From Gemmobacter fulvus (GTDB lineage: Bacteria; Pseudomonadota; Alphaproteobacteria; Rhodobacterales; Rhodobacteraceae): a stretch of 64,000 bases of DNA. The translations under genes were made by a program, and so were the position numbers. This document shows, one piece after another, positions 1-64,000 of this stretch (position 1 is its first letter; every line of letters starts with the position of its first letter). The notes below the pieces were generated by a model that worked only from the letters and a program-made list of their open reading frames with translations, was not told the DNA's origin and made no database searches. Location: contig NZ_CP076361.1 in assembly GCF_018798885.1 (NCBI RefSeq), positions 2,261,501 through 2,325,500 of the forward strand. Direction: 5' to 3'.

Positions 1-29
1 CGGCTGATACCGTCGGGTCAGGATGGGAC

Positions 30-1916
30 ATGCAGGCCGATATTGACCATATCCAGGAAATCGAGGCGATGTCGCAACGGGCGGCCTTTCGGGGTGCCCG
101 CAGCGTGCGTGACCCGATCGTGGTCGAAAGCTGGCTGCGCTGCCTTGAAAAGCACGGGCTTGATCCGGCAGCCCGGTCCGAGGCATATATCGTGCCCGAC
201 AGCGCCCTGCGCTTTCACCGCCAGCGATCCGAAGATCTGATCTCCATTGCGCGGTCGGGGATTGACGGGCTCTACAAGCTGGTCGCCGGGCAGAACTATG
301 TCCTGCTGCTGTCGGACAGCGCCGGGGTGACGGTCGAATATCTGGGCGAAGCGGCGCAGAAGGATGCGCTGCGCAAAAGCGGGCTGTATCTTGGGGCCGA
401 ATGGTCCGAGGCACGGGCGGGCACCTGTGCGCTGGGGGCGTGTATTGAATCGGGCGAGCCGCTGATCATCCATCAAAGCGACCATTTCGATGTGAGCCAT
501 GGTGCGCTGTCCTGCACCGCCGCGCCGATCTATGACACCAGCGGCGCGCTGACGGCGGTTCTGGATGTCTCGTTGCTGTCATCGCCGATGCCGCGCGCCA
601 GCCAGTTTCTGGCGCTCAATCTGGTGCGGCAAGCGGCACGGCGGATCGAGATGGCCAATATCATGGCCGAAAGCCGCCGCGACTGGGTGCTGCGCCTTGC
701 GGGCAGCCCGGACTTTCTGGATGTCGACCCCGAAGCGGCCCTGTCGCTGGACAGTGGCGGGCGGGTGATCGGCATGACCAATGGCGCGGCGCGGCTGATG
801 GCGCGTTCGCTGGGGCTGGACTGGCGCGAGGGCGCGCGTCTGATCGGGCGCCATGTCTCGGAAGTGTTCGATCTGGGGCTGGAGACGCTGGAGGGCCTGA
901 CCCGCCAGCGTGATGCCCGCGACCGTTTCATCGAAACCCGCGACGGCTATCGCCTGTTCGCCCATGCCATCGAGCCGCAGCGCAGCTTCGTGCCCCGGAT
1001 TGCGCGGGCGCGGCACATCCCGGCAGAATTGCGCGATCTGGCGGGCGATGATCCGGGGATGACGCAACTGCTGGAACAGGCGGCGGCGCTGGCCAATGGG
1101 CAGATGCCGTTGTTGATCGACGGGGAATCGGGTGCAGGCAAATCGACGCTGGCCCGCGCCATCCATGCCATTGGCCGCCGGGGGCCTTGTATCACCGTGG
1201 CCTGCGAAACCATTGACGAGGATGAGTCCGCGATCCTGTTCGGGCGCGAGGACAAACGCCATTTCGAGCCGGGATGGATTGACGCGGCCGAGGGCGGCAC
1301 GCTGATCCTCGACAATCTGGAAGACCTGCCGCCCCGGCTTCAGGCGCGGTTGGTCTCGCTGCTGACGGAACACAGCTATCGCCCGGTCGGGGCCACGCGC
1401 GAACGGCGCTCCACCGCGCGGATCATCGTCACCACGGCGGCGGATCTGGCCGACCTGGCGGCCCGCAACAGCCTGCGCCGCGATCTGCTGCATCGGGTCT
1501 CGGGCACCCGCCTGAGCCTGCCCGCGCTGCGCCAGCGGCGCGATATTCTGGGCCTTGCCGACAAGCTGTTTGCGCAGGCCTTTGGCACGGCGGTCCGGTT
1601 CGATGCGACGGCGGTGGCGGCGCTGGCCAATCACGACTGGACCGGCAATCTGCATGCCTTGACCAGCCTTGCCACCACGCTCGCCGCGACCATCCGCCAG
1701 ACCGGCGACAGCGCCGAGGCGATCACGCTGACGGACAAGGATTTTCCGCCGCATCTGCGGGCGCAGGGCGGCGATCACACGCCCAATGCGCAGGTCATTC
1801 TGGCCCGGTTGCTGGACGAGGCGGGGTGGAACGTCTCGGCGGTGGCGCGCCAGCTTGGCGTGGACCGCAGCACCATTCACCGGCAGATCCTGCGTTACGG
1901 TTTGTCGCGGGCCTGA
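30..1916 (+). CDS. AcoR-like Fis-family regulator lacking the sigma-54 loop
   Basis: A 628-residue regulator with an N-terminal GAF-type sensor (roughly residues 50-200), a central AAA+ module and a C-terminal Fis-type helix-turn-helix (about 595-625). The Walker A motif is GESGAGKS at residues 365-372. The Walker B segment reads GGTLILDNLEDLP, so the usual catalytic Glu after Asp428 is Asn429. The GAFTGA loop that contacts sigma-54, expected between ELFG and the Walker B, is replaced by a short GREDKRHFEPG segment. The Arg-rich segment after sensor I (RRDLLHR) is kept. The family normally activates sigma-54 promoters in response to a small ligand; without GAFTGA this protein probably works with another sigma factor or represses. 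It converges on hyuB with a 22-base overlap of the 3' ends, so it is a plausible regulator of the adjacent catabolic genes. A GGATGGGAC purine run precedes the ATG. Confidence 0.85.
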   Translation: MQADIDHIQEIEAMSQRAAFRGARSVRDPIVVESWLRCLEKHGLDPAARSEAYIVPDSALRFHRQRSEDLISIARSGIDGLYKLVAGQNYVLLLSDSAGVTVEYLGEAAQKDALRKSGLYLGAEWSEARAGTCALGACIESGEPLIIHQSDHFDVSHGALSCTAAPIYDTSGALTAVLDVSLLSSPMPRASQFLALNLVRQAARRIEMANIMAESRRDWVLRLAGSPDFLDVDPEAALSLDSGGRVIGMTNGAARLMARSLGLDWREGARLIGRHVSEVFDLGLETLEGLTRQRDARDRFIETRDGYRLFAHAIEPQRSFVPRIARARHIPAELRDLAGDDPGMTQLLEQAAALANGQMPLLIDGESGAGKSTLARAIHAIGRRGPCITVACETIDEDESAILFGREDKRHFEPGWIDAAEGGTLILDNLEDLPPRLQARLVSLLTEHSYRPVGATRERRSTARIIVTTAADLADLAARNSLRRDLLHRVSGTRLSLPALRQRRDILGLADKLFAQAFGTAVRFDATAVAALANHDWTGNLHALTSLATTLAATIRQTGDSAEAITLTDKDFPPHLRAQGGDHTPNAQVILARLLDEAGWNVSAVARQLGVDRSTIHRQILRYGLSRA

Positions 1917-3586
1917 TCGGGGAACAGCGCGGCGCTTTGTTCGGCGCTGTAACGGCCCAGCCGCAGATCTTCGGCAATTGCGGCGGGCGCGCGCAGGGCA
2001 GGCGGGCCATAGCCACCGCCGCCGGGGGTGCGGACGCGCACGCGGTCGCCCGGTTGCAGCGCGATGTCCTGCGCTTTGGACAGGTGCGGCGGCACCCAGA
2101 CGGTATCCCCCCGGATCACCTCGACGCGGTTCACCGCCCCGTCCTGCCCGCCCATCGCGCCTTGCGGCCCGCTGCGGCCATGATCCATCACAAAGCTCGC
2201 CTGCGCTGTGCCGCGCAGCAATTCGATCTCGTAATCCAGCCCAAAGCCGCCCCGGTGCTGCCCGGCCCCGCCCGAGCCGTCATGCAGCGCATAGCGGCGA
2301 TAGAGCACGGGGAAATTCTGCTCCATGATCTCCACCGGCGGGGCTTTGGAAATGCCGATGGTCGAACAGCCGTTGCTCAGCCCGTCATGGTCGGCATTGC
2401 CGCCATACCCGCCGCCCGAAATCTGATACATGACGTAATCCCGACCGCGTTCGGGATCATGCCCGCCAAGGCCGAAATTGCCCGAGGTTCCGGCAGGGGC
2501 GGCGGTCACGCGGTCCGGCAGGGCCTGCACCAACGCCGCAAACACCGCCTCGGCAATGCGCTGACTCACCTCGGCGGCGCAGCCCGAGACGGGGCGGGGA
2601 TACTGCGCATCCAGAAAGGTGCCCGCGATGCCTGTCACCGTCAGTGGCACAAAGGCCCCGGCGCTGATCGGCACATCGGGAAAGATATGCCGCATCGCCA
2701 GATAAACCGATGACAGCGTGGTCGCCCGCACCGAATTCATCGGCCCCCGGCAGGGCGGCGACGAGCCGGTGAAATCGAAGCTGAGCGTCTCACCCTCACG
2801 CGTCACGCAGAGCGCAATGGTCAGCGGCGCATCGACCACGCCGTCGCTGTCGATGAAGGCCGTCGCGTGATAGTGGCCCGCCGGGATCAGTGCGATATTG
2901 GCCTGCATCTGCTGCGTGGCGAAGCCGTGCATTTCGGCAATCGCCGCCGCCACCTCGGCATCGCCATAGCGGTCAAGCAGTGCGCCCAGCCGCGCCGCCC
3001 CCACCAGCAGCGCCGAGGCCTGCGCCTTCACATCGCCGATCCGCTGTTCCGAAACCCGGATATTGGAGCAGATGATCTGCCAGATCTCGCGGTCCTTCAC
3101 ACCGCGCTTGAACAGTTTGACCGGCGGCAACCGCAGCCCTTCCTGTTCGGCGGCGGTGGCCGAGGCGGAAAAGCCACCCGGAACTGCGCCGCCAGTGTCG
3201 GGCCAGTGGCCGGTGTTCGACAGCCAGCACCACAGCGCGCCGTTGCGATAGAAGGGCAGGGCAAACCGCACATCCATCAGATGCGTGCCGCCTAGGTAGG
3301 GGTCGTTGACGATATAGATGTCATCCGGCTCGGGCGCTGCCGTCTCGCCCCGCGCGATACGTTCGATCAGGTGGCGGGTCGAAAACTGCATCGTGCCGAC
3401 AAAAACCGGCAGACCCTGCGCGCCCTGTGCGATCAGGCTGCCATCGGTCGCGGCATAGATACCGTCCGATCTGTCATTCGCCTCGGCGATCACCGGCGAA
3501 AAGGCGGCGCGGGAAAAGGTCAGGTCCATCTCGTCGCAGACCTGCTGCAACCCGGCCTGAATGACGGCGAGGGTGACGGGATCCAT
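1895..3586 (-). CDS. hyuB: Hydantoinase/oxoprolinase subunit B (HyuB family)
   Basis: A 563-residue HyuB-type subunit, normal length for the family. Family features seen are the N-terminal region leading to SRAAFSPVIAEANDRSDGIY, the segment FDFTGSSPPCRGPMNSV near the middle, and the glycine-rich C-terminal GGGGYGPP. Family members pair with HyuA to hydrolyse cyclic amides (hydantoins, 5-oxoproline) with ATP, or to carboxylate ketones; the exact substrate cannot be read from sequence. Its ATG overlaps the hyuA stop by one base (TAATG), so the two subunits are translationally coupled. It is the last gene of the leftward ABC-importer/hyu operon. Its 3' end overlaps the convergent regulator, and I see no terminator hairpin there. 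Confidence 0.9.
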   Translation of the reverse strand: MDPVTLAVIQAGLQQVCDEMDLTFSRAAFSPVIAEANDRSDGIYAATDGSLIAQGAQGLPVFVGTMQFSTRHLIERIARGETAAPEPDDIYIVNDPYLGGTHLMDVRFALPFYRNGALWCWLSNTGHWPDTGGAVPGGFSASATAAEQEGLRLPPVKLFKRGVKDREIWQIICSNIRVSEQRIGDVKAQASALLVGAARLGALLDRYGDAEVAAAIAEMHGFATQQMQANIALIPAGHYHATAFIDSDGVVDAPLTIALCVTREGETLSFDFTGSSPPCRGPMNSVRATTLSSVYLAMRHIFPDVPISAGAFVPLTVTGIAGTFLDAQYPRPVSGCAAEVSQRIAEAVFAALVQALPDRVTAAPAGTSGNFGLGGHDPERGRDYVMYQISGGGYGGNADHDGLSNGCSTIGISKAPPVEIMEQNFPVLYRRYALHDGSGGAGQHRGGFGLDYEIELLRGTAQASFVMDHGRSGPQGAMGGQDGAVNRVEVIRGDTVWVPPHLSKAQDIALQPGDRVRVRTPGGGGYGPPALRAPAAIAEDLRLGRYSAEQSAALFPDQARDKP

Positions 3587-5613
3587 TAGGCAGGCCCTCC
3601 GATTGTCAGGATAAGATTGCCCATGGCATCGCTGGCCAGATCATCGCCGGGGGCGAGGATCGTGGTCGTGTCCATCTGTTCGATGATGGCGGGGCCGGAC
3701 AGCCGCGCGTCCAGCGGCAGGTGATCGCGCCAATAGACCGGCGTGTCGATCCAGCGCCCGAACCAGACCGGACGGCTGCCGGTTTGGGCCTCGGTCAGGC
3801 TGCGGCGCCCCGCCGGGTCGATCAGCGCCGAAAGATCCAGCTCGGGCCTTGTGCCGATGACCGAACAGTTCAGATTGACCAGATTGGCGCGGATCATCGG
3901 CAGATCGACATGGAAGCGCGCGTGATAGGCCGCCTCGAACAGCGCTTGCAGCGCCGCGCGCGTGGGGCGGCCTTGCGGCAGCGGCACCCGCAGCAGATGG
4001 GTCTGGCCGATGAACTGCATGTCGGCGGAATATTCGGCGCGGATGTCGGTCAGGGTCAGCCGTTCAGCCGCAATTTGGGCGCGGCCCTGTGCCTCTTGGG
4101 CGGCCCAGAGCGCATGGACCTCGGCCATATCCACATCATCCAGCGGGCGGTTCAACGTGCGCACGAAATCATGGCGCAGATCGGCCACCGTGCAACCCAG
4201 CGCATTGGTGATGCCGGGGCGGGCCGGGATCAGCACGCGCGGAATGGCCAGCTCGCGCGCCAGATCGGCGGCATGCAGCGGCCCGGCCCCGCCAAAGGCG
4301 AACAGGGCGAAATCGCGCGGATCCGCCCCCAGCGACAGGCTGACCATGCGGATGGCCCCCGCCATATGGGTATTGGCGATTCGCAGCACCGCCGCCGCCG
4401 CCGCCTCGGCGGGCAAGCCCAGCGGGGTGGCAATCTGATCCTGCATCGCCTGCCGTGCGGCCTCGGCCGCCTGTCCGAACCGGCTGGCGGGCAGGCGGCC
4501 CAGCAACAGATTGGCGTCGGAAATGGTGACACGGCTGCCGCCCCGCCCATAGCAGACCGGGCCGGGGGTCGCCCCGGCGCTGTCTGGCCCGACGCGCAGC
4601 ATCCCGGCGGCATCGACCCGCGCGATGGAGCCGCCCCCCGCGCCGACGGTGCGCACATCGACCATCGGCACATGGATCGGCATGGCATATTCCACCTCGA
4701 TCTCGTTCGAGACGGGGGCCTGTGCGTTGCGGATCAGCGCCACATCGGTCGATGTGCCGCCCATGTCATAGGTGATCAGGTTTTCGATCCCGGCCCGGCG
4801 TCCGGTATAACAGGCGGCCATCACGCCCGAGGCGGGGCCGGACATCACGGTTTTCACCGCCTCGCGCGCCACAGACCCCGCATTGACCATACCGCCATTG
4901 CCATTCATCACCAGCAGATCCGCCGTATAGCCCCGGTCTTTCAGGCTGTCCGACAACCGGCGCACATAGCGCTCCAGCAGCGGTTGCACCGCCGCATTGA
5001 CGGCGGCGGTCACGCCCCGCTCGTATTCCCGCGCCTCGGACAGCAGGGCATGGCCAAGGGTGATATAGGGCGTGGGCCAGAGCGTGCGGGCAATTTCGGC
5101 GGCGCGACGCTCATGCGCCGGGTTGGCATAGCTGTGCAGGAAATGGATCACCAGACTTTCACAACCCGCTTCGATCAGCTGTGTCAGGGCGCGGCGCAGC
5201 GCGTCCTCGTCCAGCGGGGTCAGCACGCGCCCCTGAGCATCCATGCGTTCCGGCACGCCCAATCGCAGATCGCGCGGGATCACCGGCACAAACCGCCCGG
5301 TCATGCCGTAAGGCTGTGGCCGGGTGCGGCGGCCCAGCTCCAGCACATCGCGGAAGCCTTCGGTGGTGATCAGCCCGGTGCGGCACAGGTTGCGCTCCAG
5401 CACGGCATTGGTGGTGGTGGTGGTGCCATGCACGATCAGCGCCACATCGGCCAGATCAACCCCGGTCTGCGCAAAGGCGTCGAGCACGCCGCCGGCCTGA
5501 TTGTCCAGCGTGGTCGGGGTCTTGGCCAGGGTCACGCGGCCCGTTGCGGGATCGAAGATCACCAGATCGGTGAATGTGCCCCCCACATCGACGCCCGCGA
5601 CCAAACCCGCCAT
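3586..5613 (-). CDS. hyuA: Hydantoinase/oxoprolinase subunit A (HyuA family)
   Basis: A 675-residue HyuA-type subunit with the actin/hexokinase-like ATPase fold. The phosphate-1 motif GVDVGGTFTD lies at residues 7-16, the second glycine/threonine motif YDMGGTSTDVAL near 285, and the segment DVRTVGAGGGSIA near 320. Together with HyuB it should form an ATP-dependent cyclic amidohydrolase or a related carboxylase; the family includes N-methylhydantoinase, 5-oxoprolinase and acetone/acetophenone carboxylases. The position downstream of livHMGF genes suggests that the imported compound, or a lactam made from it, is the substrate. The start is immediately downstream of the livF stop, with no gap, so the gene is part of that operon. 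Confidence 0.9.
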   Translation of the reverse strand: MAGLVAGVDVGGTFTDLVIFDPATGRVTLAKTPTTLDNQAGGVLDAFAQTGVDLADVALIVHGTTTTTNAVLERNLCRTGLITTEGFRDVLELGRRTRPQPYGMTGRFVPVIPRDLRLGVPERMDAQGRVLTPLDEDALRRALTQLIEAGCESLVIHFLHSYANPAHERRAAEIARTLWPTPYITLGHALLSEAREYERGVTAAVNAAVQPLLERYVRRLSDSLKDRGYTADLLVMNGNGGMVNAGSVAREAVKTVMSGPASGVMAACYTGRRAGIENLITYDMGGTSTDVALIRNAQAPVSNEIEVEYAMPIHVPMVDVRTVGAGGGSIARVDAAGMLRVGPDSAGATPGPVCYGRGGSRVTISDANLLLGRLPASRFGQAAEAARQAMQDQIATPLGLPAEAAAAAVLRIANTHMAGAIRMVSLSLGADPRDFALFAFGGAGPLHAADLARELAIPRVLIPARPGITNALGCTVADLRHDFVRTLNRPLDDVDMAEVHALWAAQEAQGRAQIAAERLTLTDIRAEYSADMQFIGQTHLLRVPLPQGRPTRAALQALFEAAYHARFHVDLPMIRANLVNLNCSVIGTRPELDLSALIDPAGRRSLTEAQTGSRPVWFGRWIDTPVYWRDHLPLDARLSGPAIIEQMDTTTILAPGDDLASDAMGNLILTIGGPA

Positions 5614-6309
5614 CTATACCCCCACATAGGTCTGAAACTGCGGCGCATCGGGGCGCAGCCCCTGTGCCGCCACGGTTTCCGCCACGCTGCCCTGCGCCAT
5701 GAAGGCAACGCTGTCGGCAACCGACAGCACCGCCTCGACCCGCTGTTCCACCAGAATCGTGGCAACGCCGGTCGCCTTCAGCCGGATCAGCGTCTCGCGG
5801 ATCAGCTGGATCATCGAGGGCTGCAAACCCTCGGTCGGCTCGTCCAGCAGCAGCACGGCGGGTTCAAGGCACAGCGCGCGCGCAAGGGCCAGCATCTGCT
5901 GTTCCCCGCCCGAAAGGGTGCGCGCGGGCTGGCTCAGCCGTTCGCGCAGCCGGGGAAACAGGTCCAGCACATGATCGCGGGTGGCCGCGCCCTTGCGCCG
6001 CGTCATCAGCCCGATATCGAGGTTCTCGGCCACCGTCAGCGGCCCGAACAGGCGGCGGCCCTGCGGCACATAGCCGATGCCATGGCGCGGCACCTCATGC
6101 GCGGGCATGCCATGCAGGGCCATGCCATCCAGATGGATGGTGCCCGAGGTCAGCGCCAGTTGCCCCATGATGGCGCGCATCAGGGTGGTCTTGCCCACGC
6201 CATTGCGCCCCATCACGCAGGTCACCTTGCCGGGGGCCGCCGTCAGGGTCAGCCCGCGCAACACCTGAACAGAGCCATAACCGCCGGACAGGCCTTCAAT
6301 CGTCAGCAT
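5614..6309 (-). CDS. livF: Branched-chain amino acid-type ABC ATPase (LivF-like)
   Basis: A 231-residue ATPase of the LivF class. Walker A GRNGVGKTT is at residues 34-42, the signature LSGGEQQ near 135, and Walker B VLLLDEPTEGL near 158. LivF/LivG dimers power uptake through LivH/LivM permeases from a periplasmic binding protein. The gene overlaps livG by 14 bases and is followed directly by hyuA. In the HAAT transporter family the solute is often not a branched-chain amino acid but an amide, urea or aromatic acid, so the symbol marks homology rather than substrate. Confidence 0.92.
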   Translation of the reverse strand: MLTIEGLSGGYGSVQVLRGLTLTAAPGKVTCVMGRNGVGKTTLMRAIMGQLALTSGTIHLDGMALHGMPAHEVPRHGIGYVPQGRRLFGPLTVAENLDIGLMTRRKGAATRDHVLDLFPRLRERLSQPARTLSGGEQQMLALARALCLEPAVLLLDEPTEGLQPSMIQLIRETLIRLKATGVATILVEQRVEAVLSVADSVAFMAQGSVAETVAAQGLRPDAPQFQTYVGV

Positions 6310-7021
6310 GGGCAGCCCCCAGATAGGCGTCCTGCACGGCGCGGTTGCGGCGGATCTCGGCCGGGGTGCCGGTGGCCAGCACCTGCCCGAAATTCAGCAC
6401 GGTGATGCGGGTGGCGAGTGTCATCACCACCTCCATGTTATGTTCGATCAGCAGAACCGTGGTCTGCGGCGCCAGCGCGCGGATCAGCGCGGTGAAACCC
6501 TCGATCTCGCTGTTGGCCAGCCCCTGCGTCGGTTCATCCAGGATCAGCAACCGGGGGGCCAGCGCCAGCCCCATGCCGATTTCCAGCAAGCGCTGGTGGC
6601 CATAGCTGAGCGTGCCTGCCACCTGATCCAGATAGGGGGCCAGCCCGACCCGCGCGGCGGCGGCCTCGGTCTCGGCCTGCAGTGCCCTAGGGTGGCGGCG
6701 CTGCACCGCCAGCGCCAGATTGTCGAACACCGACAGCCCGGCATAGATCGAGGTGATCTGGAACGTATAGGCGATGCCTTTGGCGACGCGGGCATGAGCG
6801 GGCAGGTGGGTGATGTCTTCGCCGGCAAAGCGGATGCTGCCCGCATCCGGGGCGATCCGCCCCGACAGCAGGCTGACAAAGGTGGTCTTGCCCGCGCCAT
6901 TCGGGCCGATCAGCGCGTGGATCTCGCCGGGGTGCAGCGCGAAATCCACCGCCTCCACCGCGCGCAGCCCGCCGAAATGTTTGGTAAGGCCACGCGCCTC
7001 CATCAGGGTCATGGCAGCCAT
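6296..7021 (-). CDS. livG: Branched-chain amino acid-type ABC ATPase (LivG-like)
   Basis: A 241-residue ATPase of the LivG class with Walker A GPNGAGKTT near residue 38, the LivG-typical signature LSYGHQR near 140, and Walker B LLILDEPTQGL. The open frame begins at 7021 after a G-rich stretch (GGGGGCTGAA). A second in-frame ATG at 7012 would give the classic ATGA overlap with the livM stop and is equally plausible. The partner is LivF, and both would bind the cytoplasmic loops of LivH and LivM. The gene sits in the middle of a tightly overlapping leftward operon. Confidence 0.92.
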   Translation of the reverse strand: MAAMTLMEARGLTKHFGGLRAVEAVDFALHPGEIHALIGPNGAGKTTFVSLLSGRIAPDAGSIRFAGEDITHLPAHARVAKGIAYTFQITSIYAGLSVFDNLALAVQRRHPRALQAETEAAAARVGLAPYLDQVAGTLSYGHQRLLEIGMGLALAPRLLILDEPTQGLANSEIEGFTALIRALAPQTTVLLIEHNMEVVMTLATRITVLNFGQVLATGTPAEIRRNRAVQDAYLGAAHADD

Positions 7022-7941
7022 TTCAGCCCCCGGTCGCGCAGGGTGCCAAGGATGCCTTTCGGGGCAAACAGCACCAGCACCAGCAGCGCCCCGCCCACCA
7101 CCAGCAGATGCGCCGAGGTATAGGTGGACGACAGGTCGATCAGATAGAACATCAGCACCGCCCCCAGCAGCGGCCCCAGCGTGGTGCCCGCACCCCCCAG
7201 CAGCACATAAAGCATCGGCAGGATGGAATACTGGATCGTGGCAAAGCTGGCCCCGACATAACCGAACAGCACGCCGTAAAACGCCCCCGCCGCCCCCGCA
7301 TAAAGGCCCGAAAGCGCCAGTGCCGCCAGTTTCACGGTGAAGGGATTGTAGCCGAGCATCCGGCTGCGTTCCTCATTCTCGCGCATCGCCACCATGATCC
7401 GGCCAAAGCGCGACCGGACCAGCGCCAGCTGCGCCAATAGCCCCGCCGCGAACAGCGCAAGCGCCGCCAGATAACGCGGCCCCGGCTGTGTCAGATCAAA
7501 GCCGAAGGCCTGCCGGGCGGCAGCGGGCAGCGGGAAGCCCTCGTCGCCGCCGGTGATTGCCCCGAAATACAGCAGGGTCAGATAGCCGGCCTGCGCGAAC
7601 ATCAGCGTCACGATCATGAAGCTGACCCCGGCGGTGCGCAGCGCCAGAAGCCCGGTCAGCGCCGCCATGGCCGCCCCGGCAAGGCTGCCTGCGATCAGGG
7701 CGGGCAGCGCGCCCAGCCCGACATGCTGGATGAGCAGCCCGCTGCCAAACATGCCCGCCGCCAGAAACAGCGCATGCCCGAGGCTGAGCAGCCCGGTATA
7801 GCCAAAGGCGATGTTGTAGCCCATGGCAAACACCGCCAGCACCATGATGCGCGCCAGATTGCCGTGATGATAGACGGGCAGCAGGAAATGCAGCGTCAGC
7901 AGCCCGGCCAGCACCGCACCATGCAGGATCAGCGCCTTCAT
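7009..7941 (-). CDS. livM: Branched-chain amino acid-type ABC permease (LivM-like)
   Basis: A 310-residue polytopic inner-membrane permease with about eight to ten hydrophobic segments and the family features NIAFGYTGLLSLGHALF near residue 45 and a cytoplasmic coupling region with RSRFGRIMVAMRENEERS near 180. It pairs with LivH to form the translocation channel. Its ATG overlaps the livH stop by four bases (ATGA), so expression is coupled. Length and topology are normal for LivM. Confidence 0.92.
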   Translation of the reverse strand: MKALILHGAVLAGLLTLHFLLPVYHHGNLARIMVLAVFAMGYNIAFGYTGLLSLGHALFLAAGMFGSGLLIQHVGLGALPALIAGSLAGAAMAALTGLLALRTAGVSFMIVTLMFAQAGYLTLLYFGAITGGDEGFPLPAAARQAFGFDLTQPGPRYLAALALFAAGLLAQLALVRSRFGRIMVAMRENEERSRMLGYNPFTVKLAALALSGLYAGAAGAFYGVLFGYVGASFATIQYSILPMLYVLLGGAGTTLGPLLGAVLMFYLIDLSSTYTSAHLLVVGGALLVLVLFAPKGILGTLRDRGLKWLP

Positions 7942-8813
7942 GCGCGCCCCCCGAACAGGCCCTGCGGGCGGAACACCAGCACCAGCGCCACCGCCAATGT
8001 GGCGATGATCTTGGCCAGCGTGGGCGAAAAGAACATCGAGATGATGCCATCTGACAGCCCGATCATCAGCGCGGCAATCAGCGTGCCACGGATCGACCCC
8101 AAGCCGCCGATGATCACCACGATGAAGCTGAGCAACAGCGGATCATGCCCCATCAGGTAATGCGCCTGCTGGATCGGCACGATCAGCACGGCGGCAATCG
8201 CGGCCAGCCCGGCCCCCAGTGCGAAGGTGCCCGCATAGACCCGGTCCACATGGATGCCAAAGGCGCGGGCGGTGGCGCGGTCCACCTGCGTCGCGCGCAT
8301 CACCAGCCCGGCGCGGGTGCGGGTGATGAAGGCCCAGACCGCCAGCAGGATCAGGGCCGCCGCCAGCACCACGAACAGCTTGTAGCCGGAATAACCGAAC
8401 CACGGAAATTGCAGGCGCAGGGTGAAGGGCGGCTCCACCGCCCGCGCATCGGGGCCAAACAGGCTGAGCGCTGCCTGTTGCAGGATGTAGCTGAGGCCGA
8501 TGGTCGCCACGATGGTCGCCTCGGCATCGTAGTTCAGCCGCTTCAGAACCGTCGTATCGGCCAGCGCGGCCAGTGCTGCCACCACCAGCGGCACCACGAT
8601 CAGCGCGCAGGCAAAGCCCAGCAGCGGCGTGGGCATGGCCTGCGCCACGAACCACGCCAGCACTGCGCCCAGCATGAAGAACTCGCCATGGGCGACATTG
8701 ACCACCCGCATGACGCCGAAGGTGAGGCTCAGCCCCACGGCGGTCAGCGCCAGCACCGCCGCCATGACGGTGCCTTCCAGCGTGGCAAGCAAAAGGAAAG
8801 GGCCAAATCCCAT
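7938..8813 (-). CDS. livH: Branched-chain amino acid-type ABC permease (LivH-like)
   Basis: A 291-residue permease with about eight hydrophobic segments. The hallmark VGLSLTFGVMRVVNVAHGEF occurs near residues 26-45, and a C-terminal IGGLGSIRGTLIAALMIG segment is present. It is the second channel subunit of the importer. It begins 36 bases after the stop of the substrate-binding protein gene, the only real gap within the transporter genes. Its stop overlaps the livM start. Confidence 0.92.
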   Translation of the reverse strand: MGFGPFLLLATLEGTVMAAVLALTAVGLSLTFGVMRVVNVAHGEFFMLGAVLAWFVAQAMPTPLLGFACALIVVPLVVAALAALADTTVLKRLNYDAEATIVATIGLSYILQQAALSLFGPDARAVEPPFTLRLQFPWFGYSGYKLFVVLAAALILLAVWAFITRTRAGLVMRATQVDRATARAFGIHVDRVYAGTFALGAGLAAIAAVLIVPIQQAHYLMGHDPLLLSFIVVIIGGLGSIRGTLIAALMIGLSDGIISMFFSPTLAKIIATLAVALVLVFRPQGLFGGRA

Positions 8814-8849
8814 GGATCACGGCGGGGGCACGCGGCCCCCGCCCCCTTT

Positions 8850-10136
8850 TCAGAAGCTTTGGGCGGTGTAATCCACCGCATCGGCATACTGCCCGTCTTC
8901 GATGCTGGTGGTGTGAACCCGCATCAGCTTGCCCCCTTCGACCTTGGAGATGAACTGCGAGCCGAACACCTGATGGGTTTTGCCGTTGAACAGCTTTGCC
9001 CCCTGCGGATGGTCGATCCCGGCATCAAAGCCGGTCATCGCCTCGATCGCCTCCACCAGCTTCTGCCGGTCGGCGGGGGATTGATACCCCGCCGCCTCCA
9101 TGCCCTTTTTCAGCACGAACAGCGTTTCCCAGCAGGAAAACATATGGCTGTAGGTCGAGACATCCTTGGCATCCGACACCGAGGCCCCGAAGTCATCCAC
9201 CCCCACCGCCGCGCGATAGGCCGTCTCGAACTCTGGCGCGTCGGCCTGTTTGACGCGGTTGTGGCCTTCCCAGAAATGCGTGCCTTCCAGAAATTCCAGC
9301 CCCGGTGCGGCGGTATCCACCGCCTCCAGACTGTCGATGAAGCCAAAGATCTGCGGCCGCGCGCCGCTGCCATAGAACTCGCCCAGTTCCTTCACGAAGG
9401 TCAGCACGGCTGGGCCGACCATGACGTGATACAGCACTTCGGTTTCGGTCGGGATCTGCGGCAGATAGCGGGTGAAGCTGGTTTCGGTGGGCGGAATGGC
9501 GATATGGGCAATCACCTCGCCGCCCTGCGCCTTCACCGCTTCGGTAAAGAAATCGCGGTGGTCATGGCCAAAGGCATAGTCGGGGAACACCATCGTGACC
9601 TTCTTGCCAAGGTTCTGCGTGACCCAGGGTGCCATCGAGGACACCTGTGCCCGCACATCGGTGATGCCGGGTTGCAGGGTCCAGCGGTTCAACATGCCCG
9701 AGGCAACGTGATAGCCTTCCGAACAGACCAGATAGGGGATTTTCAGCTCGCCCGCGCGGGGGGCCGATCCGATCACCACATGGCTGAACAGCGGGCCGAA
9801 GATCGCATCGACGCCCGCCTGATTGGCCAGCTTTTCCACCACTTCGGCCCCGCGTTTCGGGTCGGTGCCGTCATCCTCGAAGATCACCTCGACGGGGCGG
9901 CCATTGATGCCGCCCTGATCGTTCAGCAGTTTGAGCGCGGCCTGCGTGGTGCGCTCATACCAACGGCCATAGGCCGCGCCGATGCCGGTGCGGTGCAGCT
10001 GGAACCCCAGCTTGATCGGGGCCGAGGATTGCGCCTGTGCAAAGCGCGGCAAGCCGCCAAGGGCGAGCGCGGATCCGGCGGCAAGGCCGGTCAGAAGGCG
10101 GCGGCGGGTGGGTCCGGTCGTGGGCTGGCTGGTCAT
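8850..10136 (-). CDS. ABC substrate-binding protein with Tat-like signal
   Basis: A 428-residue periplasmic binding protein of the receptor-family ligand-binding type (Peripla_BP_6, as in LivJ/AmiC). The N-terminus has a twin-arginine-like motif TRRRLL at residues 10-15, then a hydrophobic stretch and an AQA cleavage-type site near residue 35, so export could be by Tat. The mature part starts with APIKLGFQLHRTGIGAAYG, typical of the fold. It presents the solute to the LivHMGF-type transporter encoded just downstream. Seventy bases separate it from the preceding operon gene, so it could be read through from the molybdenum hydroxylase operon or have its own promoter. I see only a weak promoter-like pair in that gap. 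Confidence 0.9.
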   Translation of the reverse strand: MTSQPTTGPTRRRLLTGLAAGSALALGGLPRFAQAQSSAPIKLGFQLHRTGIGAAYGRWYERTTQAALKLLNDQGGINGRPVEVIFEDDGTDPKRGAEVVEKLANQAGVDAIFGPLFSHVVIGSAPRAGELKIPYLVCSEGYHVASGMLNRWTLQPGITDVRAQVSSMAPWVTQNLGKKVTMVFPDYAFGHDHRDFFTEAVKAQGGEVIAHIAIPPTETSFTRYLPQIPTETEVLYHVMVGPAVLTFVKELGEFYGSGARPQIFGFIDSLEAVDTAAPGLEFLEGTHFWEGHNRVKQADAPEFETAYRAAVGVDDFGASVSDAKDVSTYSHMFSCWETLFVLKKGMEAAGYQSPADRQKLVEAIEAMTGFDAGIDHPQGAKLFNGKTHQVFGSQFISKVEGGKLMRVHTTSIEDGQYADAVDYTAQSF

Positions 10137-10206
10137 GGTCGTCTCCGCTGTTGCTGTGCCTTTGTGTGTAGGCTTATGAATTTCGCAATGATTTCTTCAA
10201 CTTGTG

Positions 10207-11583
10207 TCACGCCCCGCGCGGGGAGGACAAGAGCCATAACCCCAGTGTGGTGTAACCGATCATCAACAGGGTCATCGGCAGATGGGCCAGCGCCGGGCTG
10301 TGCCCCAAGCGCCGCGACAGGTGCAGCGCCAGAACCAGCGCCAGCAGATGTGCTGCAAGGATCAGCACGAATTGCGCCGTCCAGATCGCCTGCATCAGGG
10401 TCCGGTCGGTCAGAAACCCGAAGCTGACATAAAACGGTTCCAGCCCCAGCAGGGCATCGCCGCGAAAGAACGGATCGTTCAGCGCGGCCAGCGCATATTG
10501 CCCGGTGGTCAGCAGCGTCAGCAGGTAATGCGCCGCGTGATAGCCTGCGGCGATGGCCAGAAAGGCCAGCATCGCCGGACCAGCCTCGGCCCAGAAGGGC
10601 CGGGCGGACCGGCTGACGGCGCGACCCAGCGCCAGCGCGCCCAGGATGGTGGCCGCCGTCAGGGCCCAGACCGCCAGCAGGCCCGCTGTGTTCACCCCCT
10701 GCACGGCAGAGCGTCCGGTAAACTCCAACGGATTTTCACCGATCAGCGCCAGCCAGAAGAAGGTTTCCATCAGCCCGTCAAAGGTTAGCGCGGCGAGGGC
10801 GAGTGTCAGGAATATCACCGCCGAGGGGGTGAGTGCGGGCATATGCAGCACCTGAGCGCCGGGCAGGCCCGCATAGCGCCGGGCGCGGGTGCCGTCGATC
10901 TGCACCCAGAATGGCGCTATGCGCGACAAGGCGGTCAGATAGACCGTCAGAAACTCGCCATGATGCAGCCAGTCTTCGCCCTCCAGCACCGCCAGCACGA
11001 AGATCAGCCCCCAATAGGCGGCGATGGCGGTTGCCAGAACCTGCGGATCCTCGGGGGTCATCGACATCAGCTGGAACCAGGTGAAGGCCAGCAGCCCCGC
11101 CGTTGCAGGCCAATACCCCAGCCGCGCCAGCCCGATGCTGCCCTGCCAGCCCAGCAAAAGCCGGGTCAGCCGCACCGGCCCGGCCCAGGGGGTCAGCCCG
11201 CGCCACAGATTGCCCAGCAGCATCGTTGCCAGCGGCAGCACCACCCAGAGCCCGACCCAGATCACCAGTGGCAACAGGTTGTGCATCGGATCGCGCGCGC
11301 CGGTCAGCCCCAGAAACAACAGGCCCAGCAGCCCGAGGAAGCTGAGATAGGAGGCCAGCGTGTCGGGCAGCAGCACCGGCCGGTCCCACAGCAGATGGGC
11401 GCGGAACGCGGGCAGCCGGTGCGTACTGGCCGCGATCAGCGCCGTCAGCGCCACCGTGGCCGCCGCGCCTGCCATGTAATAGCCGGTGGGCAGGGTCAGG
11501 ATCACCGAAGGCGGCAGCGCGCAGGCCAGCGCGCTTGCCGGGGCAAGCGCCAAGCTGACACCGAGGGCGGCCCGTCCTGTCAT
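10207..11583 (-). CDS. Polytopic membrane protein of the catabolic operon
   Basis: A 458-residue integral membrane protein with about eleven or twelve hydrophobic segments, including an N-terminal pair, and conserved-looking polar patches such as GEDWLHHGEFLTVY and GYHAAHYLLTLL. From memory, proteins of this type are sometimes annotated fenitrothion hydrolase because of a characterised Burkholderia membrane hydrolase; I cannot confirm that relation here. It is not an obvious transporter family. The start overlaps the stop of the AA_synth gene by four bases (ATGA), which makes it the last gene of the six-gene operon. A membrane-bound hydrolysis or transport step for the same compound is possible. 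Function is unassigned. Confidence 0.75.
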   Translation of the reverse strand: MTGRAALGVSLALAPASALACALPPSVILTLPTGYYMAGAAATVALTALIAASTHRLPAFRAHLLWDRPVLLPDTLASYLSFLGLLGLLFLGLTGARDPMHNLLPLVIWVGLWVVLPLATMLLGNLWRGLTPWAGPVRLTRLLLGWQGSIGLARLGYWPATAGLLAFTWFQLMSMTPEDPQVLATAIAAYWGLIFVLAVLEGEDWLHHGEFLTVYLTALSRIAPFWVQIDGTRARRYAGLPGAQVLHMPALTPSAVIFLTLALAALTFDGLMETFFWLALIGENPLEFTGRSAVQGVNTAGLLAVWALTAATILGALALGRAVSRSARPFWAEAGPAMLAFLAIAAGYHAAHYLLTLLTTGQYALAALNDPFFRGDALLGLEPFYVSFGFLTDRTLMQAIWTAQFVLILAAHLLALVLALHLSRRLGHSPALAHLPMTLLMIGYTTLGLWLLSSPRGA

Positions 11584-12161
11584 CGCAGCCCGTCCTCGCC
11601 CTTCACCTGCGCCACTTCCAGCCCACCCATGCGGGAATGGATGCGCGGCCCCTTGGCCATGACCAGCACGAACACGATCTCATCCGGTTTCGGCCCATCC
11701 GGCACGGCGACCGACATCGCATCGAAATGGCCGCGCACATAGGCGGCGTTGATATGGCCGATCGGAATGTCGATGCTTGCCCCCATCGGGCCGAGCTTTT
11801 TTGACGAAGGCACGATGGCGCGGCTTTCGCCAAGGCGTTCGCGCATCGCGTACCCGCCGGGCACATGCCAGAGCGCGCCATGCTCCAACTCGCCTGCCGC
11901 GCCGACAATCGCGCCCTTGCCATAGGCGTCGATGCCGTCGCGCCCGCCCATTGCGCGGATCAGGTGGTCGGTCATTTGCAGGCCCAGCGGTTTCAGATTC
12001 TCCATCGCGCCTTGCAACTCCGGTTCATAGCGCCCGGCAAACGGGTTTTTCACCACGGCCAGAACCGCGCCGCGCAGACGCGGCTGCGCCGGGGCGGGGC
12101 CGCCGTCATGGTGGATTTCCTCGATCTGAACGACAAGTTTGCGCAGGATGAAATCAGCCAA
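11580..12161 (-). CDS. AA_synth (DUF1185) family protein
   Basis: A 193-residue protein matching the AA_synth/DUF1185 family: RKLVVQIEEIHHDGG at residues 7-21, a VKNPFAGRYEPEL segment near 36, a glycine-rich KGAIVGAAGELEHGALWHVPGG block and the C-terminal MAKGPRIHSRMGGL. The family name reflects an early link to amino acid synthesis, but its reaction is not established to my knowledge. It overlaps the UPF0280 gene by eight bases and the downstream membrane-protein gene by four, so it is made together with the hydroxylase and the Hnr-like protein. A role as a small amidohydrolase or isomerase in the pathway is inference only. Confidence 0.85.
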   Translation of the reverse strand: MADFILRKLVVQIEEIHHDGGPAPAQPRLRGAVLAVVKNPFAGRYEPELQGAMENLKPLGLQMTDHLIRAMGGRDGIDAYGKGAIVGAAGELEHGALWHVPGGYAMRERLGESRAIVPSSKKLGPMGASIDIPIGHINAAYVRGHFDAMSVAVPDGPKPDEIVFVLVMAKGPRIHSRMGGLEVAQVKGEDGLR

Positions 12162-12990
12162 GGCAAGGCTCCGGGTGTTGGGTCAGCAAGGGCTGGCCGA
12201 GGGTAATGACCTGAGGGTGCAGGAAAACTGCCGCCCCCGCAATGAGGCCCTGATGCAGCAACTGGCGGGCATGGTCCGCGCCGCTTGTCAGCGCGCGCGA
12301 AATCTCGGTGGGTGACAGGGGGCCGACGGCGGTGGTCACAGCGCGCGCGCCCAGATCACTGTCATGCTGAAGGCTGTTCGCGGGCTGGCGGGTGATGGCC
12401 GGATGGCCGGGCAGGGTGACGGCATTGGCGATCATCGTGGCCGCCGCATCGGCCTGCGCAGCTGTGGCCGCCAGCACCGTCACGCTGTCTGCGATGCCGA
12501 AGGACCAGGACCGCCCGCGCCAGCCCGAGGTGGCAATGCCGCGCACCGGATCGGCATGGCTGATGACGATCTGCTGCGATTGCCCGGCAATGGCGGTGGT
12601 GTAATGGGTGCCGGGGGTCAGGTAGAGCGCGATGTCGCCGCCATTGTTCACATAGGCGCGGCGCAGGCCGGGGCGTGGCAGGGCGGCGAGCACGGTTTCG
12701 GCCACCGCCCCGGCTACTGCCGCCATCGGCGTGATGAAGGCCGGGCGATGCGGGGCCACGGCTGCGGCCATCCGCCGGGCGGTGGGGCCGTGCAGGGGCT
12801 GCGGCTCTGGCGCGCGCAGGGCGGGCAATTCGGCGACCAGCGCTGCCAGCAGCGGCGCAAAGCAGGCCCAAGCCGCCTCATATGCGGCGCGGATCACCGC
12901 AGGCGGGCCATCGCAGCCGAGGATCAGATCCATCGGCCCATGGTGCAGATGCAGCCTGCCATCCGGCAAAAGATGGGCGGTGGCACTCAT
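12154..12990 (-). CDS. UPF0280 (ApbE-related) family protein
   Basis: A 278-residue protein of the UPF0280 family, which is structurally related to ApbE-type flavin transferases. The start is set at 12990 because this ATG overlaps the previous stop in an ATGA and has AGGAGG four bases upstream; a longer frame runs to 13008 but loses that ribosome site. Visible features are GPMDLILGCDGPP near residue 20, PMAAVAGAVAETVLAAL in the middle and NNGGDIALYL, reminiscent of the ApbE Asn-Gly-Gly-Asp segment, followed by a GIATSGWRGRSWSFGIADSV block. It could attach or handle a flavin for a redox enzyme of the operon; that is inference from the fold relation and the neighbours. Confidence 0.85.
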   Translation of the reverse strand: MSATAHLLPDGRLHLHHGPMDLILGCDGPPAVIRAAYEAAWACFAPLLAALVAELPALRAPEPQPLHGPTARRMAAAVAPHRPAFITPMAAVAGAVAETVLAALPRPGLRRAYVNNGGDIALYLTPGTHYTTAIAGQSQQIVISHADPVRGIATSGWRGRSWSFGIADSVTVLAATAAQADAAATMIANAVTLPGHPAITRQPANSLQHDSDLGARAVTTAVGPLSPTEISRALTSGADHARQLLHQGLIAGAAVFLHPQVITLGQPLLTQHPEPCLG

Positions 12991-14420
12991 TCCACCTCCT
13001 TCGGCCACAGCCGGGCAGAGGTGACATATTCGCCACCGCTGGCCTGCACCTCGTCCAGCGCGCGGATCGCCGCCGCATGACCGCCGAGCGCGAGATAGGC
13101 GGCGCGCGGCAGGGTGAACTCCAGCGGCGCGACCAGCGCCGGGGTGGGCACATAGCCGAAGGCTCTGGGCGGCAGGCGCGTCACATCAACCATGAAGGTG
13201 ATGCCGCCGCCGGGCCAGATGTAACATTCGGCCCCGCCCGAGGTGAGCCGGGTTTCGCCAGCCTGCACCGATCGGGTCAGCCGCACCGGGTTGCGGGTGA
13301 CACCTGCGCGCAACGATCCGCCGGCACCGCCCATGAACAACACGGTGCAGAGCGAGGTTTCACAGTTTTCGGCAATCAGGTCCACCGTGGCGCGCAGCGC
13401 CTCTGGCAGCGGTGCGGGTTGTGGGGTCAGGGCCGCATCCAGCACATAATATGCAAAATCCTCGCCCGTGGTCGATACCATCAGCAGGCGCAGCCCGGCG
13501 CGCGCGCCCTTGGCCGGATTCCACGGGCCCAGAATGTCCAGCGGATCGGTCAACCGGGTGCCGCCCCAGCCAAGGCCCGGCTCCGAGACGCGGAAATAGC
13601 GCCCGGGGGTGGAGCGGTGGCCCTTGATGCGGATGCCCGTCGGCGGCCAGCCGATCACCCGGCCCGCCTGATGTTCCGACACGACGCCGGTGATATGGTC
13701 ATCGACCACCACCACCTCATCCACCAGCCCCTGCCAGCCCGCCGCGAACATGCCGATGGTGGCCGAGCCGCAGCCGACCCGCATCCGCACCTCGGCCCGC
13801 CCATCTACCACCGGCGGCCGGCCCGCCTGCACGATGACCGAACAGCCGCCCTCGATCTCCAGCGGCACCGCCGCGCCATTGCACAGCGCCAGCAGACTGG
13901 CACAGGTGGTGCGGCCTTCGGCTTTTTCGCCGCCGGTGAGGTGATGCACCCCGCCCAGCGACAGCATCTGGCTGCCATATTCGGCGGTGGTGACATGGCC
14001 GATGGCCTGCCCTTCGGCGCGCACGATGGCGCCTTCGGGGCCAAGGTGGCGGTCGGTGTCGATCTTCACCTTGACCCCGCAGTAGGAAAAGATCGCCTCG
14101 GTGACCACCGTCACCATATCGGCCCCTGCCACCACCGATGACACGATGAAGGGCGCGGGTTTGAAATCCGGGTAGGTCGTGCCCGCGCCGATGCCGGTGA
14201 TGATCGCATCGACGGGGGCGAGCGTGTCCTTCCACCCGGCGCTGGCAAAGGGGATGATGCGGCCGCCGCGCTCGGCAGTGCGCGACAGCAGCAGCACCGG
14301 ATCGCTGCGCAGGATGCGCCCCTCGACATTGGCATAACGGTCGCAGGCGCCGGTCTGGCCGGGGGCGATGTAACACATCACCGGGCAGGCATCGCAGCGG
14401 ATCTTGTCGCCGGAGGTCAT
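12987..14420 (-). CDS. 6-hydroxynicotinate reductase-like iron-sulfur protein
   Basis: A 477-residue protein resembling 6-hydroxynicotinate reductase (Hnr), which in Eubacterium barkeri reduces 6-hydroxynicotinate with ferredoxin during nicotinate fermentation. The N-terminus has a cysteine cluster C9-x2-C12-x3-C16-x9-C26, consistent with an iron-sulfur site. Long conserved-looking glycine-rich blocks follow (TGIGAGTTYPDFKPAPFIVSS, VGCGSATIGMF). The family also occurs in aerobes, where the substrate is not known to me. Its ATG overlaps the stop of the Mo subunit (ATGA) and its own stop overlaps the UPF0280 start. The neighbouring Mo hydroxylase would supply a hydroxylated ring for it to reduce. 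Confidence 0.8.
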   Translation of the reverse strand: MTSGDKIRCDACPVMCYIAPGQTGACDRYANVEGRILRSDPVLLLSRTAERGGRIIPFASAGWKDTLAPVDAIITGIGAGTTYPDFKPAPFIVSSVVAGADMVTVVTEAIFSYCGVKVKIDTDRHLGPEGAIVRAEGQAIGHVTTAEYGSQMLSLGGVHHLTGGEKAEGRTTCASLLALCNGAAVPLEIEGGCSVIVQAGRPPVVDGRAEVRMRVGCGSATIGMFAAGWQGLVDEVVVVDDHITGVVSEHQAGRVIGWPPTGIRIKGHRSTPGRYFRVSEPGLGWGGTRLTDPLDILGPWNPAKGARAGLRLLMVSTTGEDFAYYVLDAALTPQPAPLPEALRATVDLIAENCETSLCTVLFMGGAGGSLRAGVTRNPVRLTRSVQAGETRLTSGGAECYIWPGGGITFMVDVTRLPPRAFGYVPTPALVAPLEFTLPRAAYLALGGHAAAIRALDEVQASGGEYVTSARLWPKEVE

Positions 14421-17101
14421 GGCCCGGCCTCGCGCAAGGCGGCCCGCAGGCGGTGCGGCAGGGCGGGCACCTGCGTCAGCACAACGCCGGTGGCGTGACG
14501 GATGGCGTTCAGGATGGCGGGGGCGGTGGGGATCAGCGTGTGTTCGCCCAGACCTTTCGCGCCGAACGGGCCTTCGGGATCCGGCACCTCGATCAGCAGG
14601 CTGGTGATCGGCGGCACATCGCCGGTGGTGGGGATCAGATAATCGTGCAGATTGTCGGTGCGGCCGGGCAGATATTCCTCCATCAGCGCCAGCCCGATGC
14701 CCTGCGCGATGCCGCCTTCGATCTGCCCGCGCGCCAGCGTGGGGTTGATCGCGCGGCCCACGTCATGCGCGGCGGTGATGCGGATCAGGCGGGTGGTGCC
14801 CAGCGTGATGTCCACCTCCAGCTCCACCATCTGCGCGCCAAAACCGTAGACGGCATAGGGGGTGCCCTGACCCGCCGCATCCAGCGGCGCGGTGGGCGGA
14901 TCATAACTTTCCTCGGCCATCAGCGCATAACCGAAGGCATTGGCGGGCAGCGGATCCAGAGCCAAGCTGGCGGTTTGCCCGCCTTCGGTGGCGGTGAGCA
15001 CGCTATCCGCCAGCGACAGCCGCGCGCCGTCTCCCATGTTCAGGCGGCGCAGGATCTCGGCCCGCAGGGCTGCCCCTGCCGCCAAAGCGGCCCGCCCCGA
15101 CACATAGGTCTGGCGGCTGGCCGAGGTTTTGCCCGCATCCGGGGTCAGTGCGGTATCCGGCCCGATCAACTGAAACGCCGCCAGAGGCAGGCCCAGCGCC
15201 TGTGCCGCAATCTGCGCGATCACGGTGTTCGATCCCTGACCGATATCCGTGGCCCCCTGATGCAGCACCAGCGCGCCTTGCGGCGTCAGCCCCAGCCGGA
15301 TGGTCGAGGGGTTGGGCAACGAGGTATTGCCACAGCCATACCAGCAGGCGGCAATCCCCACGCCGCGTTTCAGGGTCGGGTGCGGGGTGGCCTCAGTCAA
15401 GGCGCGCTGCCAATGCGGCACCAATGCGGTCAGGCAGGCATGGATGCCGGGCGCGCCAAGGCGCTGGCCGGTGGCGGTGGCATTGCCCGCACGCAGGGCG
15501 TTGTGCAGACGAAACGCCAGACGGTCCCTGCCCGCCGCCTCGGCCAGCTGATCCAGCAGGGTTTCCTGCAACAGCGTCGCCTGCGGCACACCAAAGCCAC
15601 GAAACGCCCCGGAGACCGGGCCATGGGTATGGATCGCCCGCGCCTTGGCGTGCAGCGCGGGCATCCGGTATGGCCCGGAGGCATGGACCGGCACCCGGTT
15701 TGCCACGGTCGGGCCCCAGCTGGCATAGGCCCCGGTGTTGAAGCTGCCATCAAAGGTCATGCCGACCAGAGTGCCCTCGGCATCGCAGCCCAGCGTCGCG
15801 CGCATCTGCCCCGGATGGCGTTTGGTGGTGGAAGCCATGCTTTCGGCCCGGCCATAGGTCATCCGCACCGGCCGCCCGGTTTTCAGCGCCACCAGCCCCA
15901 GCAGCGGTTGCAGGCTGACATCCAGCTTGGAGCCAAAGCCGCCGCCCACCGCCGAGGGCAGGATGCGCACACGGTCGGGCGGCAGGGCCAGAATGGCGGC
16001 CACCTCGTCGCGGTCCATCACCGGGGCCTGGGTGCAGGCACGGATGCACAGCGTCTCGCCCTCCATCCACGCCGATCCGGCTTCGGGTTCGATATAGGCA
16101 TGTTCGACAAAGGCGGTGTCCATCCGGCCCGACACGGTGAAGGCCGCCTTTGTCAGTGCCGCGTCCGCATCGCCCTTGATCACCCGCCCTTCGATCAGCC
16201 GGTTGCCGGGGCGGTCGGGGTGAAGCTGCGGCGCATCGGCGGCCTCGGCCAGGGCCAGATCCAGCAGCGGCGGCAAGGGCTGCCACTGGATCGGGAAGCT
16301 GGAGAGATCAGGGGTGGGGCCCAGATCCTCGAACGCCAGCAGTGCCACCGCCTCGCCCTGAAACCGCGTGGGGCTGGTGGCAAGCGCGGGCTGATCGGCA
16401 AAGGCGGGAATCACGCCAAAGGCATTGCGGCCCGGAATATCGGCGGCGGTAAACACCTGCGCCCGGTGATCGGCAGCCCAGCCCGCCAGATCGCCAAAGC
16501 GGAACGCGGCATGGGGATGCGGTGCGCGAATGGCGCGCAGCACCAAGCCGCCCGCCTGCCACAGATCCGCGCCGAACAGATCGCCCGCCACCTTGGCCGC
16601 CCCGTCCAGCCGGGGGATCGCCTCGCCTACCGCCCCGGTCAGCTTCGCCATGGGGTCGGGGGCAAGCGCGGTGCAGACGGCGGTCAGAATGGCGGCATAG
16701 CCGGTGCAGCGGCACAAGACGCCGCCCAATGCCGCCTCGGCCTCGGCCCGGGTCGGAGCCGGGTTCTGCCGCAACAGCGCCGTGGCGGTCAGCAACATGC
16801 CGGGGGTGCAGATGCCGCATTGCGCCGCGCCATGGCGCAGAAAGCTGTGGCGCAGCGCATCGAGGATCGGGTCGGATGCCTCGATCGTGGTGATGCTGCG
16901 GCCTTCGGCGCGGGCGGCGGGGGTCAGGCAGGCACAGACCGGCTGGCCGTCCAGCAGCACGGTGCAGGCCCCGCAATCGCCCGCATCGCAGCCGACCTTG
17001 GTGCCGGTCAGCGCCGCCTCTTCGCGCAGCACATCCGACAGGCGGCGCGTCGGGTTGACGGTCAGGCGGGCGGGGTGGCCGTTGAGGGTGAAGCCGGTCA
17101 T
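14417..17101 (-). CDS. Xanthine dehydrogenase-family fused 2Fe-2S/molybdopterin subunit
   Basis: An 894-residue fusion of the small iron-sulfur subunit and the large molybdopterin subunit. The first 2Fe-2S site is C38, C43, C46 and C58 and the second is C95, C98, C130 and C132. The molybdenum domain starts near residue 155 and includes AVGGGFGSKLDVSLQP (about 385-400), GAFRGFGVPQ and the C-terminal GAKGLGE motif carrying the family's active-site Glu. Members hydroxylate N-heteroaromatics, purines or aldehydes using water and pass electrons to FAD. The separate FAD subunit is encoded immediately upstream with a four-base overlap. In most relatives the two parts encoded here are separate genes; the fused arrangement is less usual but known. 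Confidence 0.92.
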   Translation of the reverse strand: MTGFTLNGHPARLTVNPTRRLSDVLREEAALTGTKVGCDAGDCGACTVLLDGQPVCACLTPAARAEGRSITTIEASDPILDALRHSFLRHGAAQCGICTPGMLLTATALLRQNPAPTRAEAEAALGGVLCRCTGYAAILTAVCTALAPDPMAKLTGAVGEAIPRLDGAAKVAGDLFGADLWQAGGLVLRAIRAPHPHAAFRFGDLAGWAADHRAQVFTAADIPGRNAFGVIPAFADQPALATSPTRFQGEAVALLAFEDLGPTPDLSSFPIQWQPLPPLLDLALAEAADAPQLHPDRPGNRLIEGRVIKGDADAALTKAAFTVSGRMDTAFVEHAYIEPEAGSAWMEGETLCIRACTQAPVMDRDEVAAILALPPDRVRILPSAVGGGFGSKLDVSLQPLLGLVALKTGRPVRMTYGRAESMASTTKRHPGQMRATLGCDAEGTLVGMTFDGSFNTGAYASWGPTVANRVPVHASGPYRMPALHAKARAIHTHGPVSGAFRGFGVPQATLLQETLLDQLAEAAGRDRLAFRLHNALRAGNATATGQRLGAPGIHACLTALVPHWQRALTEATPHPTLKRGVGIAACWYGCGNTSLPNPSTIRLGLTPQGALVLHQGATDIGQGSNTVIAQIAAQALGLPLAAFQLIGPDTALTPDAGKTSASRQTYVSGRAALAAGAALRAEILRRLNMGDGARLSLADSVLTATEGGQTASLALDPLPANAFGYALMAEESYDPPTAPLDAAGQGTPYAVYGFGAQMVELEVDITLGTTRLIRITAAHDVGRAINPTLARGQIEGGIAQGIGLALMEEYLPGRTDNLHDYLIPTTGDVPPITSLLIEVPDPEGPFGAKGLGEHTLIPTAPAILNAIRHATGVVLTQVPALPHRLRAALREAGP

Positions 17102-17928
17102 GCGGCCTCCGTCACGGCGCGGCGCAGCAATTCGGCGGCGGCTTCCAGCCGGTAATCCGCCGATGCGCGGATGTCATCCAGCGGCGACAGATGCGGGGCC
17201 AAGACCGTCGGGGTCAGGACTGGGACGGCCTGCGCCGGGGTCAGGCCGATCAGTGCCGCCTCCAGCACCGGCAGGCGGCGCGCGGTGGCGGAACAGGCCC
17301 CGACGGCAAGCGCGGCCTGCGTGATCCGCCCCCCGGCCATGGTCAGACGCACCGCCACCATGGCGATGGAAATCACCAGATAGGCGCGCGCGCCCAGCTT
17401 GTGAAAGGCCGCGCGCCCGGCAAGCGCACTGGCCGGAATATGGATCGCGCACAGCACCTCATCCGGCTGCCGCGCGGTCTGACGCGGGCCGCGCAGAAAG
17501 GCGTCCAGCGGCAGACGGCGCGCACCACGGGCCGAGACCAGCTCCAGCTCTGCATCCAGAACCAGCAGCGGTGGCACGCCATCTGCGGCAGGCGAGGCAT
17601 GGCAGAGATTGCCGCCAAGCGTGCCCGCATTCTGGATCTGCCAGCCGCCGACCTGACGCGCCGCCTGTTGCAACGCGGCCAGCGCCGGGGGCAGCGTGGC
17701 GGTGGCAAGCTGGGTCCAGCGGGTGGCGGCCCCGATGCGCAGGCCCTGTTCCGAGGCGCTGATGCCGTGCAGATCGGCCAGATCGGCAATGTCGATCATC
17801 GGGTCGCCCAAAACCTGCGCCGTGGTGGCGGGATACAGATCCGTGCCCCCCGCCATCAGCCGCCAGCCGCCCTGCGCCAATAGCGCGACGGCTTCGGGTA
17901 AGGTGCTGGGGCGCGCGTAACTGTTCAT
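17098..17928 (-). CDS. Xanthine dehydrogenase-family FAD-binding subunit
   Basis: A 276-residue FAD subunit (CoxM/XdhB-like). The FAD-binding motifs AGGTDLYP (near residue 26) and NAGTLGGNLCHASPAAD (near 105) are present, followed by the CO dehydrogenase flavoprotein C-terminal domain. The frame is open far upstream to 18672, but the homology starts at MNSYARPSTLPEAV; the ATG at 17928 is preceded by GGGGGAG. This is the first gene of the leftward operon. It transfers electrons from the Mo/Fe-S subunit to NAD or another acceptor. The 144-base gap to the divergent MarR gene should hold the operon promoter and contains an imperfect palindrome. Confidence 0.92.
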   Translation of the reverse strand: MNSYARPSTLPEAVALLAQGGWRLMAGGTDLYPATTAQVLGDPMIDIADLADLHGISASEQGLRIGAATRWTQLATATLPPALAALQQAARQVGGWQIQNAGTLGGNLCHASPAADGVPPLLVLDAELELVSARGARRLPLDAFLRGPRQTARQPDEVLCAIHIPASALAGRAAFHKLGARAYLVISIAMVAVRLTMAGGRITQAALAVGACSATARRLPVLEAALIGLTPAQAVPVLTPTVLAPHLSPLDDIRASADYRLEAAAELLRRAVTEAA

Positions 17929-17986
17929 CAACTCCCCCGCAAGGCGCAGGTTTCGGACAGATCGGGTGACGGTTGACCGGCAGGAA

Positions 17987-18000
17987 TTGTATGTATGCAA
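17987..18000. promoter_or_regulatory. Candidate MarR operator
   Basis: TTGTATGTATGCAA is an imperfect palindrome (5 of 7 base pairs symmetric, arms TTG/CAA) in the 144-base gap between the divergent FAD-subunit and MarR genes. MarR proteins commonly bind AT-rich palindromes of this size next to their own gene. The assignment is by position and symmetry only. Confidence 0.45.
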
Positions 18001-18072
18001 ACACTCTGCGGCGGTTTCGCCCCCTCTGTCAATTATCTTGCACAAGCCTTGGGGCGCAGCTATCGGGAAAGG

Positions 18073-18495
18073 ATGGAACAGCCCGCAGAAACCTATGTTC
18101 TGGACGATCAGGTCGGTTATGTGCTGCGCCGGGTGACGCAGCGGCATCTTTCGATCTTTTCGGAACATATTCCAGACGTTACCGCAATTCAGTTCGCCGT
18201 CATGGCGCGGCTTGCCGCAATGGGGCCGCTCAGCCAGAACCAGTTGGGCCGGGCGGCGTCGATGGATGCGGCGACGGTGAAGGGCGTGGTGGAACGGCTG
18301 GAGGCGCTGGGCCATGTGCAGCGCAGCGCCGATCCCGCCGACAAACGCCGCCTGACCGTGGCGCTCACCGTGGCGGGCACGGCGCTGGTGACTCGGCTGT
18401 TTCCGGTGGGGCTGCGGGTCAGTGCGGCGACGCTGGCGCCGCTGGACCCGGATGAGCAGACCGAGCTGATGCGGCTTCTGGCCAAACTGGTCTGA
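18073..18495 (+). CDS. MarR-family transcriptional regulator
   Basis: A 140-residue winged-helix regulator. The start is put at 18073, where MEQPAETYVLDDQVGYVLRR matches the usual MarR N-terminus and GGGAAAGG lies just upstream; the frame extends to 17995 but those residues look non-homologous and would cover the presumed operator. The DNA-binding part is LSQNQLGRAASMDAATVKGVVERLEALGHV with the wing DPADKRRLTVALT. It is divergent from the molybdenum hydroxylase operon, the usual layout for a MarR repressor relieved by a pathway substrate such as an aromatic acid. Confidence 0.9.
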   Translation: MEQPAETYVLDDQVGYVLRRVTQRHLSIFSEHIPDVTAIQFAVMARLAAMGPLSQNQLGRAASMDAATVKGVVERLEALGHVQRSADPADKRRLTVALTVAGTALVTRLFPVGLRVSAATLAPLDPDEQTELMRLLAKLV

Positions 18496-18552
18496 GCCCC
18501 GGCGCGAACATCCCGCTTTCGCCCCGTCGGGCAAGAACAAGGAACGATCCGG

Positions 18553-19023
18553 GTGGACAGTTTTGATCGCAAGATTCTGGCGCTGGTGCAGCGCGATTGC
18601 CAGCTGAAGGCGGAAGCCATCGCCGAAGAGGTCGGCCTGTCCACCTCGGCGGTGCAGCGGCGATTGCGGCAATTACGCACCGACAAGGTGATCACCGCAG
18701 AAATCGCCGTGGTCGACCGGCAGTCGGTGGGGCAGAGCATGACCTTCATCACAGGGCTGGAGATCGAGCGCGAAAACTATGATGCGCTGGCCCGCCTGCG
18801 CCAATGGGCGGCGCGGCAGGACAATATCCAGCAGCTCTATTACGTCACCGGCTCGGTTGATCTGATTGCGGTGATCACGGCGCGTGATGTGGCCGAATAT
18901 GATGACATCGCGGCGCAGATCATGCGCGAGAACTCGCAGATCAAGCGCATGAGCACCAATGTCGTGCTGAAAGAGGTGAAGGTCGGCCTCTATGTTCCGG
19001 TGGCCGAGGATGGCGCGGCCTGA
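18553..19023 (+). CDS. Lrp/AsnC-family transcriptional regulator
   Basis: A 156-residue Lrp/AsnC protein starting at GTG 18553, with AAGGAAC about eight bases upstream. The N-terminal helix-turn-helix is ILALVQRDCQLKAEAIAEEVGLSTSAVQRRLRQLRTDKVI and the C-terminal RAM ligand-binding domain contains YYVTGSVDLIAVITARDVAEYD. Such proteins form octamers and sense amino acids. It lies 126 bases upstream of an amino acid ABC operon on the same strand, so that operon is the likely target. A second Lrp-type gene sits at the far end of the same block. Confidence 0.92.
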   Translation: MDSFDRKILALVQRDCQLKAEAIAEEVGLSTSAVQRRLRQLRTDKVITAEIAVVDRQSVGQSMTFITGLEIERENYDALARLRQWAARQDNIQQLYYVTGSVDLIAVITARDVAEYDDIAAQIMRENSQIKRMSTNVVLKEVKVGLYVPVAEDGAA

Positions 19024-19149
19024 CGCGCAAAATCCGCATGACAGGGGGCATTTTTGCCGTCTGGCTTTGCGCAACCCGGTCACTTCGCGGTCTTGCGGCG
19101 CGGTCAGCCGTTATGATGGCGTCGAACCATAGCCGGGGAGACAGCCTGC

Positions 19150-19929
19150 ATGACCGAACAGGCCACGACAGCACTACAGATCGAGGATGTTCACAAGAGC
19201 TATGGCTCGCATGAGGTGCTGAAAGGCATTTCCCTGACCGCAAGGAAGGGCGATGTCATTTCGATCATCGGCTCGTCCGGGTCGGGAAAAAGCACCTTTC
19301 TGCGCTGCATCAACTTTCTGGAGATGCCCGACCGCGGGCGTTTCGTCATCAATGGCGAAACCGTGGCGTTGAAGGCCGGGCGCGACGGGCGCAGCCATCC
19401 GGCTGACATGCGCCAGATCGAACGGATCCGCAGCGGTCTGGGCATGGTGTTCCAGAACTTCAACCTCTGGCCGCATATGACCGTGCTGGAAAACGTGATC
19501 GAAGCGCCGGTGCATGTGATGAAGCGCACGCGCGCCGAAGCGGTGGAGCAGGCCGAGGCGCTGCTGGCCAAGGTGGGGCTTTATGACAAGCGCCACGTTT
19601 ATCCGGCGTTCATGTCAGGCGGTCAGCAGCAGCGCGCCTCCATCGCGCGGGCGCTGTGCGTCGATCCTTCGGTGATGCTGTTCGACGAGCCGACCTCGGC
19701 GCTGGACCCCGAACTGGTGGGCGAGGTGCTGAAAGTGATCCGCGATCTGGCCGACGAAGGCCGGACGATGCTTCTGGTCACACATGAGATGCGCTTTGCG
19801 CGCGATGTGTCCAGCCATGTGATGTTCCTTCACCAGGGCCGGGTGGAGGAGGAAGGCGCGCCGGAGCAGATCTTCAGCGCGCCGCAAACTGCACGGGTGC
19901 GCGAGTTCACCGGCACTCTGGCCGCATAA
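19150..19929 (+). CDS. Polar amino acid ABC transporter ATPase (HisP/GlnQ-like)
   Basis: A 259-residue ATPase of the polar amino acid uptake class. Walker A GSSGSGKST is at residues 41-49, the signature MSGGQQQR near 157 and Walker B VMLFDEPTSALDPE near 176. A GGGGAG ribosome site precedes the ATG. It is the first gene of an ATPase-binding protein-permease-permease set with 7- to 30-base spacings. The family imports histidine, lysine/arginine/ornithine, glutamine, cystine or opines; the substrate is not settled by sequence. Confidence 0.95.
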   Translation: MTEQATTALQIEDVHKSYGSHEVLKGISLTARKGDVISIIGSSGSGKSTFLRCINFLEMPDRGRFVINGETVALKAGRDGRSHPADMRQIERIRSGLGMVFQNFNLWPHMTVLENVIEAPVHVMKRTRAEAVEQAEALLAKVGLYDKRHVYPAFMSGGQQQRASIARALCVDPSVMLFDEPTSALDPELVGEVLKVIRDLADEGRTMLLVTHEMRFARDVSSHVMFLHQGRVEEEGAPEQIFSAPQTARVREFTGTLAA

Positions 19930-19954
19930 CAAAACAGCAACAGGACGTCCGACC

Positions 19955-20722
19955 ATGATCAGAATTTCTCTCGCCCTTGCGGGCGCTCTTTTTGCCTGCG
20001 CGGGGGCTGCCCAGTCCGAAATCCGCTTTGGTGTGATGAACGAAGCCTATCCGCCGTTTTTCACCAAGGATGCCAGCGGCACCTGGGTCGGCTGGGAAAT
20101 CGAGCTGATGGACGCGGTCTGCGCCGAGCTGAAGGAAGAGTGCAGCATCGTCGATATGTCTTGGGACGGGCTGATCCCCGGGCTGGCCTCGAAGAAATTC
20201 GATGTGATCTGGTCGTCCATGTCGATCACGCCGGAGCGGCGCGAAACCATCGACTTCACAGACCGCTATTACAACACGCCCAGCAAGCTGATCGGTTACG
20301 CTGACGGCGTGCTGGGGGCGGGGCCGCAAGACGTGGCGGGCAAGACCATCGGCATTCAGGTCTCGACCATCCAGTCCACCTATTATGCCAAGTATTTCAA
20401 GGATGTTGCCTCGGAAAAGACCTATAGCACGCTGGACGAGGCGTTTCAGGATCTGGCGGCAGGCCGCATTGACTATGTGTTCGGCGATTCCATCCCGCTG
20501 ATGGAGTTCCTCAAGACCGATTTCGGCAAAGGTTGCTGCGAGGACAAAGGCAATGTCGTGCATGACGCCGAAATTCTCGGCGAGGGCATCGGTGGCGGCC
20601 TGCGCAAGGAAGATGCAGCCCTGCGGGATCGGCTGAACACGGCCATTGCCGCCCTGCGCGCAAATGGCACCTATGCCGAGATTTCGGGCAAGTACTTCAC
20701 CTTTGATCCCTATGGCAAATGA
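19955..20722 (+). CDS. Amino acid ABC substrate-binding protein
   Basis: A 255-residue periplasmic binding protein (SBP_bac_3, LAO/HisJ class). A Sec signal peptide covers about residues 1-20 and ends in AGAAQS. The mature protein starts EIRFGVMNEAYPPFF, the usual first strand of the fold, and WVGWEIELMDAVCAEL and DVIWSSMSITPERRETIDFTD follow the standard pattern. Two adjacent cysteines (KGCCEDKG, near residue 190) are uncommon and could form a disulfide. It would deliver an amino acid to the permease pair encoded next. Confidence 0.94.
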   Translation: MIRISLALAGALFACAGAAQSEIRFGVMNEAYPPFFTKDASGTWVGWEIELMDAVCAELKEECSIVDMSWDGLIPGLASKKFDVIWSSMSITPERRETIDFTDRYYNTPSKLIGYADGVLGAGPQDVAGKTIGIQVSTIQSTYYAKYFKDVASEKTYSTLDEAFQDLAAGRIDYVFGDSIPLMEFLKTDFGKGCCEDKGNVVHDAEILGEGIGGGLRKEDAALRDRLNTAIAALRANGTYAEISGKYFTFDPYGK

Positions 20723-20752
20723 TCCGGTGCCGGTCATCGGAAAGGAGGCTGC

Positions 20753-21475
20753 ATGTCGGATCTGATCGACAAACTCGCGCTTCTGGCAATCACGCCCCCC
20801 GGCTGGGGGGGCGTCTTGCTCGATGGGGCGCTGGCGACCCTTGCCATTTCGGGCGGGGCCTATGCGGTGGGGCTGGTGATCGGTCTGGCCGGGGCGCTTG
20901 GCAAACTGTCGGGCATCCGGCCGCTGGTTGCGGGGCTGAACCTCTATACCACCGCCGTGCGGGCCATTCCTGAACTCATCCTGATCGTCGGCCTCTATTA
21001 CGCGGGCACCGATGGCCTGAACCGGGGTCTGGCGCTGATCGGCCTGCCGCCGGTCGAGATCAATGGTTTCATGGCCGCCGTGCTGGTGCTGGGCATCGTG
21101 CAGGGCGCCTATATGACCGAGGTTCTGCGCGGTGCGATCGTGGCGATCCCGTTGGGGCAGGTCGAGGCGGCCAAGGCCGTGGGCATGGCGCCGTTGCTGC
21201 GCTTTCGCCGGGTGGTGTTTCCCGCGCTGATGCCGAATGCGCTGCCGGGGCTGGCCAATCTGTGGATGTCCGTCACCAAGGACAGCGCGCTGATTGCCGT
21301 GGTCGGCTATCAGGAACTGGCGCTGGCCACCCGTATCGCGGCGGGAAATACCAAACAGTATTTCCTGTTCTTTCTGGCGGCGGCGCTGCTGTATCTCGTC
21401 ATCACGCTCGGCTCCAATGTCGTGTTCCGCTTTGCGGATCGGCATTTCCGCCGTGGCTTGCCGCTAAGCGCATGA
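20753..21475 (+). CDS. Amino acid ABC permease (HisQ-like)
   Basis: A 240-residue permease with five or so hydrophobic segments and the EAA-type coupling loop GQVEAAKAVGMAPLLRFRRVVFPAL near residues 135-160. It forms a heterodimer with the permease encoded 7 bases downstream. An AAAGGAGG ribosome site precedes the ATG, one of the strongest in the window. Length is normal for the HisQ/ArtQ family. Confidence 0.94.
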   Translation: MSDLIDKLALLAITPPGWGGVLLDGALATLAISGGAYAVGLVIGLAGALGKLSGIRPLVAGLNLYTTAVRAIPELILIVGLYYAGTDGLNRGLALIGLPPVEINGFMAAVLVLGIVQGAYMTEVLRGAIVAIPLGQVEAAKAVGMAPLLRFRRVVFPALMPNALPGLANLWMSVTKDSALIAVVGYQELALATRIAAGNTKQYFLFFLAAALLYLVITLGSNVVFRFADRHFRRGLPLSA

Positions 21476-21482
21476 GGCTGGC

Positions 21483-22172
21483 ATGAATTTTTCCTGGTTG
21501 TCCGACTATCTGCCGCTGCTGGTCTGGGGGGCGGGGCAAACCATCGCCCTGCTGGTGATTTCTGTCGCGCTGGGCTTTCCGCTCGCCATTGGCGTGGCCC
21601 TGATGCGCCTCAGCCGGTTCCGGGGTCTGCGCGGTCTTGCCAATGGCTATTGCACCTTCCTGCGCGGCACGCCGCTTCTGGTGCAGCTTTGGCTGTTTTA
21701 CTACGGCATCGGGTCGCTGTTGCCGATGGTGCCGGGGCTGCGCGGCAGCTTTCTGTGGCCGGTGCTGAGCGAAGGGTTCTTTTTCGCCGCCGTCGCCTTC
21801 ACACTGAACTATGCCGCCTACGAGGCGGAGGTGCTGCGCGGGGCGCCACTGGCGGTGCCCAAGGGCGAGATCGAGGCGGCGCGCGCCTTTGGCATGCCGC
21901 CGGGCAAGGTGCTGCGCCGGGTCTGGTTGCCCCGCGCCATCCGCACCGCGCTGCCCACGATTGCAGGCGGTGTGGTGTTGCAGCTGAAAGCAACGCCGCT
22001 GGCCTTCAGCGTGACGGTAATGGATCTTTATGCCGTTGCCTACAAGATCCGGCAGGATACGCTTCTGGTCTATGAACCGCTGATCGTGGTCACGGTGTTT
22101 TTCGTGCTGGTCGCGGTGTTGATTGCCCAAGTGTTCCGCCGGATCGAAGCCCAGATCCCGATCCGGCGCTGA
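21483..22172 (+). CDS. Amino acid ABC permease (HisM-like)
   Basis: A 229-residue permease, second channel subunit of the importer. The coupling loop is GEIEAARAFGMPPGKVLRRVWLP near residues 125-147, and an N-terminal stretch TFLRGTPLLVQLWLFYYGIG is typical of the family. It starts 7 bases after the first permease stop and is followed 31 bases later by the PLP enzyme gene, which suggests that the imported amino acid feeds that enzyme. Confidence 0.94.
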   Translation: MNFSWLSDYLPLLVWGAGQTIALLVISVALGFPLAIGVALMRLSRFRGLRGLANGYCTFLRGTPLLVQLWLFYYGIGSLLPMVPGLRGSFLWPVLSEGFFFAAVAFTLNYAAYEAEVLRGAPLAVPKGEIEAARAFGMPPGKVLRRVWLPRAIRTALPTIAGGVVLQLKATPLAFSVTVMDLYAVAYKIRQDTLLVYEPLIVVTVFFVLVAVLIAQVFRRIEAQIPIRR

Positions 22173-22203
22173 CAGTCGTTTGACGTATATAAGAAGGTGA
22201 ACC

Positions 22204-23442
22204 ATGACAAAGACCATGGGCGTATCGACCCTGACGGCGCAGCCTGCCTTGCGTCCCGAAACCCTCGCACTGGATGCGGGCCTGATCATTGATCCGGCCA
22301 CCGGGGCCATCCAGCCCAATATCGCCATGTCGGTCAACAATGTGCTGGTGCCGGGCGAAGGGGCCTTTTCGGCGGATGGGGTAGAGGATCTGACGGCGCT
22401 GCCCTATCTTTATGCCCGCTGGACCAACCCGACCGTGCGCGCGCTGGAAACCCGGATGGCGGCGCTGGAACAGACCGAAGACGCGCTGGCCACCGCAACC
22501 GGGGTGGCGGCGCTTGCGGCGATCTTTCTGACTTTCCTCAAGGCGGGCGATCATCTGGTAGTCAGCGATGTCTGCTATGCCGGCGCGAATGAACTGTCGC
22601 GCCGCATCCTGCCCGATTTCGGGATCGAGGTGACGGCGGTCAATCTGTCCTGCCCGGAGGCATTGCGGGCGGCGCTGCGGCCCAATACCCGGCTGGTGCA
22701 TTGCGAAACCCCCTGCAATCCGCTGCTGCGCCTGACCGATCTGCGCCAGATTGCCGGGATTGCCCATGCGCATGGGGCGCTGATGTCTGTGGACAGCACG
22801 CTGGCCACGCCCGTCTCGACGCGGCCACATGCGTTTGGGGCGGATCTGGTGATGCACTCGCTGACCAAGTTCATCAATGGCCATGGCGATGCGCTGGGCG
22901 GGATCGTGACGGGGCGCAAGGCGCTGGTGGCGCAGATGCGGGCGCGGGCCGGGGTCTATCTCGGGGCGTCGATCTCGGCGATGAATGCCTGGCTGATCCT
23001 GCGCGGCATCGACACGCTGTTCCCGCGCCTGCGCCAGATCAACGCAACGGCGCAGACCCTTGCCGCGTTTCTGGAAACGCACCCCGCCGTGTCGCGGGTG
23101 ATCTATCCCGGTCTGCCGTCGCACCCGCAATATGCGCTTGCACAGGCGCAGATGGATCATCCGGGCGGCATGATCGCGTTTCAGACGGCGGATGTGCAGG
23201 GCATGGCTCGGCAATTGGCCGCGCGTCTGAAGGTGGCGCATTACGCCTTTTCGCTGGGTCATCAGCGCAGCATCGTTGTGCTGCTGGACACGGCCGAGAT
23301 GATGGCAAGCACCTATGGCCTGCAAGATGCGCCGCTGGAGGATTACCGGCGTTACGCCGGGGACGGCATCTTCCGGCTGTCGGTCGGGTTGGAGGCTGCC
23401 GAGGATCTGATGGCCGATCTTGATCAGGCCCTGCGCGGCTGA
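22204..23442 (+). CDS. Cys/Met-metabolism PLP enzyme (cystathionine lyase/synthase type)
   Basis: A 412-residue enzyme of the Cys/Met metabolism PLP family. The Schiff-base lysine is Lys222 in HSLTKFINGHGD. YARWTNPTVRALETRMAALE near residues 65-85 and the C-terminal FRLSVGLEAAEDLMADLDQAL are family marks. Possible reactions are gamma- or beta-elimination or replacement on cystathionine, methionine or O-acyl homoserine; the sequence does not decide. It lies at the end of the amino acid importer operon and just before an Lrp gene. With the homoserine-dehydrogenase/aldehyde-dehydrogenase pair downstream it points to use of a homoserine-derived or sulfur amino acid. AAGGTG precedes the ATG. Confidence 0.9.
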   Translation: MTKTMGVSTLTAQPALRPETLALDAGLIIDPATGAIQPNIAMSVNNVLVPGEGAFSADGVEDLTALPYLYARWTNPTVRALETRMAALEQTEDALATATGVAALAAIFLTFLKAGDHLVVSDVCYAGANELSRRILPDFGIEVTAVNLSCPEALRAALRPNTRLVHCETPCNPLLRLTDLRQIAGIAHAHGALMSVDSTLATPVSTRPHAFGADLVMHSLTKFINGHGDALGGIVTGRKALVAQMRARAGVYLGASISAMNAWLILRGIDTLFPRLRQINATAQTLAAFLETHPAVSRVIYPGLPSHPQYALAQAQMDHPGGMIAFQTADVQGMARQLAARLKVAHYAFSLGHQRSIVVLLDTAEMMASTYGLQDAPLEDYRRYAGDGIFRLSVGLEAAEDLMADLDQALRG

Positions 23443-23454
23443 TAAAGGGGGCGC

Positions 23455-23898
23455 ATGAAACAGCTACCCGACGCGCTGGATCTGCGCTTGCTGGACGAGC
23501 TGAGCCGGAATGCGCGCATCCCCCATGCCGAACTGGCCGAGCGGGTCAGCCTGTCGCGCAATGCGGTCCGTCAGCGGATCGACCGGCTGGAGCGGGATGG
23601 CTTCATTGCGGGCTACACCATCCGGCAGGGCGATGGCCTGCCGGTATCGGCCCCGATCGTGGCACTGATGTTTGTCTATCGTCAGGACAGGATGCGCGGC
23701 GGCGAGGTTCTGGCCGCGCTGAAACGCCTGCCCGAAGTGGTGAATTGCGATGTGATGAGCGGCGAGTTCGACATCGTGCTGCGGGTGGAGGCGACGGCGG
23801 CAGACCGCATCCGCGCCATCTGGCAGGAAATATCGGCCATGCCGGGGGTGCGCGATACGCTAACATCCTTTGCCCTGACCAGCCTGCGCAAACGCTGA
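23455..23898 (+). CDS. Lrp/AsnC-family transcriptional regulator
   Basis: A 147-residue Lrp/AsnC protein. The helix-turn-helix is LLDELSRNARIPHAELAERVSLSRNAVRQRIDRLERDGFI and the RAM domain includes VVNCDVMSGEFDIVLRVEATAADRI. It starts 12 bases after the PLP enzyme gene and is followed by a strong terminator. It is distinct from the Lrp-like protein at 18553. It probably senses the amino acid handled by this block and may also act on the inverted repeat upstream of the next gene. Confidence 0.92.
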   Translation: MKQLPDALDLRLLDELSRNARIPHAELAERVSLSRNAVRQRIDRLERDGFIAGYTIRQGDGLPVSAPIVALMFVYRQDRMRGGEVLAALKRLPEVVNCDVMSGEFDIVLRVEATAADRIRAIWQEISAMPGVRDTLTSFALTSLRKR

Positions 23899-23918
23899 TC
23901 CCGGCACATACCACCCCG

Positions 23919-23949
23919 AAGGCCCTGCATCCCGGATGCGGGGCCTTTT
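23919..23949 (+). terminator. Rho-independent terminator
   Basis: A 12-base-pair stem (arms AAGGCCCTGCAT and ATGCGGGGCCTT, one T-G wobble) with a 5-base loop, ending in a TTTT run. It lies 21 bases after the Lrp stop and should end the ABC/PLP/Lrp operon, which separates it from the homoserine dehydrogenase unit. Confidence 0.85.
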
Positions 23950-24010
23950 GCTGTGCACCGGGGCCATGCAGCGGTGCTGTCTCCTGTGCAGATCGGCCTG
24001 AACTTTGGTC

Positions 24011-24050
24011 AGTTTGCGCGCTGTCGCGGTGCGATCTGCCCGCGCAAACT
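24011..24050. promoter_or_regulatory. Perfect 10-bp inverted repeat upstream of the dehydrogenase pair
   Basis: AGTTTGCGCG at 24011-24020 and its exact complement CGCGCAAACT at 24041-24050 are separated by 20 bases, with arm centres 30 bases (about three helical turns) apart. The ATG of the next gene is 31 bases further on. It could be an operator for an Lrp-type protein or the stem of a leader hairpin. No T-run follows, so it is not an ordinary terminator. Confidence 0.5.
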
Positions 24051-24080
24051 TGTCTGAACCGGATCAGGGAGACCGCAGAC

Positions 24081-25145
24081 ATGACCATCTACACCGTTTC
24101 ACTCATCGGCTTTGGCGGCGTGAACCGCGCCTTGGCAGAACTGATCGCCGAGCGCAACGAAACATGGCAGCGCGAGCTGGGGTTCGGGCTGAACATCGTC
24201 GGCGTCAGCGACCTGCATCTCGGCTCGGTCATTTCGCCCAATGGCATCGACGCCCGGATGCTGACCGCAACCCGCTTTGAAAAGGGCGGCTTTGCCAATC
24301 TGTCGGGCGGCAGCGCCGAGCCGCGCAGCCTGCATGTGGTGCGCAGCGCCCCGGCGGATATCGTGGTTGAGGCGACCTATACCGATCCGGCCACCGGCGA
24401 GCCTGCCATCTCGCATTGCCGCGCCGCCTTCGAGGCGGGGCGCAGCGTGGTCACGACCAACAAGGGCCCGGTCGCGCTGGCAGCGGCAGAGCTGAAGGCG
24501 ATGGCGGCGGCCTGCGGGGTGGGCTTTGAATATGAAGGCGCCGTGATGAGCGGCACCCCGGTCATCCGTCTGGCGCAGAGCGCGCTGGCCGGGGCCGAGA
24601 TCACCGGCTTTGCCGGGATCCTGAACGGCACGTCGAATTTCGTGCTGGGCCGGATGCAGACCGGGCTTGGCTTTGCCGAGGCGGTGGCCGAAGCGCAGGC
24701 GGCGGGCTATGCCGAAGCCGATCCGACAGCCGATGTCGAAGGGTTCGACGTGCGGCTGAAGGTGGTGATCCTGGCGAATGAGGTGCTGGGGGCCACCCTC
24801 ACCCCGGATCAGGTGGATTGTGCGGGCATTTCCGCCCTGACCCCGGCGGCTCTGGCCGAGGCCGAGGCGGCAGGCACGCGCTGGAAGCTGATCGGGTCGG
24901 CGGCGCGCGATGCTTCGGGCCGGATCACGGCGGCGGTGCGCGCGGAACGGCTGCCGCTGGCGCATCCGCTGGCCTCGGTCAGCGGGGCGGTCAATGCCAT
25001 CACCTTCCAGACCGGGCTTCTGGGGGATGTGACCGTCACCGGCCCCGGTGCCGGGCGGATCGAGACGGCCTTTGCGCTGCTGTCCGACATCGTGGCGCTG
25101 CACCGCAAGGCCACGCCCCTCGCACTGCGCGAGGCCGCAGAATGA
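24081..25145 (+). CDS. Homoserine dehydrogenase-like NAD(P)-binding protein
   Basis: A 354-residue protein with homoserine dehydrogenase architecture but no ACT domain. The start at 24081 fits the N-terminal Rossmann strand [13 protein letters not shown] and has AGGGAGA upstream. The catalytic-region lysine is Lys128 in [20 protein letters not shown] and [19 protein letters not shown] match the family substrate-binding blocks. The housekeeping enzyme reduces aspartate semialdehyde to homoserine; the coupling here to an aldehyde dehydrogenase suggests the reverse, homoserine-oxidising direction. It could also act on another 3- or 4-hydroxy amino acid. Its stop overlaps the next ATG (ATGA). Confidence 0.85.
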
Positions 25146-26554
25146 CCATGCAGGGCCATACCGGACTGACCGCCACCACCATCGCCGTCACCAGCCCGTT
25201 TGACGGCCGGCTGGTCGGCACCGTCGATCAGACCCCCGCCACCGCCATCGACAGCCTGTTGCAGCGCGCCGAGGCGGGTCGTCGGGCGGCGCAGCAGCTT
25301 CCCCGCCACCGTCGCGCCGCAATCCTCGAAGGTGCGGCCACGCTTGTGGCGCAGGATCAGGAGGCCTTTGCCCGGCTGATCAGCGCCGAGGCGGGCAAGA
25401 CGATCCGGCAGGCCCGCAAGGAGGTGCTGCGCTGCATCAACACGCTCCGCCTGTCGTCCGAAGAGGCCAAGCGGGGCGGCGGCGAGATCATCCCCTTTGA
25501 CGCCTTCGCAGGGTCGGAGCGGCGACAGGGCTGGTTCACCCGCGAACCGCTGGGTATCATCGTCGCCATCACCCCGTTCAATGATCCGCTGAACCTTGTG
25601 GCGCACAAGCTTGGCCCGGCCATCGCCGGGGGCAATGCGGTGCTGCTGAAACCGTCGGAGCTTGCGCCTTTGTCGGCATTGCGGCTGGTCGAGGCCCTGC
25701 GGGCGGCAGGGCTGCCCGAGGATGTGGTGGTGCCGGTGGTCGGCGGTGCCGATCTGGGTCATGCGCTTGTCGCGGCCCGTGCAGCGCGCATGGTGTCCTT
25801 CACCGGCGGGTTCCGCACCGGCGAGGCGATTGCCGCAGCGGCGGGGCTGAAGCGGCTGGCGATGGATCTGGGCGGCAATGCCCCGGTGATCGTCATGGCC
25901 GATGCCGATCTGGCGGTGGCGGTGGAAAGCTGCGTGTCGGGGGCCTTCTGGGCGGCGGGGCAGAACTGCATCGGTACCCAACGCATCCTGATCGAACGCG
26001 CGGTCTATGACACCTTCCGCGACGCCTTTGTTGCGGCTACGGCGGCGCTGGTTGCGGGCGATCCGGCCCAGGAGACGACCGATGTCGGCCCGATGATCAC
26101 CGAACAGGCCGCCTTGCGGGCCGAAGCCACGGTGGCCGAGGCGGTGGCACAGGGCGCGCGGGTTCTGGCGGGCCATGTGCGCTGGGGCTCGGTCTATCAC
26201 CCGACGGTGCTGGAGGCGGTGCCACATGCGGCGCGGCTCTGGTCCGAAGAAATCTTTGCGCCGGTGGTCACGCTGGAGCCGTTCGATGGTTTCGATGCGG
26301 CGATGGACATGGCCAATGCCATCGAGTTCAGCCTGCATGCCGGCATCTTCACCCGCAACCTGGACCTTGCACTGGAGGCCGCGTCGCGGATCGAGGCGGG
26401 CGGGGTGATGATCAACGATTCCTCGGACTACCGCTTTGATGCGATGCCGTTCGGCGGCTTCAAATACGGCAGTCTCGGGCGGGAGGGCGTGCGCTTTGCC
26501 TATGAAGAGATGACCCAGCCGAAAGTCACCTGCATCAACCGCGGGCAGGCTTGA
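25142..26554 (+). CDS. Aldehyde dehydrogenase (PhnY/lactaldehyde-like)
   Basis: A 470-residue NAD(P)-dependent aldehyde dehydrogenase. The start at 25142 makes an ATGA overlap with the preceding stop; the frame is open further upstream but only as a shadow. The catalytic cysteine is Cys276 in GQNCIGTQR. The general-base position, normally Glu in ELGG, is Asp242 in MDLGGN, with the canonical 34-residue spacing to the cysteine. [23 protein letters not shown] is the cofactor-site segment. In this context the most economical substrate is aspartate semialdehyde made by the coupled dehydrogenase, giving aspartate; related enzymes also oxidise phosphonoacetaldehyde or lactaldehyde. Confidence 0.88.
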
Positions 26555-26644
26555 GGCCCCGGCGCAAAACCCGGTCCGGCCCGCAGAACCTGCGGCGCCG
26601 GACTTGCCCAAGCCGACGGGGCCTGATAAACACAGCCCCGCGTG

Positions 26645-26719
26645 GCCCCTATAGCACAGCGGTAGTGCAGCAGTTTTGTAAACTGAAGGTCGGGAGTTCA
26701 AATCTCTCTGGGGGCACCA
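26645..26719 (+). tRNA. tRNA-Thr (anticodon UGU)
   Basis: A 75-base tRNA with CCA encoded. The 7-bp acceptor stem is GCCCCTA with TGGGGGC, the D arm is GCAC/GTGC, the anticodon loop is TTTGTAA (anticodon TGT), the T arm is GGGAG/CTCTC, and A is the discriminator base. Position 27-43 is a G-A mismatch at the top of the anticodon stem. The gene stands alone between the aldehyde dehydrogenase and serB. Confidence 0.93.
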
Positions 26720-26868
26720 TCCATCCCGCAAGCCACGTTGGATCCTGCCGCGACCCGTCTTGCCAATGCGCGCGACGGGGTGGCGATGGCGAAAAAATTG
26801 CCGTATGCGGCGATCGACAGACTGTTGCAAAGCCCTGATCCTCGATCCCCAATCGGAACCTCTGCCCT

Positions 26869-27744
26869 ATGTTTATCGCCACGCTGCTGACCGCCCCCGC
26901 GCGCCCCGTGCTGGACCGTGCCACCGTCGAATCGCTGCGCAATGCCTGGGGCGGCGGCGATGCCGTCTGGCTTGATCCCGGCATCGCCGCCGAGATTGCC
27001 TTGCCCGCGCTGCCGCCGAACCGTTGGGACGTATGGCAGGGCTTGCAGGCGCAGGGCATTGATCTGGTGGTGCAGCAAGCTGCCGGGCGCAAGAAGCGCC
27101 TGCTGATCGCGGATATGGACAGCACCATGATCCAGCAGGAATGTATTGACGAGCTGGCCGATGAGGCGGGCGTCGGGGCCTATGTGGCCGATATCACCAA
27201 ACGCGCCATGAACGGCGAGCTGGATTTCGAGGAGGCCCTGCGCGAGCGGGTCGGGCTGCTGAAAGGCCTGTCCGAGGCGGTGATCGACCGCGTGTATCAG
27301 GACCGCATCACCTTCATGCCCGGGGGCAAGGCGCTGCTGGCAACGATGAAGGCGCAGGGCGGTTATGCGGCGCTGGTGTCGGGCGGGTTCACCGCCTTCA
27401 CCAGCCGCGTGGCTGCCGCCTTGGGCTTTGATGAGCACCGGGCCAATACCCTTCATGCCACGGATGGCACGCTGACCGGCACGGTGGGCGTGCCGATCCT
27501 GGGCAAACAGGCCAAGCTGGATGCGCTGGAAGAGATTTCGGCCCGTCTGGGCATCACCCCGGATCAGGCGATGGCGGTGGGCGACGGGGCCAATGATCTG
27601 GCGATGCTCAACCGTGCCGGGGCGGGGGTGGCGCTGCACGCCAAACCTTCGGTCGCGGCGCAATGCGAGATCCGCATCAACCATGGCGATCTGACGGCGC
27701 TGCTTTATCTGCAAGGTTATGCCCGGTCGGAGTTCGTCGCGTGA
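26869..27744 (+). CDS. serB: Phosphoserine phosphatase
   Basis: A 291-residue HAD-family phosphatase that makes serine from O-phosphoserine. The nucleophile motif is ADMDST with Asp82 and Asp84, motif II is LVSGGFTAF, and motif III/IV is GDGANDLAML near residue 245. The N-terminal 75 residues form the small extra domain found in alphaproteobacterial SerB. The stop overlaps the next gene's GTG start (GTGA), coupling it to a GNAT acetyltransferase. Confidence 0.95.
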   Translation: MFIATLLTAPARPVLDRATVESLRNAWGGGDAVWLDPGIAAEIALPALPPNRWDVWQGLQAQGIDLVVQQAAGRKKRLLIADMDSTMIQQECIDELADEAGVGAYVADITKRAMNGELDFEEALRERVGLLKGLSEAVIDRVYQDRITFMPGGKALLATMKAQGGYAALVSGGFTAFTSRVAAALGFDEHRANTLHATDGTLTGTVGVPILGKQAKLDALEEISARLGITPDQAMAVGDGANDLAMLNRAGAGVALHAKPSVAAQCEIRINHGDLTALLYLQGYARSEFVA

Positions 27745-28217
27745 TCGTCCGCCCGGCTGTGCCCGGTGACGCCGCCGCCATGGCCGATCTGCTGAATCGG
27801 ATCATCGCCATTGGCGGCACCACGGCGCATGAGCGGCCGTTTTCGGCGCAGGACATTGACCACCACTATATCTCGGGCGCAGCGGTCATTTGCTGTCATG
27901 TGGCCGAAGATCAGGGTCTGATCGGTTTTCAGTCGGTCGAGGGCCACGCCGCCCTGCCGGAAGGCTGGGGCGATATCGGCACTTTCGTCGATCCGCAATG
28001 CCAGCGCAGCGGGGCCGGGGCTGCACTGTTTGCGGCCACACAGACCGCCTGCCGGGCCGCCGGTCTTGTGGCGATCAACGCTACGATCCGTGCCGACAAT
28101 GCGCCGGGCCTTGGCTATTACGCCCGGCGCGGCTTTGTCGATCATGCGACGGACCCGGCGTTCGCACTGTCGGATGGCCGGGTAGTGGGGCGGATCTCGC
28201 GGCATTTCCGGCTCTGA
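27741..28217 (+). CDS. GNAT-family N-acetyltransferase
   Basis: A 158-residue GNAT protein starting at GTG 27741, which overlaps the serB stop by four bases. The sequence begins MIVRPAVPGDAAAMADLLNRII, the usual first strand and helix. The acetyl-CoA loop is CQRSGAGAALF near residues 87-97, and the C-terminal part has NAPGLGYYARRGF. The acceptor is unknown; related small GNAT proteins detoxify amino acid analogues such as phosphinothricin. Confidence 0.88.
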   Translation: MIVRPAVPGDAAAMADLLNRIIAIGGTTAHERPFSAQDIDHHYISGAAVICCHVAEDQGLIGFQSVEGHAALPEGWGDIGTFVDPQCQRSGAGAALFAATQTACRAAGLVAINATIRADNAPGLGYYARRGFVDHATDPAFALSDGRVVGRISRHFRL

Positions 28218-28245
28218 AAGCCTGTCCGCAGCAAGAGGCAGTGTG

Positions 28246-29004
28246 ATGTTTGAAGTCTCCTATGAACTGGCGGCGATGCTGATTGCCGCGGCCTTTGCGG
28301 CGGGGTTTGTCGATTCCATTGCCGGGGGCGGCGGGCTGATCACCCTGCCTGCCTTGCTGCTGGCCGGGGCCTCGCCGGTTCAGGCGCTGTCGACCAACAA
28401 GGTGCAGGGAACCTTCGGGGCGGCGACGGCGGCGGTCAGCTATGCGCTGGCCGGGCATGTGGAGCCGCGCCGCCAGATCGGGGCGGCTGCGGTTGCCTTC
28501 GCGGCGGGATGTCTGGGCGCGCTTGCCGTCAGCATCGTTCCGACCGAGGGCCTGCGCTATGCGCTGCCGGTGATCCTGATCGGCATTGCGCTGTTTTTCG
28601 CGCTCAAACCCGGGCTGAGCGATCAGGACCGGGTGGCGCGCCTGACGCCGACCTTGTTCACCGCCTTTGTGGTGCCGCTGATTGCCGCCTATGACGGGCT
28701 GATCGGGCCGGGGGCCGGGGCTTTCTACATGATCGGGTTTGTCATGCTGGCGGGCTATGGTGTGCTGAAAGCCACGGCCCATACCAAGCTGCTGAACCTT
28801 GCCTCCAACCTTGGCGGGTTGCTGATCTTTGCCGCGCAGGGCGCGCCGTGGTGGGCCATCGGCCTTGCCATGGGGGTGGCACAGATTGCGGGCGCACGGA
28901 TCGGCTCGCGGCTGGCCATGCGCATCGGGGCCAGGGTGATCAAGCCGCTTCTGGTGCTGACCTCGACCGCGCTGGCGCTGCGCCTGATCTGGCAGATGAT
29001 CTGA
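28246..29004 (+). CDS. TSUP (TauE/SafE) family membrane exporter
   Basis: A 252-residue polytopic protein with about eight hydrophobic segments and the internal duplication of the TauE/SafE family; GFVDSIAGGGGLITLPALLLAG near residues 20-41 and PGAGAFYMIGFVML in the second half are diagnostic. The family exports sulfite, sulfoacetate or other organic anions. The start is ATG 28246, seven bases after AAGAGG; a GTG three bases earlier is less likely. It converges on chrR with an 18-base gap. Confidence 0.9.
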   Translation: MFEVSYELAAMLIAAAFAAGFVDSIAGGGGLITLPALLLAGASPVQALSTNKVQGTFGAATAAVSYALAGHVEPRRQIGAAAVAFAAGCLGALAVSIVPTEGLRYALPVILIGIALFFALKPGLSDQDRVARLTPTLFTAFVVPLIAAYDGLIGPGAGAFYMIGFVMLAGYGVLKATAHTKLLNLASNLGGLLIFAAQGAPWWAIGLAMGVAQIAGARIGSRLAMRIGARVIKPLLVLTSTALALRLIWQMI

Positions 29005-29022
29005 CCATCCGCCTGCGCCCCG

Positions 29023-29664
29023 TCAGATGCGGAAGAGCGGTTGCAGCAGCCGGGGGATCATGCCGGTAAACCGCAGCGGCGCATCGGTTGCGGCAAGGCA
29101 GATGCAATCCTGACCCGGCTCTGCCACCGGGGTATGTTCCAGCTCTTCATTCGCGATTTCCAGATCTCCGGGGCCGAAGCGGTCGGTTGCATCGCTGAAA
29201 GCGCCTTGCAGCACCAGCGTCAGTTCGGTGCCGCGATGGCCGTGATCGGGCACGGCCTGCCCGGCGGGAATGAACAGCAGCCGCGCCGTTGCGCTGCGCC
29301 CGGTCGGCAGGATGGCCTGCCGCACCCCCATGCCCAGCGGACGCCACTTCACCGCTGCCAGATCGCCGCCGACGTAATCCTGCAACGGTTGCGGAAACAG
29401 GCCGCGCGGCGGGCGGGCCGCAGGCGCGGACGCGGGCGGCTGCCCCGCAATGCGCGCCATGCAGGCCTCCAGACTGTCGCCGGCAAGTTGGGCCTGACAG
29501 GTGTCCAGCATCGCGCCGCCCAGCGCATCATAGGCCCCCAGCCGCGCGCGGCAGTCATCACAGAGCGACAGATGCGTGGCCAGCACGAGGTTGAACGCCT
29601 CGGGCAACTGGCCTGCGGAATAGGCCATCAACAGGGCATCGGATACATGGTGGCGGATGGTCAT
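29023..29664 (-). CDS. chrR: ChrR anti-sigma factor
   Basis: A 213-residue zinc-binding anti-sigma factor with a cupin C-terminal domain. The N-terminal zinc ligands of Rhodobacter sphaeroides ChrR, His6, His31, Cys35 and Cys38, fall at exactly those numbers here. The cupin residues His141, His143, Glu147 and His177 and the Cys187/Cys189 pair are also at the same numbers. ChrR binds RpoE in the cytoplasm and releases it when singlet oxygen is present. The frame is open upstream to 30066, but the start at 29664 is required by this match. The gene begins 14 bases after the rpoE stop. Confidence 0.96.
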   Translation of the reverse strand: MTIRHHVSDALLMAYSAGQLPEAFNLVLATHLSLCDDCRARLGAYDALGGAMLDTCQAQLAGDSLEACMARIAGQPPASAPAARPPRGLFPQPLQDYVGGDLAAVKWRPLGMGVRQAILPTGRSATARLLFIPAGQAVPDHGHRGTELTLVLQGAFSDATDRFGPGDLEIANEELEHTPVAEPGQDCICLAATDAPLRFTGMIPRLLQPLFRI

Positions 29665-29678
29665 GGTCGTCTCTTGCC

Positions 29679-30218
29679 TCAGCTCATCTGCAGGCGCAGT
29701 CGGTCCAGCGCCAGACGGATGCGGGATTTGATCGTGCCCAGCGGCAGACCGGTTTGCGTGGCGATTTCGGTATGGGTCAGATCCCCGAAATAGGCCTTTT
29801 CGATCAGGTCGCGCTGCGGTGGCGGCAGGCGAGCCAGCGCGGCACCCAGCCTTGCGGTGTCTTCGGCCATTTCCAGCACGGCCTGCTGATCCGGCTCCGG
29901 CTCTGGCCCCCAGGGCAGATCTTCCGGCTCCGGCCGTTTGGCGCGGCGCAGCGCGTCGATCCGGCGGTTGCGCGCGATGGTAAACACCCAGGTGGCCACC
30001 GAGGCGCGCGCCGGATCGAACAGATGCGCCTTCTGCCACAGCGTCGCCATCACATCCTGCGCACATTCCTCGGCCAGCGCATCAGATGCGCCGGATTTCA
30101 TCAGGAACCCCTTGATACGTGGTGCAAAATGCCGGAACAGCGCCGCAAAGGCAGCGCGATCCTGACGATCCCGCACCGCCAGAAGCAATGCCGTCCAGTC
30201 GTCGCCCGTTTCCGTCAC
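29679..30218 (-). CDS. rpoE: RpoE-type ECF sigma factor (singlet-oxygen response)
   Basis: A 179-residue group IV sigma factor (ChrR-linked). Region 2 contains FRHFAPRIKGFLMKSGASDALAEECAQDV and WVFTIARNRRIDALRR, and region 4 contains LPPPQRDLIEKAYFGDLTHTEIATQTGLPLGTIKSRIRLALDRLR. The start is put at GTG 30218 because it aligns residue for residue with the N-terminus of the R. sphaeroides protein as I remember it. An ATG at 30320 in the same frame would sit almost on the predicted promoter. The gene leads a two-gene rpoE-chrR operon preceded by a sigma-E-type promoter and is probably autoregulated. Confidence 0.95.
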   Translation of the reverse strand: MTETGDDWTALLLAVRDRQDRAAFAALFRHFAPRIKGFLMKSGASDALAEECAQDVMATLWQKAHLFDPARASVATWVFTIARNRRIDALRRAKRPEPEDLPWGPEPEPDQQAVLEMAEDTARLGAALARLPPPQRDLIEKAYFGDLTHTEIATQTGLPLGTIKSRIRLALDRLRLQMS

Positions 30219-30324
30219 TCGTTCCACGCCTTTTCGCCGTTTGATGCCGATGCGCAGAGCATAGGGGCCACGCAAGACGTGTGCATCCTGAATTTCCGGG
30301 CGGGCGGCAACGAGTATCATGGTC

Positions 30325-30353
30325 TGTATACGGCGGCGCGCGCGGCCGGATCA
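30325..30353 (-). promoter_or_regulatory. Sigma-E-type promoter of rpoE-chrR
   Basis: On the minus strand TGATCC (30353-30348) is followed by a 17-base spacer and TATACA (30330-30325). TGATCC is the -35 element of the R. sphaeroides RpoE regulon. Transcription would start near 30318, leaving about 100 bases of leader before the GTG of rpoE. Confidence 0.75.
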
Positions 30354-30376
30354 TCTGCTGCAACTTTTTATTGCAG

Positions 30377-30406
30377 TGATCCGTAAAGGGTTTTGCCGCG
30401 TAATCG
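30377..30406 (+). promoter_or_regulatory. Sigma-E-type promoter of the amine oxidase operon
   Basis: TGATCC (30377-30382), an 18-base spacer and TAATCG (30401-30406) precede the ATG at 30435 by 28 bases. The -35 is identical to that of the divergent rpoE promoter, so both operons should respond to RpoE. Confidence 0.75.
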
Positions 30407-30434
30407 TTTTGCACACCACAAGGACAGACACCGG

Positions 30435-31730
30435 ATGCCGTTTGAAATGCCCCCCGCCCCCCGCCGCCGCATCGCCGTGATCGGAGGCGGCATTTCAGGA
30501 ATGGCGGCGGCGCATCTGCTGGCGGATCAGGCAGAGGTGACGCTGTTCGAGGCGGCCCCGCGGCTTGGCGGCCATGCGCGCACCGTGATGGCGGGCAGGA
30601 ATGGTGATCAGCCGGTGGATACCGGCTTTATCGTGTTCAACAAGGTGAATTACCCGCATCTGACCCGGCTGTTCGACCGGCTGGAGGTGCCCTATACCGA
30701 AAGCAGGATGAGTTTTGGCGCGTCATTCGGCAGCGGTGCGCTGGAATACGGGCTGGCCGATCTGGGCACGCTGTTTGCGCAGAAGTGGCGGCTGGCCGAT
30801 CCGCGCTTTCTGCGCATGATCCGCGACATCGTGCATTTCAATGCCCATGCCGAAACCGCGCTGACCCATCCTGGCCTGACCATCGCCGAATTCCTGCGCG
30901 AGCTTGGCACCGGCGCGTGGTTCCGCGACCATTATCTGCTGCCGTTTTCGGGTGCGATCTGGTCGACCCCCTGTGCTGGTGTGATGGATTTTCCGGCCCA
31001 TGCGCTGATCAGTTTTTTCCGCAACCATGCGCTGATGAGCGCGGAGGGCCAGCACCAGTGGTATACCGTCAAGGGCGGCTCAGTGCAGTATGTGCAGCGG
31101 TTGCAGGCGCTGCTGCTGGATCAGGGGGTCCACCTGCGGCTTGGCTGTCCGATTGCCGCGGTGCGCCGCGCGCCGGGGGTGGAGTTGCGGCCCGAAGCTG
31201 GCGAATGGGAGGCGTTCGACGACGTGGTGTTTGCCACCCATTCGGACGACAGCCTGCGCCTGCTGGCCGATCCGACGCCCGCCGAACGTGCGGCACTGGC
31301 GGCGGTGTCCTATCAGCCGAACGAGGCGGTGCTGCATTGCGATGCGGCGCTGATGCCCAAGCGGCGCCGGGTCTGGTCAAGCTGGGTCTATGTCGAACCG
31401 AAAGGGCCGAAACCCGACCGCATCGCGCTCAGCTACTGGATGAACTCGTTGCAGCCGATCCCGCAGGAGGATCCGATGTTTGTGACGCTGAACGCCACGC
31501 AGCCGATCCGCGAGGACCGGATCTATGACAGTGTGACCTTCCGCCACCCGGTCTATGATCTGGCCGCCCTGAAGGCGCAGGATCAGGTGCGGGCGATGAA
31601 TGGCACCCGCGGCACATGGTTTTGCGGCGCATGGATGCGCAACGGCTTTCACGAGGATGGCTTTGCCAGCGCCGTGGATGTGGCGACGGCGATGGCGGCA
31701 CGCGATCCGCTGTCGATGGCCGCGGAATGA
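30435..31730 (+). CDS. FAD-dependent amine-oxidase-like protein, sigma-E operon
   Basis: A 431-residue flavoprotein with an N-terminal dinucleotide motif IAVIGGGISGMAAAHLLADQAEVTLFEA at about residues 12-40, then GGHARTV. It resembles the flavin amine oxidase/desaturase-like proteins linked to cyclopropane or furan fatty acid formation. From memory, the R. sphaeroides RSP_1091 operon begins with such a protein under RpoE control. It is the first gene of five overlapping genes behind a sigma-E promoter, so a role in modifying membrane fatty acids during singlet-oxygen stress is likely. The start at 30435 lies downstream of the promoter, while the longer frame would overlap it. Confidence 0.88.
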   Translation: MPFEMPPAPRRRIAVIGGGISGMAAAHLLADQAEVTLFEAAPRLGGHARTVMAGRNGDQPVDTGFIVFNKVNYPHLTRLFDRLEVPYTESRMSFGASFGSGALEYGLADLGTLFAQKWRLADPRFLRMIRDIVHFNAHAETALTHPGLTIAEFLRELGTGAWFRDHYLLPFSGAIWSTPCAGVMDFPAHALISFFRNHALMSAEGQHQWYTVKGGSVQYVQRLQALLLDQGVHLRLGCPIAAVRRAPGVELRPEAGEWEAFDDVVFATHSDDSLRLLADPTPAERAALAAVSYQPNEAVLHCDAALMPKRRRVWSSWVYVEPKGPKPDRIALSYWMNSLQPIPQEDPMFVTLNATQPIREDRIYDSVTFRHPVYDLAALKAQDQVRAMNGTRGTWFCGAWMRNGFHEDGFASAVDVATAMAARDPLSMAAE

Positions 31731-32476
31731 GCCGGGTCGATCATATCGCGGGGCAGACCTTCCACGGCCGCAAGGGCGCCGTGGCGAACAGCTTTCGATA
31801 TGGTGTGGATTATCTGCTGCTCGATCCCGAACGGGCGCAGGGGCCGGGGCTGTTTGCCCGCAACCGGCGCAAACTCGTCTCGGTCTGGGATCAGGATCAT
31901 GGCGGCGCGCCGGGGCAGGGGCGCGGTGTCATCTGGCTGCGCGAGGTTCTGGCGGCGCAGGGCCTGCCCGCGCCGCTGCGGGTCGAGCTGCTGGCCCAGC
32001 CGCGCATCCTTGGCCATGTGTTCAACCCGGTCAGCTTCTGGCTGGCCTATAGTGCCGAGGGGTTGCAGGCGGTCGTGGCCGAGGTGACCAATACCTATGG
32101 CGACCGCCATTCCTATCTGTGCCACCGCGCCGATCACGGCCTGATTACCCGCGAGGATGAGATCGTGGCGCGCAAGATCTTTCACGTCTCGCCGTTCCAG
32201 CCGGTCGAGGGCGACTATCGTTTTCGCTTTGACATCGGTGCGCAGCGCATCGGCATCTGGATCGACCACAGCCATGCGGGCGGCGGCATCTATACCAATC
32301 TGATCGGTCGGCGGGTGCCGCTGACCAATCTTGGCATCCTGCGCGCCTGCCTGCGCCGCCCCTTCGGGTCGCGGCGGGTGCTGGCGCTGATCCACTGGCA
32401 GGCGCTGAAACTGGCGCTGAAGGGGGCCGGGTTCCGCAATCGCCCCGCCCCGCCCGCTGACGAGATCAGCCGGTGA
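31727..32476 (+). CDS. DUF1365 family protein, sigma-E operon
   Basis: A 249-residue DUF1365 protein. FHGRKGAVANSFRYGVDYLLLD near residues 12-33, ILGHVFNPVSFWLAYS near 90 and KIFHVSPFQPVEGDYRF near 147 are characteristic. The family is found beside the flavin amine oxidase above and cyclopropane fatty acid synthase genes; a lipid-modification role is inferred from that. Its ATG overlaps the previous stop (ATGA) and its stop overlaps the next GTG (GTGA). Confidence 0.9.
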   Translation: MSRVDHIAGQTFHGRKGAVANSFRYGVDYLLLDPERAQGPGLFARNRRKLVSVWDQDHGGAPGQGRGVIWLREVLAAQGLPAPLRVELLAQPRILGHVFNPVSFWLAYSAEGLQAVVAEVTNTYGDRHSYLCHRADHGLITREDEIVARKIFHVSPFQPVEGDYRFRFDIGAQRIGIWIDHSHAGGGIYTNLIGRRVPLTNLGILRACLRRPFGSRRVLALIHWQALKLALKGAGFRNRPAPPADEISR

Positions 32477-33726
32477 CCGCCCTGCCGCTCCATCGCGCCG
32501 ATCCGGTGGGCTTGGGCCGTTGGTCGCTGTTTGCCGCGATGATCGCGGCGGCGGGTCTGCCGATCTATATCCATGCGCCCAAGGCCTATGTGGATGACTA
32601 TGGGCTGAGCCTTGGCGCCTTGGGACTGACGCTGGCCGGGCTGCGGCTGCTCGATGTGGTGCAGGATCCGGCACTTGGCTGGCTGGCCGAGCGGACACGG
32701 GCGCGGCGCGGCGCGATGGTGGCGGGGGCGGGCGCGCTGATGGCCCTTGCGATGCTGGCGCTGTTTGCAGTGCCGCCGCCGGTTGCGCCGCTTTTGTGGT
32801 TCGCGCTGAGCCTGACCGCGCTATTCAGCGCCTTCTCCTTCCTCAGCATCGCCTTTTATGCCGAAGGCGTAGCCAAGGCCGCAGATCTGGGGCCGGGCGG
32901 GCATTTGCGACTGGCGGGATGGCGCGAGGCCGGGGCGCTGGCCGGGATCTGCACCGCCGCCGTGGCCCCGGTGGCTCTGGCGCAGATCAGTGACCGGCCC
33001 TTTGCCGTGTTTGCCGCAGGGTTTGCGCTGTTGGCCGGGCTTTCGGTCTGGGCGATGCGGCGGCAATGGCGCGGGGCGGTGTCGGGTGCCACCGCGTTCG
33101 GGCCGCTGCTGCGGGTGGCGGCGGTGCGGCGGCTGTTGCTGCTGGCGCTGGTGAATGCGGCCCCGGCGGCGGTCAGTTCCACCCTGTTCCTGTTCTTTGT
33201 GGAGAGCCGCCTTGACGCGCCGGGGGCCGAAGGGCCGCTGCTCTTGCTGTTTTTCCTGTGCGCCGCGCTGTCGGCCCCGGTCTGGAGCCATCTTGCCCGG
33301 CGCATCGGCGCGAAATCGGCGCTGCTGTCGGGCATGGTGCTGGCCATCCTGTCGTTTGGTGGGGCGCTGGCTCTGGGGGCAGGCGATGTGCTGCTGTTTG
33401 CGCTGATATGCGCCGCCTCGGGCGCTGCGATCGGGGCCGATCTGGTGCTGTTGCCCGCACTTTTCGCGCGGGAGCTGGCGCGGCTGGGGCAGGGCGAGGC
33501 GGCAGGCTTCGGCCTGTGGTCCTTTGTCTCGAAACTGTCGCTGGCGCTGGCCGCCGCCACGCTGCTGCCCATGCTGGAGGCGCAGGGCTTTGCGCCCGGT
33601 GCGGCCAATGATCCCGGCACATTGGCGCTGCTGGGGTTTTTATATGCCGGGGTGCCCTGCGGGCTGAAGCTGCTGTCGATTGCCCTGCTGTTGCGTCTGG
33701 ATCTGCCGGAGATGCGTGATGACTGA
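32473..33726 (+). CDS. GPH/MFS-type transporter, sigma-E operon
   Basis: A 417-residue polytopic protein with about twelve hydrophobic segments, resembling the glycoside-pentoside-hexuronide cation symporter group. The first loop contains LRLLDVVQDPALGWLAERTRARRG at about residues 55-78, the family's D-P-x-x-G region. It begins with GTG in a GTGA overlap. In this operon a lipid or lysolipid substrate is more likely than a sugar, but that is inference. Confidence 0.88.
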   Translation: MTALPLHRADPVGLGRWSLFAAMIAAAGLPIYIHAPKAYVDDYGLSLGALGLTLAGLRLLDVVQDPALGWLAERTRARRGAMVAGAGALMALAMLALFAVPPPVAPLLWFALSLTALFSAFSFLSIAFYAEGVAKAADLGPGGHLRLAGWREAGALAGICTAAVAPVALAQISDRPFAVFAAGFALLAGLSVWAMRRQWRGAVSGATAFGPLLRVAAVRRLLLLALVNAAPAAVSSTLFLFFVESRLDAPGAEGPLLLLFFLCAALSAPVWSHLARRIGAKSALLSGMVLAILSFGGALALGAGDVLLFALICAASGAAIGADLVLLPALFARELARLGQGEAAGFGLWSFVSKLSLALAAATLLPMLEAQGFAPGAANDPGTLALLGFLYAGVPCGLKLLSIALLLRLDLPEMRDD

Positions 33727-34279
33727 AACCCTGTTCCTGATCCTTGGTATCCTGCTGGCGCTGGCGGGCCTGTTGCTGCATCAGCGCTTTTTCGGATTCG
33801 CCGCACAGCGCCCGCAGGATTATGCCCATGGCCCCCGCTTTGATCTGCGCCGCCACATGCAGGGGCCGATGGTCTGCGAAGGCGTGATCTATGGCCCGCT
33901 GGGCCGTGTGACCTCGCGCTTTGTGGCCGAGATCGACGGGCGCTGGGATGGCAACAGCGGTATCCTGTCTGAGCGGTTCCACTATGACAGCGGCACAGTC
34001 CAGCTGCGCGAATGGCGCTTGCGCCTTGGCAATGATGGCCGCATCCGCGCCGAGGCGGCAGATCTGGCCGGTGCGGGCGAAGGCTGGGCCGAAGGCTCTG
34101 CGGTGGTGCTGCGTTACCGCATCCGGCTGACACCCGAGGCGGGGGGCCATGCGCTCGACGTGACCGACTGGATGTATCTGATGGAGAATGGCACCATCCT
34201 CAACCGCAGCCAGTTCCGCAAATTCGGCATCAAGGTGGCCGAACTGGTGGCAACCATGCGCCCCAAGGTGACAGCATGA
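33719..34279 (+). CDS. DUF3833 family protein, sigma-E operon
   Basis: A 186-residue DUF3833 protein with one N-terminal hydrophobic anchor (LFLILGILLALAGLLLH, residues 5-21) and a soluble part containing GPMVCEGVIYGPLGRV and DVTDWMYLMENGTILNRSQFRKFGIKVAEL. Related proteins are often lipoproteins or anchored in the envelope. It overlaps the transporter gene by eight bases and the SDR gene by four. Function unknown; it belongs to the oxidative-stress lipid operon by position. Confidence 0.88.
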   Translation: MTETLFLILGILLALAGLLLHQRFFGFAAQRPQDYAHGPRFDLRRHMQGPMVCEGVIYGPLGRVTSRFVAEIDGRWDGNSGILSERFHYDSGTVQLREWRLRLGNDGRIRAEAADLAGAGEGWAEGSAVVLRYRIRLTPEAGGHALDVTDWMYLMENGTILNRSQFRKFGIKVAELVATMRPKVTA

Positions 34280-35010
34280 TCTGGCAGGGCAAACGCTATT
34301 GGCTGGTCGGCGCGTCCGAAGGTCTGGGTCTGGCACTGGCCGAGGCGCTGAGCGCGCGGGGGGCGCATTTGGTGCTGTCGGCGCGGAATCCTGAACGGCT
34401 GGCCATGGTGGCGGCGGCGCTGCCCGGCCCGGCAGAGGTGCTGCCGCTGGATGTGGCCGATGGGGCTGCCGTGCGGGCGGCAGGGGCGCGCTTGGGTGCT
34501 CTGGATGGTGTGATCTGGCTGGCCGGGGTCTATTGGCCGATGCGGGCGCAGGACTGGGACGCCGATCAGGTCGAGGCGATGTGCGATGTGAACTTCACCG
34601 GCTGCGCGCGGGTGATCGGCGCGGTTCTGCCGGGTATGCTGGCGCGCGGCCAGGGGCATATCGTGATCACCGGATCGCTGTCGGGCTTTCGCGGTCTGCC
34701 GGGGGCGATAGGCTATGGCGCATCCAAGGCGGGCTGCATGTCCCTGGCGGAATCGCTGCATGCCGATCTGCGCGGCAGCGGCGTCCGGGTGCAGCTGGCC
34801 AATCCCGGCTTCATCCGCACCCGGCTGACCGCACAGAACGCATTTGCCATGCCGCAGATCATGGAACCGGCCGAGGCCGCCGCGCATCTGCTGCGCCTGA
34901 TGGAGGGCACCCGGTTTGCGCAAAGCTTTCCGCGCCCGTTCAGCTGGCTGTTCCGCCTTGCGAATTTCCTGCCGGACCGCTTGTATTACCGCCTGTTCGC
35001 CCCGAAATGA
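34276..35010 (+). CDS. Short-chain dehydrogenase/reductase, sigma-E operon
   Basis: A 244-residue classical SDR. The cofactor motif is VGASEGLGLALAEAL at residues 8-22, the catalytic Ser is in ITGSLSGFRGLPG and the Tyr-Lys pair in GYGASKAG. The C-terminal NFLPDRLYYRLFAPK is hydrophobic and could contact membrane. It is the last gene of the ATGA-coupled set and probably reduces or oxidises a lipid or quinone-like intermediate. SGNH-type genes follow 28 bases downstream and could be co-transcribed. Confidence 0.9.
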   Translation: MIWQGKRYWLVGASEGLGLALAEALSARGAHLVLSARNPERLAMVAAALPGPAEVLPLDVADGAAVRAAGARLGALDGVIWLAGVYWPMRAQDWDADQVEAMCDVNFTGCARVIGAVLPGMLARGQGHIVITGSLSGFRGLPGAIGYGASKAGCMSLAESLHADLRGSGVRVQLANPGFIRTRLTAQNAFAMPQIMEPAEAAAHLLRLMEGTRFAQSFPRPFSWLFRLANFLPDRLYYRLFAPK

Positions 35011-35038
35011 GCGGAGGGCAGCGGAACGGGGCCATGGG

Positions 35039-35977
35039 ATGCTGAGGGCTAAAGGGATTGCTTTGCTTGTGCTGGCTGGGGGTGCGGCGGCAGGCTGGGC
35101 GTTGCTTACCCCGCCCGCAAGGCTCAGCCCGGCCGAACTTGCAGCGCATTATGCCACGCCCTTGCCAAAGCCCGACACCCCGCTCGCGGTCTATCATCTG
35201 GGCCACAGTCTGGTGGGGCGCGACATGCCTGCGATGCTGGCGCAGCTGATGGGCGAGGGGCACCGCCATGCCAGCCAGTTGGGCTGGGGGGCCTCGCTCG
35301 ATCAACACTGGCGCGGCGATGTGCCGGGCTTTGCCGAAGAAAACGCGCATCCCGCCTATCGCCCGGCGCATGAGGCGATTGGCGGTGGGGCCTATGATGC
35401 CGTGGTGCTGACCGAAATGGTGGAATTGCGCGATGCCATCCAGCACCATGACAGCGCCCGCGCGCTGGCCGATTGGGCGCGGCTGGCCCGGCAGGCGCGG
35501 GGTGATGTGCGGCTCTATCTTTATGAAACCTGGCACCGGCTGGATGATCCCTCGGGGTGGCTGGCACGGCTGGCGCAGGATCGCGCGGCGCTGTGGGAGG
35601 CCGAGTTGCTGCGCCCCGCAATGGCGCGGCAAGGCGTGGGCACCATTCATGTGATCCCGGCGGGGCAGGTTCTGGCGGCGCTGGTCACGCGGATCGAGGC
35701 GGGCGAGGTGCCGGGCCTGACCCGGCGCGAGGATCTGTTCACCCGCGATGCGCAGGGCGCGCCCGACATGATCCACCTGAATGATCTGGGCGCCTATGTG
35801 GTGGCGCTGACCCATTACGCGGTCTTGTCGGGCCGCCCGCCGCTGGGTCTGCCCCATACGTTGCAGCGGGCCGATGGCAGCCCGGCCACGCCACCCACGC
35901 CCGCCGCCGCGCGCGTGATGCAGGAGGTGGTCTGGCAGGTGGTCAGCCGCTATGCTGCGACAGGTATCGCTGGCTGA
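35039..35977 (+). CDS. SGNH-hydrolase-like exported protein
   Basis: A 312-residue protein with an N-terminal hydrophobic segment (residues 5-23, signal or anchor). A likely SGNH esterase fold is suggested by YHLGHSLVGRDMP with Ser57 and by DMIHLND with Asp243 and His246, which gives the DxxH pair. The middle contains LYLYETWHRLDD, which also appears in the next protein. SGNH enzymes deacylate or transfer acyl groups on sugars and lipids. The two tandem genes have the same motif spacing, so they are probably paralogues. Position beside glycosyltransferase genes suggests a polysaccharide target. Function is not established. Confidence 0.7.
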   Translation: MLRAKGIALLVLAGGAAAGWALLTPPARLSPAELAAHYATPLPKPDTPLAVYHLGHSLVGRDMPAMLAQLMGEGHRHASQLGWGASLDQHWRGDVPGFAEENAHPAYRPAHEAIGGGAYDAVVLTEMVELRDAIQHHDSARALADWARLARQARGDVRLYLYETWHRLDDPSGWLARLAQDRAALWEAELLRPAMARQGVGTIHVIPAGQVLAALVTRIEAGEVPGLTRREDLFTRDAQGAPDMIHLNDLGAYVVALTHYAVLSGRPPLGLPHTLQRADGSPATPPTPAAARVMQEVVWQVVSRYAATGIAG

Positions 35978-35992
35978 AAGGCACCCCCCCGC

Positions 35993-38443
35993 ATGTCTCT
36001 GCTGTCGCTTCTGGCGGAAATCCTGTTTGTCGGCCACAGCCTTGTCGGCCCCAATCTGCCGCCGCTGATCGAGGCGGGGTTGCAGGCACAGGGCCAGCCC
36101 GAGGCCAGCGTTTCGGCGCAGATCATCAATGGTGCCCCGCTCAGCTATCAATGGGAGCATTCCGCCGAGGCCGAGGGCGTCGATGGCCGGGTGCGGCTGG
36201 CGACAGGGGACGTGACTGCGCTGGTGCTGACCGAGGCGATTCCGCTGGCGGCGCAGGTGCAGTGGAATGACAGCGCGGTGCAGGTGGCGGCCTTTGCCGG
36301 GCTGGCGTGGCGCGCCAATCCGCAGACGCAGGTGTTTGTTTATGAAACATGGCACAGTCTGGCCTCCGGTCCGGGCGCGGTGATCGAAGGGGATCCGGGG
36401 GCGGGCACGCCCTGGATTGACCGGATCGCGGCGGATCTGCCGATGTGGCAAGAGCTTGCGGATGCAGCCTCGGCGACGCGGCCCGCCGGGGCGGCTCCGG
36501 TGCGGCTGATTCCGGCGGGGCAGGCGATGGCGCTGGCGGCCAAGGCCGCACAGGCGGGGGATTTGCCGGGCATTGCCGCGGTGGGCGATCTGTTCCGCGA
36601 CGAGATCCATCCCAATGGCAAGGGGCTGTATCTTGTGGCCATGGTGCATCTGGCAACGATCACCGGAAAATCGCCCGAGGGGCTGCCTGCGAAACTGACG
36701 CGCAAATGGCAAAGCCGCGATTCGGCCCTGTCGCCCGACCTGGCGCTGGCCTTGCAGCGCATCGCCTGGCAGGCCGCCGAGGCGCATCGCCTGCGCGAAG
36801 GCAGCGCGGCGGGGGCTGATGTGCAGCCCATCGTCGCGACAGCCGCGCCCGAGGAACCGCCGCAGGGTTTTGCCCCGATCCGCAACCCGGCGCTGGCGCT
36901 GGGTCTGGCCGGGGTGAATGACTGGTCGGTGCAGCAGCCCTTTCTGGATGTGATGAAAACCGCCCGTCCCTGGACCGGCCATCTGCCCGGACAATGGGGC
37001 GGCATGGATCACGCGGCCCTGGCGGCGGGCGGCTGGCTGGATGCCGATGGCTGGCTGACCGCCCTGCCGCCCGAGGTGACGGGCGTTTCCACCCTGATCC
37101 TGACCGATCTGCCCGCCGATGCGGCGGGTGTGGCGGGCCGTTATCTGGTGCGCTGGCAGGGCCGGGGGGACGTGACGCTGGGCGGGCGGGCGCAGACTGT
37201 GCAATCGGTGCCCGGCGGGCTGATCTTTGATTATACGCCGGGCGAGGGCGCGGTGATCCTGACGATCAACGGGCTGGTGGCGGGCGATCCGCTGCGGGCG
37301 ATCCGCATCGTGCGGCAAGACCGCGAACGCGAGCTTGACGCGGGGGGCCTGTTCAACCCCGATTGGCTTGCGCGCATCCAAGGGGTTTCTGCCATCCGGT
37401 TCATGGATTGGATGATGACGAATGACTCGGTGTTGGCCACGGTGGAGCAAAGCCCGAAACTTGGCGATTACACCTGGGCGCGAAACGGCGTGCCGGTGGA
37501 GGTGATGGTGGCGCTGGCCAATGCGCTGGAGGCCGATCCCTGGTTCACCCTGCCGCATCTGGCCGAGGATGATCTGGTGCGCTTTTACGCCGAAACCGTG
37601 GCGGATCTGCTGAAGCCGGGATTACGCGCGCATGTCGAATATTCCAACGAAGTGTGGAACTGGCAATTCGCGCAGGCCCGCTGGGCCGAAGAGCAGGGCC
37701 GGGCGCGGTGGGGTCAGGATGGCACATGGCTGCAATTCTATGGCTTGCGCGCCGCACAGGTCGCCGCGATCTGGGCCGAGGTGTTCGGGGCCGAGGCCGA
37801 CACCCGGCTGGTGCGGGTGGTGGCCACGCAGACCGGCGTGCCGGGGATCGAGACGCAGATCCTGGACGCACCGCTGGTGGTGGCCGAGGGCCTGCCCGCC
37901 CCGAAAACCGCCTTTGATGCCTATGCCGTCACCGGCTATTTTGCCGCCTTGCTGGGCAGCGAGGCGAAATTGCCGATGGTGAAGGACTGGCTGGCCGCAA
38001 GCGCCAAGGCCGATCCCGCCGCGCCCTATGCACAGGCAGTGACACAGGCCGCCGAAGAGCTGCTGGACGGACGCCATTCCGGCCTGGCCGAAGACACGCT
38101 GCGCGACGTGCTGGACCGGGTTCTGCCGCATCACGCGGCAGTGGCGCGGGCAGAGGGGTTGCGCCTGCTGATGTATGAGGGCGGCAGCCATGTCGTCGGT
38201 TATGGCCCGGTGGTGGATGATGCCGAGGTGACGGCCTTTTTACAGCATCTGAATTACACCGCCGAAATGGGGGCCTTGTATCAGCAGTTGCTGACCGGCT
38301 GGGCGCGCCTGTCCGATGCACCGTTCAATGCCTTTGTCGATGTCTATAGCCCGACCAAATGGGGCAGTTGGGGGGCCTTGCGCCATCTGGGCGATGATAA
38401 CCCGCGCTGGCAGGCGCTGGCGACAGGCTGCGGCACATGCTGA
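35993..38443 (+). CDS. Two-domain SGNH-like plus carbohydrate-active-like protein
   Basis: An 816-residue protein. Residues 8-240 repeat the SGNH-like pattern of the preceding gene: FVGHSLVGPNLP with Ser16, FVYETWHSL, and DEIHPNGKGLY with Asp203 and His206. Residues about 330-810 form a second domain beginning with a beta-rich segment and then containing FMDWMMTND (near 470), DPWFTLPHLAEDD and HVEYSNEVWNW with Glu549. This is reminiscent of a TIM-barrel glycoside hydrolase or a carbohydrate-binding family, but I cannot name it. There is no clear signal peptide; the SGNH domain begins almost at residue 1. It overlaps the following glycosyltransferase by seven bases. Confidence 0.7.
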   Translation: MSLLSLLAEILFVGHSLVGPNLPPLIEAGLQAQGQPEASVSAQIINGAPLSYQWEHSAEAEGVDGRVRLATGDVTALVLTEAIPLAAQVQWNDSAVQVAAFAGLAWRANPQTQVFVYETWHSLASGPGAVIEGDPGAGTPWIDRIAADLPMWQELADAASATRPAGAAPVRLIPAGQAMALAAKAAQAGDLPGIAAVGDLFRDEIHPNGKGLYLVAMVHLATITGKSPEGLPAKLTRKWQSRDSALSPDLALALQRIAWQAAEAHRLREGSAAGADVQPIVATAAPEEPPQGFAPIRNPALALGLAGVNDWSVQQPFLDVMKTARPWTGHLPGQWGGMDHAALAAGGWLDADGWLTALPPEVTGVSTLILTDLPADAAGVAGRYLVRWQGRGDVTLGGRAQTVQSVPGGLIFDYTPGEGAVILTINGLVAGDPLRAIRIVRQDRERELDAGGLFNPDWLARIQGVSAIRFMDWMMTNDSVLATVEQSPKLGDYTWARNGVPVEVMVALANALEADPWFTLPHLAEDDLVRFYAETVADLLKPGLRAHVEYSNEVWNWQFAQARWAEEQGRARWGQDGTWLQFYGLRAAQVAAIWAEVFGAEADTRLVRVVATQTGVPGIETQILDAPLVVAEGLPAPKTAFDAYAVTGYFAALLGSEAKLPMVKDWLAASAKADPAAPYAQAVTQAAEELLDGRHSGLAEDTLRDVLDRVLPHHAAVARAEGLRLLMYEGGSHVVGYGPVVDDAEVTAFLQHLNYTAEMGALYQQLLTGWARLSDAPFNAFVDVYSPTKWGSWGALRHLGDDNPRWQALATGCGTC

Positions 38444-39261
38444 GCGTGATCATTCCCGCGTCGAACGAAGCCGCCTATATCGGGGCCTGTCTCGCGGCGC
38501 TGTTCCAGTCAGACCCCGTGCCGGGGGGCGCCGAGGCGGTGGTGGTGGCGAATGGCTGCAGCGATGCGACGGCAGAAGTGGCGCGCGGCTTTGCCGATCA
38601 TGCGGCGGCGGCGGGCTGGGCGCTGGTGGTGCTGGATCTGCCGCAGGGCGGCAAGCCCAATGCGCTGAACGCGGGCGACGCAGTAGCGCGCGGCGAGATG
38701 CGCGCCTATCTCGATGCAGATGTGGTGGTCTCGGCCCCGGTGATGGCGCAGCTTGTGGCGGCGCTGGCCGGGGATGCGCCACGTTATGCCGGGGGCACGC
38801 CAGAGATTCCGGTAGCACAGAGCCGGGTAACGCGGGCCTATGCGCGGTTCTGGCAGCGCCTGCCCTTTGCGCAAAGCGTGGCACCGGGCTTTGGCCTGTT
38901 TGCGGTCAATGCGGCGGGGCGGGCACGCTGGGGCGTGTTTCCGGCCATCATCTCGGACGATACCTTTGTGCGGTTGCAGTTTGCCCCCGCCGAACGGGTG
39001 CAGGTGGCCGCATCCTATCTCTGGCCGATGATCGAAGGGTTTGCCGCATTGGTGCGGGTGCGGCGGCGGCAGGATGCCGGGGTGGCCGAGATTGCCGCGC
39101 GCTGGCCCGGCCTGCTGGCGCGGGAAGGCAAAGCCCGGCTCGGCATGGCGCGGCTGGCGGCGCTTGCGCTGCGCGACCCGGCGGGCTTTGCCTGCTATGC
39201 GGCAGTCTCTGTCGCGGTCAAGGCGCGGCGCGGCGGGGCGGTCTGGACGCGCGGGCGCTGA
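38437..39261 (+). CDS. Family 2 glycosyltransferase
   Basis: A 274-residue GT-A fold transferase. It opens MLSVIIPASNEAAYIGACLAAL; VVVANGCSDATAE is the nucleotide-binding strand, and DADVVVSAP (near residue 90) carries the DxD-type metal site. The C-terminal LRDPAGFACYAAVSVAVKARRGG could be amphipathic. It follows the SGNH fusion gene with a seven-base overlap, so the esterase-like protein and this transferase are co-expressed. It converges on the next gene with only seven bases between stops. Confidence 0.88.
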   Translation: MLSVIIPASNEAAYIGACLAALFQSDPVPGGAEAVVVANGCSDATAEVARGFADHAAAAGWALVVLDLPQGGKPNALNAGDAVARGEMRAYLDADVVVSAPVMAQLVAALAGDAPRYAGGTPEIPVAQSRVTRAYARFWQRLPFAQSVAPGFGLFAVNAAGRARWGVFPAIISDDTFVRLQFAPAERVQVAASYLWPMIEGFAALVRVRRRQDAGVAEIAARWPGLLAREGKARLGMARLAALALRDPAGFACYAAVSVAVKARRGGAVWTRGR

Positions 39262-39268
39262 CGGTTCT

Positions 39269-40081
39269 TCAGGCCGAGGCCGTCAGGTCCATCCAGCCGC
39301 AGCGCCGGGCGAAATCTTCGGGATTGGTGTCTGCCCCCACTGCCATGCCCTGCCGGAAGGCCGCAGACTTGCGGGCCTGCCACAGATCCCGGCGCAGATG
39401 CAGGCCAGAGCGGCTGATCTTGGTGATCGGGGTGCGCAGGGGCAGGGCGGTGGCCCACTTGCGCTGCATCGCCTGATAGCAGGCCACATAATCCGGGCCA
39501 AGCGCGCCATGATACCTGTCATTGTGGATGCAGGGCAGCGCGCCCGCATAGGCCGCCCGCCCCGCCGCGCGGGCCTGCGCGACAATATCGGTGCCATACA
39601 TGTGCCAGCCCGGCAGCCCCTCGTCAAAGCGCAGCCCCGAGGCGCGGCGCAGGATGATCACCATTTCATCGAAGCTTTGCACCGGAAGCGGTGCCATCGG
39701 CACCCGCCCCACGATCATGCCCAGCGAGGAGGACCAGACCGGCCCGATATGCGCGCCATCCAGCCCGACGCCAAAGGCCCCGAACAAGGCCCAGTCGGGA
39801 TCCTGAGCCGTCAGCGCGGCCAGACGCGCGGCCAAAAGCCGGTCCCAGCCCTGCGGAAAATACACATCCTGATGGGCAAAGACGATGATCGGGGCCGTGG
39901 TCGCGTCCAGCGCCCGGTTATAGGCGATGGCAGCAGAGGGCGCATTCCATTCCACATGCAGCGGCACCCCCGCCTGCACCATGGGTGAACGGGCGAGGTT
40001 GTTGGCCAGAATCTCCTGCGCATTGCAGGCGGCGGCAAGAACCATGTCGGGCAGGGCGGCGGGATCAGGCATCAGCGGCAT
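39269..40081 (-). CDS. Glycosyltransferase-like protein
   Basis: A 270-residue protein resembling GT-A fold transferases. YNRALDATTAPIIVFAHQDVYFPQGWDRLL at about residues 54-83 places HQD where a DxD metal site would be. GWHMYGTDIVAQARAAGRAAY is the acceptor-side motif seen in small GT2-like proteins. The N-terminal 35 residues lack the usual first strand, so it could be a divergent member. It overlaps the end of the upstream transferase gene by 17 bases on the same strand and is probably co-transcribed with it. Confidence 0.72.
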   Translation of the reverse strand: MPLMPDPAALPDMVLAAACNAQEILANNLARSPMVQAGVPLHVEWNAPSAAIAYNRALDATTAPIIVFAHQDVYFPQGWDRLLAARLAALTAQDPDWALFGAFGVGLDGAHIGPVWSSSLGMIVGRVPMAPLPVQSFDEMVIILRRASGLRFDEGLPGWHMYGTDIVAQARAAGRAAYAGALPCIHNDRYHGALGPDYVACYQAMQRKWATALPLRTPITKISRSGLHLRRDLWQARKSAAFRQGMAVGADTNPEDFARRCGWMDLTASA

Positions 40082-41264
40082 TTCGGATCAGAAGGGCAAG
40101 TTTGGTGGCTTCGCGGTCGATGTCGTGGCGGGCGAACACGCGCTGCCGGGCGGTCTGCCCCATGGCGGTCAGCCGGGGCAAGGGGGTTTCGGCCAGCGCA
40201 TCAATCGCATCGGCCAGTGCGAGCGCATCGCCCGCCGGCACCAGCCAGCCGGTTTCGGGCACGACCAGCTCTGGCAGGCCCGCGATGGCGGTGGCGATCA
40301 CCGGGCGGGCGGCGGCCATGGCCTCCATCACCACCATGGGCAGACCTTCGGCGAAAGACGGCAGGATCAGCGCCTGCGCCGCTGCCAGCTCTTCGCGCAC
40401 CCGCGCCTCGGGCAACCAGCCGGTCAGCGTGACATGACGGCGCAAGGTATAGGTTTCGATCAGGGCCTCGATCTCGCCGCGCAGAGGGCCATCGCCTACC
40501 AGCGTCAGATGCAGCCCCGGATGCTGGCGCACCGCCTGCCCCAGTGCCTCGATCAGCAGCGGAAAGCCCTTCTGTTCGGAAAACCGCCCGATGGCCACCA
40601 GACGCAGCTTGGCCGGAAGCGGGGCGGGATCGGCAAAGCGCCAGGGCTCGATCCCGCAATGCACCACCTTCAGGCGCGGCCAGTCCGCCACATCGGACCA
40701 GCGGCACAGCTGGCTGCGGCCATAGGACGAAATCGCCACGCTGAAGGCCGCATGATGGATCTTTTCGGCCAGCGACAGCGCCTGGGGCGCATCGAATTCT
40801 TCGGGCCCGTGCAAGGTGAAGGAATAGCGTGGCCCGCCCAACTGATGACACAACAGCGCGACCGTGGCGGGGTTGGTGCCGAAATGCGCGTGCAGATGGC
40901 GGATGCCAAGACTGTCGCAGCGCGCCGCCACATGGGCTGCCTCGGCCAGATAGACCAGATGGCGCGCGCGTGCGCCCGCCCGTGCGCCCAGCCGCAGCGC
41001 CGTGGCCGTGGCGCGCAGGGCGGCCAGCGGGTGACGCAGCACCCAGCCCAGGGCCGACCCGGCAAGCGCCAGCTTTCCCGCCTCCAGCACATGTTCGGTG
41101 CGCTGATCCTCGGCCTCATCCTCGGGGTCGGACAGGGTGGCGCGATCTGACCGCATGGCAAAGCGGTGCACGGAAAAGCCCACACGCTCCAGCGCCTGAA
41201 CCTCGCGCCGGATGAAGGTATGCGAGGCCCGTGGGTAGGTATTGACGAGATAGGCAATCTTCAC
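40065..41264 (-). CDS. Family 4 glycosyltransferase (GT-B)
   Basis: A 399-residue GT-B transferase. The start is GTG 41264 (KIAYLVNTYPRASHTFIRREVQAL); the frame continues upstream to 42686 but only as a shadow of the flippase gene. GIRHLHAHFGTNPATVA is the acceptor-side domain, LRLVAIGRFSEQKGFPLLIEAL begins the donor domain, and the E-x7-E-type motif is in FAEGLPMVVMEAMAAARPV. Such enzymes add a hexose to a lipid-linked oligosaccharide at the cytoplasmic face. It is divergent from the flippase gene with 111 bases between them. Confidence 0.9.
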   Translation of the reverse strand: MKIAYLVNTYPRASHTFIRREVQALERVGFSVHRFAMRSDRATLSDPEDEAEDQRTEHVLEAGKLALAGSALGWVLRHPLAALRATATALRLGARAGARARHLVYLAEAAHVAARCDSLGIRHLHAHFGTNPATVALLCHQLGGPRYSFTLHGPEEFDAPQALSLAEKIHHAAFSVAISSYGRSQLCRWSDVADWPRLKVVHCGIEPWRFADPAPLPAKLRLVAIGRFSEQKGFPLLIEALGQAVRQHPGLHLTLVGDGPLRGEIEALIETYTLRRHVTLTGWLPEARVREELAAAQALILPSFAEGLPMVVMEAMAAARPVIATAIAGLPELVVPETGWLVPAGDALALADAIDALAETPLPRLTAMGQTARQRVFARHDIDREATKLALLIRNAADA

Positions 41265-41375
41265 AGCAAGGCCCCGGCGTTTCGACTGTTGTAGCAGAGT
41301 CTTTGATTTTGCAGAAGCTTGTGGCCGAAGAATGGCATTATTGACCCTTGCGAGTGGCCCGCCTAGGGTCGCGGC

Positions 41376-42710
41376 ATGGAAATCACGCGCCCCAGCCTGT
41401 TTGCCCGCGCCCTGCGCGGATCGGCCCTGACGGCGGGATCCTATGCCATTACCCAAGGGCTGCGGCTTGGCTCCAACCTGATCCTGACCCGGCTGCTGTT
41501 CCCCGAGGCCTTTGGGCTGATGGCGCTGGTCTCGGTGTTTCTGGTGGGGCTGGCGATGTTTTCCGATATCGGCATCGGCCCGGCCATTTCGCACAGCAAG
41601 CGGGGCGACGAGCCGGGCTTTCTGGATACCGCCTGGACCGTGCAGGTGGCGCGCGGCGGGCTGATGTGGCTGGCCACCTGCGCCATCGCCTGGCCCGCAG
41701 CGCAGTTTTACGAGGCCCCTGATCTGCTGGCGCTGTTGCCGGTGGCGGGGCTGACGCTGCTGATTTCCGGCTTCAATCCGACGCGGATCGACACGGCGAA
41801 CCGGCATCTGCTGCTGGGCCGGGTGACGGCGCTGGATCTGCTGGCGCAGACCATCGGCATTGCGGCTATGGTCGCGCTGGCCTTTGTGCTGCAATCGGTC
41901 TGGGCGCTGGTGATCGGCGCGCTGATCGGGTCGGTGGCCAAGCTGGTGCTGACGCATGTCGGCCTGCCCGGCCACCGCAATCGCCTGCACTGGGAGCCGG
42001 GCGCGGGGGCCGAGCTGATCCATTTCGGCAAATGGATCTTCCTGTCCACCGCCTGCGGCTTTTTGTTGTCGCAGGGCGACAAGGCCATTCTGGGGGCGTT
42101 TCTGCCGCTGGATGCGCTGGGCGTCTATAACATCGGTTATTTTCTGGCGTCGTTTCCGGTGCTGCTGGGCGGGGCGGTGACGGGGCGTATTCTGATCCCG
42201 CTGTACCGGGACCATCCGCCTGCCGCCTCGGTGCAGAACTTCCGGCGGTTGCGGCGCTTGCGGGTTGGATTGACGGCGGGGCTGCTGCTGCTGCTGCTGC
42301 TGCTGGCGCTGTTCGGCGGGGCATTGGTGCATCTTCTGTATGATGCGCGATATGCGCAGGCAGGCGCGATCGTGATGGCGATTGCGCTGGTGCAGATGCC
42401 GCTGGTGATCGGCATGACCTATGATCAGGCGGCGCTGGCGGCGGGGGATTCCCGGCGCTATTTTCTGGTGATGGCGCTGCGGGCGGCCTTGCAGACCTGC
42501 GCGTTCCTGATCGGTGCGGCGCTGGACGGGGTGCAGGGCGCGTTGATCGGGCAGTTCTGCGCGCTGGTTCTGGCGCACCCTCTGATTGTGTGGCTGGCGC
42601 GCCGATACCGCGTATGGGATGCTGCGCATGATCTGGGCTTTGCCATGTTTGCGATTCTGGTCCTGCTGCTTTCGCTCTCCCTCCATCTGGGGGCCTTTGC
42701 CGGTCTTTAG
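41376..42710 (+). CDS. Wzx-like polysaccharide flippase
   Basis: A 444-residue membrane protein of the polysaccharide biosynthesis/MOP superfamily with about twelve hydrophobic segments. The start of the family profile, TAGSYAITQGLRLGSNLILTRLLFPEAFGLMALV, is clear at residues 18-51. It would flip undecaprenyl-linked repeat units to the periplasm for polymerisation. The stop codon lies inside an inverted repeat. The sequence is more like the AmsL/ExoT type than a lipid II flippase. Confidence 0.9.
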   Translation: MEITRPSLFARALRGSALTAGSYAITQGLRLGSNLILTRLLFPEAFGLMALVSVFLVGLAMFSDIGIGPAISHSKRGDEPGFLDTAWTVQVARGGLMWLATCAIAWPAAQFYEAPDLLALLPVAGLTLLISGFNPTRIDTANRHLLLGRVTALDLLAQTIGIAAMVALAFVLQSVWALVIGALIGSVAKLVLTHVGLPGHRNRLHWEPGAGAELIHFGKWIFLSTACGFLLSQGDKAILGAFLPLDALGVYNIGYFLASFPVLLGGAVTGRILIPLYRDHPPAASVQNFRRLRRLRVGLTAGLLLLLLLLALFGGALVHLLYDARYAQAGAIVMAIALVQMPLVIGMTYDQAALAAGDSRRYFLVMALRAALQTCAFLIGAALDGVQGALIGQFCALVLAHPLIVWLARRYRVWDAAHDLGFAMFAILVLLLSLSLHLGAFAGL

Positions 42711-42727
42711 GCTGGAAATTGCCTAAA
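42706..42727. repeat. Inverted repeat at the flippase stop
   Basis: TTTAGGC (42706-42712) and GCCTAAA (42721-42727) form a perfect 7-bp stem with an 8-base loop; the flippase TAG lies in the left arm. TTTAGGCTGG, the left arm plus three bases, recurs at 42779-42788. The hairpin is weak as a terminator because no T-run follows, so it could also be a binding site. Confidence 0.5.
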
Positions 42728-42885
42728 ATTGACAGAAATCCTGCCCAAATTCCGCCAAAGTTTCGCGTTATGGATGATTTTAGGCTGGTATTGTTCTGAG
42801 AACGTGCAAAGATTTACGAATAAGGTCCAACCTGAAGGTGATACGCAACAATGCGGCGCGCATGACGGGCGTTGTGGAGGATAGG

Positions 42886-43095
42886 ATGGCGATAGGCATG
42901 ATGCTTTCTGGGATCGTCGCGGGCTTGGCCAGCGTGATCTGGGCGCTTGTGTCTGGTTACCCGATCCTTCTGCTGCTTGTCGTCTACCCCGTGGCGGGCA
43001 TTGTCGGGGCTTTGGTGTTCCTTGCCATCGTCGGGCTGCGCAGCAGCACGCCGCAGGGGCAAAGCAGCCTGCACCCGATACGTCAGGGGCGTTAA
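42886..43095 (+). CDS. Small membrane protein of the polysaccharide locus
   Basis: A 69-residue protein with two hydrophobic segments (about residues 4-25 and 27-50) separated by a single Tyr-Pro turn, followed by a basic polar tail. The start is chosen at 42886 because GGAGG lies five bases upstream; ATGs at 42838 and 42862 in the same frame lack such a site. No family is recognised. It stands in an AT-rich region between the flippase and the priming transferase, so it may modulate one of them. It is followed by a terminator-like hairpin. Confidence 0.6.
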   Translation: MAIGMMLSGIVAGLASVIWALVSGYPILLLLVVYPVAGIVGALVFLAIVGLRSSTPQGQSSLHPIRQGR

Positions 43096-43150
43096 CCTTT
43101 TCAGCCGAGCAGCACGGCTTCTGGAAACAATACGGATCACAGTGGAACCG

Positions 43151-43176
43151 GGCCGGGGATTTTCCTCCGGCCTTTT
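43151..43176 (+). terminator. Rho-independent terminator after the small membrane protein
   Basis: The arms GGCCGG and CCGGCC, extended by GGA/TCC across a T bulge, enclose a short T-rich loop and are followed by TTTT. It lies 56 bases after the small membrane protein stop. Confidence 0.65.
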
Positions 43177-43343
43177 GCGTTGCCGGTGCCGCTATCTGTG
43201 CGGGCTGCCGCCTGTCCGCCGTGCCGAATCACCTGATGATTCCGCAGAGCCGCCACCAAGAGGTTTCTCGCATAGGTTGCAAGCGAGATGAATGTGGCAT
43301 CATTGCGGCGGTAGTGCGGCAAAATTTCCCCCTAATATCTAGG

Positions 43344-43358
43344 TTAATGAAGGGTTAA
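43344..43358. promoter_or_regulatory. CtrA-type binding site TTAA-N7-TTAA
   Basis: TTAATGAAGGGTTAA is an exact TTAA-N7-TTAA, the full recognition site of the alphaproteobacterial response regulator CtrA. It lies about 186 bases upstream of the ExoY-like start. A GTTAAC half-site occurs at 43526-43531, just before that ATG. Confidence 0.6.
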
Positions 43359-43525
43359 CTCCCCGATAAATGTCGCCACTTCGCGTCAATAAAAGGTAAA
43401 ATGGAAATTGGGGGCGTTACTTCTTGAGTGTACGCGATGTCTTGCAAACCACGCTATCTGATCACGATTTTCGGCGGGGGCCAGCCTGCGCCGATCACAT
43501 ATTCAATGCCGAATTCTTTGTAATT

Positions 43526-43531
43526 GTTAAC
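43526..43531. promoter_or_regulatory. GTTAAC half-site (CtrA-like)
   Basis: GTTAAC, the half-site form often seen in Rhodobacteraceae CtrA targets, lies 12 bases before the sugar transferase ATG. Six bases alone are weak evidence; it is listed because a full site lies upstream in the same gap. Confidence 0.35.
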
Positions 43532-43543
43532 GGGTGACTGACA

Positions 43544-44263
43544 ATGACTATCAGCTATCCCCGTTTTCAAACGGGAAGTCCGGTCTCGGTGGAGCGTGTC
43601 GATCTGCTTGTGAATGGCCTGCCAGCCAATGCACAGGCCAAACCCGCACCGCGCAAGGGGGTGTATCGCGCCCTGTTCAAACGTGCCTTTGATGTGACCG
43701 CAATCGTGCTTGCGGCCCCGATCATCGTGCCGATTGTCGCGGCGCTGGCGGTGGCAGTGTCGCGCGATGGTGGCAAGGCGTTCTATACGCAACAGCGGGT
43801 CGGGCTGGGTGGCCGGGCGTTCCGCATGTGGAAGCTGCGCTCCATGGTCAGTGACGCGGACGAGCGGATGGCGCATTACCTTGCGGCCAATCCGGCGGCG
43901 CGGGCGGAATGGGATGAAACGCAGAAGTTGAAGAACGATCCGCGCATCACCCCGTTCGGGCGCTTCCTGCGCAAAAGCTCGCTGGATGAGCTGCCGCAAC
44001 TGTGGAATGTGTTTGTCGGCGACATGAGCCTGGTCGGGCCGCGTCCGATGATGCTGAACCAGCAGGCGCTGTATCCGGGCACGGCCTATTATGCGCTACG
44101 CCCCGGCATCACCGGCTTCTGGCAAACGGCAGGCCGCAACCGCACCAGCTTTGAGGCACGGGCCGAATATGACACCAGCTATGAGGCAGAGCTGTCGCTG
44201 GCGACGGATGTCAAGATTCTGGCGCGCACGGTGAGTGTGGTGGTGAACGGCACCGGCTACTGA
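43544..44263 (+). CDS. ExoY-like undecaprenyl-phosphate sugar-1-phosphate transferase
   Basis: A 239-residue priming glycosyltransferase of the bacterial sugar transferase family. It transfers a sugar-1-phosphate to undecaprenyl phosphate and so starts the repeat unit. The family opens with [26 protein letters not shown] (reentrant membrane helix, about residues 44-69), then [45 protein letters not shown] and [14 protein letters not shown]. It is the short ExoY type without the five-helix N-terminal domain of WcaJ. It is preceded by the regulatory region with a CtrA-type site. Confidence 0.94.
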
Positions 44264-44282
44264 TCAGAGGCCGATTGCTTGC

Positions 44283-44319
44283 AAAAAAGACCCGCCACCG
44301 GGATGCCGGGGCGGGTTTT
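44283..44319. terminator. Bidirectional Rho-independent terminator
   Basis: A 7-bp stem ACCCGCC/GGCGGGT has an A-run (44283-44288) on its left and a T-run (44316-44319) on its right, so it can end transcripts from both sides. It lies between the convergent sugar transferase and Wzz-like genes. Confidence 0.88.
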
Positions 44320-44340
44320 GCCATGCCCTGAGGCGGGGTG

Positions 44341-45612
44341 TCAGTTGTGCTGCACCGGGGAATGGCCCGACAGCCGCCGCCACAGACGGCGTAGGGCACC
44401 TTCGGCGGGCGGATGCGCCAGCGCCAGATCGGGAATGGTGATGACCGGCCGGATGTCCAGTTCGCGCTGCATCTGTGCCGCGCTGCGCAGAACCGGGTGC
44501 ATCAGATCCAGCGCGAAGGCGATGGCCAGAGCCAGCACAAGGCTGGCCAGCGTGCCCGCGACCGCGATCTTCTTGCCGCCGCCGCTGGTCGGATACTCCG
44601 GCACGATGGCGCGTTCCAGCAGGGTGAAACGTTCGGCATGTTGTTCCTGCTCCAGCCGCAGCGCGGTTTCGGCCTCGGCCTTGCGGGCGGTGATCAGCTC
44701 ATACTGGCTTTGCAATTGCTGAAGCCGACGGTCATAGGCGCTGAGCGTGCGTTCCACTTCGGGGGCCTGTGCGCCCTGCGCATCCAGGGTGTCGCGCTGC
44801 GCCTGCAACGCCTCCTGCTGGCTTTGCAGCACCGCTTCTTGCGCGGTCAGATCCTCGATGCGGCGGCGGTCGGTTTCGCGCAGCCGGTCCTTGGCTTGAA
44901 GCGCCGCCCTTTCGCCCCGCACCGCAAGGATATTCTGCATCAGGCTGCGGATTTCGGTCTCGATGGTAACGCGCTCATCGGCAGTGCCACTGCTGCGCGC
45001 CACTGGATTGTCATTCTTGTAGGCCACAAGTTCGGCCTCCAGCGCCACGATCTCTTGCGAGATGCGGGCCTCTTCTTCGACAAAAAACGCCACGGTATCG
45101 CGGGCGCGGCTGGCCTGCTGCGCCACCGACATATCGAGAATCCCCTGGGCAAAATCATTGGCCACGCGGGCGGCCTGATCGCCATCGGGAAAGCGGGTGG
45201 AGATGATGAGCGCCGACACCGCATTCGGCACCCCGAAGCTGGCAGGTGCGGCTGAGGCCACGCTCTGGAACTGCACGGCGCTGCGCAGGGCGAAGATCTT
45301 CTGATCCAGCGTCAGGCCCGGCAGATCGGCAAACAGGCCATGGCGGTCGATCATCGCCGCCAGATTTTCGCGCGTGGTCAGCCGCTGCTCGATCCCTTGC
45401 AGCAGGCTGGCCGATTGCGGCACCATGCCGGGGGCCGTGCCAGAGATGACGGGCATTTCCACCTGGATCACGGCGGCGGTTTCATAGGTCTTGGTCCGCG
45501 ATGCGCCGATCATCACCGAGATGATGGCACCAAACAGCACGATGGCGGCAATCATCAGGCGGCGGCGGTTCAGCAGGCCCAGGAATTCGTCAAAGCTTTG
45601 GATCGGTCCCAT
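44341..45612 (-). CDS. Wzz/GumC-like polysaccharide copolymerase
   Basis: A Wzz-domain protein of 423 residues from ATG 45612 (MGPIQSFDEFLGLLNRRR); an ATG at 45633 would add seven residues and overlap the kinase gene by 14 bases. A first membrane segment lies at about residues 21-40, a long coiled-coil-rich periplasmic part at about 170-320, and a second membrane segment IAVAGTLASLVLALAIAFALD near 365. Such proteins set chain length with a Wzy polymerase and export channel. The ATPase partner is the separate BY-kinase encoded just upstream. Confidence 0.88.
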   Translation of the reverse strand: MGPIQSFDEFLGLLNRRRLMIAAIVLFGAIISVMIGASRTKTYETAAVIQVEMPVISGTAPGMVPQSASLLQGIEQRLTTRENLAAMIDRHGLFADLPGLTLDQKIFALRSAVQFQSVASAAPASFGVPNAVSALIISTRFPDGDQAARVANDFAQGILDMSVAQQASRARDTVAFFVEEEARISQEIVALEAELVAYKNDNPVARSSGTADERVTIETEIRSLMQNILAVRGERAALQAKDRLRETDRRRIEDLTAQEAVLQSQQEALQAQRDTLDAQGAQAPEVERTLSAYDRRLQQLQSQYELITARKAEAETALRLEQEQHAERFTLLERAIVPEYPTSGGGKKIAVAGTLASLVLALAIAFALDLMHPVLRSAAQMQRELDIRPVITIPDLALAHPPAEGALRRLWRRLSGHSPVQHN

Positions 45613-45619
45613 CAGATAT

Positions 45620-46495
45620 TCACTTTTTACCATAACGATAGCGGCGGGCCGTGCTGTCCTTGGCGCGGTTCAGCACGACGCCCATCAGCGGCACACGCCC
45701 TTCGAACAGGCGCTCGCAGGCGCGGATATCCTCGGCGGTGGTGCGCGTGCCATCGGCCACCAGCAGCACGGCATCCAGACGAGGCAGCATCGAGATCACG
45801 TCGTCATTGCCTAGGGCAGGCGGCATGTCGATCACCATCACATCCGGGTCAAGCTGGTTGATGATGGCGCCGAGCGTGTCTTCGGTGCGCGGATCCAGCA
45901 GGGTTTCGGCGGCGGCCCGCACCGGCGCGCCATTCAGCGCCAGCGCCAGATTGCGCCCGACCCGGCGCAGATGCGCCTCCAGCGGCTGCGCACCGGTCAG
46001 CATGTCGCGCAGCGGCCCGACAGACTGACCAAACAGGGTGGCCAGATCGGGCTGGCGCAGTTCCAGATCCATCAGAACGGTGCGGCAACTGGGCAGGCGC
46101 GCCAGCGACAGCGCCAGATTTGCCGCCACCAGACTTTTGCCGCAGCCATGCGTCGGCGAGGTGATGGCGATGCGTTTCCAGCCGCGTTCGGCCATTGCCT
46201 GAAGCAGCCGGGTGCGCAGAATATCGAAGGCGGCGGTGGCCGGGTTTTGTGCCGCATCCGCGAACAAACCGTTTCCAGCCAGCTTTTCGCGGTCGAGCGA
46301 GGCAAATCCCAGCGATTCCCACATCCGGTCTGGCGTCTGTTGGGGCAGCGCGGGCGGGGTATAGACTTCCAGCACCGGCGGTTCGGGCGGTTGCGGCACA
46401 ATGCCGGTGCCGCGCGGGCGGAACAGCGAAATTCCGGTGGGCCGCGTGCTGGGCGTCTGGCCAAGACGGCCCGAGAAATCATCCTCAGAACTCAT
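45620..46495 (-). CDS. BY-kinase/CpsD-like ATPase of the polysaccharide locus
   Basis: A 291-residue P-loop ATPase of the CpsD/CapB type. The start is placed at MSSEDDFSGRL (46495); an ATG at 46507 is possible and the open frame continues upstream without homology. The nucleotide motif is SPTHGCGKSLVAANLALS, the Walker A' is VLMDLELRQPDLA, and Walker B is VMVIDMPPALGNDD. The C-terminal tail STARRYRYGKK has only two tyrosines, fewer than typical phosphorylation clusters. It regulates polymerisation through the Wzz-like partner encoded immediately downstream. Confidence 0.88.
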   Translation of the reverse strand: MSSEDDFSGRLGQTPSTRPTGISLFRPRGTGIVPQPPEPPVLEVYTPPALPQQTPDRMWESLGFASLDREKLAGNGLFADAAQNPATAAFDILRTRLLQAMAERGWKRIAITSPTHGCGKSLVAANLALSLARLPSCRTVLMDLELRQPDLATLFGQSVGPLRDMLTGAQPLEAHLRRVGRNLALALNGAPVRAAAETLLDPRTEDTLGAIINQLDPDVMVIDMPPALGNDDVISMLPRLDAVLLVADGTRTTAEDIRACERLFEGRVPLMGVVLNRAKDSTARRYRYGKK

Positions 46496-46807
46496 GGTTT
46501 GCCCCATATCCGCGACAGAATAGTCCTGTGTGACCAATATAGTGTGGCTCGACATCGGTGAAACCAGGCTCCTGCATCGCGGTGGCATCACCGCAGGGGT
46601 AATCGTCACACCCGCCGTGCAGCGGGCCCTTGCTCTGGGATTTGCAGGATGCAGGCGCAGGGTTGCGCCCGGATCCAGATTCGCCCAGGCCCCCGCCCAG
46701 TTGACGTTAACTAACAGATTTGGCGGCAAAATGGAAGGGCAGGGGGGCGTGGCATCCGGCGGCGGCACGCGCTAGCATATGGGCAGAAACCCATGGGAGA
46801 GCGGCGC
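46496..46807. other. Divergent intergenic region with a GTTAAC site
   Basis: This 312-base gap separates the BY-kinase and a rightward glycosyltransferase. No gene is visible. It contains GTTAAC at 46706-46711 followed directly by TAAC, which resembles a CtrA half-site pair, and should hold the promoters for both directions. Confidence 0.5.
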
Positions 46808-47764
46808 GTGGCGCAAGCGGATCTGGTCGATGCGGTGGTGATCGGGCGCAACGAGGGCGCGCGGCTTCTGGCCGGTCTGGCGGTGTTGCAGGGACAGGTG
46901 CGCCGCATCGTCTATGTCGACAGCGGCTCCGCCGATGGCAGCCCGGCGGCAGCGGCGGCGCTGGGGGCCGAGGTCGTGGCGCTGGATATGTCGGTGCCGT
47001 TTACGGCGGCGCGGGCGCGCAATGCCGGGCTGGCGCGGCTGGCTGCGGATCCGCCGGATCTGGTGCAGTTTCTGGATGGCGATTGCGAGGTGCAGCCGGG
47101 TTGGATTGGGCAGGCCCGCCGCTTTCTGGCACAGCACCCCGAGGTGGTGGTGGTTTGCGGGCGGCGGCGCGAACGCTTTCCAGAGGCCTCGGTCTACAAC
47201 CGGCTGTGCGACCGCGAGTGGGACACCCCGCCCGGTCTGGCGACGGCTTGTGGTGGTGATGCGCTGATGCGCTTTGCGGCGGTGCAGGCGGTGGGGGGCT
47301 ATGACCCCAGCCTGATCGCGGGTGAAGAGCCGGACCTGTGCCTGCGCCTGCGCCGGGCCGGGGGCGTGATCTGGCGGCTGGAGGCCGAGATGACGTTGCA
47401 TGATGCGGCGATCACCCGCTTTGGCCAATGGTGGCAGCGCAGCCGGCGCGCGGGCCATGCTTTTGCCGAAGGTGCCTATCGCCACGGGGCCGGGCCGGAG
47501 CGGCATTGGCGGCGCGAAACGCGGCGGGCCTTGCTCTGGGGCGCGGGGGTGCCGCTGGCCGCCGCTGTGGCGGCGCTGATCCATCCGGCAGGCGCGTTGC
47601 TGCTACTGCTGTGGCCGCTGCAAGTGATCCGGCTGATGCCCCGCATGGGCGGTGCGGCGGCGCTGTTCACCGTGCTGGGCAAGCTGCCCGAGGCGCAGGG
47701 CGTGATCGGCTTTCACGCGGGGCGGCTGTTGCGGCGGCAGCGGCGGCTGATCGAATACAAGTGA
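46808..47764 (+). CDS. Family 2 glycosyltransferase, membrane-anchored
   Basis: A 318-residue GT2 protein starting at GTG 46808, which has GGGAGAG six bases upstream; an ATG at 46793 in frame is the alternative. The N-terminal DLVDAVVIGRNEGARLLAGLAVL and VYVDSGSADGSP are typical, with FLDGDCEVQPGW carrying the DxD-like site near residue 90. GEEPDLCLRLRRAGG is the acceptor-site acidic motif. Hydrophobic segments near residues 240-280 suggest membrane attachment. It converges on the WecG-like gene with ten bases between. Confidence 0.88.
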   Translation: MAQADLVDAVVIGRNEGARLLAGLAVLQGQVRRIVYVDSGSADGSPAAAAALGAEVVALDMSVPFTAARARNAGLARLAADPPDLVQFLDGDCEVQPGWIGQARRFLAQHPEVVVVCGRRRERFPEASVYNRLCDREWDTPPGLATACGGDALMRFAAVQAVGGYDPSLIAGEEPDLCLRLRRAGGVIWRLEAEMTLHDAAITRFGQWWQRSRRAGHAFAEGAYRHGAGPERHWRRETRRALLWGAGVPLAAAVAALIHPAGALLLLLWPLQVIRLMPRMGGAAALFTVLGKLPEAQGVIGFHAGRLLRRQRRLIEYK

Positions 47765-47774
47765 CCGCGCAGGA

Positions 47775-48530
47775 TCAGCCGCGCAGGCGCAGCGCCTTGC
47801 GCATCTCGCCGGGCAGGATTTTTGCGCAGGCCCAATAGCGCGGCACCAGACGGCGCGGGCTGGACAGCATGCGCCACGCCCATTCCAGCGCCAGCCGCTG
47901 CACCCATTCCGGAGCGCGGTTCTGTGTGCCCGCCAGAAAATCGAGACCTGCGCCGATGCTGGCAAAACCCACATGCGGCGCCAGCGTCCGCCCGCGCGCC
48001 GCCAGCACCTCCTGCTTTGGCGCACCAAGGGCCAGAAAGCACAGGCCGATCTGCGCGGTTTCCAGCAGGCGCAGCAGGCGGGTCGCCTCGTCCCCGGCCG
48101 GATCAAAGCCCATCGCGGGGGCCAGTTGCAGCGCCACATCCAGCTTCGGCACCTCGGCGCGCAAATGCTCAGCCGCGCGGGCCAGCGCCGCTTCGGTCGA
48201 ACCGAGCAGGGCCACCTTCACGCCGTTCTGCGCCGCCAGCCGCGCCAGTGGCAACACCATGTCGGATCCGGGCACCAGATGCACCGGGCGTCCGGCCAGC
48301 CGCGACAGCCAGACAATCGGATTGCCATCGGCCACCACAAAATCCTGCGCCGCATAGGCCTGCCGGAAGGCCGCATCCTGTGACAGTTTCACCAGATGAT
48401 CGAGGTTGATGGTGGCCAGAGCGAAGCCTTCGCCCTGCGCCAGCCGCGTCTTCACCGCCGTCAGCAGGGCGGCGGCATGGGGCTGGTTGACGGTGATGGT
48501 GGTGGTCTCGAAGCGGAACTGCACGGGCAT
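47775..48530 (-). CDS. WecG/TagA/CpsF-family glycosyltransferase
   Basis: A 251-residue GT26 transferase. TINLDHLVKLSQD near residue 40, VVADGNPIVWLSRLAG near 65, LLGSTEAALARAAEHL near 105 and FLALGAPKQEVLAARG near 160 match the family. Members add N-acetyl-mannosamine or its uronate, or glucose, to a lipid-linked sugar. The start is ATG 48530 (MPVQFRFETTTITV); the frame upstream to 48683 lacks homology. It is divergent from the Wzy-like gene. Confidence 0.92.
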   Translation of the reverse strand: MPVQFRFETTTITVNQPHAAALLTAVKTRLAQGEGFALATINLDHLVKLSQDAAFRQAYAAQDFVVADGNPIVWLSRLAGRPVHLVPGSDMVLPLARLAAQNGVKVALLGSTEAALARAAEHLRAEVPKLDVALQLAPAMGFDPAGDEATRLLRLLETAQIGLCFLALGAPKQEVLAARGRTLAPHVGFASIGAGLDFLAGTQNRAPEWVQRLALEWAWRMLSSPRRLVPRYWACAKILPGEMRKALRLRG

Positions 48531-48633
48531 ACTCACGAAATCTCTGCGGGCCTGTCTAACATGAAGCGGCCGGCGGCGCATCGGGCTTGCGGGGGGCGTG
48601 TGGCCTAAACACTCTGTTTCCCGAAGGAATACG

Positions 48634-50157
48634 GTGCAGAGGGACAGGGTGATTGCCAAGATCGGATGGCTTGGCGTAGCCAAACATCAGGGTATTGGTC
48701 CTGTGCCCGACCCAGAACCCCGGCAAAGGAGCCCGCTGCTGCTGATCACGCCCAATGCCTTTGCCTGGCTGATGCTGCTGCTCTGGCCCTTGGTTGTGCT
48801 GGTGCTGTATCGGCGGTTGCCTGCGGACAAGGCGCTGATCTGGGCGGTGCTGGGCGGTTATCTGCTGCTGCCACCGGGCATCGCGCTCAATCTGCCGCTG
48901 GTGCCGGATCTGGGCAAGGACAGCATCCCGGTGCTGATGGCGGCCGCAATGGCGGTGCTGGTGCTGCGCGACCGTGTGTCGCTGCTGCCACAGAATCCGC
49001 TGGGCCGGGTGCTGATGGCGCTGTTCGTGCTGTCACCCTTTGCCACGGTGCTGACCAATGGCGATGCGATGGCGCGGGGGCCGGGCGTCATTCAGGGGAT
49101 GCGCCTGTATGACAGCGTGGCGGCGGTGGCCAATCAGGCGATTGCGCTGCTGCCGTTCTTTCTGGGCCGCCGTTATCTGGCCGGGCCGGATGCGATGCGG
49201 CACATGCTGGTGGCGCTGATGGCGGCGGGGCTGGCCTATTCGGTGCCGATGCTGATCGAGGTGCGCCTGTCGCCACAGATGAACGCCTGGATCTATGGCT
49301 ATTTTCAGCATGACTTTTCGCAGACCATGCGCTTTGGCGGCTTTCGCCCGGTGGTGTTCCTGCCGCATGGGCTTTGGGTGGCGTTTTTTGCCATGATGGC
49401 GCTGATCGCGGCGCTGACTCTGGCGCGGGCCAGCCCGAAGGACAGGCGGCCAAAGCTGGTCTTTGCCACGCTCTATCTGGCGGCGGTGCTGGTGCTGTGC
49501 AAAAGCGCCGGGCCTTTGGTCTATGCGGTGGGTCTGTCGCTGCTGATCCTTGTGATGCCGCGCCGGGGGCAGGTGATCGTCGCGGCGGCCTTGGCAGTGA
49601 TGGTGGTCAGCTATCCGTTGCTGCGCGGCGCGCAACTGATCCCGATCGAGGCGATTGTGGAGTTTGCCAAGGGTCTGTCACCCGACCGCGCCGCGTCGCT
49701 TCAGTTCCGCATCACCAATGAAGAGGCGTTGCTGGATCGCGCCAACCTGAAGGCCTGGTTTGGCTGGGGCGGGTATGGCCGCAATCTGATTTATGATCCG
49801 CTGACGGGGGCGGGCCTGTCGATTGCCGATGGGGCGTGGATCATCACCATGGGGATCTATGGCTGGCTGGGATATATCGCGCAATTCGGGCTGCTGGCTC
49901 TGCCCTTGCTGCTGATGGGGCGGCGGGCCCTGCTGCGGCGGGGCGAAGAGATTTCGGCCTATGCGGCGGCGGTTTGCCTGCTTCTGGCGGCGAATCTGGT
50001 GGATATGCTGCCGAATGCGACGCTGATCCCGTTCACATGGCTGATGGCCGGGGCGGTTCTGGGCCATGCCGAGGGGCGCGTGCAGGGCTGGGCGGAGCAG
50101 ACCCCGGCGCCGGGGCGCGCGGCGCGCCTGCCGAAACCACGGCGGACCGTGCTGTGA
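48634..50157 (+). CDS. Wzy/O-antigen ligase-like membrane protein
   Basis: A polytopic protein of about 507 residues with ten to twelve hydrophobic segments and a central segment with LVFATLYLAAVLVLCKSAGPLVYAVGLS, in the style of O-antigen polymerases and ligases. The start is set at GTG 48634, five bases after AAGGAA; GTG 48598 would add twelve residues. It would polymerise or ligate the flipped repeat units in the periplasm. The C-terminal 25 residues are polar and basic. Its stop overlaps the next GTG (GTGA). Confidence 0.85.
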   Translation: MQRDRVIAKIGWLGVAKHQGIGPVPDPEPRQRSPLLLITPNAFAWLMLLLWPLVVLVLYRRLPADKALIWAVLGGYLLLPPGIALNLPLVPDLGKDSIPVLMAAAMAVLVLRDRVSLLPQNPLGRVLMALFVLSPFATVLTNGDAMARGPGVIQGMRLYDSVAAVANQAIALLPFFLGRRYLAGPDAMRHMLVALMAAGLAYSVPMLIEVRLSPQMNAWIYGYFQHDFSQTMRFGGFRPVVFLPHGLWVAFFAMMALIAALTLARASPKDRRPKLVFATLYLAAVLVLCKSAGPLVYAVGLSLLILVMPRRGQVIVAAALAVMVVSYPLLRGAQLIPIEAIVEFAKGLSPDRAASLQFRITNEEALLDRANLKAWFGWGGYGRNLIYDPLTGAGLSIADGAWIITMGIYGWLGYIAQFGLLALPLLLMGRRALLRRGEEISAYAAAVCLLLAANLVDMLPNATLIPFTWLMAGAVLGHAEGRVQGWAEQTPAPGRAARLPKPRRTVL

Positions 50158-51155
50158 CACGGGTCGATATCGGGGTCTTTGCGCATAACGAGGCGGCAGG
50201 TATTGCCGCCATGGTGGCGCAGCTTCTGGCGCAGGATCTGGCGGGGCTGGAGGCGCGGATCCTGATCCTCGCCAATGGCTGCACCGATGACACCGTCGCG
50301 CGCGCCCGTGCTGCCGGGCAGGGCGCGATTGCGGTGGTGGATCTGCCACTGGGCGGAAAATCCCGCACCTGGAACCGCTTTGTGCATGATCTGTCGCGCA
50401 GCGAGGCCGAGGTGCTGATCTTTGCCGATGCGGATATTCTGCTGCCCCAGCCCGATGCCCTGCGGCAGATGGTGGCCGGGTTGCAGCAGGCCCCGGCGCT
50501 GCATGTGTTCAACTCGCGCCCGGTCAAGGACATCGTGGCGCAGCCCGAGGGGCTTTCGGTGCAGGACCGGCTGATTGCCATGGCAGGCGGCACGCTGGAT
50601 GACTGGCGCCATGCCATCTGCGGCCAGCTTTACGCCATGCCCGCCGCCCGCGCCCGCGCGGTGCATCTGCCGGTGGGGCTGCCGGTGGAGGACGGGTTCC
50701 TGCGCGCCATGGTGCTGACCGACGGGCTGACCGGCGCAGAAGATTTCAGCCGGATTGACGGTGGCACTGTGTTTCACATCTATGCGTCGGAACGCAGCAT
50801 TCCGGCGCTGATCCGGCACCAGATCCGCATCGTGATCGGGTCGGCGATCAATGTGGCGGTATTTGAAACAATCCGCGCCCGGCCCGTGACCGAACGCAGG
50901 CAGATGCTGGCGCTTGCGGCGGGTCATGACGGCTGGCTGGCTGGGGTGATCCGCCGCCAGTTGCCGCGCTGGCCCTATGGATTCGTGCCGCTGCATTTTC
51001 TGACCAAACGCAGCGGGAATCTGCTGCGCGCACCGCGCCGTCTGTTGCACCCCAAGGGCCTGATCCTGCTGCTGGCAGGCTTTGCCTTTGATGCGATTGT
51101 CTATGTTGGCGCACAAATCCGCATGGCGCGGGGCACCGGAGCGGGGCATTGGTAA
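50154..51155 (+). CDS. Family 2 glycosyltransferase
   Basis: A 333-residue GT2 protein starting at GTG 50154 in a GTGA overlap with the Wzy-like gene. VDIGVFAHNEAAGIAAMVAQLL opens the fold, ILANGCTDDTVARA binds nucleotide, and FADADILLPQPDAL carries DxD near residue 90. VGLPVEDGFLRAMVLTDGL is the acidic acceptor motif. A hydrophobic helix (GLILLLAGFAFDAIVYVG) near residue 305 may anchor it. It is the last sugar gene before the PKS, with a 214-base gap. Confidence 0.88.
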   Translation: MTRVDIGVFAHNEAAGIAAMVAQLLAQDLAGLEARILILANGCTDDTVARARAAGQGAIAVVDLPLGGKSRTWNRFVHDLSRSEAEVLIFADADILLPQPDALRQMVAGLQQAPALHVFNSRPVKDIVAQPEGLSVQDRLIAMAGGTLDDWRHAICGQLYAMPAARARAVHLPVGLPVEDGFLRAMVLTDGLTGAEDFSRIDGGTVFHIYASERSIPALIRHQIRIVIGSAINVAVFETIRARPVTERRQMLALAAGHDGWLAGVIRRQLPRWPYGFVPLHFLTKRSGNLLRAPRRLLHPKGLILLLAGFAFDAIVYVGAQIRMARGTGAGHW

Positions 51156-51369
51156 GGCAGCGGCCTTGATCGGGCAGCTATTCCGGTGAAACTGCGGCGA
51201 AAGCCGGGCATTGTTCGCAGTCTGGCGATGGTCGATCCGGTTGCGCCTTCGGGTATCGCTAACCCGCTGTTTACGATACACTCTCATGGAGAGCGGATGA
51301 CTCCTGCCGGGCCATGATCGGGCTTGGCAGGTCTGTGTATGTGTTTGGAACGTGGGGCCGGCGGTGAGC

Positions 51370-54300
51370 ATGACTGAGCAAGACACAGGAATGAGCGGCA
51401 TTGCCGAAACCGATATTGCCATTGTGGGCATGGCTGCGCATCTGCCGGGGGCGGCCTCGATTGTTGCCTATTGGGAAAACCTGCGCGCCGGGCTGGAAAG
51501 CATTTGCCAGCTGACCGAGGCGGAATTGCTGGCCAATGGCGAAAGCCCGGCCAAGCTGCGCCACCGCAATTATGTGCCCGCTGCCGCCGTGCTGGACAAG
51601 TTCGACCATTTCGATGCCGAGTTCTTCGGGTTTTCGCCGAAAGAGGCGGCGATCCTTGATCCGCAGCACCGGCAGTTTCTGGAAGTGGCGTGGGAGGCGA
51701 TGGAAAACGCCGCCCATACGCCCGAAGGCTTCAAGGGGGCAATCGGCGTCTATGCCGGCTGCGGCATGGGCAGCTATTTCTATTTCAACCTGTGTTCCAA
51801 CCCGGATCTGGTGGAAAACACCGGCATGTTCCTGTTGCGGCATACCGGCAATGACAAGGATTTTCTGGCCACCCGCGTCAGCCATATCTTCGACCTCAAG
51901 GGGCCGTCGATCAATGTGCAGACCGCCTGTTCCACCAGCCTTGTTGCGGTGCATTACGCCGCACAGGCGCTGCTGAACGGCGAATGTGACATGGCGCTGG
52001 CGGGCGGCGTGACCATCGAGCTGCCCCATGCGCGCGGCTATGTGTTCAACGAGGGCGAGATCCTGTCGCCCGACGGCCATTGCCATGCCTTCGATCATCG
52101 GGCGCAGGGCACGGTGTTCGGCTCGGGCGCGGGCTGCGTGGTGTTGCGCCGCGCGGTGGATGCGATCCGCGATGGCGATCACATCTGGGCGATCCTGAAA
52201 GGCTCGGCGGTCAACAATGATGGGGCGGCCAAGGCGGGGTATCTTGCGCCCTCGGTCGACGGGCAGGCGCGCTGCGTGGCCGAGGCACAGGCGATGGCCG
52301 GAGTGACATCGGACACGGTGGATTACATCGAATGCCACGGCACCGGCACCTTTCTGGGCGACCCGATCGAGGTCGCGGCGCTGACCGCCGCCTTCCGCGA
52401 AAGCGCCGAGACGGTGGGCACCTGCCGCATCGGATCGGTGAAAACCAATATCGGCCATCTGGATACGGCGGCGGGGGTGGCGAGCCTGATCAAGGTGGCG
52501 CTGCAATTGCATCACCGCGAACTGGCACCCTCGCTGGGCTATGAGGCGCCGAACCCGGCGATTGATTTCGAGTCTTCGCCCTTCCGGGTGAATGACCGTC
52601 TGACCGCCTGGGAGGCCAAGGGCCATCCGCGCCGCGCCGGGGTCAACAGCCTTGGCGTGGGTGGCACCAATGCCCATGCGGTGCTGGAGGAAGCCCCCGC
52701 GCGGCCCGCGTCGGAGGACAGCGACTGGCCGTTCCAGCCGCTCGTGCTGTCGGCCAGATCGAAATCGGCGCTGGACGAGGCGTCGCGCACGCTGGCCGCC
52801 CATCTGCGCGCCCATCCCGAACAGGCTTTGGCCGATGTGGCCTATACGCTGAAACAGGGCCGCCGCGCGTTTGAAAAGCGCCGGGTTCTGGTGGCCGAAA
52901 GCCATGCGCAGGCCGCCGATCTGCTGGAAGGCAAGGATCCGCGCCGGGTGTTCAGCCACGAGTTTCTGGGCGATGCCCCCGAGGTCGTGTTCATGTTCCC
53001 CGGCGGCGGCGCGCAATATGCGGGCATGGCGCGCGACCTTTACGACACCGAGCCGGAGTTCCGCGACTGGATGGACCGTGGCTTGGCCATCCTGCAACCC
53101 AAGCTGGACTATGACATCCGCGCCCTGTGGCTTCCGGAACCGGGGGCCGAGGCGACGGCGAATGCCCGGCTCAAACGTCCGTCGGTGCAGCTACCGCTGA
53201 TCATGATCACCGAATATGCGCTGGCGAAACTGTATCAGAGCTGGGGCGTACAGCCCGCCGCGCTGATCGGGCATAGCATGGGCGAGAATACCGCCGCCTG
53301 TCTCGCCGGGGTGATGAGTTTCGAGGATTGCATCGGCCTTGTGCATCTGCGCGGGCAATTGTTCGACACCATCGCGCCGGGAGGCATGTTGTCAGTGCCG
53401 CTGGACGAGGCCGCGCTGCGCCCGCGCCTGACCGGCGATCTGGATATGGCCAGCGTCAATGCGCCGGGCCTGTGTGTTGTCTCTGGCCCCGATGCGGCGT
53501 TGCTGGCGCTGGCCGGAACGCTGGCGGCGGAAGGCGTGGAGACGCAGCGCATCGCCATCGACATTGCGGCGCACAGCCGGATGCTGGAGCCGATCCTGGG
53601 CCGCTTTGGCGCCTATCTGCGCGCCATCGCCCTGCATCCGCCACAACTGCCGGTGATCTCCAACCGCAGCGGGCAGCCGCTGACAGGGGCCGAAGCGACC
53701 AGCCCGGACTATTGGGTGCAGCATCTGCGCAACACGGTGATGTTCCAGCGCGGCATGGAGACGCTGCGCGCCGAAGCGGGTCGCGTCTATATGGAAATGG
53801 GGCCGGGGCGGGCCTTGTCGTCGCTGGCGCAGGCCAATGGCGTGGCGGCGGGGCAGGTGATCCCGGCGCTGCGGCATCCCGAACAGGCGATGCCGGATGA
53901 CCAGTGGCATATCGCCTCGCTCGCGCGGCTTTGGGCATGTGGCGTGGCGATCGACTGGGAGCCGATCTGGGGCGATGCGCGGCGCAACCGCCTGCCGCTG
54001 CCGGGTTATGCGTTCCAGCGCAAACGCTATTTCATCGAACCCGGCAAACCGCAGGTGGTCGAGGCCGAGGCGCTGCCGATGCGGCAGGAGGATCTGGCGC
54101 AATGGGGCTGGCAGCCGGTCTGGCGGCAGCGGCCCGCCGATTGCGATGTGGATCTGGATGGCGACCTGTCGGAGGCGCCGCACCACAGCTGGCTGGTGTT
54201 TCTGGATGATGTGGGCTTGGGGCCCGCCACGGTTGCGCGGCTGCGCAAGGCCGGGCACAGCGTCACCACGGTGCGCGCGGGCGATACCTATGCGCGCGAT

Positions 54301-57300
54301 GGCGAGGGTGGCTTCATCCTCAACCCCGAACGCGGGCGCGAAGGCTATGATGCGCTGATCCGCGATCTGGTGGCGCTGGGGCAGGCCCCGGACCGGATCG
54401 TGCATTTCTGGCTGGTGACGGCGCAGGAGCGATTCCGCCCCGGATCAAGCTTTTTCCACCGCAATATCGAACAGGGTTTTTACGCGCTGATGTTTCTGGC
54501 GCAGGCGATGGCCGAAGAAAACCTGCCACGCCCCATTCATCTGACCACTGTGACCTCGGGTGCGGCGCAGCTGAAGGCCGAAGGGCTGCCCTACCCGGAA
54601 AAGGCCACGATTTCCGGCCCGATCAAGGTGATCCCGCATGAGTTTCCGGGCGTGACCTGCGCGTCGATTGACGTGGCGCTGCCGCCCGTGGCGAAGGGCC
54701 GCCGGGCCAAGCCGGACCTTTCGGTGCTGGCGGGGCAGGTGCTGGAGGATCTGCTGGCCGAGCCGAAGTCCGCCGCCGTGCTGTGGCGCGGTGAAAAGCG
54801 TTATGAGCGCGGGGTGAGGCCGCTGCGGTTGGCCGAGGCCGGGGCGTTGCGGTTGCCGCAGGGTGCGCCAGTGCTGATCACCGGCGGGTTCGGTGGCATC
54901 GGCCTGACTATGGCCGAACGGCTGATCCGCGATTGCGGGGCCAGGATCCTGCTGATTGCCCGCAGCGATCTGCCTGCGCGCGATCACTGGGCGCGGCATC
55001 TGGCCAGCCATGATGCCGCTGATCCGGTCAGCCGCCGTATTCTGGCGGTGCAGCGGCTGGAGGCTTTGGGCGGCACCGTTCAAGTCGCGCGCGCCGATGT
55101 CTGCAATGCGCAGGACATGCGCGCGGCAATTGCCGGGGCCGAGGCGGAGTTCGGGCCGTTCAAGGCGGTGATCCATGCGGCGGGCATCGTGGATGACGGG
55201 CCGCTCTTGACCAAGACACCCGCCGCCGTGGAGGAGGTCTTTGCCCCGAAACTGCATGGCACGCAGGTTCTGGACGGGCTGTTCCCCGATGGCACGCTCG
55301 ATCTGATGGTGGTCTTCGCCTCGACCTCGACCATCACCGGGCCTGCCGGGCAGATCGACTATGTGGCGGCGAATGACTATCTCAATGCCTATGCACAGGC
55401 GCGCAAAGGCGGTCGCACCCGGGTTCTGGCGTTGAACTGGGGCATCTGGGCCGGGGTCGGGATGGCGGCCGAGGCTTTGGCGGATCGGCTGGGCACCCGC
55501 CCTGCCGCGCCGCGTCTGCCACTGTCGCGCCCGATGCTGGACGAGGCCGGGTTTGACCGCGCGGGCCACCGCCTGTTCACCACGCGGCTCAGCACCGCGC
55601 GCTGGGTTCTGGATGGCCACCGCACCAAGGATGGCACCGCCCTGATCCCCGGCACCGGCTATCTGGAGCTTGCCGCTGAAGCCGCCGCCGAAGAGGGGCT
55701 GGGGGCTTTCGAGCTGCGCGACCTGATGTTCTTCCGGCCCCTGACCGTGCCCGATGACGCCCCGCGCGACATGCGGCTGCGCCTGACCCGCAGCGACGAA
55801 GGCTTTGGCTTCGAGGTGCGCTCGGCGGTGGATCACCGGGGCCGCACCGGATTTGCGCTGAATGCGCAGGGACGGCTGCTGCCCTTGCGCCGCCCGCCCG
55901 GGCGGCTGGATCTGGTTGCCATCGCCGCCCGCTGTGCAGCACCTGTGGAAGATCCGCGCGGCATCCGGTCGCCGCAAGAGGAGCATCTGAATTTCGGGCC
56001 GCGCTGGCGCGTGCTGAACCGGATGGCGCTGGGCGCGGGCGAAGGTCTGGCAATGCTGACGCTGCCGCTGTCGGCGCAGACCGATCTGACGCAGGGCTGG
56101 CTCATGCACCCCGCGCTGATGGATCTGGCGACGGGCTGGGCCATGGGGCTGATCGACGGCTATCAGCCCGCGTATCTGTGGGTGCCGGTCAGCTATGGCT
56201 GCCTGCGCGCCCATGCCCCCTTGCCCGCCCGTATCCACAGCTGGGTGCGCAATGCGGCGCGCAACCGCGGCGAAGGCCCGGTGGCGGTGTTCGACATCAC
56301 GCTGACCGACGAGACGGGCGCCGTGCTGATCGAGGTCGAGGGCTTTACCATCCGCAAGCTGGACGGGGCCTTTGCGCAGAAACCACCCGAAGCGCAGGAT
56401 CTGGAATTTGACGATGCCGAGGCGGCGCGGCCTGCGTCAAAGCAGGAGGAGCGGCTGTTGCACAATCTGGGGCAGGGTATCCGCGCCGAGGACGGGGCCG
56501 AGGCCTTTGTGCGGGCGCTGGCCACCGGGCAGTCGCAGGTCATCGTCTCGTCGCTGGATCTGCCTGCGCTGATCCGGCAGGCCGATACGGTCGAAGTGGC
56601 GCGCCCCGAAGGCCAGACCTTTGCCCGCCCCGATCTGGACAGCGACTACATCGCCCCGCGCAATGATCTGGAACGCACGCTGACCGGGTTCTGGCAGGAT
56701 CTGCTGGGCGTCGGGCAGGTGGGGGTGGAGGATGATTTCTTTGCGCTGGGCGGCCATAGCCTGATTGCGGTGCGGCTGTTTGCGATGGTGAAAAAGGCGT
56801 TCCGCGTCGATTTCCCGATTTCGGTGCTGTTCGAGGCGCCGACCATCGCCGCCTGCGCCGCGCTGATCGAAGAGCGGATCGGGCCGGTGGGCGATACGTC
56901 CGGCCCGGTAAAAGCCGAGGCCCCGAAGCGCCGCTTTACCCATCTGGTCGCGATGCACGAACGCGAGGGCGGGCCGAAACAGCCGTTCTTCCTGGTGGCG
57001 GGCATGTTCGGCAATGTGATGAACCTGCGCCATCTGGCGCAGTTGCTGGGCGGCGACCGGCCTTTCTATGGCTTGCAGGCGCGCGGGCTCTATGGCGATG
57101 CCGAACCGCATCGCACCTTGCCCGAGGCCGCGCGGGATTATCTGGCAGAACTGCGTCAGGTGCAGCCGCGCGGCCCCTATCTGCTGGGCGGATTTTCGGG
57201 CGGCGGTCTGACAGCGTGGGAAATGGCCCGCCAACTGGAGGCAGAGGGTGAAGAGGTGGCGCTTCTGGTGCTGCTCGATACGCCCTTGCCGCTGCGCCCG

Positions 57301-57777
57301 CCGTTGTCGGGCCATGACAAGGCGCTGATCAAACTAGCAGAACTGCGCGCGCGCGGTCCCGGCTATCTGGCGGATTGGGCCAAGGCCCGCTGGGCTTGGG
57401 AGATGGAAAAGCGCCGCCCGAAAGCGGCAACCGACACCAGCCACCAGTTCCACAATGCCGAGATCGAGGCCGCCTTCCGCGCGGCGCTGCCGCTCTATGC
57501 GCTGCCGCTGCGCAAGGGGCCGACTGCGCTGTTCCGCCCGCCGCTGGACCGCAAATGGCAGGTGTCCAACGGGCAATGGGTCAGCGCGGCAAAGGAATAT
57601 GTTTTTGCCGACAATGATCTGACCCGGTTCGCCCCGGCGCTGACGGTGATCGAGGTGCCGGGCGACCATGACAGCATGGTGCTGGAGCCGAATGTGCGGG
57701 TTCTGGCCGCGCGGCTGCGCGACGTGATTGCCGAGGCCGAGGCGGCGGCAGATCCTCTGGCCGAGGCCGCCGAATGA
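51370..57777 (+). CDS. Type I polyketide synthase, KS-AT-KR-DH-ACP-TE
   Basis: About 2,135 residues from ATG 51370 (GTG 51352 and 51364 are alternatives). Order of domains and catalytic residues: ketosynthase 12-440 with Cys187 in TACSTS and His in ECHGTGT and NIGHLD; acyltransferase about 545-850 with Ser636 in GHSMGE; ketoreductase with GGFGGIG near 1171, VDD and Tyr1331; dehydratase with His1417 and Asp1585; acyl carrier with Ser1797 in GGHSL; thioesterase with Ser1943 in GFSGGG. The ketoreductase precedes the dehydratase, the reverse of the usual order, and no enoylreductase is seen. One elongation, reduction and dehydration cycle, possibly iterative, would give an unsaturated acyl chain released by the thioesterase. 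The stop overlaps the next ATG (ATGA). Confidence 0.92.
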   Translation: MTEQDTGMSGIAETDIAIVGMAAHLPGAASIVAYWENLRAGLESICQLTEAELLANGESPAKLRHRNYVPAAAVLDKFDHFDAEFFGFSPKEAAILDPQHRQFLEVAWEAMENAAHTPEGFKGAIGVYAGCGMGSYFYFNLCSNPDLVENTGMFLLRHTGNDKDFLATRVSHIFDLKGPSINVQTACSTSLVAVHYAAQALLNGECDMALAGGVTIELPHARGYVFNEGEILSPDGHCHAFDHRAQGTVFGSGAGCVVLRRAVDAIRDGDHIWAILKGSAVNNDGAAKAGYLAPSVDGQARCVAEAQAMAGVTSDTVDYIECHGTGTFLGDPIEVAALTAAFRESAETVGTCRIGSVKTNIGHLDTAAGVASLIKVALQLHHRELAPSLGYEAPNPAIDFESSPFRVNDRLTAWEAKGHPRRAGVNSLGVGGTNAHAVLEEAPARPASEDSDWPFQPLVLSARSKSALDEASRTLAAHLRAHPEQALADVAYTLKQGRRAFEKRRVLVAESHAQAADLLEGKDPRRVFSHEFLGDAPEVVFMFPGGGAQYAGMARDLYDTEPEFRDWMDRGLAILQPKLDYDIRALWLPEPGAEATANARLKRPSVQLPLIMITEYALAKLYQSWGVQPAALIGHSMGENTAACLAGVMSFEDCIGLVHLRGQLFDTIAPGGMLSVPLDEAALRPRLTGDLDMASVNAPGLCVVSGPDAALLALAGTLAAEGVETQRIAIDIAAHSRMLEPILGRFGAYLRAIALHPPQLPVISNRSGQPLTGAEATSPDYWVQHLRNTVMFQRGMETLRAEAGRVYMEMGPGRALSSLAQANGVAAGQVIPALRHPEQAMPDDQWHIASLARLWACGVAIDWEPIWGDARRNRLPLPGYAFQRKRYFIEPGKPQVVEAEALPMRQEDLAQWGWQPVWRQRPADCDVDLDGDLSEAPHHSWLVFLDDVGLGPATVARLRKAGHSVTTVRAGDTYARDGEGGFILNPERGREGYDALIRDLVALGQAPDRIVHFWLVTAQERFRPGSSFFHRNIEQGFYALMFLAQAMAEENLPRPIHLTTVTSGAAQLKAEGLPYPEKATISGPIKVIPHEFPGVTCASIDVALPPVAKGRRAKPDLSVLAGQVLEDLLAEPKSAAVLWRGEKRYERGVRPLRLAEAGALRLPQGAPVLITGGFGGIGLTMAERLIRDCGARILLIARSDLPARDHWARHLASHDAADPVSRRILAVQRLEALGGTVQVARADVCNAQDMRAAIAGAEAEFGPFKAVIHAAGIVDDGPLLTKTPAAVEEVFAPKLHGTQVLDGLFPDGTLDLMVVFASTSTITGPAGQIDYVAANDYLNAYAQARKGGRTRVLALNWGIWAGVGMAAEALADRLGTRPAAPRLPLSRPMLDEAGFDRAGHRLFTTRLSTARWVLDGHRTKDGTALIPGTGYLELAAEAAAEEGLGAFELRDLMFFRPLTVPDDAPRDMRLRLTRSDEGFGFEVRSAVDHRGRTGFALNAQGRLLPLRRPPGRLDLVAIAARCAAPVEDPRGIRSPQEEHLNFGPRWRVLNRMALGAGEGLAMLTLPLSAQTDLTQGWLMHPALMDLATGWAMGLIDGYQPAYLWVPVSYGCLRAHAPLPARIHSWVRNAARNRGEGPVAVFDITLTDETGAVLIEVEGFTIRKLDGAFAQKPPEAQDLEFDDAEAARPASKQEERLLHNLGQGIRAEDGAEAFVRALATGQSQVIVSSLDLPALIRQADTVEVARPEGQTFARPDLDSDYIAPRNDLERTLTGFWQDLLGVGQVGVEDDFFALGGHSLIAVRLFAMVKKAFRVDFPISVLFEAPTIAACAALIEERIGPVGDTSGPVKAEAPKRRFTHLVAMHEREGGPKQPFFLVAGMFGNVMNLRHLAQLLGGDRPFYGLQARGLYGDAEPHRTLPEAARDYLAELRQVQPRGPYLLGGFSGGGLTAWEMARQLEAEGEEVALLVLLDTPLPLRPPLSGHDKALIKLAELRARGPGYLADWAKARWAWEMEKRRPKAATDTSHQFHNAEIEAAFRAALPLYALPLRKGPTALFRPPLDRKWQVSNGQWVSAAKEYVFADNDLTRFAPALTVIEVPGDHDSMVLEPNVRVLAARLRDVIAEAEAAADPLAEAAE

Positions 57778-58781
57778 TGCCGCAGCTTCTGACCGTGATC
57801 CTGAACTGGCGTACCCCGGCGATGACCCTGCAATCCGCCGAGGCCGCCCTGCGGGAAATGGCGGGCATCCGTGGGGCCATCACCATTGTCGACAATGACT
57901 CGGGCGATGGCAGTTTCGAGACGATGCAGGCCGAAGTGGCGGCGCGGGGCTGGGACCGTGGCCCGGTGCCGGTGCGGGTGCTGCAATCCGGGCGCAATGG
58001 CGGCTTTGGCGCGGGCAACAATTTCGGGATAAAGGCCGGGCTGCCGGGCGGCGCGCGCCCGGATTACGTCTATATCCTCAATTCCGATGCCTTTCCCGAT
58101 CCGGGGGCCATCCGCGCCTTGCTGGATCATCTGGAGCAGCACCCGGCCACCGGCTTTGCCGGCAGCTATATCCATGGGCCGGATGGCGCGCCGCATCGCA
58201 CGGCCTTCCGCTTTCCCTCTGTTGCCAGCGAGTTGGAAGGGGCGGCACGGTTCGGTCCGATTTCACGCGCCTTGCGCAGGCATATCGTTGCCCGCCCGAT
58301 CCCCGAAGAGACGACGCGGGTGGATTGGCTGGCCGGCGCCAGCCTGATGATGCGGCAGGATGTGCTGGACCGGATCGGCGGGTTTGACGAGGTGTTCTTT
58401 CTGTATTTTGAAGAAACCGACCTGTGTCTGCGCGCGGCGCGGGCGGGGTGGCCCACCGATTATGTGCGCCAGTCCGAAGTCACCCATATCGGATCGGTGT
58501 CGACCGGCATGAAAACCTGGTCGCGGATTCCGCGCTTCTGGCTGGACAGTCGCCGCCATTATTTCACCAAGAACCATGGCTATGCCTATGCCGCGCTGGC
58601 CACGCTGGCCCATGTGGCAGGCGGGGTGCTGTGGCGTGCCCGGCTGCTGGTCCAACGCAAGGACAGGGGCGATCCGCCGCATTTTCTGCGGGATCTGATC
58701 GTGCATTCTGTTGCGGGGGCCGGGCGGGCGAAGGCCGCGCCTGCGGTGGACAGCACAGACAACACAAGCCCCGCCGCCTAG
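57774..58781 (+). CDS. Family 2 glycosyltransferase between PKS and NRPS
   Basis: A 335-residue GT2 protein of the rhamnosyltransferase-like group. [16 protein letters not shown] near residue 75, [17 protein letters not shown] near 100 with the metal-site N-S-D, and [37 protein letters not shown] near 185 are diagnostic. It starts in an ATGA overlap with the PKS and ends 37 bases before the NRPS-like gene. Translation coupled to the PKS argues that its product meets the polyketide. The sugar donor is unknown. Confidence 0.9.
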
Positions 58782-58818
58782 GGGCTATCACCGCCAGTTG
58801 CGGCGGAAGGAGTGTAAG

Positions 58819-61800
58819 ATGAACCCGTTTTCCTGTTTCCTGATCGGCAATGAAAGCCTGACCCGCGAATGTGGCGAGATGCTGCTGGCGCGGGGCCATC
58901 ACATCGCGGCGCTGGTCAGCCACAACCCGGATCTGCACGCCTGGGGCCGCGCGCGGGGTCTTGCGGTGATCGAACAGCAGGCCGGGTGGCCGGAGGCCTT
59001 GCCCGGCGGGGTGGATTGGCTGCTGTCGATCGCCAATCTGTCGCTGGTGCCCGAGGCCGCGCTGGCACAGGCGCGGCTGGGCGGGGTGAACTTCCATGAC
59101 GGGCCTTTACCGCGCCATGCGGGGCTGAATGCGCCGGTCTGGGCGCTTCTGGCCGGTGAGGCGCAGCATGGCATCACGTGGCACATGATCACGCCCGGCA
59201 TGGACGAGGGCGATATTCTGGACCAGCGCCTGTTCGACATCCGGCCAGACGATACGGCGCTGACGCTGAACACCCGTTGTTTCGAAGCGGCGATGGCCTC
59301 GTTCCCGGCGGTGATCGAGGCTTTGGCACAGGGCGCGCCGAACCGCCGCGCGCAGGATTTCTGCCTGCGCACGGTGCATGCGCGGGCGGACCGGCCTATC
59401 GCGGCGGGGCGGCTGGATTTCACCGCCTCTGCCACAGATCTGGCCGCTTTGGTGCGCGCGCTGGATCATGGCAGCTACTGGAACCCGCTGACGGCGGCAA
59501 AGATCTGGGATGGCAGCCGCTATGTGCTGGTCGGCGCGGCAGAGGTCGTGGCGGGGCAGGGCGCGCCGGGGCAGATACTGGCGGCGGATGCGGCCACGGT
59601 GACGGTGGCCTGCGGCACCGGGGCGCTGCGGCTGTCGCGGCTGACCTGCCAGAAGGGCTTTGAGGTTGCGCCGACCACGCTGCCCAATCCGCTGCGCTCG
59701 GCCACTGCGGCCGAGGCGGCGGCGCTGACCGAGACGCTGGCCCGCGCCGTGCCCGCCGAACCGCGCCTCCGCCGTGCCCTGCGCGCGCTGGATCCGGCAG
59801 AAGTGCCGGGCACCGGCAGCAGCACCGCCCCGGCGTTCTGGCAAAGCCTGCCGCTGGCACTGCCGTCGCTGGCGCTGACGGCACTGGCGGCAGGGCGGTT
59901 GTCGGGCAAGGGCGCTGCGGATCTTGCCTTTGCGGCGGGCCATGCAACGGCGGGTATCCTGTCGGACTGGGTGCCGCTGCGGGTCAGCGCCGAAGGCGCC
60001 TTGCCCGAAGCGCTGGCCCGCACTGAGGCGGCGCTGGAGCAGGCGCGGGCGCAGCCTGCCTTCCCGCTTGATCTGCTGGCACGGGACCGCAAGCTGTTCG
60101 GGCTGGCCCCACCCGCCATCGGTATCGCGGCGCAGCCGGTTCCGGGCACGGTGCTGACCCTGAATGACACGGCGCTGCATTATGATGCCAGCCGCCTGAG
60201 CATGGATCAGGCGCAGGCCATCGCAGCCCGGCTTGCTGCCTTTGCCGCAGCGGCCACGGGGACGGCGCGGGTGGAAAACCTGCCGATCCTGACCCCGGCA
60301 GAGCTGCATCAGGTGCTTTACGCCCATAACGCCACATCCAAACCCTATGATGCCAATCTTTGTGTGCATCAGGCGTTCGAGGTGCAGGTGACGCGCAGCC
60401 CCGATGCCGTGGCGGTGGTGTTCGAGGCGCAGAGCCTGACCTATGCACAGCTTGACGCCCGCGCCAATCGCGCCGCGCATGTGCTGCGCGACATGGGGGT
60501 GCGCCCCGGCACGCTGGTCGGTCTGCACACCCGGCGCAGCCTTGATCTGCTGATTGGCGCGCTGGCGATCCAGAAGGCGGGCGGGGCCTATGTGCCGATG
60601 GATCCGGCCTATCCGGCCGAACGCACCGCCTTGTTCATCGAGGACAGCGGCTGCCCGGTGATCGTGACGCAAAGCGCGCTGGTGCCTGCGCTGCCCGCGC
60701 ATCAGGCGCAGGTGCTGTGCCTGGATACCGACGGGCGGCTGGGGCTGGCTCCCGACAGCGCACCCGACAGCGGCGTCACCGCGGCGGATCTGGCCTATAT
60801 GATCTACACCTCCGGCTCCACCGGGCGGCCCAAGGGCGTGATGGTGGAACATCGCAATGTGGCGAATTTCTTTGCGGGCATGGACGACCGCATCGACCAT
60901 GCCACGGGATCTGTCTGGCTGGCGGTCACATCGCTGTCCTTCGACATTTCGGTGCTGGAGCTGTTCTGGACGCTGGCGCGCGGCTTCAAACTGGTGATGA
61001 GTTCGGATGAAAACCGGGCGCTGGTGTCGAATGGCAGCATCGGCTCGGCCCAGCCGATGGAATTTTCGCTGTATTACTGGGGCAATGACGATGGCGTCGG
61101 CCCCAAGAAATACGAACTGCTGCTGGAGGGCGCGAAATTTGCCGACAGCCATGGGTTTTGTGCGGTCTGGACGCCCGAGCGGCACTTTCATGCCTTTGGC
61201 GGCCCCTACCCGAACCCTTCGGTGACAGGGGCGGCGGTGGCGGCGGTTACGCGGAATCTTGCCGTTCGGGCGGGATCCTGCGTCTTGCCCTTGCATCACC
61301 CGGCCCGGGTGGCCGAAGATTGGGCGGTGATTGATAATCTGACAAATGGCCGTGCCGGCCTTGCCATCGCCTCAGGCTGGCAGCCCGATGACTTTGTGCT
61401 GCGGCCCGAAAACACCCCGCCCGACAACCGCGCCGCGATGTTCACCGGGATCGACCAGCTGCGCCGGTTGTGGCGGGGCGAAACGGTGGAGTTCCCGACC
61501 CGGACCGGCACATTCGGCGTGGTGACGCAGCCGCGCCCGGTGTCGAAAGAACTGCCGATCTGGGTGACCACGGCGGGCAATCCCGCCACTTGGCGCGAAG
61601 CGGGCGAGATTGGTGCCAATGTGCTGACCCATCTGTTGGGGCAGACGGTGGCCGAAGTGGGCGACAAGATCCGCATCTATCACGAGGCCCTGCGCAAGGC
61701 GGGCCATGATCCGGCCAAGCATTCCGTCACGCTGATGCTGCACACCTATGTCTGCCGTGACCGCGATCAGGCGCGGCGCGTGGCCGAAGCGCCGATGAAA

Positions 61801-63348
61801 AGTTACCTCGCGGCGGCGGTGGGGCTGGTCAAGCAATATGCCTGGGCCTTCCCGGCGTTCAAGAAACCGCAAGGCGTTGACAACCCGATGGACATCGACC
61901 TGCGCAGCCTGAGCGCCGAGGAAAACGAGGCCATTCTGGATTTCGCCTTCCAGCGCTATTTCGAAGAGTCCGGCCTATTCGGCACGGTCGAGGATGCGCT
62001 GGCACGGGTGGAAAGCCTGAAACGTATCGGCGTCACCGAAGTGGCCTGCCTGATTGATTACGGCATCGCGCCGGATGTGGTGATGGAGGGGCTCTATCCG
62101 CTGGCCGAGGTGTTGCGCCGCGCCAATGCCGGGGCGGGGCCTGCGGCGGATGATTTCTCGATCGCGGCGCAGATCCTGCGCCATGGGGTGACGCATCTGC
62201 AATGCACCCCGTCGATGGCGCGCATGATCATGCTGAACGACGAGGCGCAAGGGGCGCTTGCCTCGGTCAAGACCCTGATGCTGGGCGGCGAGGCCCTGCC
62301 GGGGGCGTTTGTGTCGGATCTGCGCAAGGTCACGCAGGCGCGGATTGAAAACATGTATGGTCCGACCGAAACGACGATCTGGTCCACCACCGAAACGGCG
62401 CAGGGCGGCGAGGGTGTGGTGAACATCGGGCGTCCCATCGCCAATACGCAGGTCTATGTGCTGGACGGTGGGCAGCAGCCGGTGCCGCCTGGTGCTGCGG
62501 GCGAATTGTGGATCGGCGGCGATGGCGTGACGCGCGGCTATTGGCAGCGCCCCGATCTGACGGCAGAGCGGTTCCTGCCGGATCCGTTCATCCGTGATGG
62601 CGCCTGCTCCTGGGGCGCACGCATGTATCGCACCGGCGATCTGGTGCGGCTGCGCGGCGATGGCAAGCTCGATTACCTTGGCCGCGCCGATTATCAGGTG
62701 AAGCTGCGCGGCTACCGGATCGAACTGGGCGAGATCGAGGCCGCGCTTGAGGCACAGCCGGGCGTGCAGCAGGCCGTGGTTCTGGCGCGCGAGGACAGCC
62801 CCGGCGATCTGCGGCTGGTCGCCTATATCACCGGCGCGGCGCAAGAGGCCGCGTTGCGCGCGGCGCTGGGTGCGCGTTTGCCCGAGCATATGATCCCGGC
62901 GCATTTCGTGACGCTGGACCACTTTCCGCTGACGCCCAACCGCAAGGTGGATCGCAAGGCGCTGCCTGCGCCACAGGCACAGGCCGCCGTGGCCACCTAT
63001 GCGGCGCCGGAAACCGGGCTGGCGGCGCAGCTGGCGGTGATCTGGCAGCGGGTGCTGGGGGTGCCACGGGTGGGGGCGAAGGACAATTTCTTTGCGCTGG
63101 GTGGCCATTCCCTGTTGGCGGTGCAGGCGCATCGGGAAATCCGCGACACGCTGGGCCTGACCAAACTGTCGATCACCGATATCTTCCGCTTCCCCACACT
63201 GTCGGCCTTGGCCGATCATCTGGACGATGCGCCGAAAGCAGCGGTGGCGGCGGCGGCACCCGCGCCGGGGCTGGCTGATCGTGCGGAAAACCGGGCGGAT
63301 GCAATGGCGCGCCGCCGGGCGCTGCGGGCAGGGCGGCTGGATGCCTGA
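58819..63348 (+). CDS. NRPS-like protein: formyltransferase, partial C, A split by luciferase-like monooxygenase, carrier
   Basis: 1,509 residues from ATG 58819, which has AAGGAG seven bases upstream. Residues 1-290 resemble methionyl-tRNA formyltransferase; the triad Asn91, His93 and Asp129 keeps the 38-residue spacing of the Escherichia coli enzyme. About 330-490 resembles only the C-terminal half of a condensation domain, with no HHxxxDG. The adenylation domain begins near 510 ([11 protein letters not shown] at 663) and is interrupted at about 747-1100 by a luciferase-like FMN monooxygenase of the MupA/Atu3671 type. It resumes to 1400 (YGPTETTIW near 1181, [10 protein letters not shown]). 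The carrier Ser1431 lies in GGHSL. It would activate an amino acid, oxidise it and perhaps N-formylate it. Its stop overlaps the phosphopantetheinyl transferase start. Confidence 0.9.
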
Positions 63349-63973
63349 TCTTGCTGGCCTTGCCGCCTGTGCCCGTGCCCTGCTTCCCCCCGGCACCGGC
63401 ATTGGTGCCACCGATCCGCGCGACCGGCACCCCGCCTTTCCGGGCGAGGATATTGCGGGCGTGCCGCTGCGACTGGCTGAATTCCGTGCCGGGCGGGCCG
63501 CCGCCCGCGCCGCCATGGCTGAGCTCGGCCTGCCGACCTTTGCCGTGCCGGTAAAGGACGACCGTGCGCCGCGCTGGCCTGCCGGGCTGTGCGGCTCGAT
63601 CAGCCATAGCGAGACGCTGTGCCTTGCCGCCGTGGCGGTGCTGTCGCCTTTGCGCGGCATCGGGCTGGATCTGGAAGAAGATGGCCCGCTGGAAGAGGAT
63701 CTGCGCACCGCTATCCTGCGCCCGGAAGAAAGCCATGTCAGCGCCGAAGAGGCGATGCTGATCTTTTCCGCCAAGGAGGCCGCCTACAAGGCGCAATATC
63801 CGATGTCGCTGTGCCTGTTCGGCTTTGATGCGCTGTCGGTCCATCTGGATCACGCCAACCGCAGCTTTACGGCGCGTTTTACCACCGAAATCACCCCTTT
63901 TCCGATGGGATATGTGCTGCATGGCCGCTATGCCCATGTGCAGGACCATATTCTGACGGCGGTGACGCTCTGA
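63341..63973 (+). CDS. 4'-phosphopantetheinyl transferase (EntD/Sfp type)
   Basis: A 210-residue phosphopantetheinyl transferase starting at ATG 63341, overlapping the NRPS stop by eight bases. [16 protein letters not shown] near residue 85, [10 protein letters not shown] near 105 and [13 protein letters not shown] near 145 are the three family motifs with the Asp, Glu and Lys needed for coenzyme A and magnesium. It converts the apo carrier domains of the PKS and NRPS in the same operon (Ser1797 and Ser1431) to holo form. A short hairpin follows at the window edge. Confidence 0.93.
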
Positions 63974-64000
63974 GGTTTTCTTGCCCTCCGGGGCAGGATA

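Follow-up and report, generated by a model that had tools for sequence, protein, structure and literature searches.

Why should a polyketide synthase (PKS) and a nonribosomal peptide synthetase (NRPS) lie within a polysaccharide locus, and do they serve the polymer or make a compound of their own? In the window, by which we mean the whole stretch of 64,000 nucleotides of Gemmobacter fulvus DNA analysed here, positions 35039–63973 hold a Wzx/Wzy-type polysaccharide set followed by a PKS, a glycosyltransferase (GTe), an NRPS and a phosphopantetheinyl transferase (PPTase) (Table 1); genes and domains bore out the sequence-only reading, which had claimed a Wzx/Wzy export set adjoining these four genes. 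The host genome is 4.68 Mb in size, and the nearest relatives of the PKS/NRPS cassette are found in Gemmobacter species, with NRPS identity of up to 84%. Genome mining in Roseibaca has reported NRPS-like/T1PKS hybrids of unknown product in 18 of 37 related species, the Roseibaca hybrid cluster having an NRPS gene of 4,527 nt and a PKS gene of 6,333 nt, and the searched text of that paper makes no mention of polysaccharide genes (PMC10584327). These orphan hybrids and the window cassette come from the same family and have NRPS and PKS genes of similar size; judged by the description in the part of the paper covered and by these sizes, the Roseibaca hybrid is probably of the window cluster type. 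A search of open-licence PMC texts found no paper linking such hybrids to polysaccharide. Hybrid NRPS–PKS clusters and Wzx/Wzy loci are each already known kinds; the new element would be their functional coupling.

Table 1. Genes and domains of the locus, with positions in the window
Feature	Position	Strand	Remark
sec1, secreted SGNH-fold protein, putative O-acyl esterase/transferase	35039..35977	+	
sec2, large protein: sec1-like SGNH N-terminal part and C-terminal region of unknown family	35993..38443	+	
GT2 glycosyltransferase (GTa)	38437..39261	+	
Glycosyltransferase-like protein	39269..40081	-	weak match, below cut-off
GT4 glycosyltransferase	40065..41258	-	start approximate
Wzx flippase	41376..42710	+	Polysacc_synt_3
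Undecaprenyl-phosphate sugar-1-P priming transferase	43544..44263	+	Bac_transf, E 1e-59
Wzz chain-length determinant	44341..45633	-	
BY-kinase	45620..46768	-	separate protein from Wzz; start approximate
GT2 glycosyltransferase (GTc)	46793..47764	+	
WecG/TagA/CpsF GT26 glycosyltransferase	47775..48683	-	start approximate
Wzy polymerase/O-antigen-ligase-like membrane protein (candidate)	48598..50157	+	start approximate; WaaL fold match
GT2 glycosyltransferase (GTd)	50148..51155	+	
Type I PKS, single module KS-AT-KR-DH-ACP-TE	51352..57777	+	probable start 51370
KS domain	51409..52542	+	C193, H329, H369
AT domain	52987..53805	+	GHSMG
KR domain	54871..55452	+	
DH domain	55558..56364	+	follows KR; retains H and D, with G at the usual Q/H position
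ACP	56677..56868	+	
Thioesterase (TE)	56989..57774	+	S1949, D1976, H2106
GT2 glycosyltransferase (GTe)	57774..58781	+	between PKS and NRPS; 4-bp overlap with PKS
NRPS-like protein, an initiation module with formyltransferase, linker, A domain (interrupted by monooxygenase) and PCP	58819..63348	+	
Formyltransferase N-terminal domain, matched stretch	59026..59316	+	catalytic N91, H93, D129 of NRPS
Adenylation (A) domain, first part	60376..61017	+	up to a4
MupA/Atu3671-type luciferase-like monooxygenase inside A domain	61063..62112	+	TIGR04020
Adenylation (A) domain, second part	62152..62946	+	code DILQMGMIWK
PCP	63028..63222	+	
Sfp-type PPTase	63341..63973	+	8-bp overlap with NRPS

The sequence-only reading had the last four genes joined by short overlaps, which held for the PKS/GTe junction (ATGA) and the NRPS/PPTase junction and failed for GTe and the NRPS, which are 37 bp apart, with a sequence resembling a ribosome-binding site ahead of the NRPS start. 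Because several polysaccharide genes lie on the minus strand, the same-strand run is limited to 48.6–64.0 kb, into whose start the end of one minus-strand ORF extends. Housekeeping genes follow downstream of 63973, and the locus therefore ends there. A promoter and terminator scan returned nothing above chance. Between the Wzx and priming transferase genes, 833 bp (42711–43543) hold no plausible gene and may be a regulatory region. Directly upstream of sec1, genes for an ECF sigma factor (minus strand), a FAD amine oxidoreductase, an MFS_2 transporter (32473–33726), a DUF3833 protein and an SDR protein occupy 29679–35010.

The polysaccharide part was examined as a member of the Wzx/Wzy class, and the priming transferase, Wzx, the Wzz/BY-kinase pair and several glycosyltransferases were all present. 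The Wzy assignment was put to the test because the window protein has no Pfam match of its own; a close homologue showed a weak Wzy_C match, and the AlphaFold model (pLDDT 80.6) had the O-antigen ligase WaaL as its single significant PDB match. These matches support the Wzy assignment, with polymerase and ligase not told apart by them. An OPX/Wza outer-membrane exporter was absent from the called genes of the locus, and a gene for it is annotated in an Aminobacter relative; it may sit elsewhere in the genome, and its absence from the locus is therefore not disqualifying for the class.

The ten-residue code of the NRPS A domain, which we take to be a glycine pattern, was kept as DILQ(M/L/F/Y)GM(I/V)WK, with one unread residue, in 128 of 128 NRPS homologues, and the formyltransferase N/H/D triad was intact in 126 of the 128. 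The monooxygenase insert (470 bits) has A-domain halves on both sides and lies between a4 and a5, and no C domain was detected in the NRPS. Going by these families, the enzyme would take glycine as its substrate, formylate it and hydroxylate its alpha carbon, and an N-formyl amino-acyl product, as previously proposed, is still the best reading of the formyltransferase, the glycine code and the conserved triad. The best solved-structure match of the NRPS was LgrA, whose initiation module for linear gramicidin (F-A-PCP) likewise places a formyltransferase with the N/H/D triad before the A domain and PCP; unlike LgrA, the window NRPS has a monooxygenase insert and the glycine code in its A domain, a linker of about 190 aa of no known domain, and a PKS as its next partner. 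In the glycine modules of myxothiazol and melithiazol, the monooxygenase is also located between a4 and a5 (PMC10204066) and hydroxylates the glycine alpha carbon (PMC10204066; PMC11342130), while MupA alpha-hydroxylates an ACP-bound substrate in vitro (PMC10952193). The modules MtaG and MelG of these two pathways thus share the MupA-type insert in a glycine A domain with the window NRPS, but they act at the end of their assembly lines, carry C and TE domains and release an amide, whereas the window module stands at the start, with a formyltransferase and without C or TE. A domains with the same insert also occur in other contexts, on plasmids of Streptomyces, Deinococcus, Nostoc and Burkholderia.

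The main catalytic residues of the PKS (KS, AT, KR Ser/Tyr/Asn, DH His/Asp and TE triad) were conserved in 79 of 79 PKSs, and the DH domain had Gly at the usual Q/H site after the catalytic Asp in nearly all PKS homologues. An ER domain is absent from the window PKS. These features bear on the parallel drawn earlier with RkpA and WcbR. Those enzymes belong to capsule-export loci, are described as resembling fatty-acid synthases, and have in common with the window that a type I PKS lies within a polysaccharide locus. RkpA/WcbR-type lipid synthases carry a reductive, fatty-acid-like module set that includes ER; unlike them, the window PKS consists of one KR-DH module that takes its starter from a glycine NRPS, and it is placed in a Wzx/Wzy rather than a kps-type locus. 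The parallel is thus not supported, and a reading as such a lipid synthase was rejected because it does not fit the domain content. The precedent of type I PKSs in capsule loci (PMC3908369) favours the idea, put forward for the RkpA/WcbR capsule synthases, of a product that anchors the polymer as a lipid or primer, but one ER-less, glycine-primed module ending in a TE, with no saturated-long-chain machinery and beside Wzx/Wzy rather than ABC-exported capsule genes, makes such an anchor very unlikely.

The order of the assembly line can be read from relatives. In a sister lineage of about 45% identity, formed by Aliiroseovarius (L164), G571 and G792, the NRPS is directly followed by a protein of about 3080 aa, which in L164 has the order KS-AT-KR-DH-ACP-C-A-PCP-TE, and in G283 a PKS as large as that of the window comes after the NRPS. 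Because of this gene order and domain content, the NRPS is taken as the probable starter and the PKS as the probable extender, with the TE as the release enzyme, an arrangement that fits the protein families; in addition, chains of a single solved NRPS/PKS entry, 8xjz, are matched by the NRPS and by the PKS. Since the window version has no C-A-PCP part, a short product is expected. In L164 (13795–27534), the formyl-Gly NRPS and its partner form a stand-alone two-gene cluster without polysaccharide genes, as they do in G571 and G792; the Aliiroseovarius copy is plasmid-borne, between nos genes and an XrtD exosortase. The same starter NRPS thus occurs without polysaccharide genes, and the chemistry itself therefore needs no polymer.

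This sister lineage lends weight to a rival explanation, in which the PKS and NRPS make a free secreted small molecule, such as a signal, metallophore or antibiotic, and the polysaccharide genes are neighbours through a common lifestyle of biofilm or surface growth. A type I TE would be compatible with hydrolytic release, and related orphan clusters have been taken as bioactive-compound clusters in the part of the Roseibaca paper covered (PMC10584327). However, the locus itself showed no recognisable gene for a receptor or for an exporter dedicated to small molecules, although the MFS_2 gene lies just upstream; this counts against a siderophore or antibiotic cluster.

The distribution of the cassette also speaks against a free product. 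Eighty relatives were fetched, giving with outgroups 84 loci with more than 6 kb of flank; core polysaccharide genes lay beside the cassette in 77 of these, in several arrangements, and gene orders varied widely between genera. The gene-order comparison suggested by the sequence-only reading thus showed a polysaccharide neighbourhood that is kept while its order is rearranged. Among the seven exceptions, G571 and G792 belong to the sister lineage, contigs L038 and L045 end at the PKS, and G597 and L017 have glycosyltransferases and an SGNH protein; the seventh, G559, was rejected as a member, having only a partial NRPS match (47%) in an ordinary multi-NRPS cluster. Relatives without polysaccharide genes, which that reading had named as evidence against it, were accordingly found in the sister clade, whose partner protein has the extra C-A-PCP, and in none with a window-type cassette. 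In Ruegeria, Paracoccus and Aminobacter, copies carried on plasmids also lie inside polysaccharide loci. The Hydrogenophaga copies (L024, L025, L028, L031 and L032) nest within Paracoccaceae, indicating horizontal transfer into this betaproteobacterial genus, and retain sec1 and glycosyltransferase neighbours.

One genome was sampled per genus, for 198 genera of the family; among these, the cassette was found in 73, the window-type Wzy in 75 and sec1-type proteins in 42. Cassette and Wzy were both present in 68 genera, the cassette alone in five (one being the sister lineage), Wzy alone in seven (weaker matches) and neither in 118 (phi 0.87; Fisher p 2e-38, a value that assumes independence of the genera, an assumption that does not hold). 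All 42 genomes with sec1 were cassette-positive, and sec1 was found in 0 of 125 cassette-negative genomes. In 14 Wzy pairs and 17 sec1 pairs, the partners lay on different contigs or at a distance of more than 60 kb, some of these assemblies being fragmented. As controls, the priming transferase of a third polysaccharide locus in the genome gave a background of moderate association (phi 0.37), and the Wzx of another locus was uninformative because it occurred in one of the 198 genera only. Chance or phylogeny as the sole cause of the linkage was rejected in view of the rearranged contexts and the unlinked co-occurrence, in counts made without species-tree correction, and a link of the cassette with polysaccharide that is more than chance was confirmed. 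The earlier view that the cassette belongs functionally with the polysaccharide genes is thus upheld by the conserved neighbourhood, transfer as a package and co-occurrence without linkage. Genome-wide coupling to one Wzy and one secreted SGNH family, even when unlinked, together with the plasmid, Rhizobiales and Hydrogenophaga copies, makes a free secreted molecule an unlikely product.

Regarding sec1, membership of the SGNH class was examined by fold and residues; the SGNH fold, the catalytic Ser and the Asp-x-x-His were present, Ser57, Asp243 and His246 were invariant in the alignment, and several relatives have lipoprotein-like N-termini. The sec1 model (pLDDT 90.5) matched rhamnogalacturonan acetylesterase and the peptidoglycan O-acetyltransferase PatB, with moderate TM-scores of 0.33–0.45 by query length. 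Because this secreted esterase or acyltransferase never occurs without the cassette, the product may be an acyl ester on a glycan, and we infer from the restriction of sec1 to cassette-positive genomes the strongest hint of such a product. In sec2, a region of about 500 aa without any Pfam match is fused to the SGNH-like part, and it is conserved in other such loci.

Considering these results, we propose that the product is a short, N-formylglycine-primed, non-lipid acyl group that is produced for the surface polymer and probably joined to it, and we hold this prediction of product and attachment to be moderately probable. The locus would build and export a Wzx/Wzy-type surface polysaccharide and encode a dedicated line for the polymer's acyl block. 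The PPTase would activate the carrier domains of both NRPS and PKS, the A domain would load glycine onto the PCP, the formyltransferase domain would N-formylate the PCP-bound glycine, and the inserted flavin monooxygenase would hydroxylate its alpha carbon, after which the hydroxyl may be kept or the N–C bond broken to give a glyoxylyl thioester. The chain would then pass from the NRPS to the KS of the PKS, where one malonyl unit would be added, followed by reduction and perhaps dehydration. The TE may release the chain by simple hydrolysis or transfer it. The acyl group would be joined to a sugar, either in the lipid-linked repeat unit or in the polymer, though no enzyme moving it to the sugar was identified in the locus; Wzx would flip and Wzy polymerise the acylated unit, and sec1 and sec2 might act on acyl esters beyond the inner membrane, by transfer, trimming or remodelling. 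The DH without the usual Q/H and the absence of GTe from the cassette in Aminobacter and other outgroups count against this proposal.

GTe bears on a further alternative, that a modified block (for example, a formamido or glyoxylyl-derived one) is incorporated by GTe or another glycosyltransferase in the backbone or at the chain end, rather than as a pendant acyl group. In favour of this, the GTe gene overlaps that of the PKS, and among the 79 complete cassettes in the first set of relatives, 77 have it between PKS and NRPS. However, the cassettes of Aminobacter, G421, G531 and G283 do not include GTe, and GT2 enzymes normally use nucleotide sugars; we consider such incorporation highly improbable. 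Returning to pendant acylation, it is possible, on a more tentative footing, that over one-third of the sampled genera have surface polysaccharides with a pendant NRPS–PKS acyl group, derived from N-formyl (alpha-hydroxy) glycine and malonate and added and remodelled by dedicated SGNH enzymes.

Orphan NRPS/T1PKS hybrids have been reported as common in this family and interpreted as sources of drug-like natural products. The genetics here indicate that the cassette serves a surface polymer, which would shift the product search from culture extracts to the polysaccharide. If so, assembly-line chemistry would join the known bacterial ways of decorating glycans, and a secreted enzyme family without a Pfam assignment would gain a testable role. 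Elsewhere in the window, hydantoinase and molybdopterin CO-dehydrogenase-like genes at 3586–18672 bear no relation to this finding.
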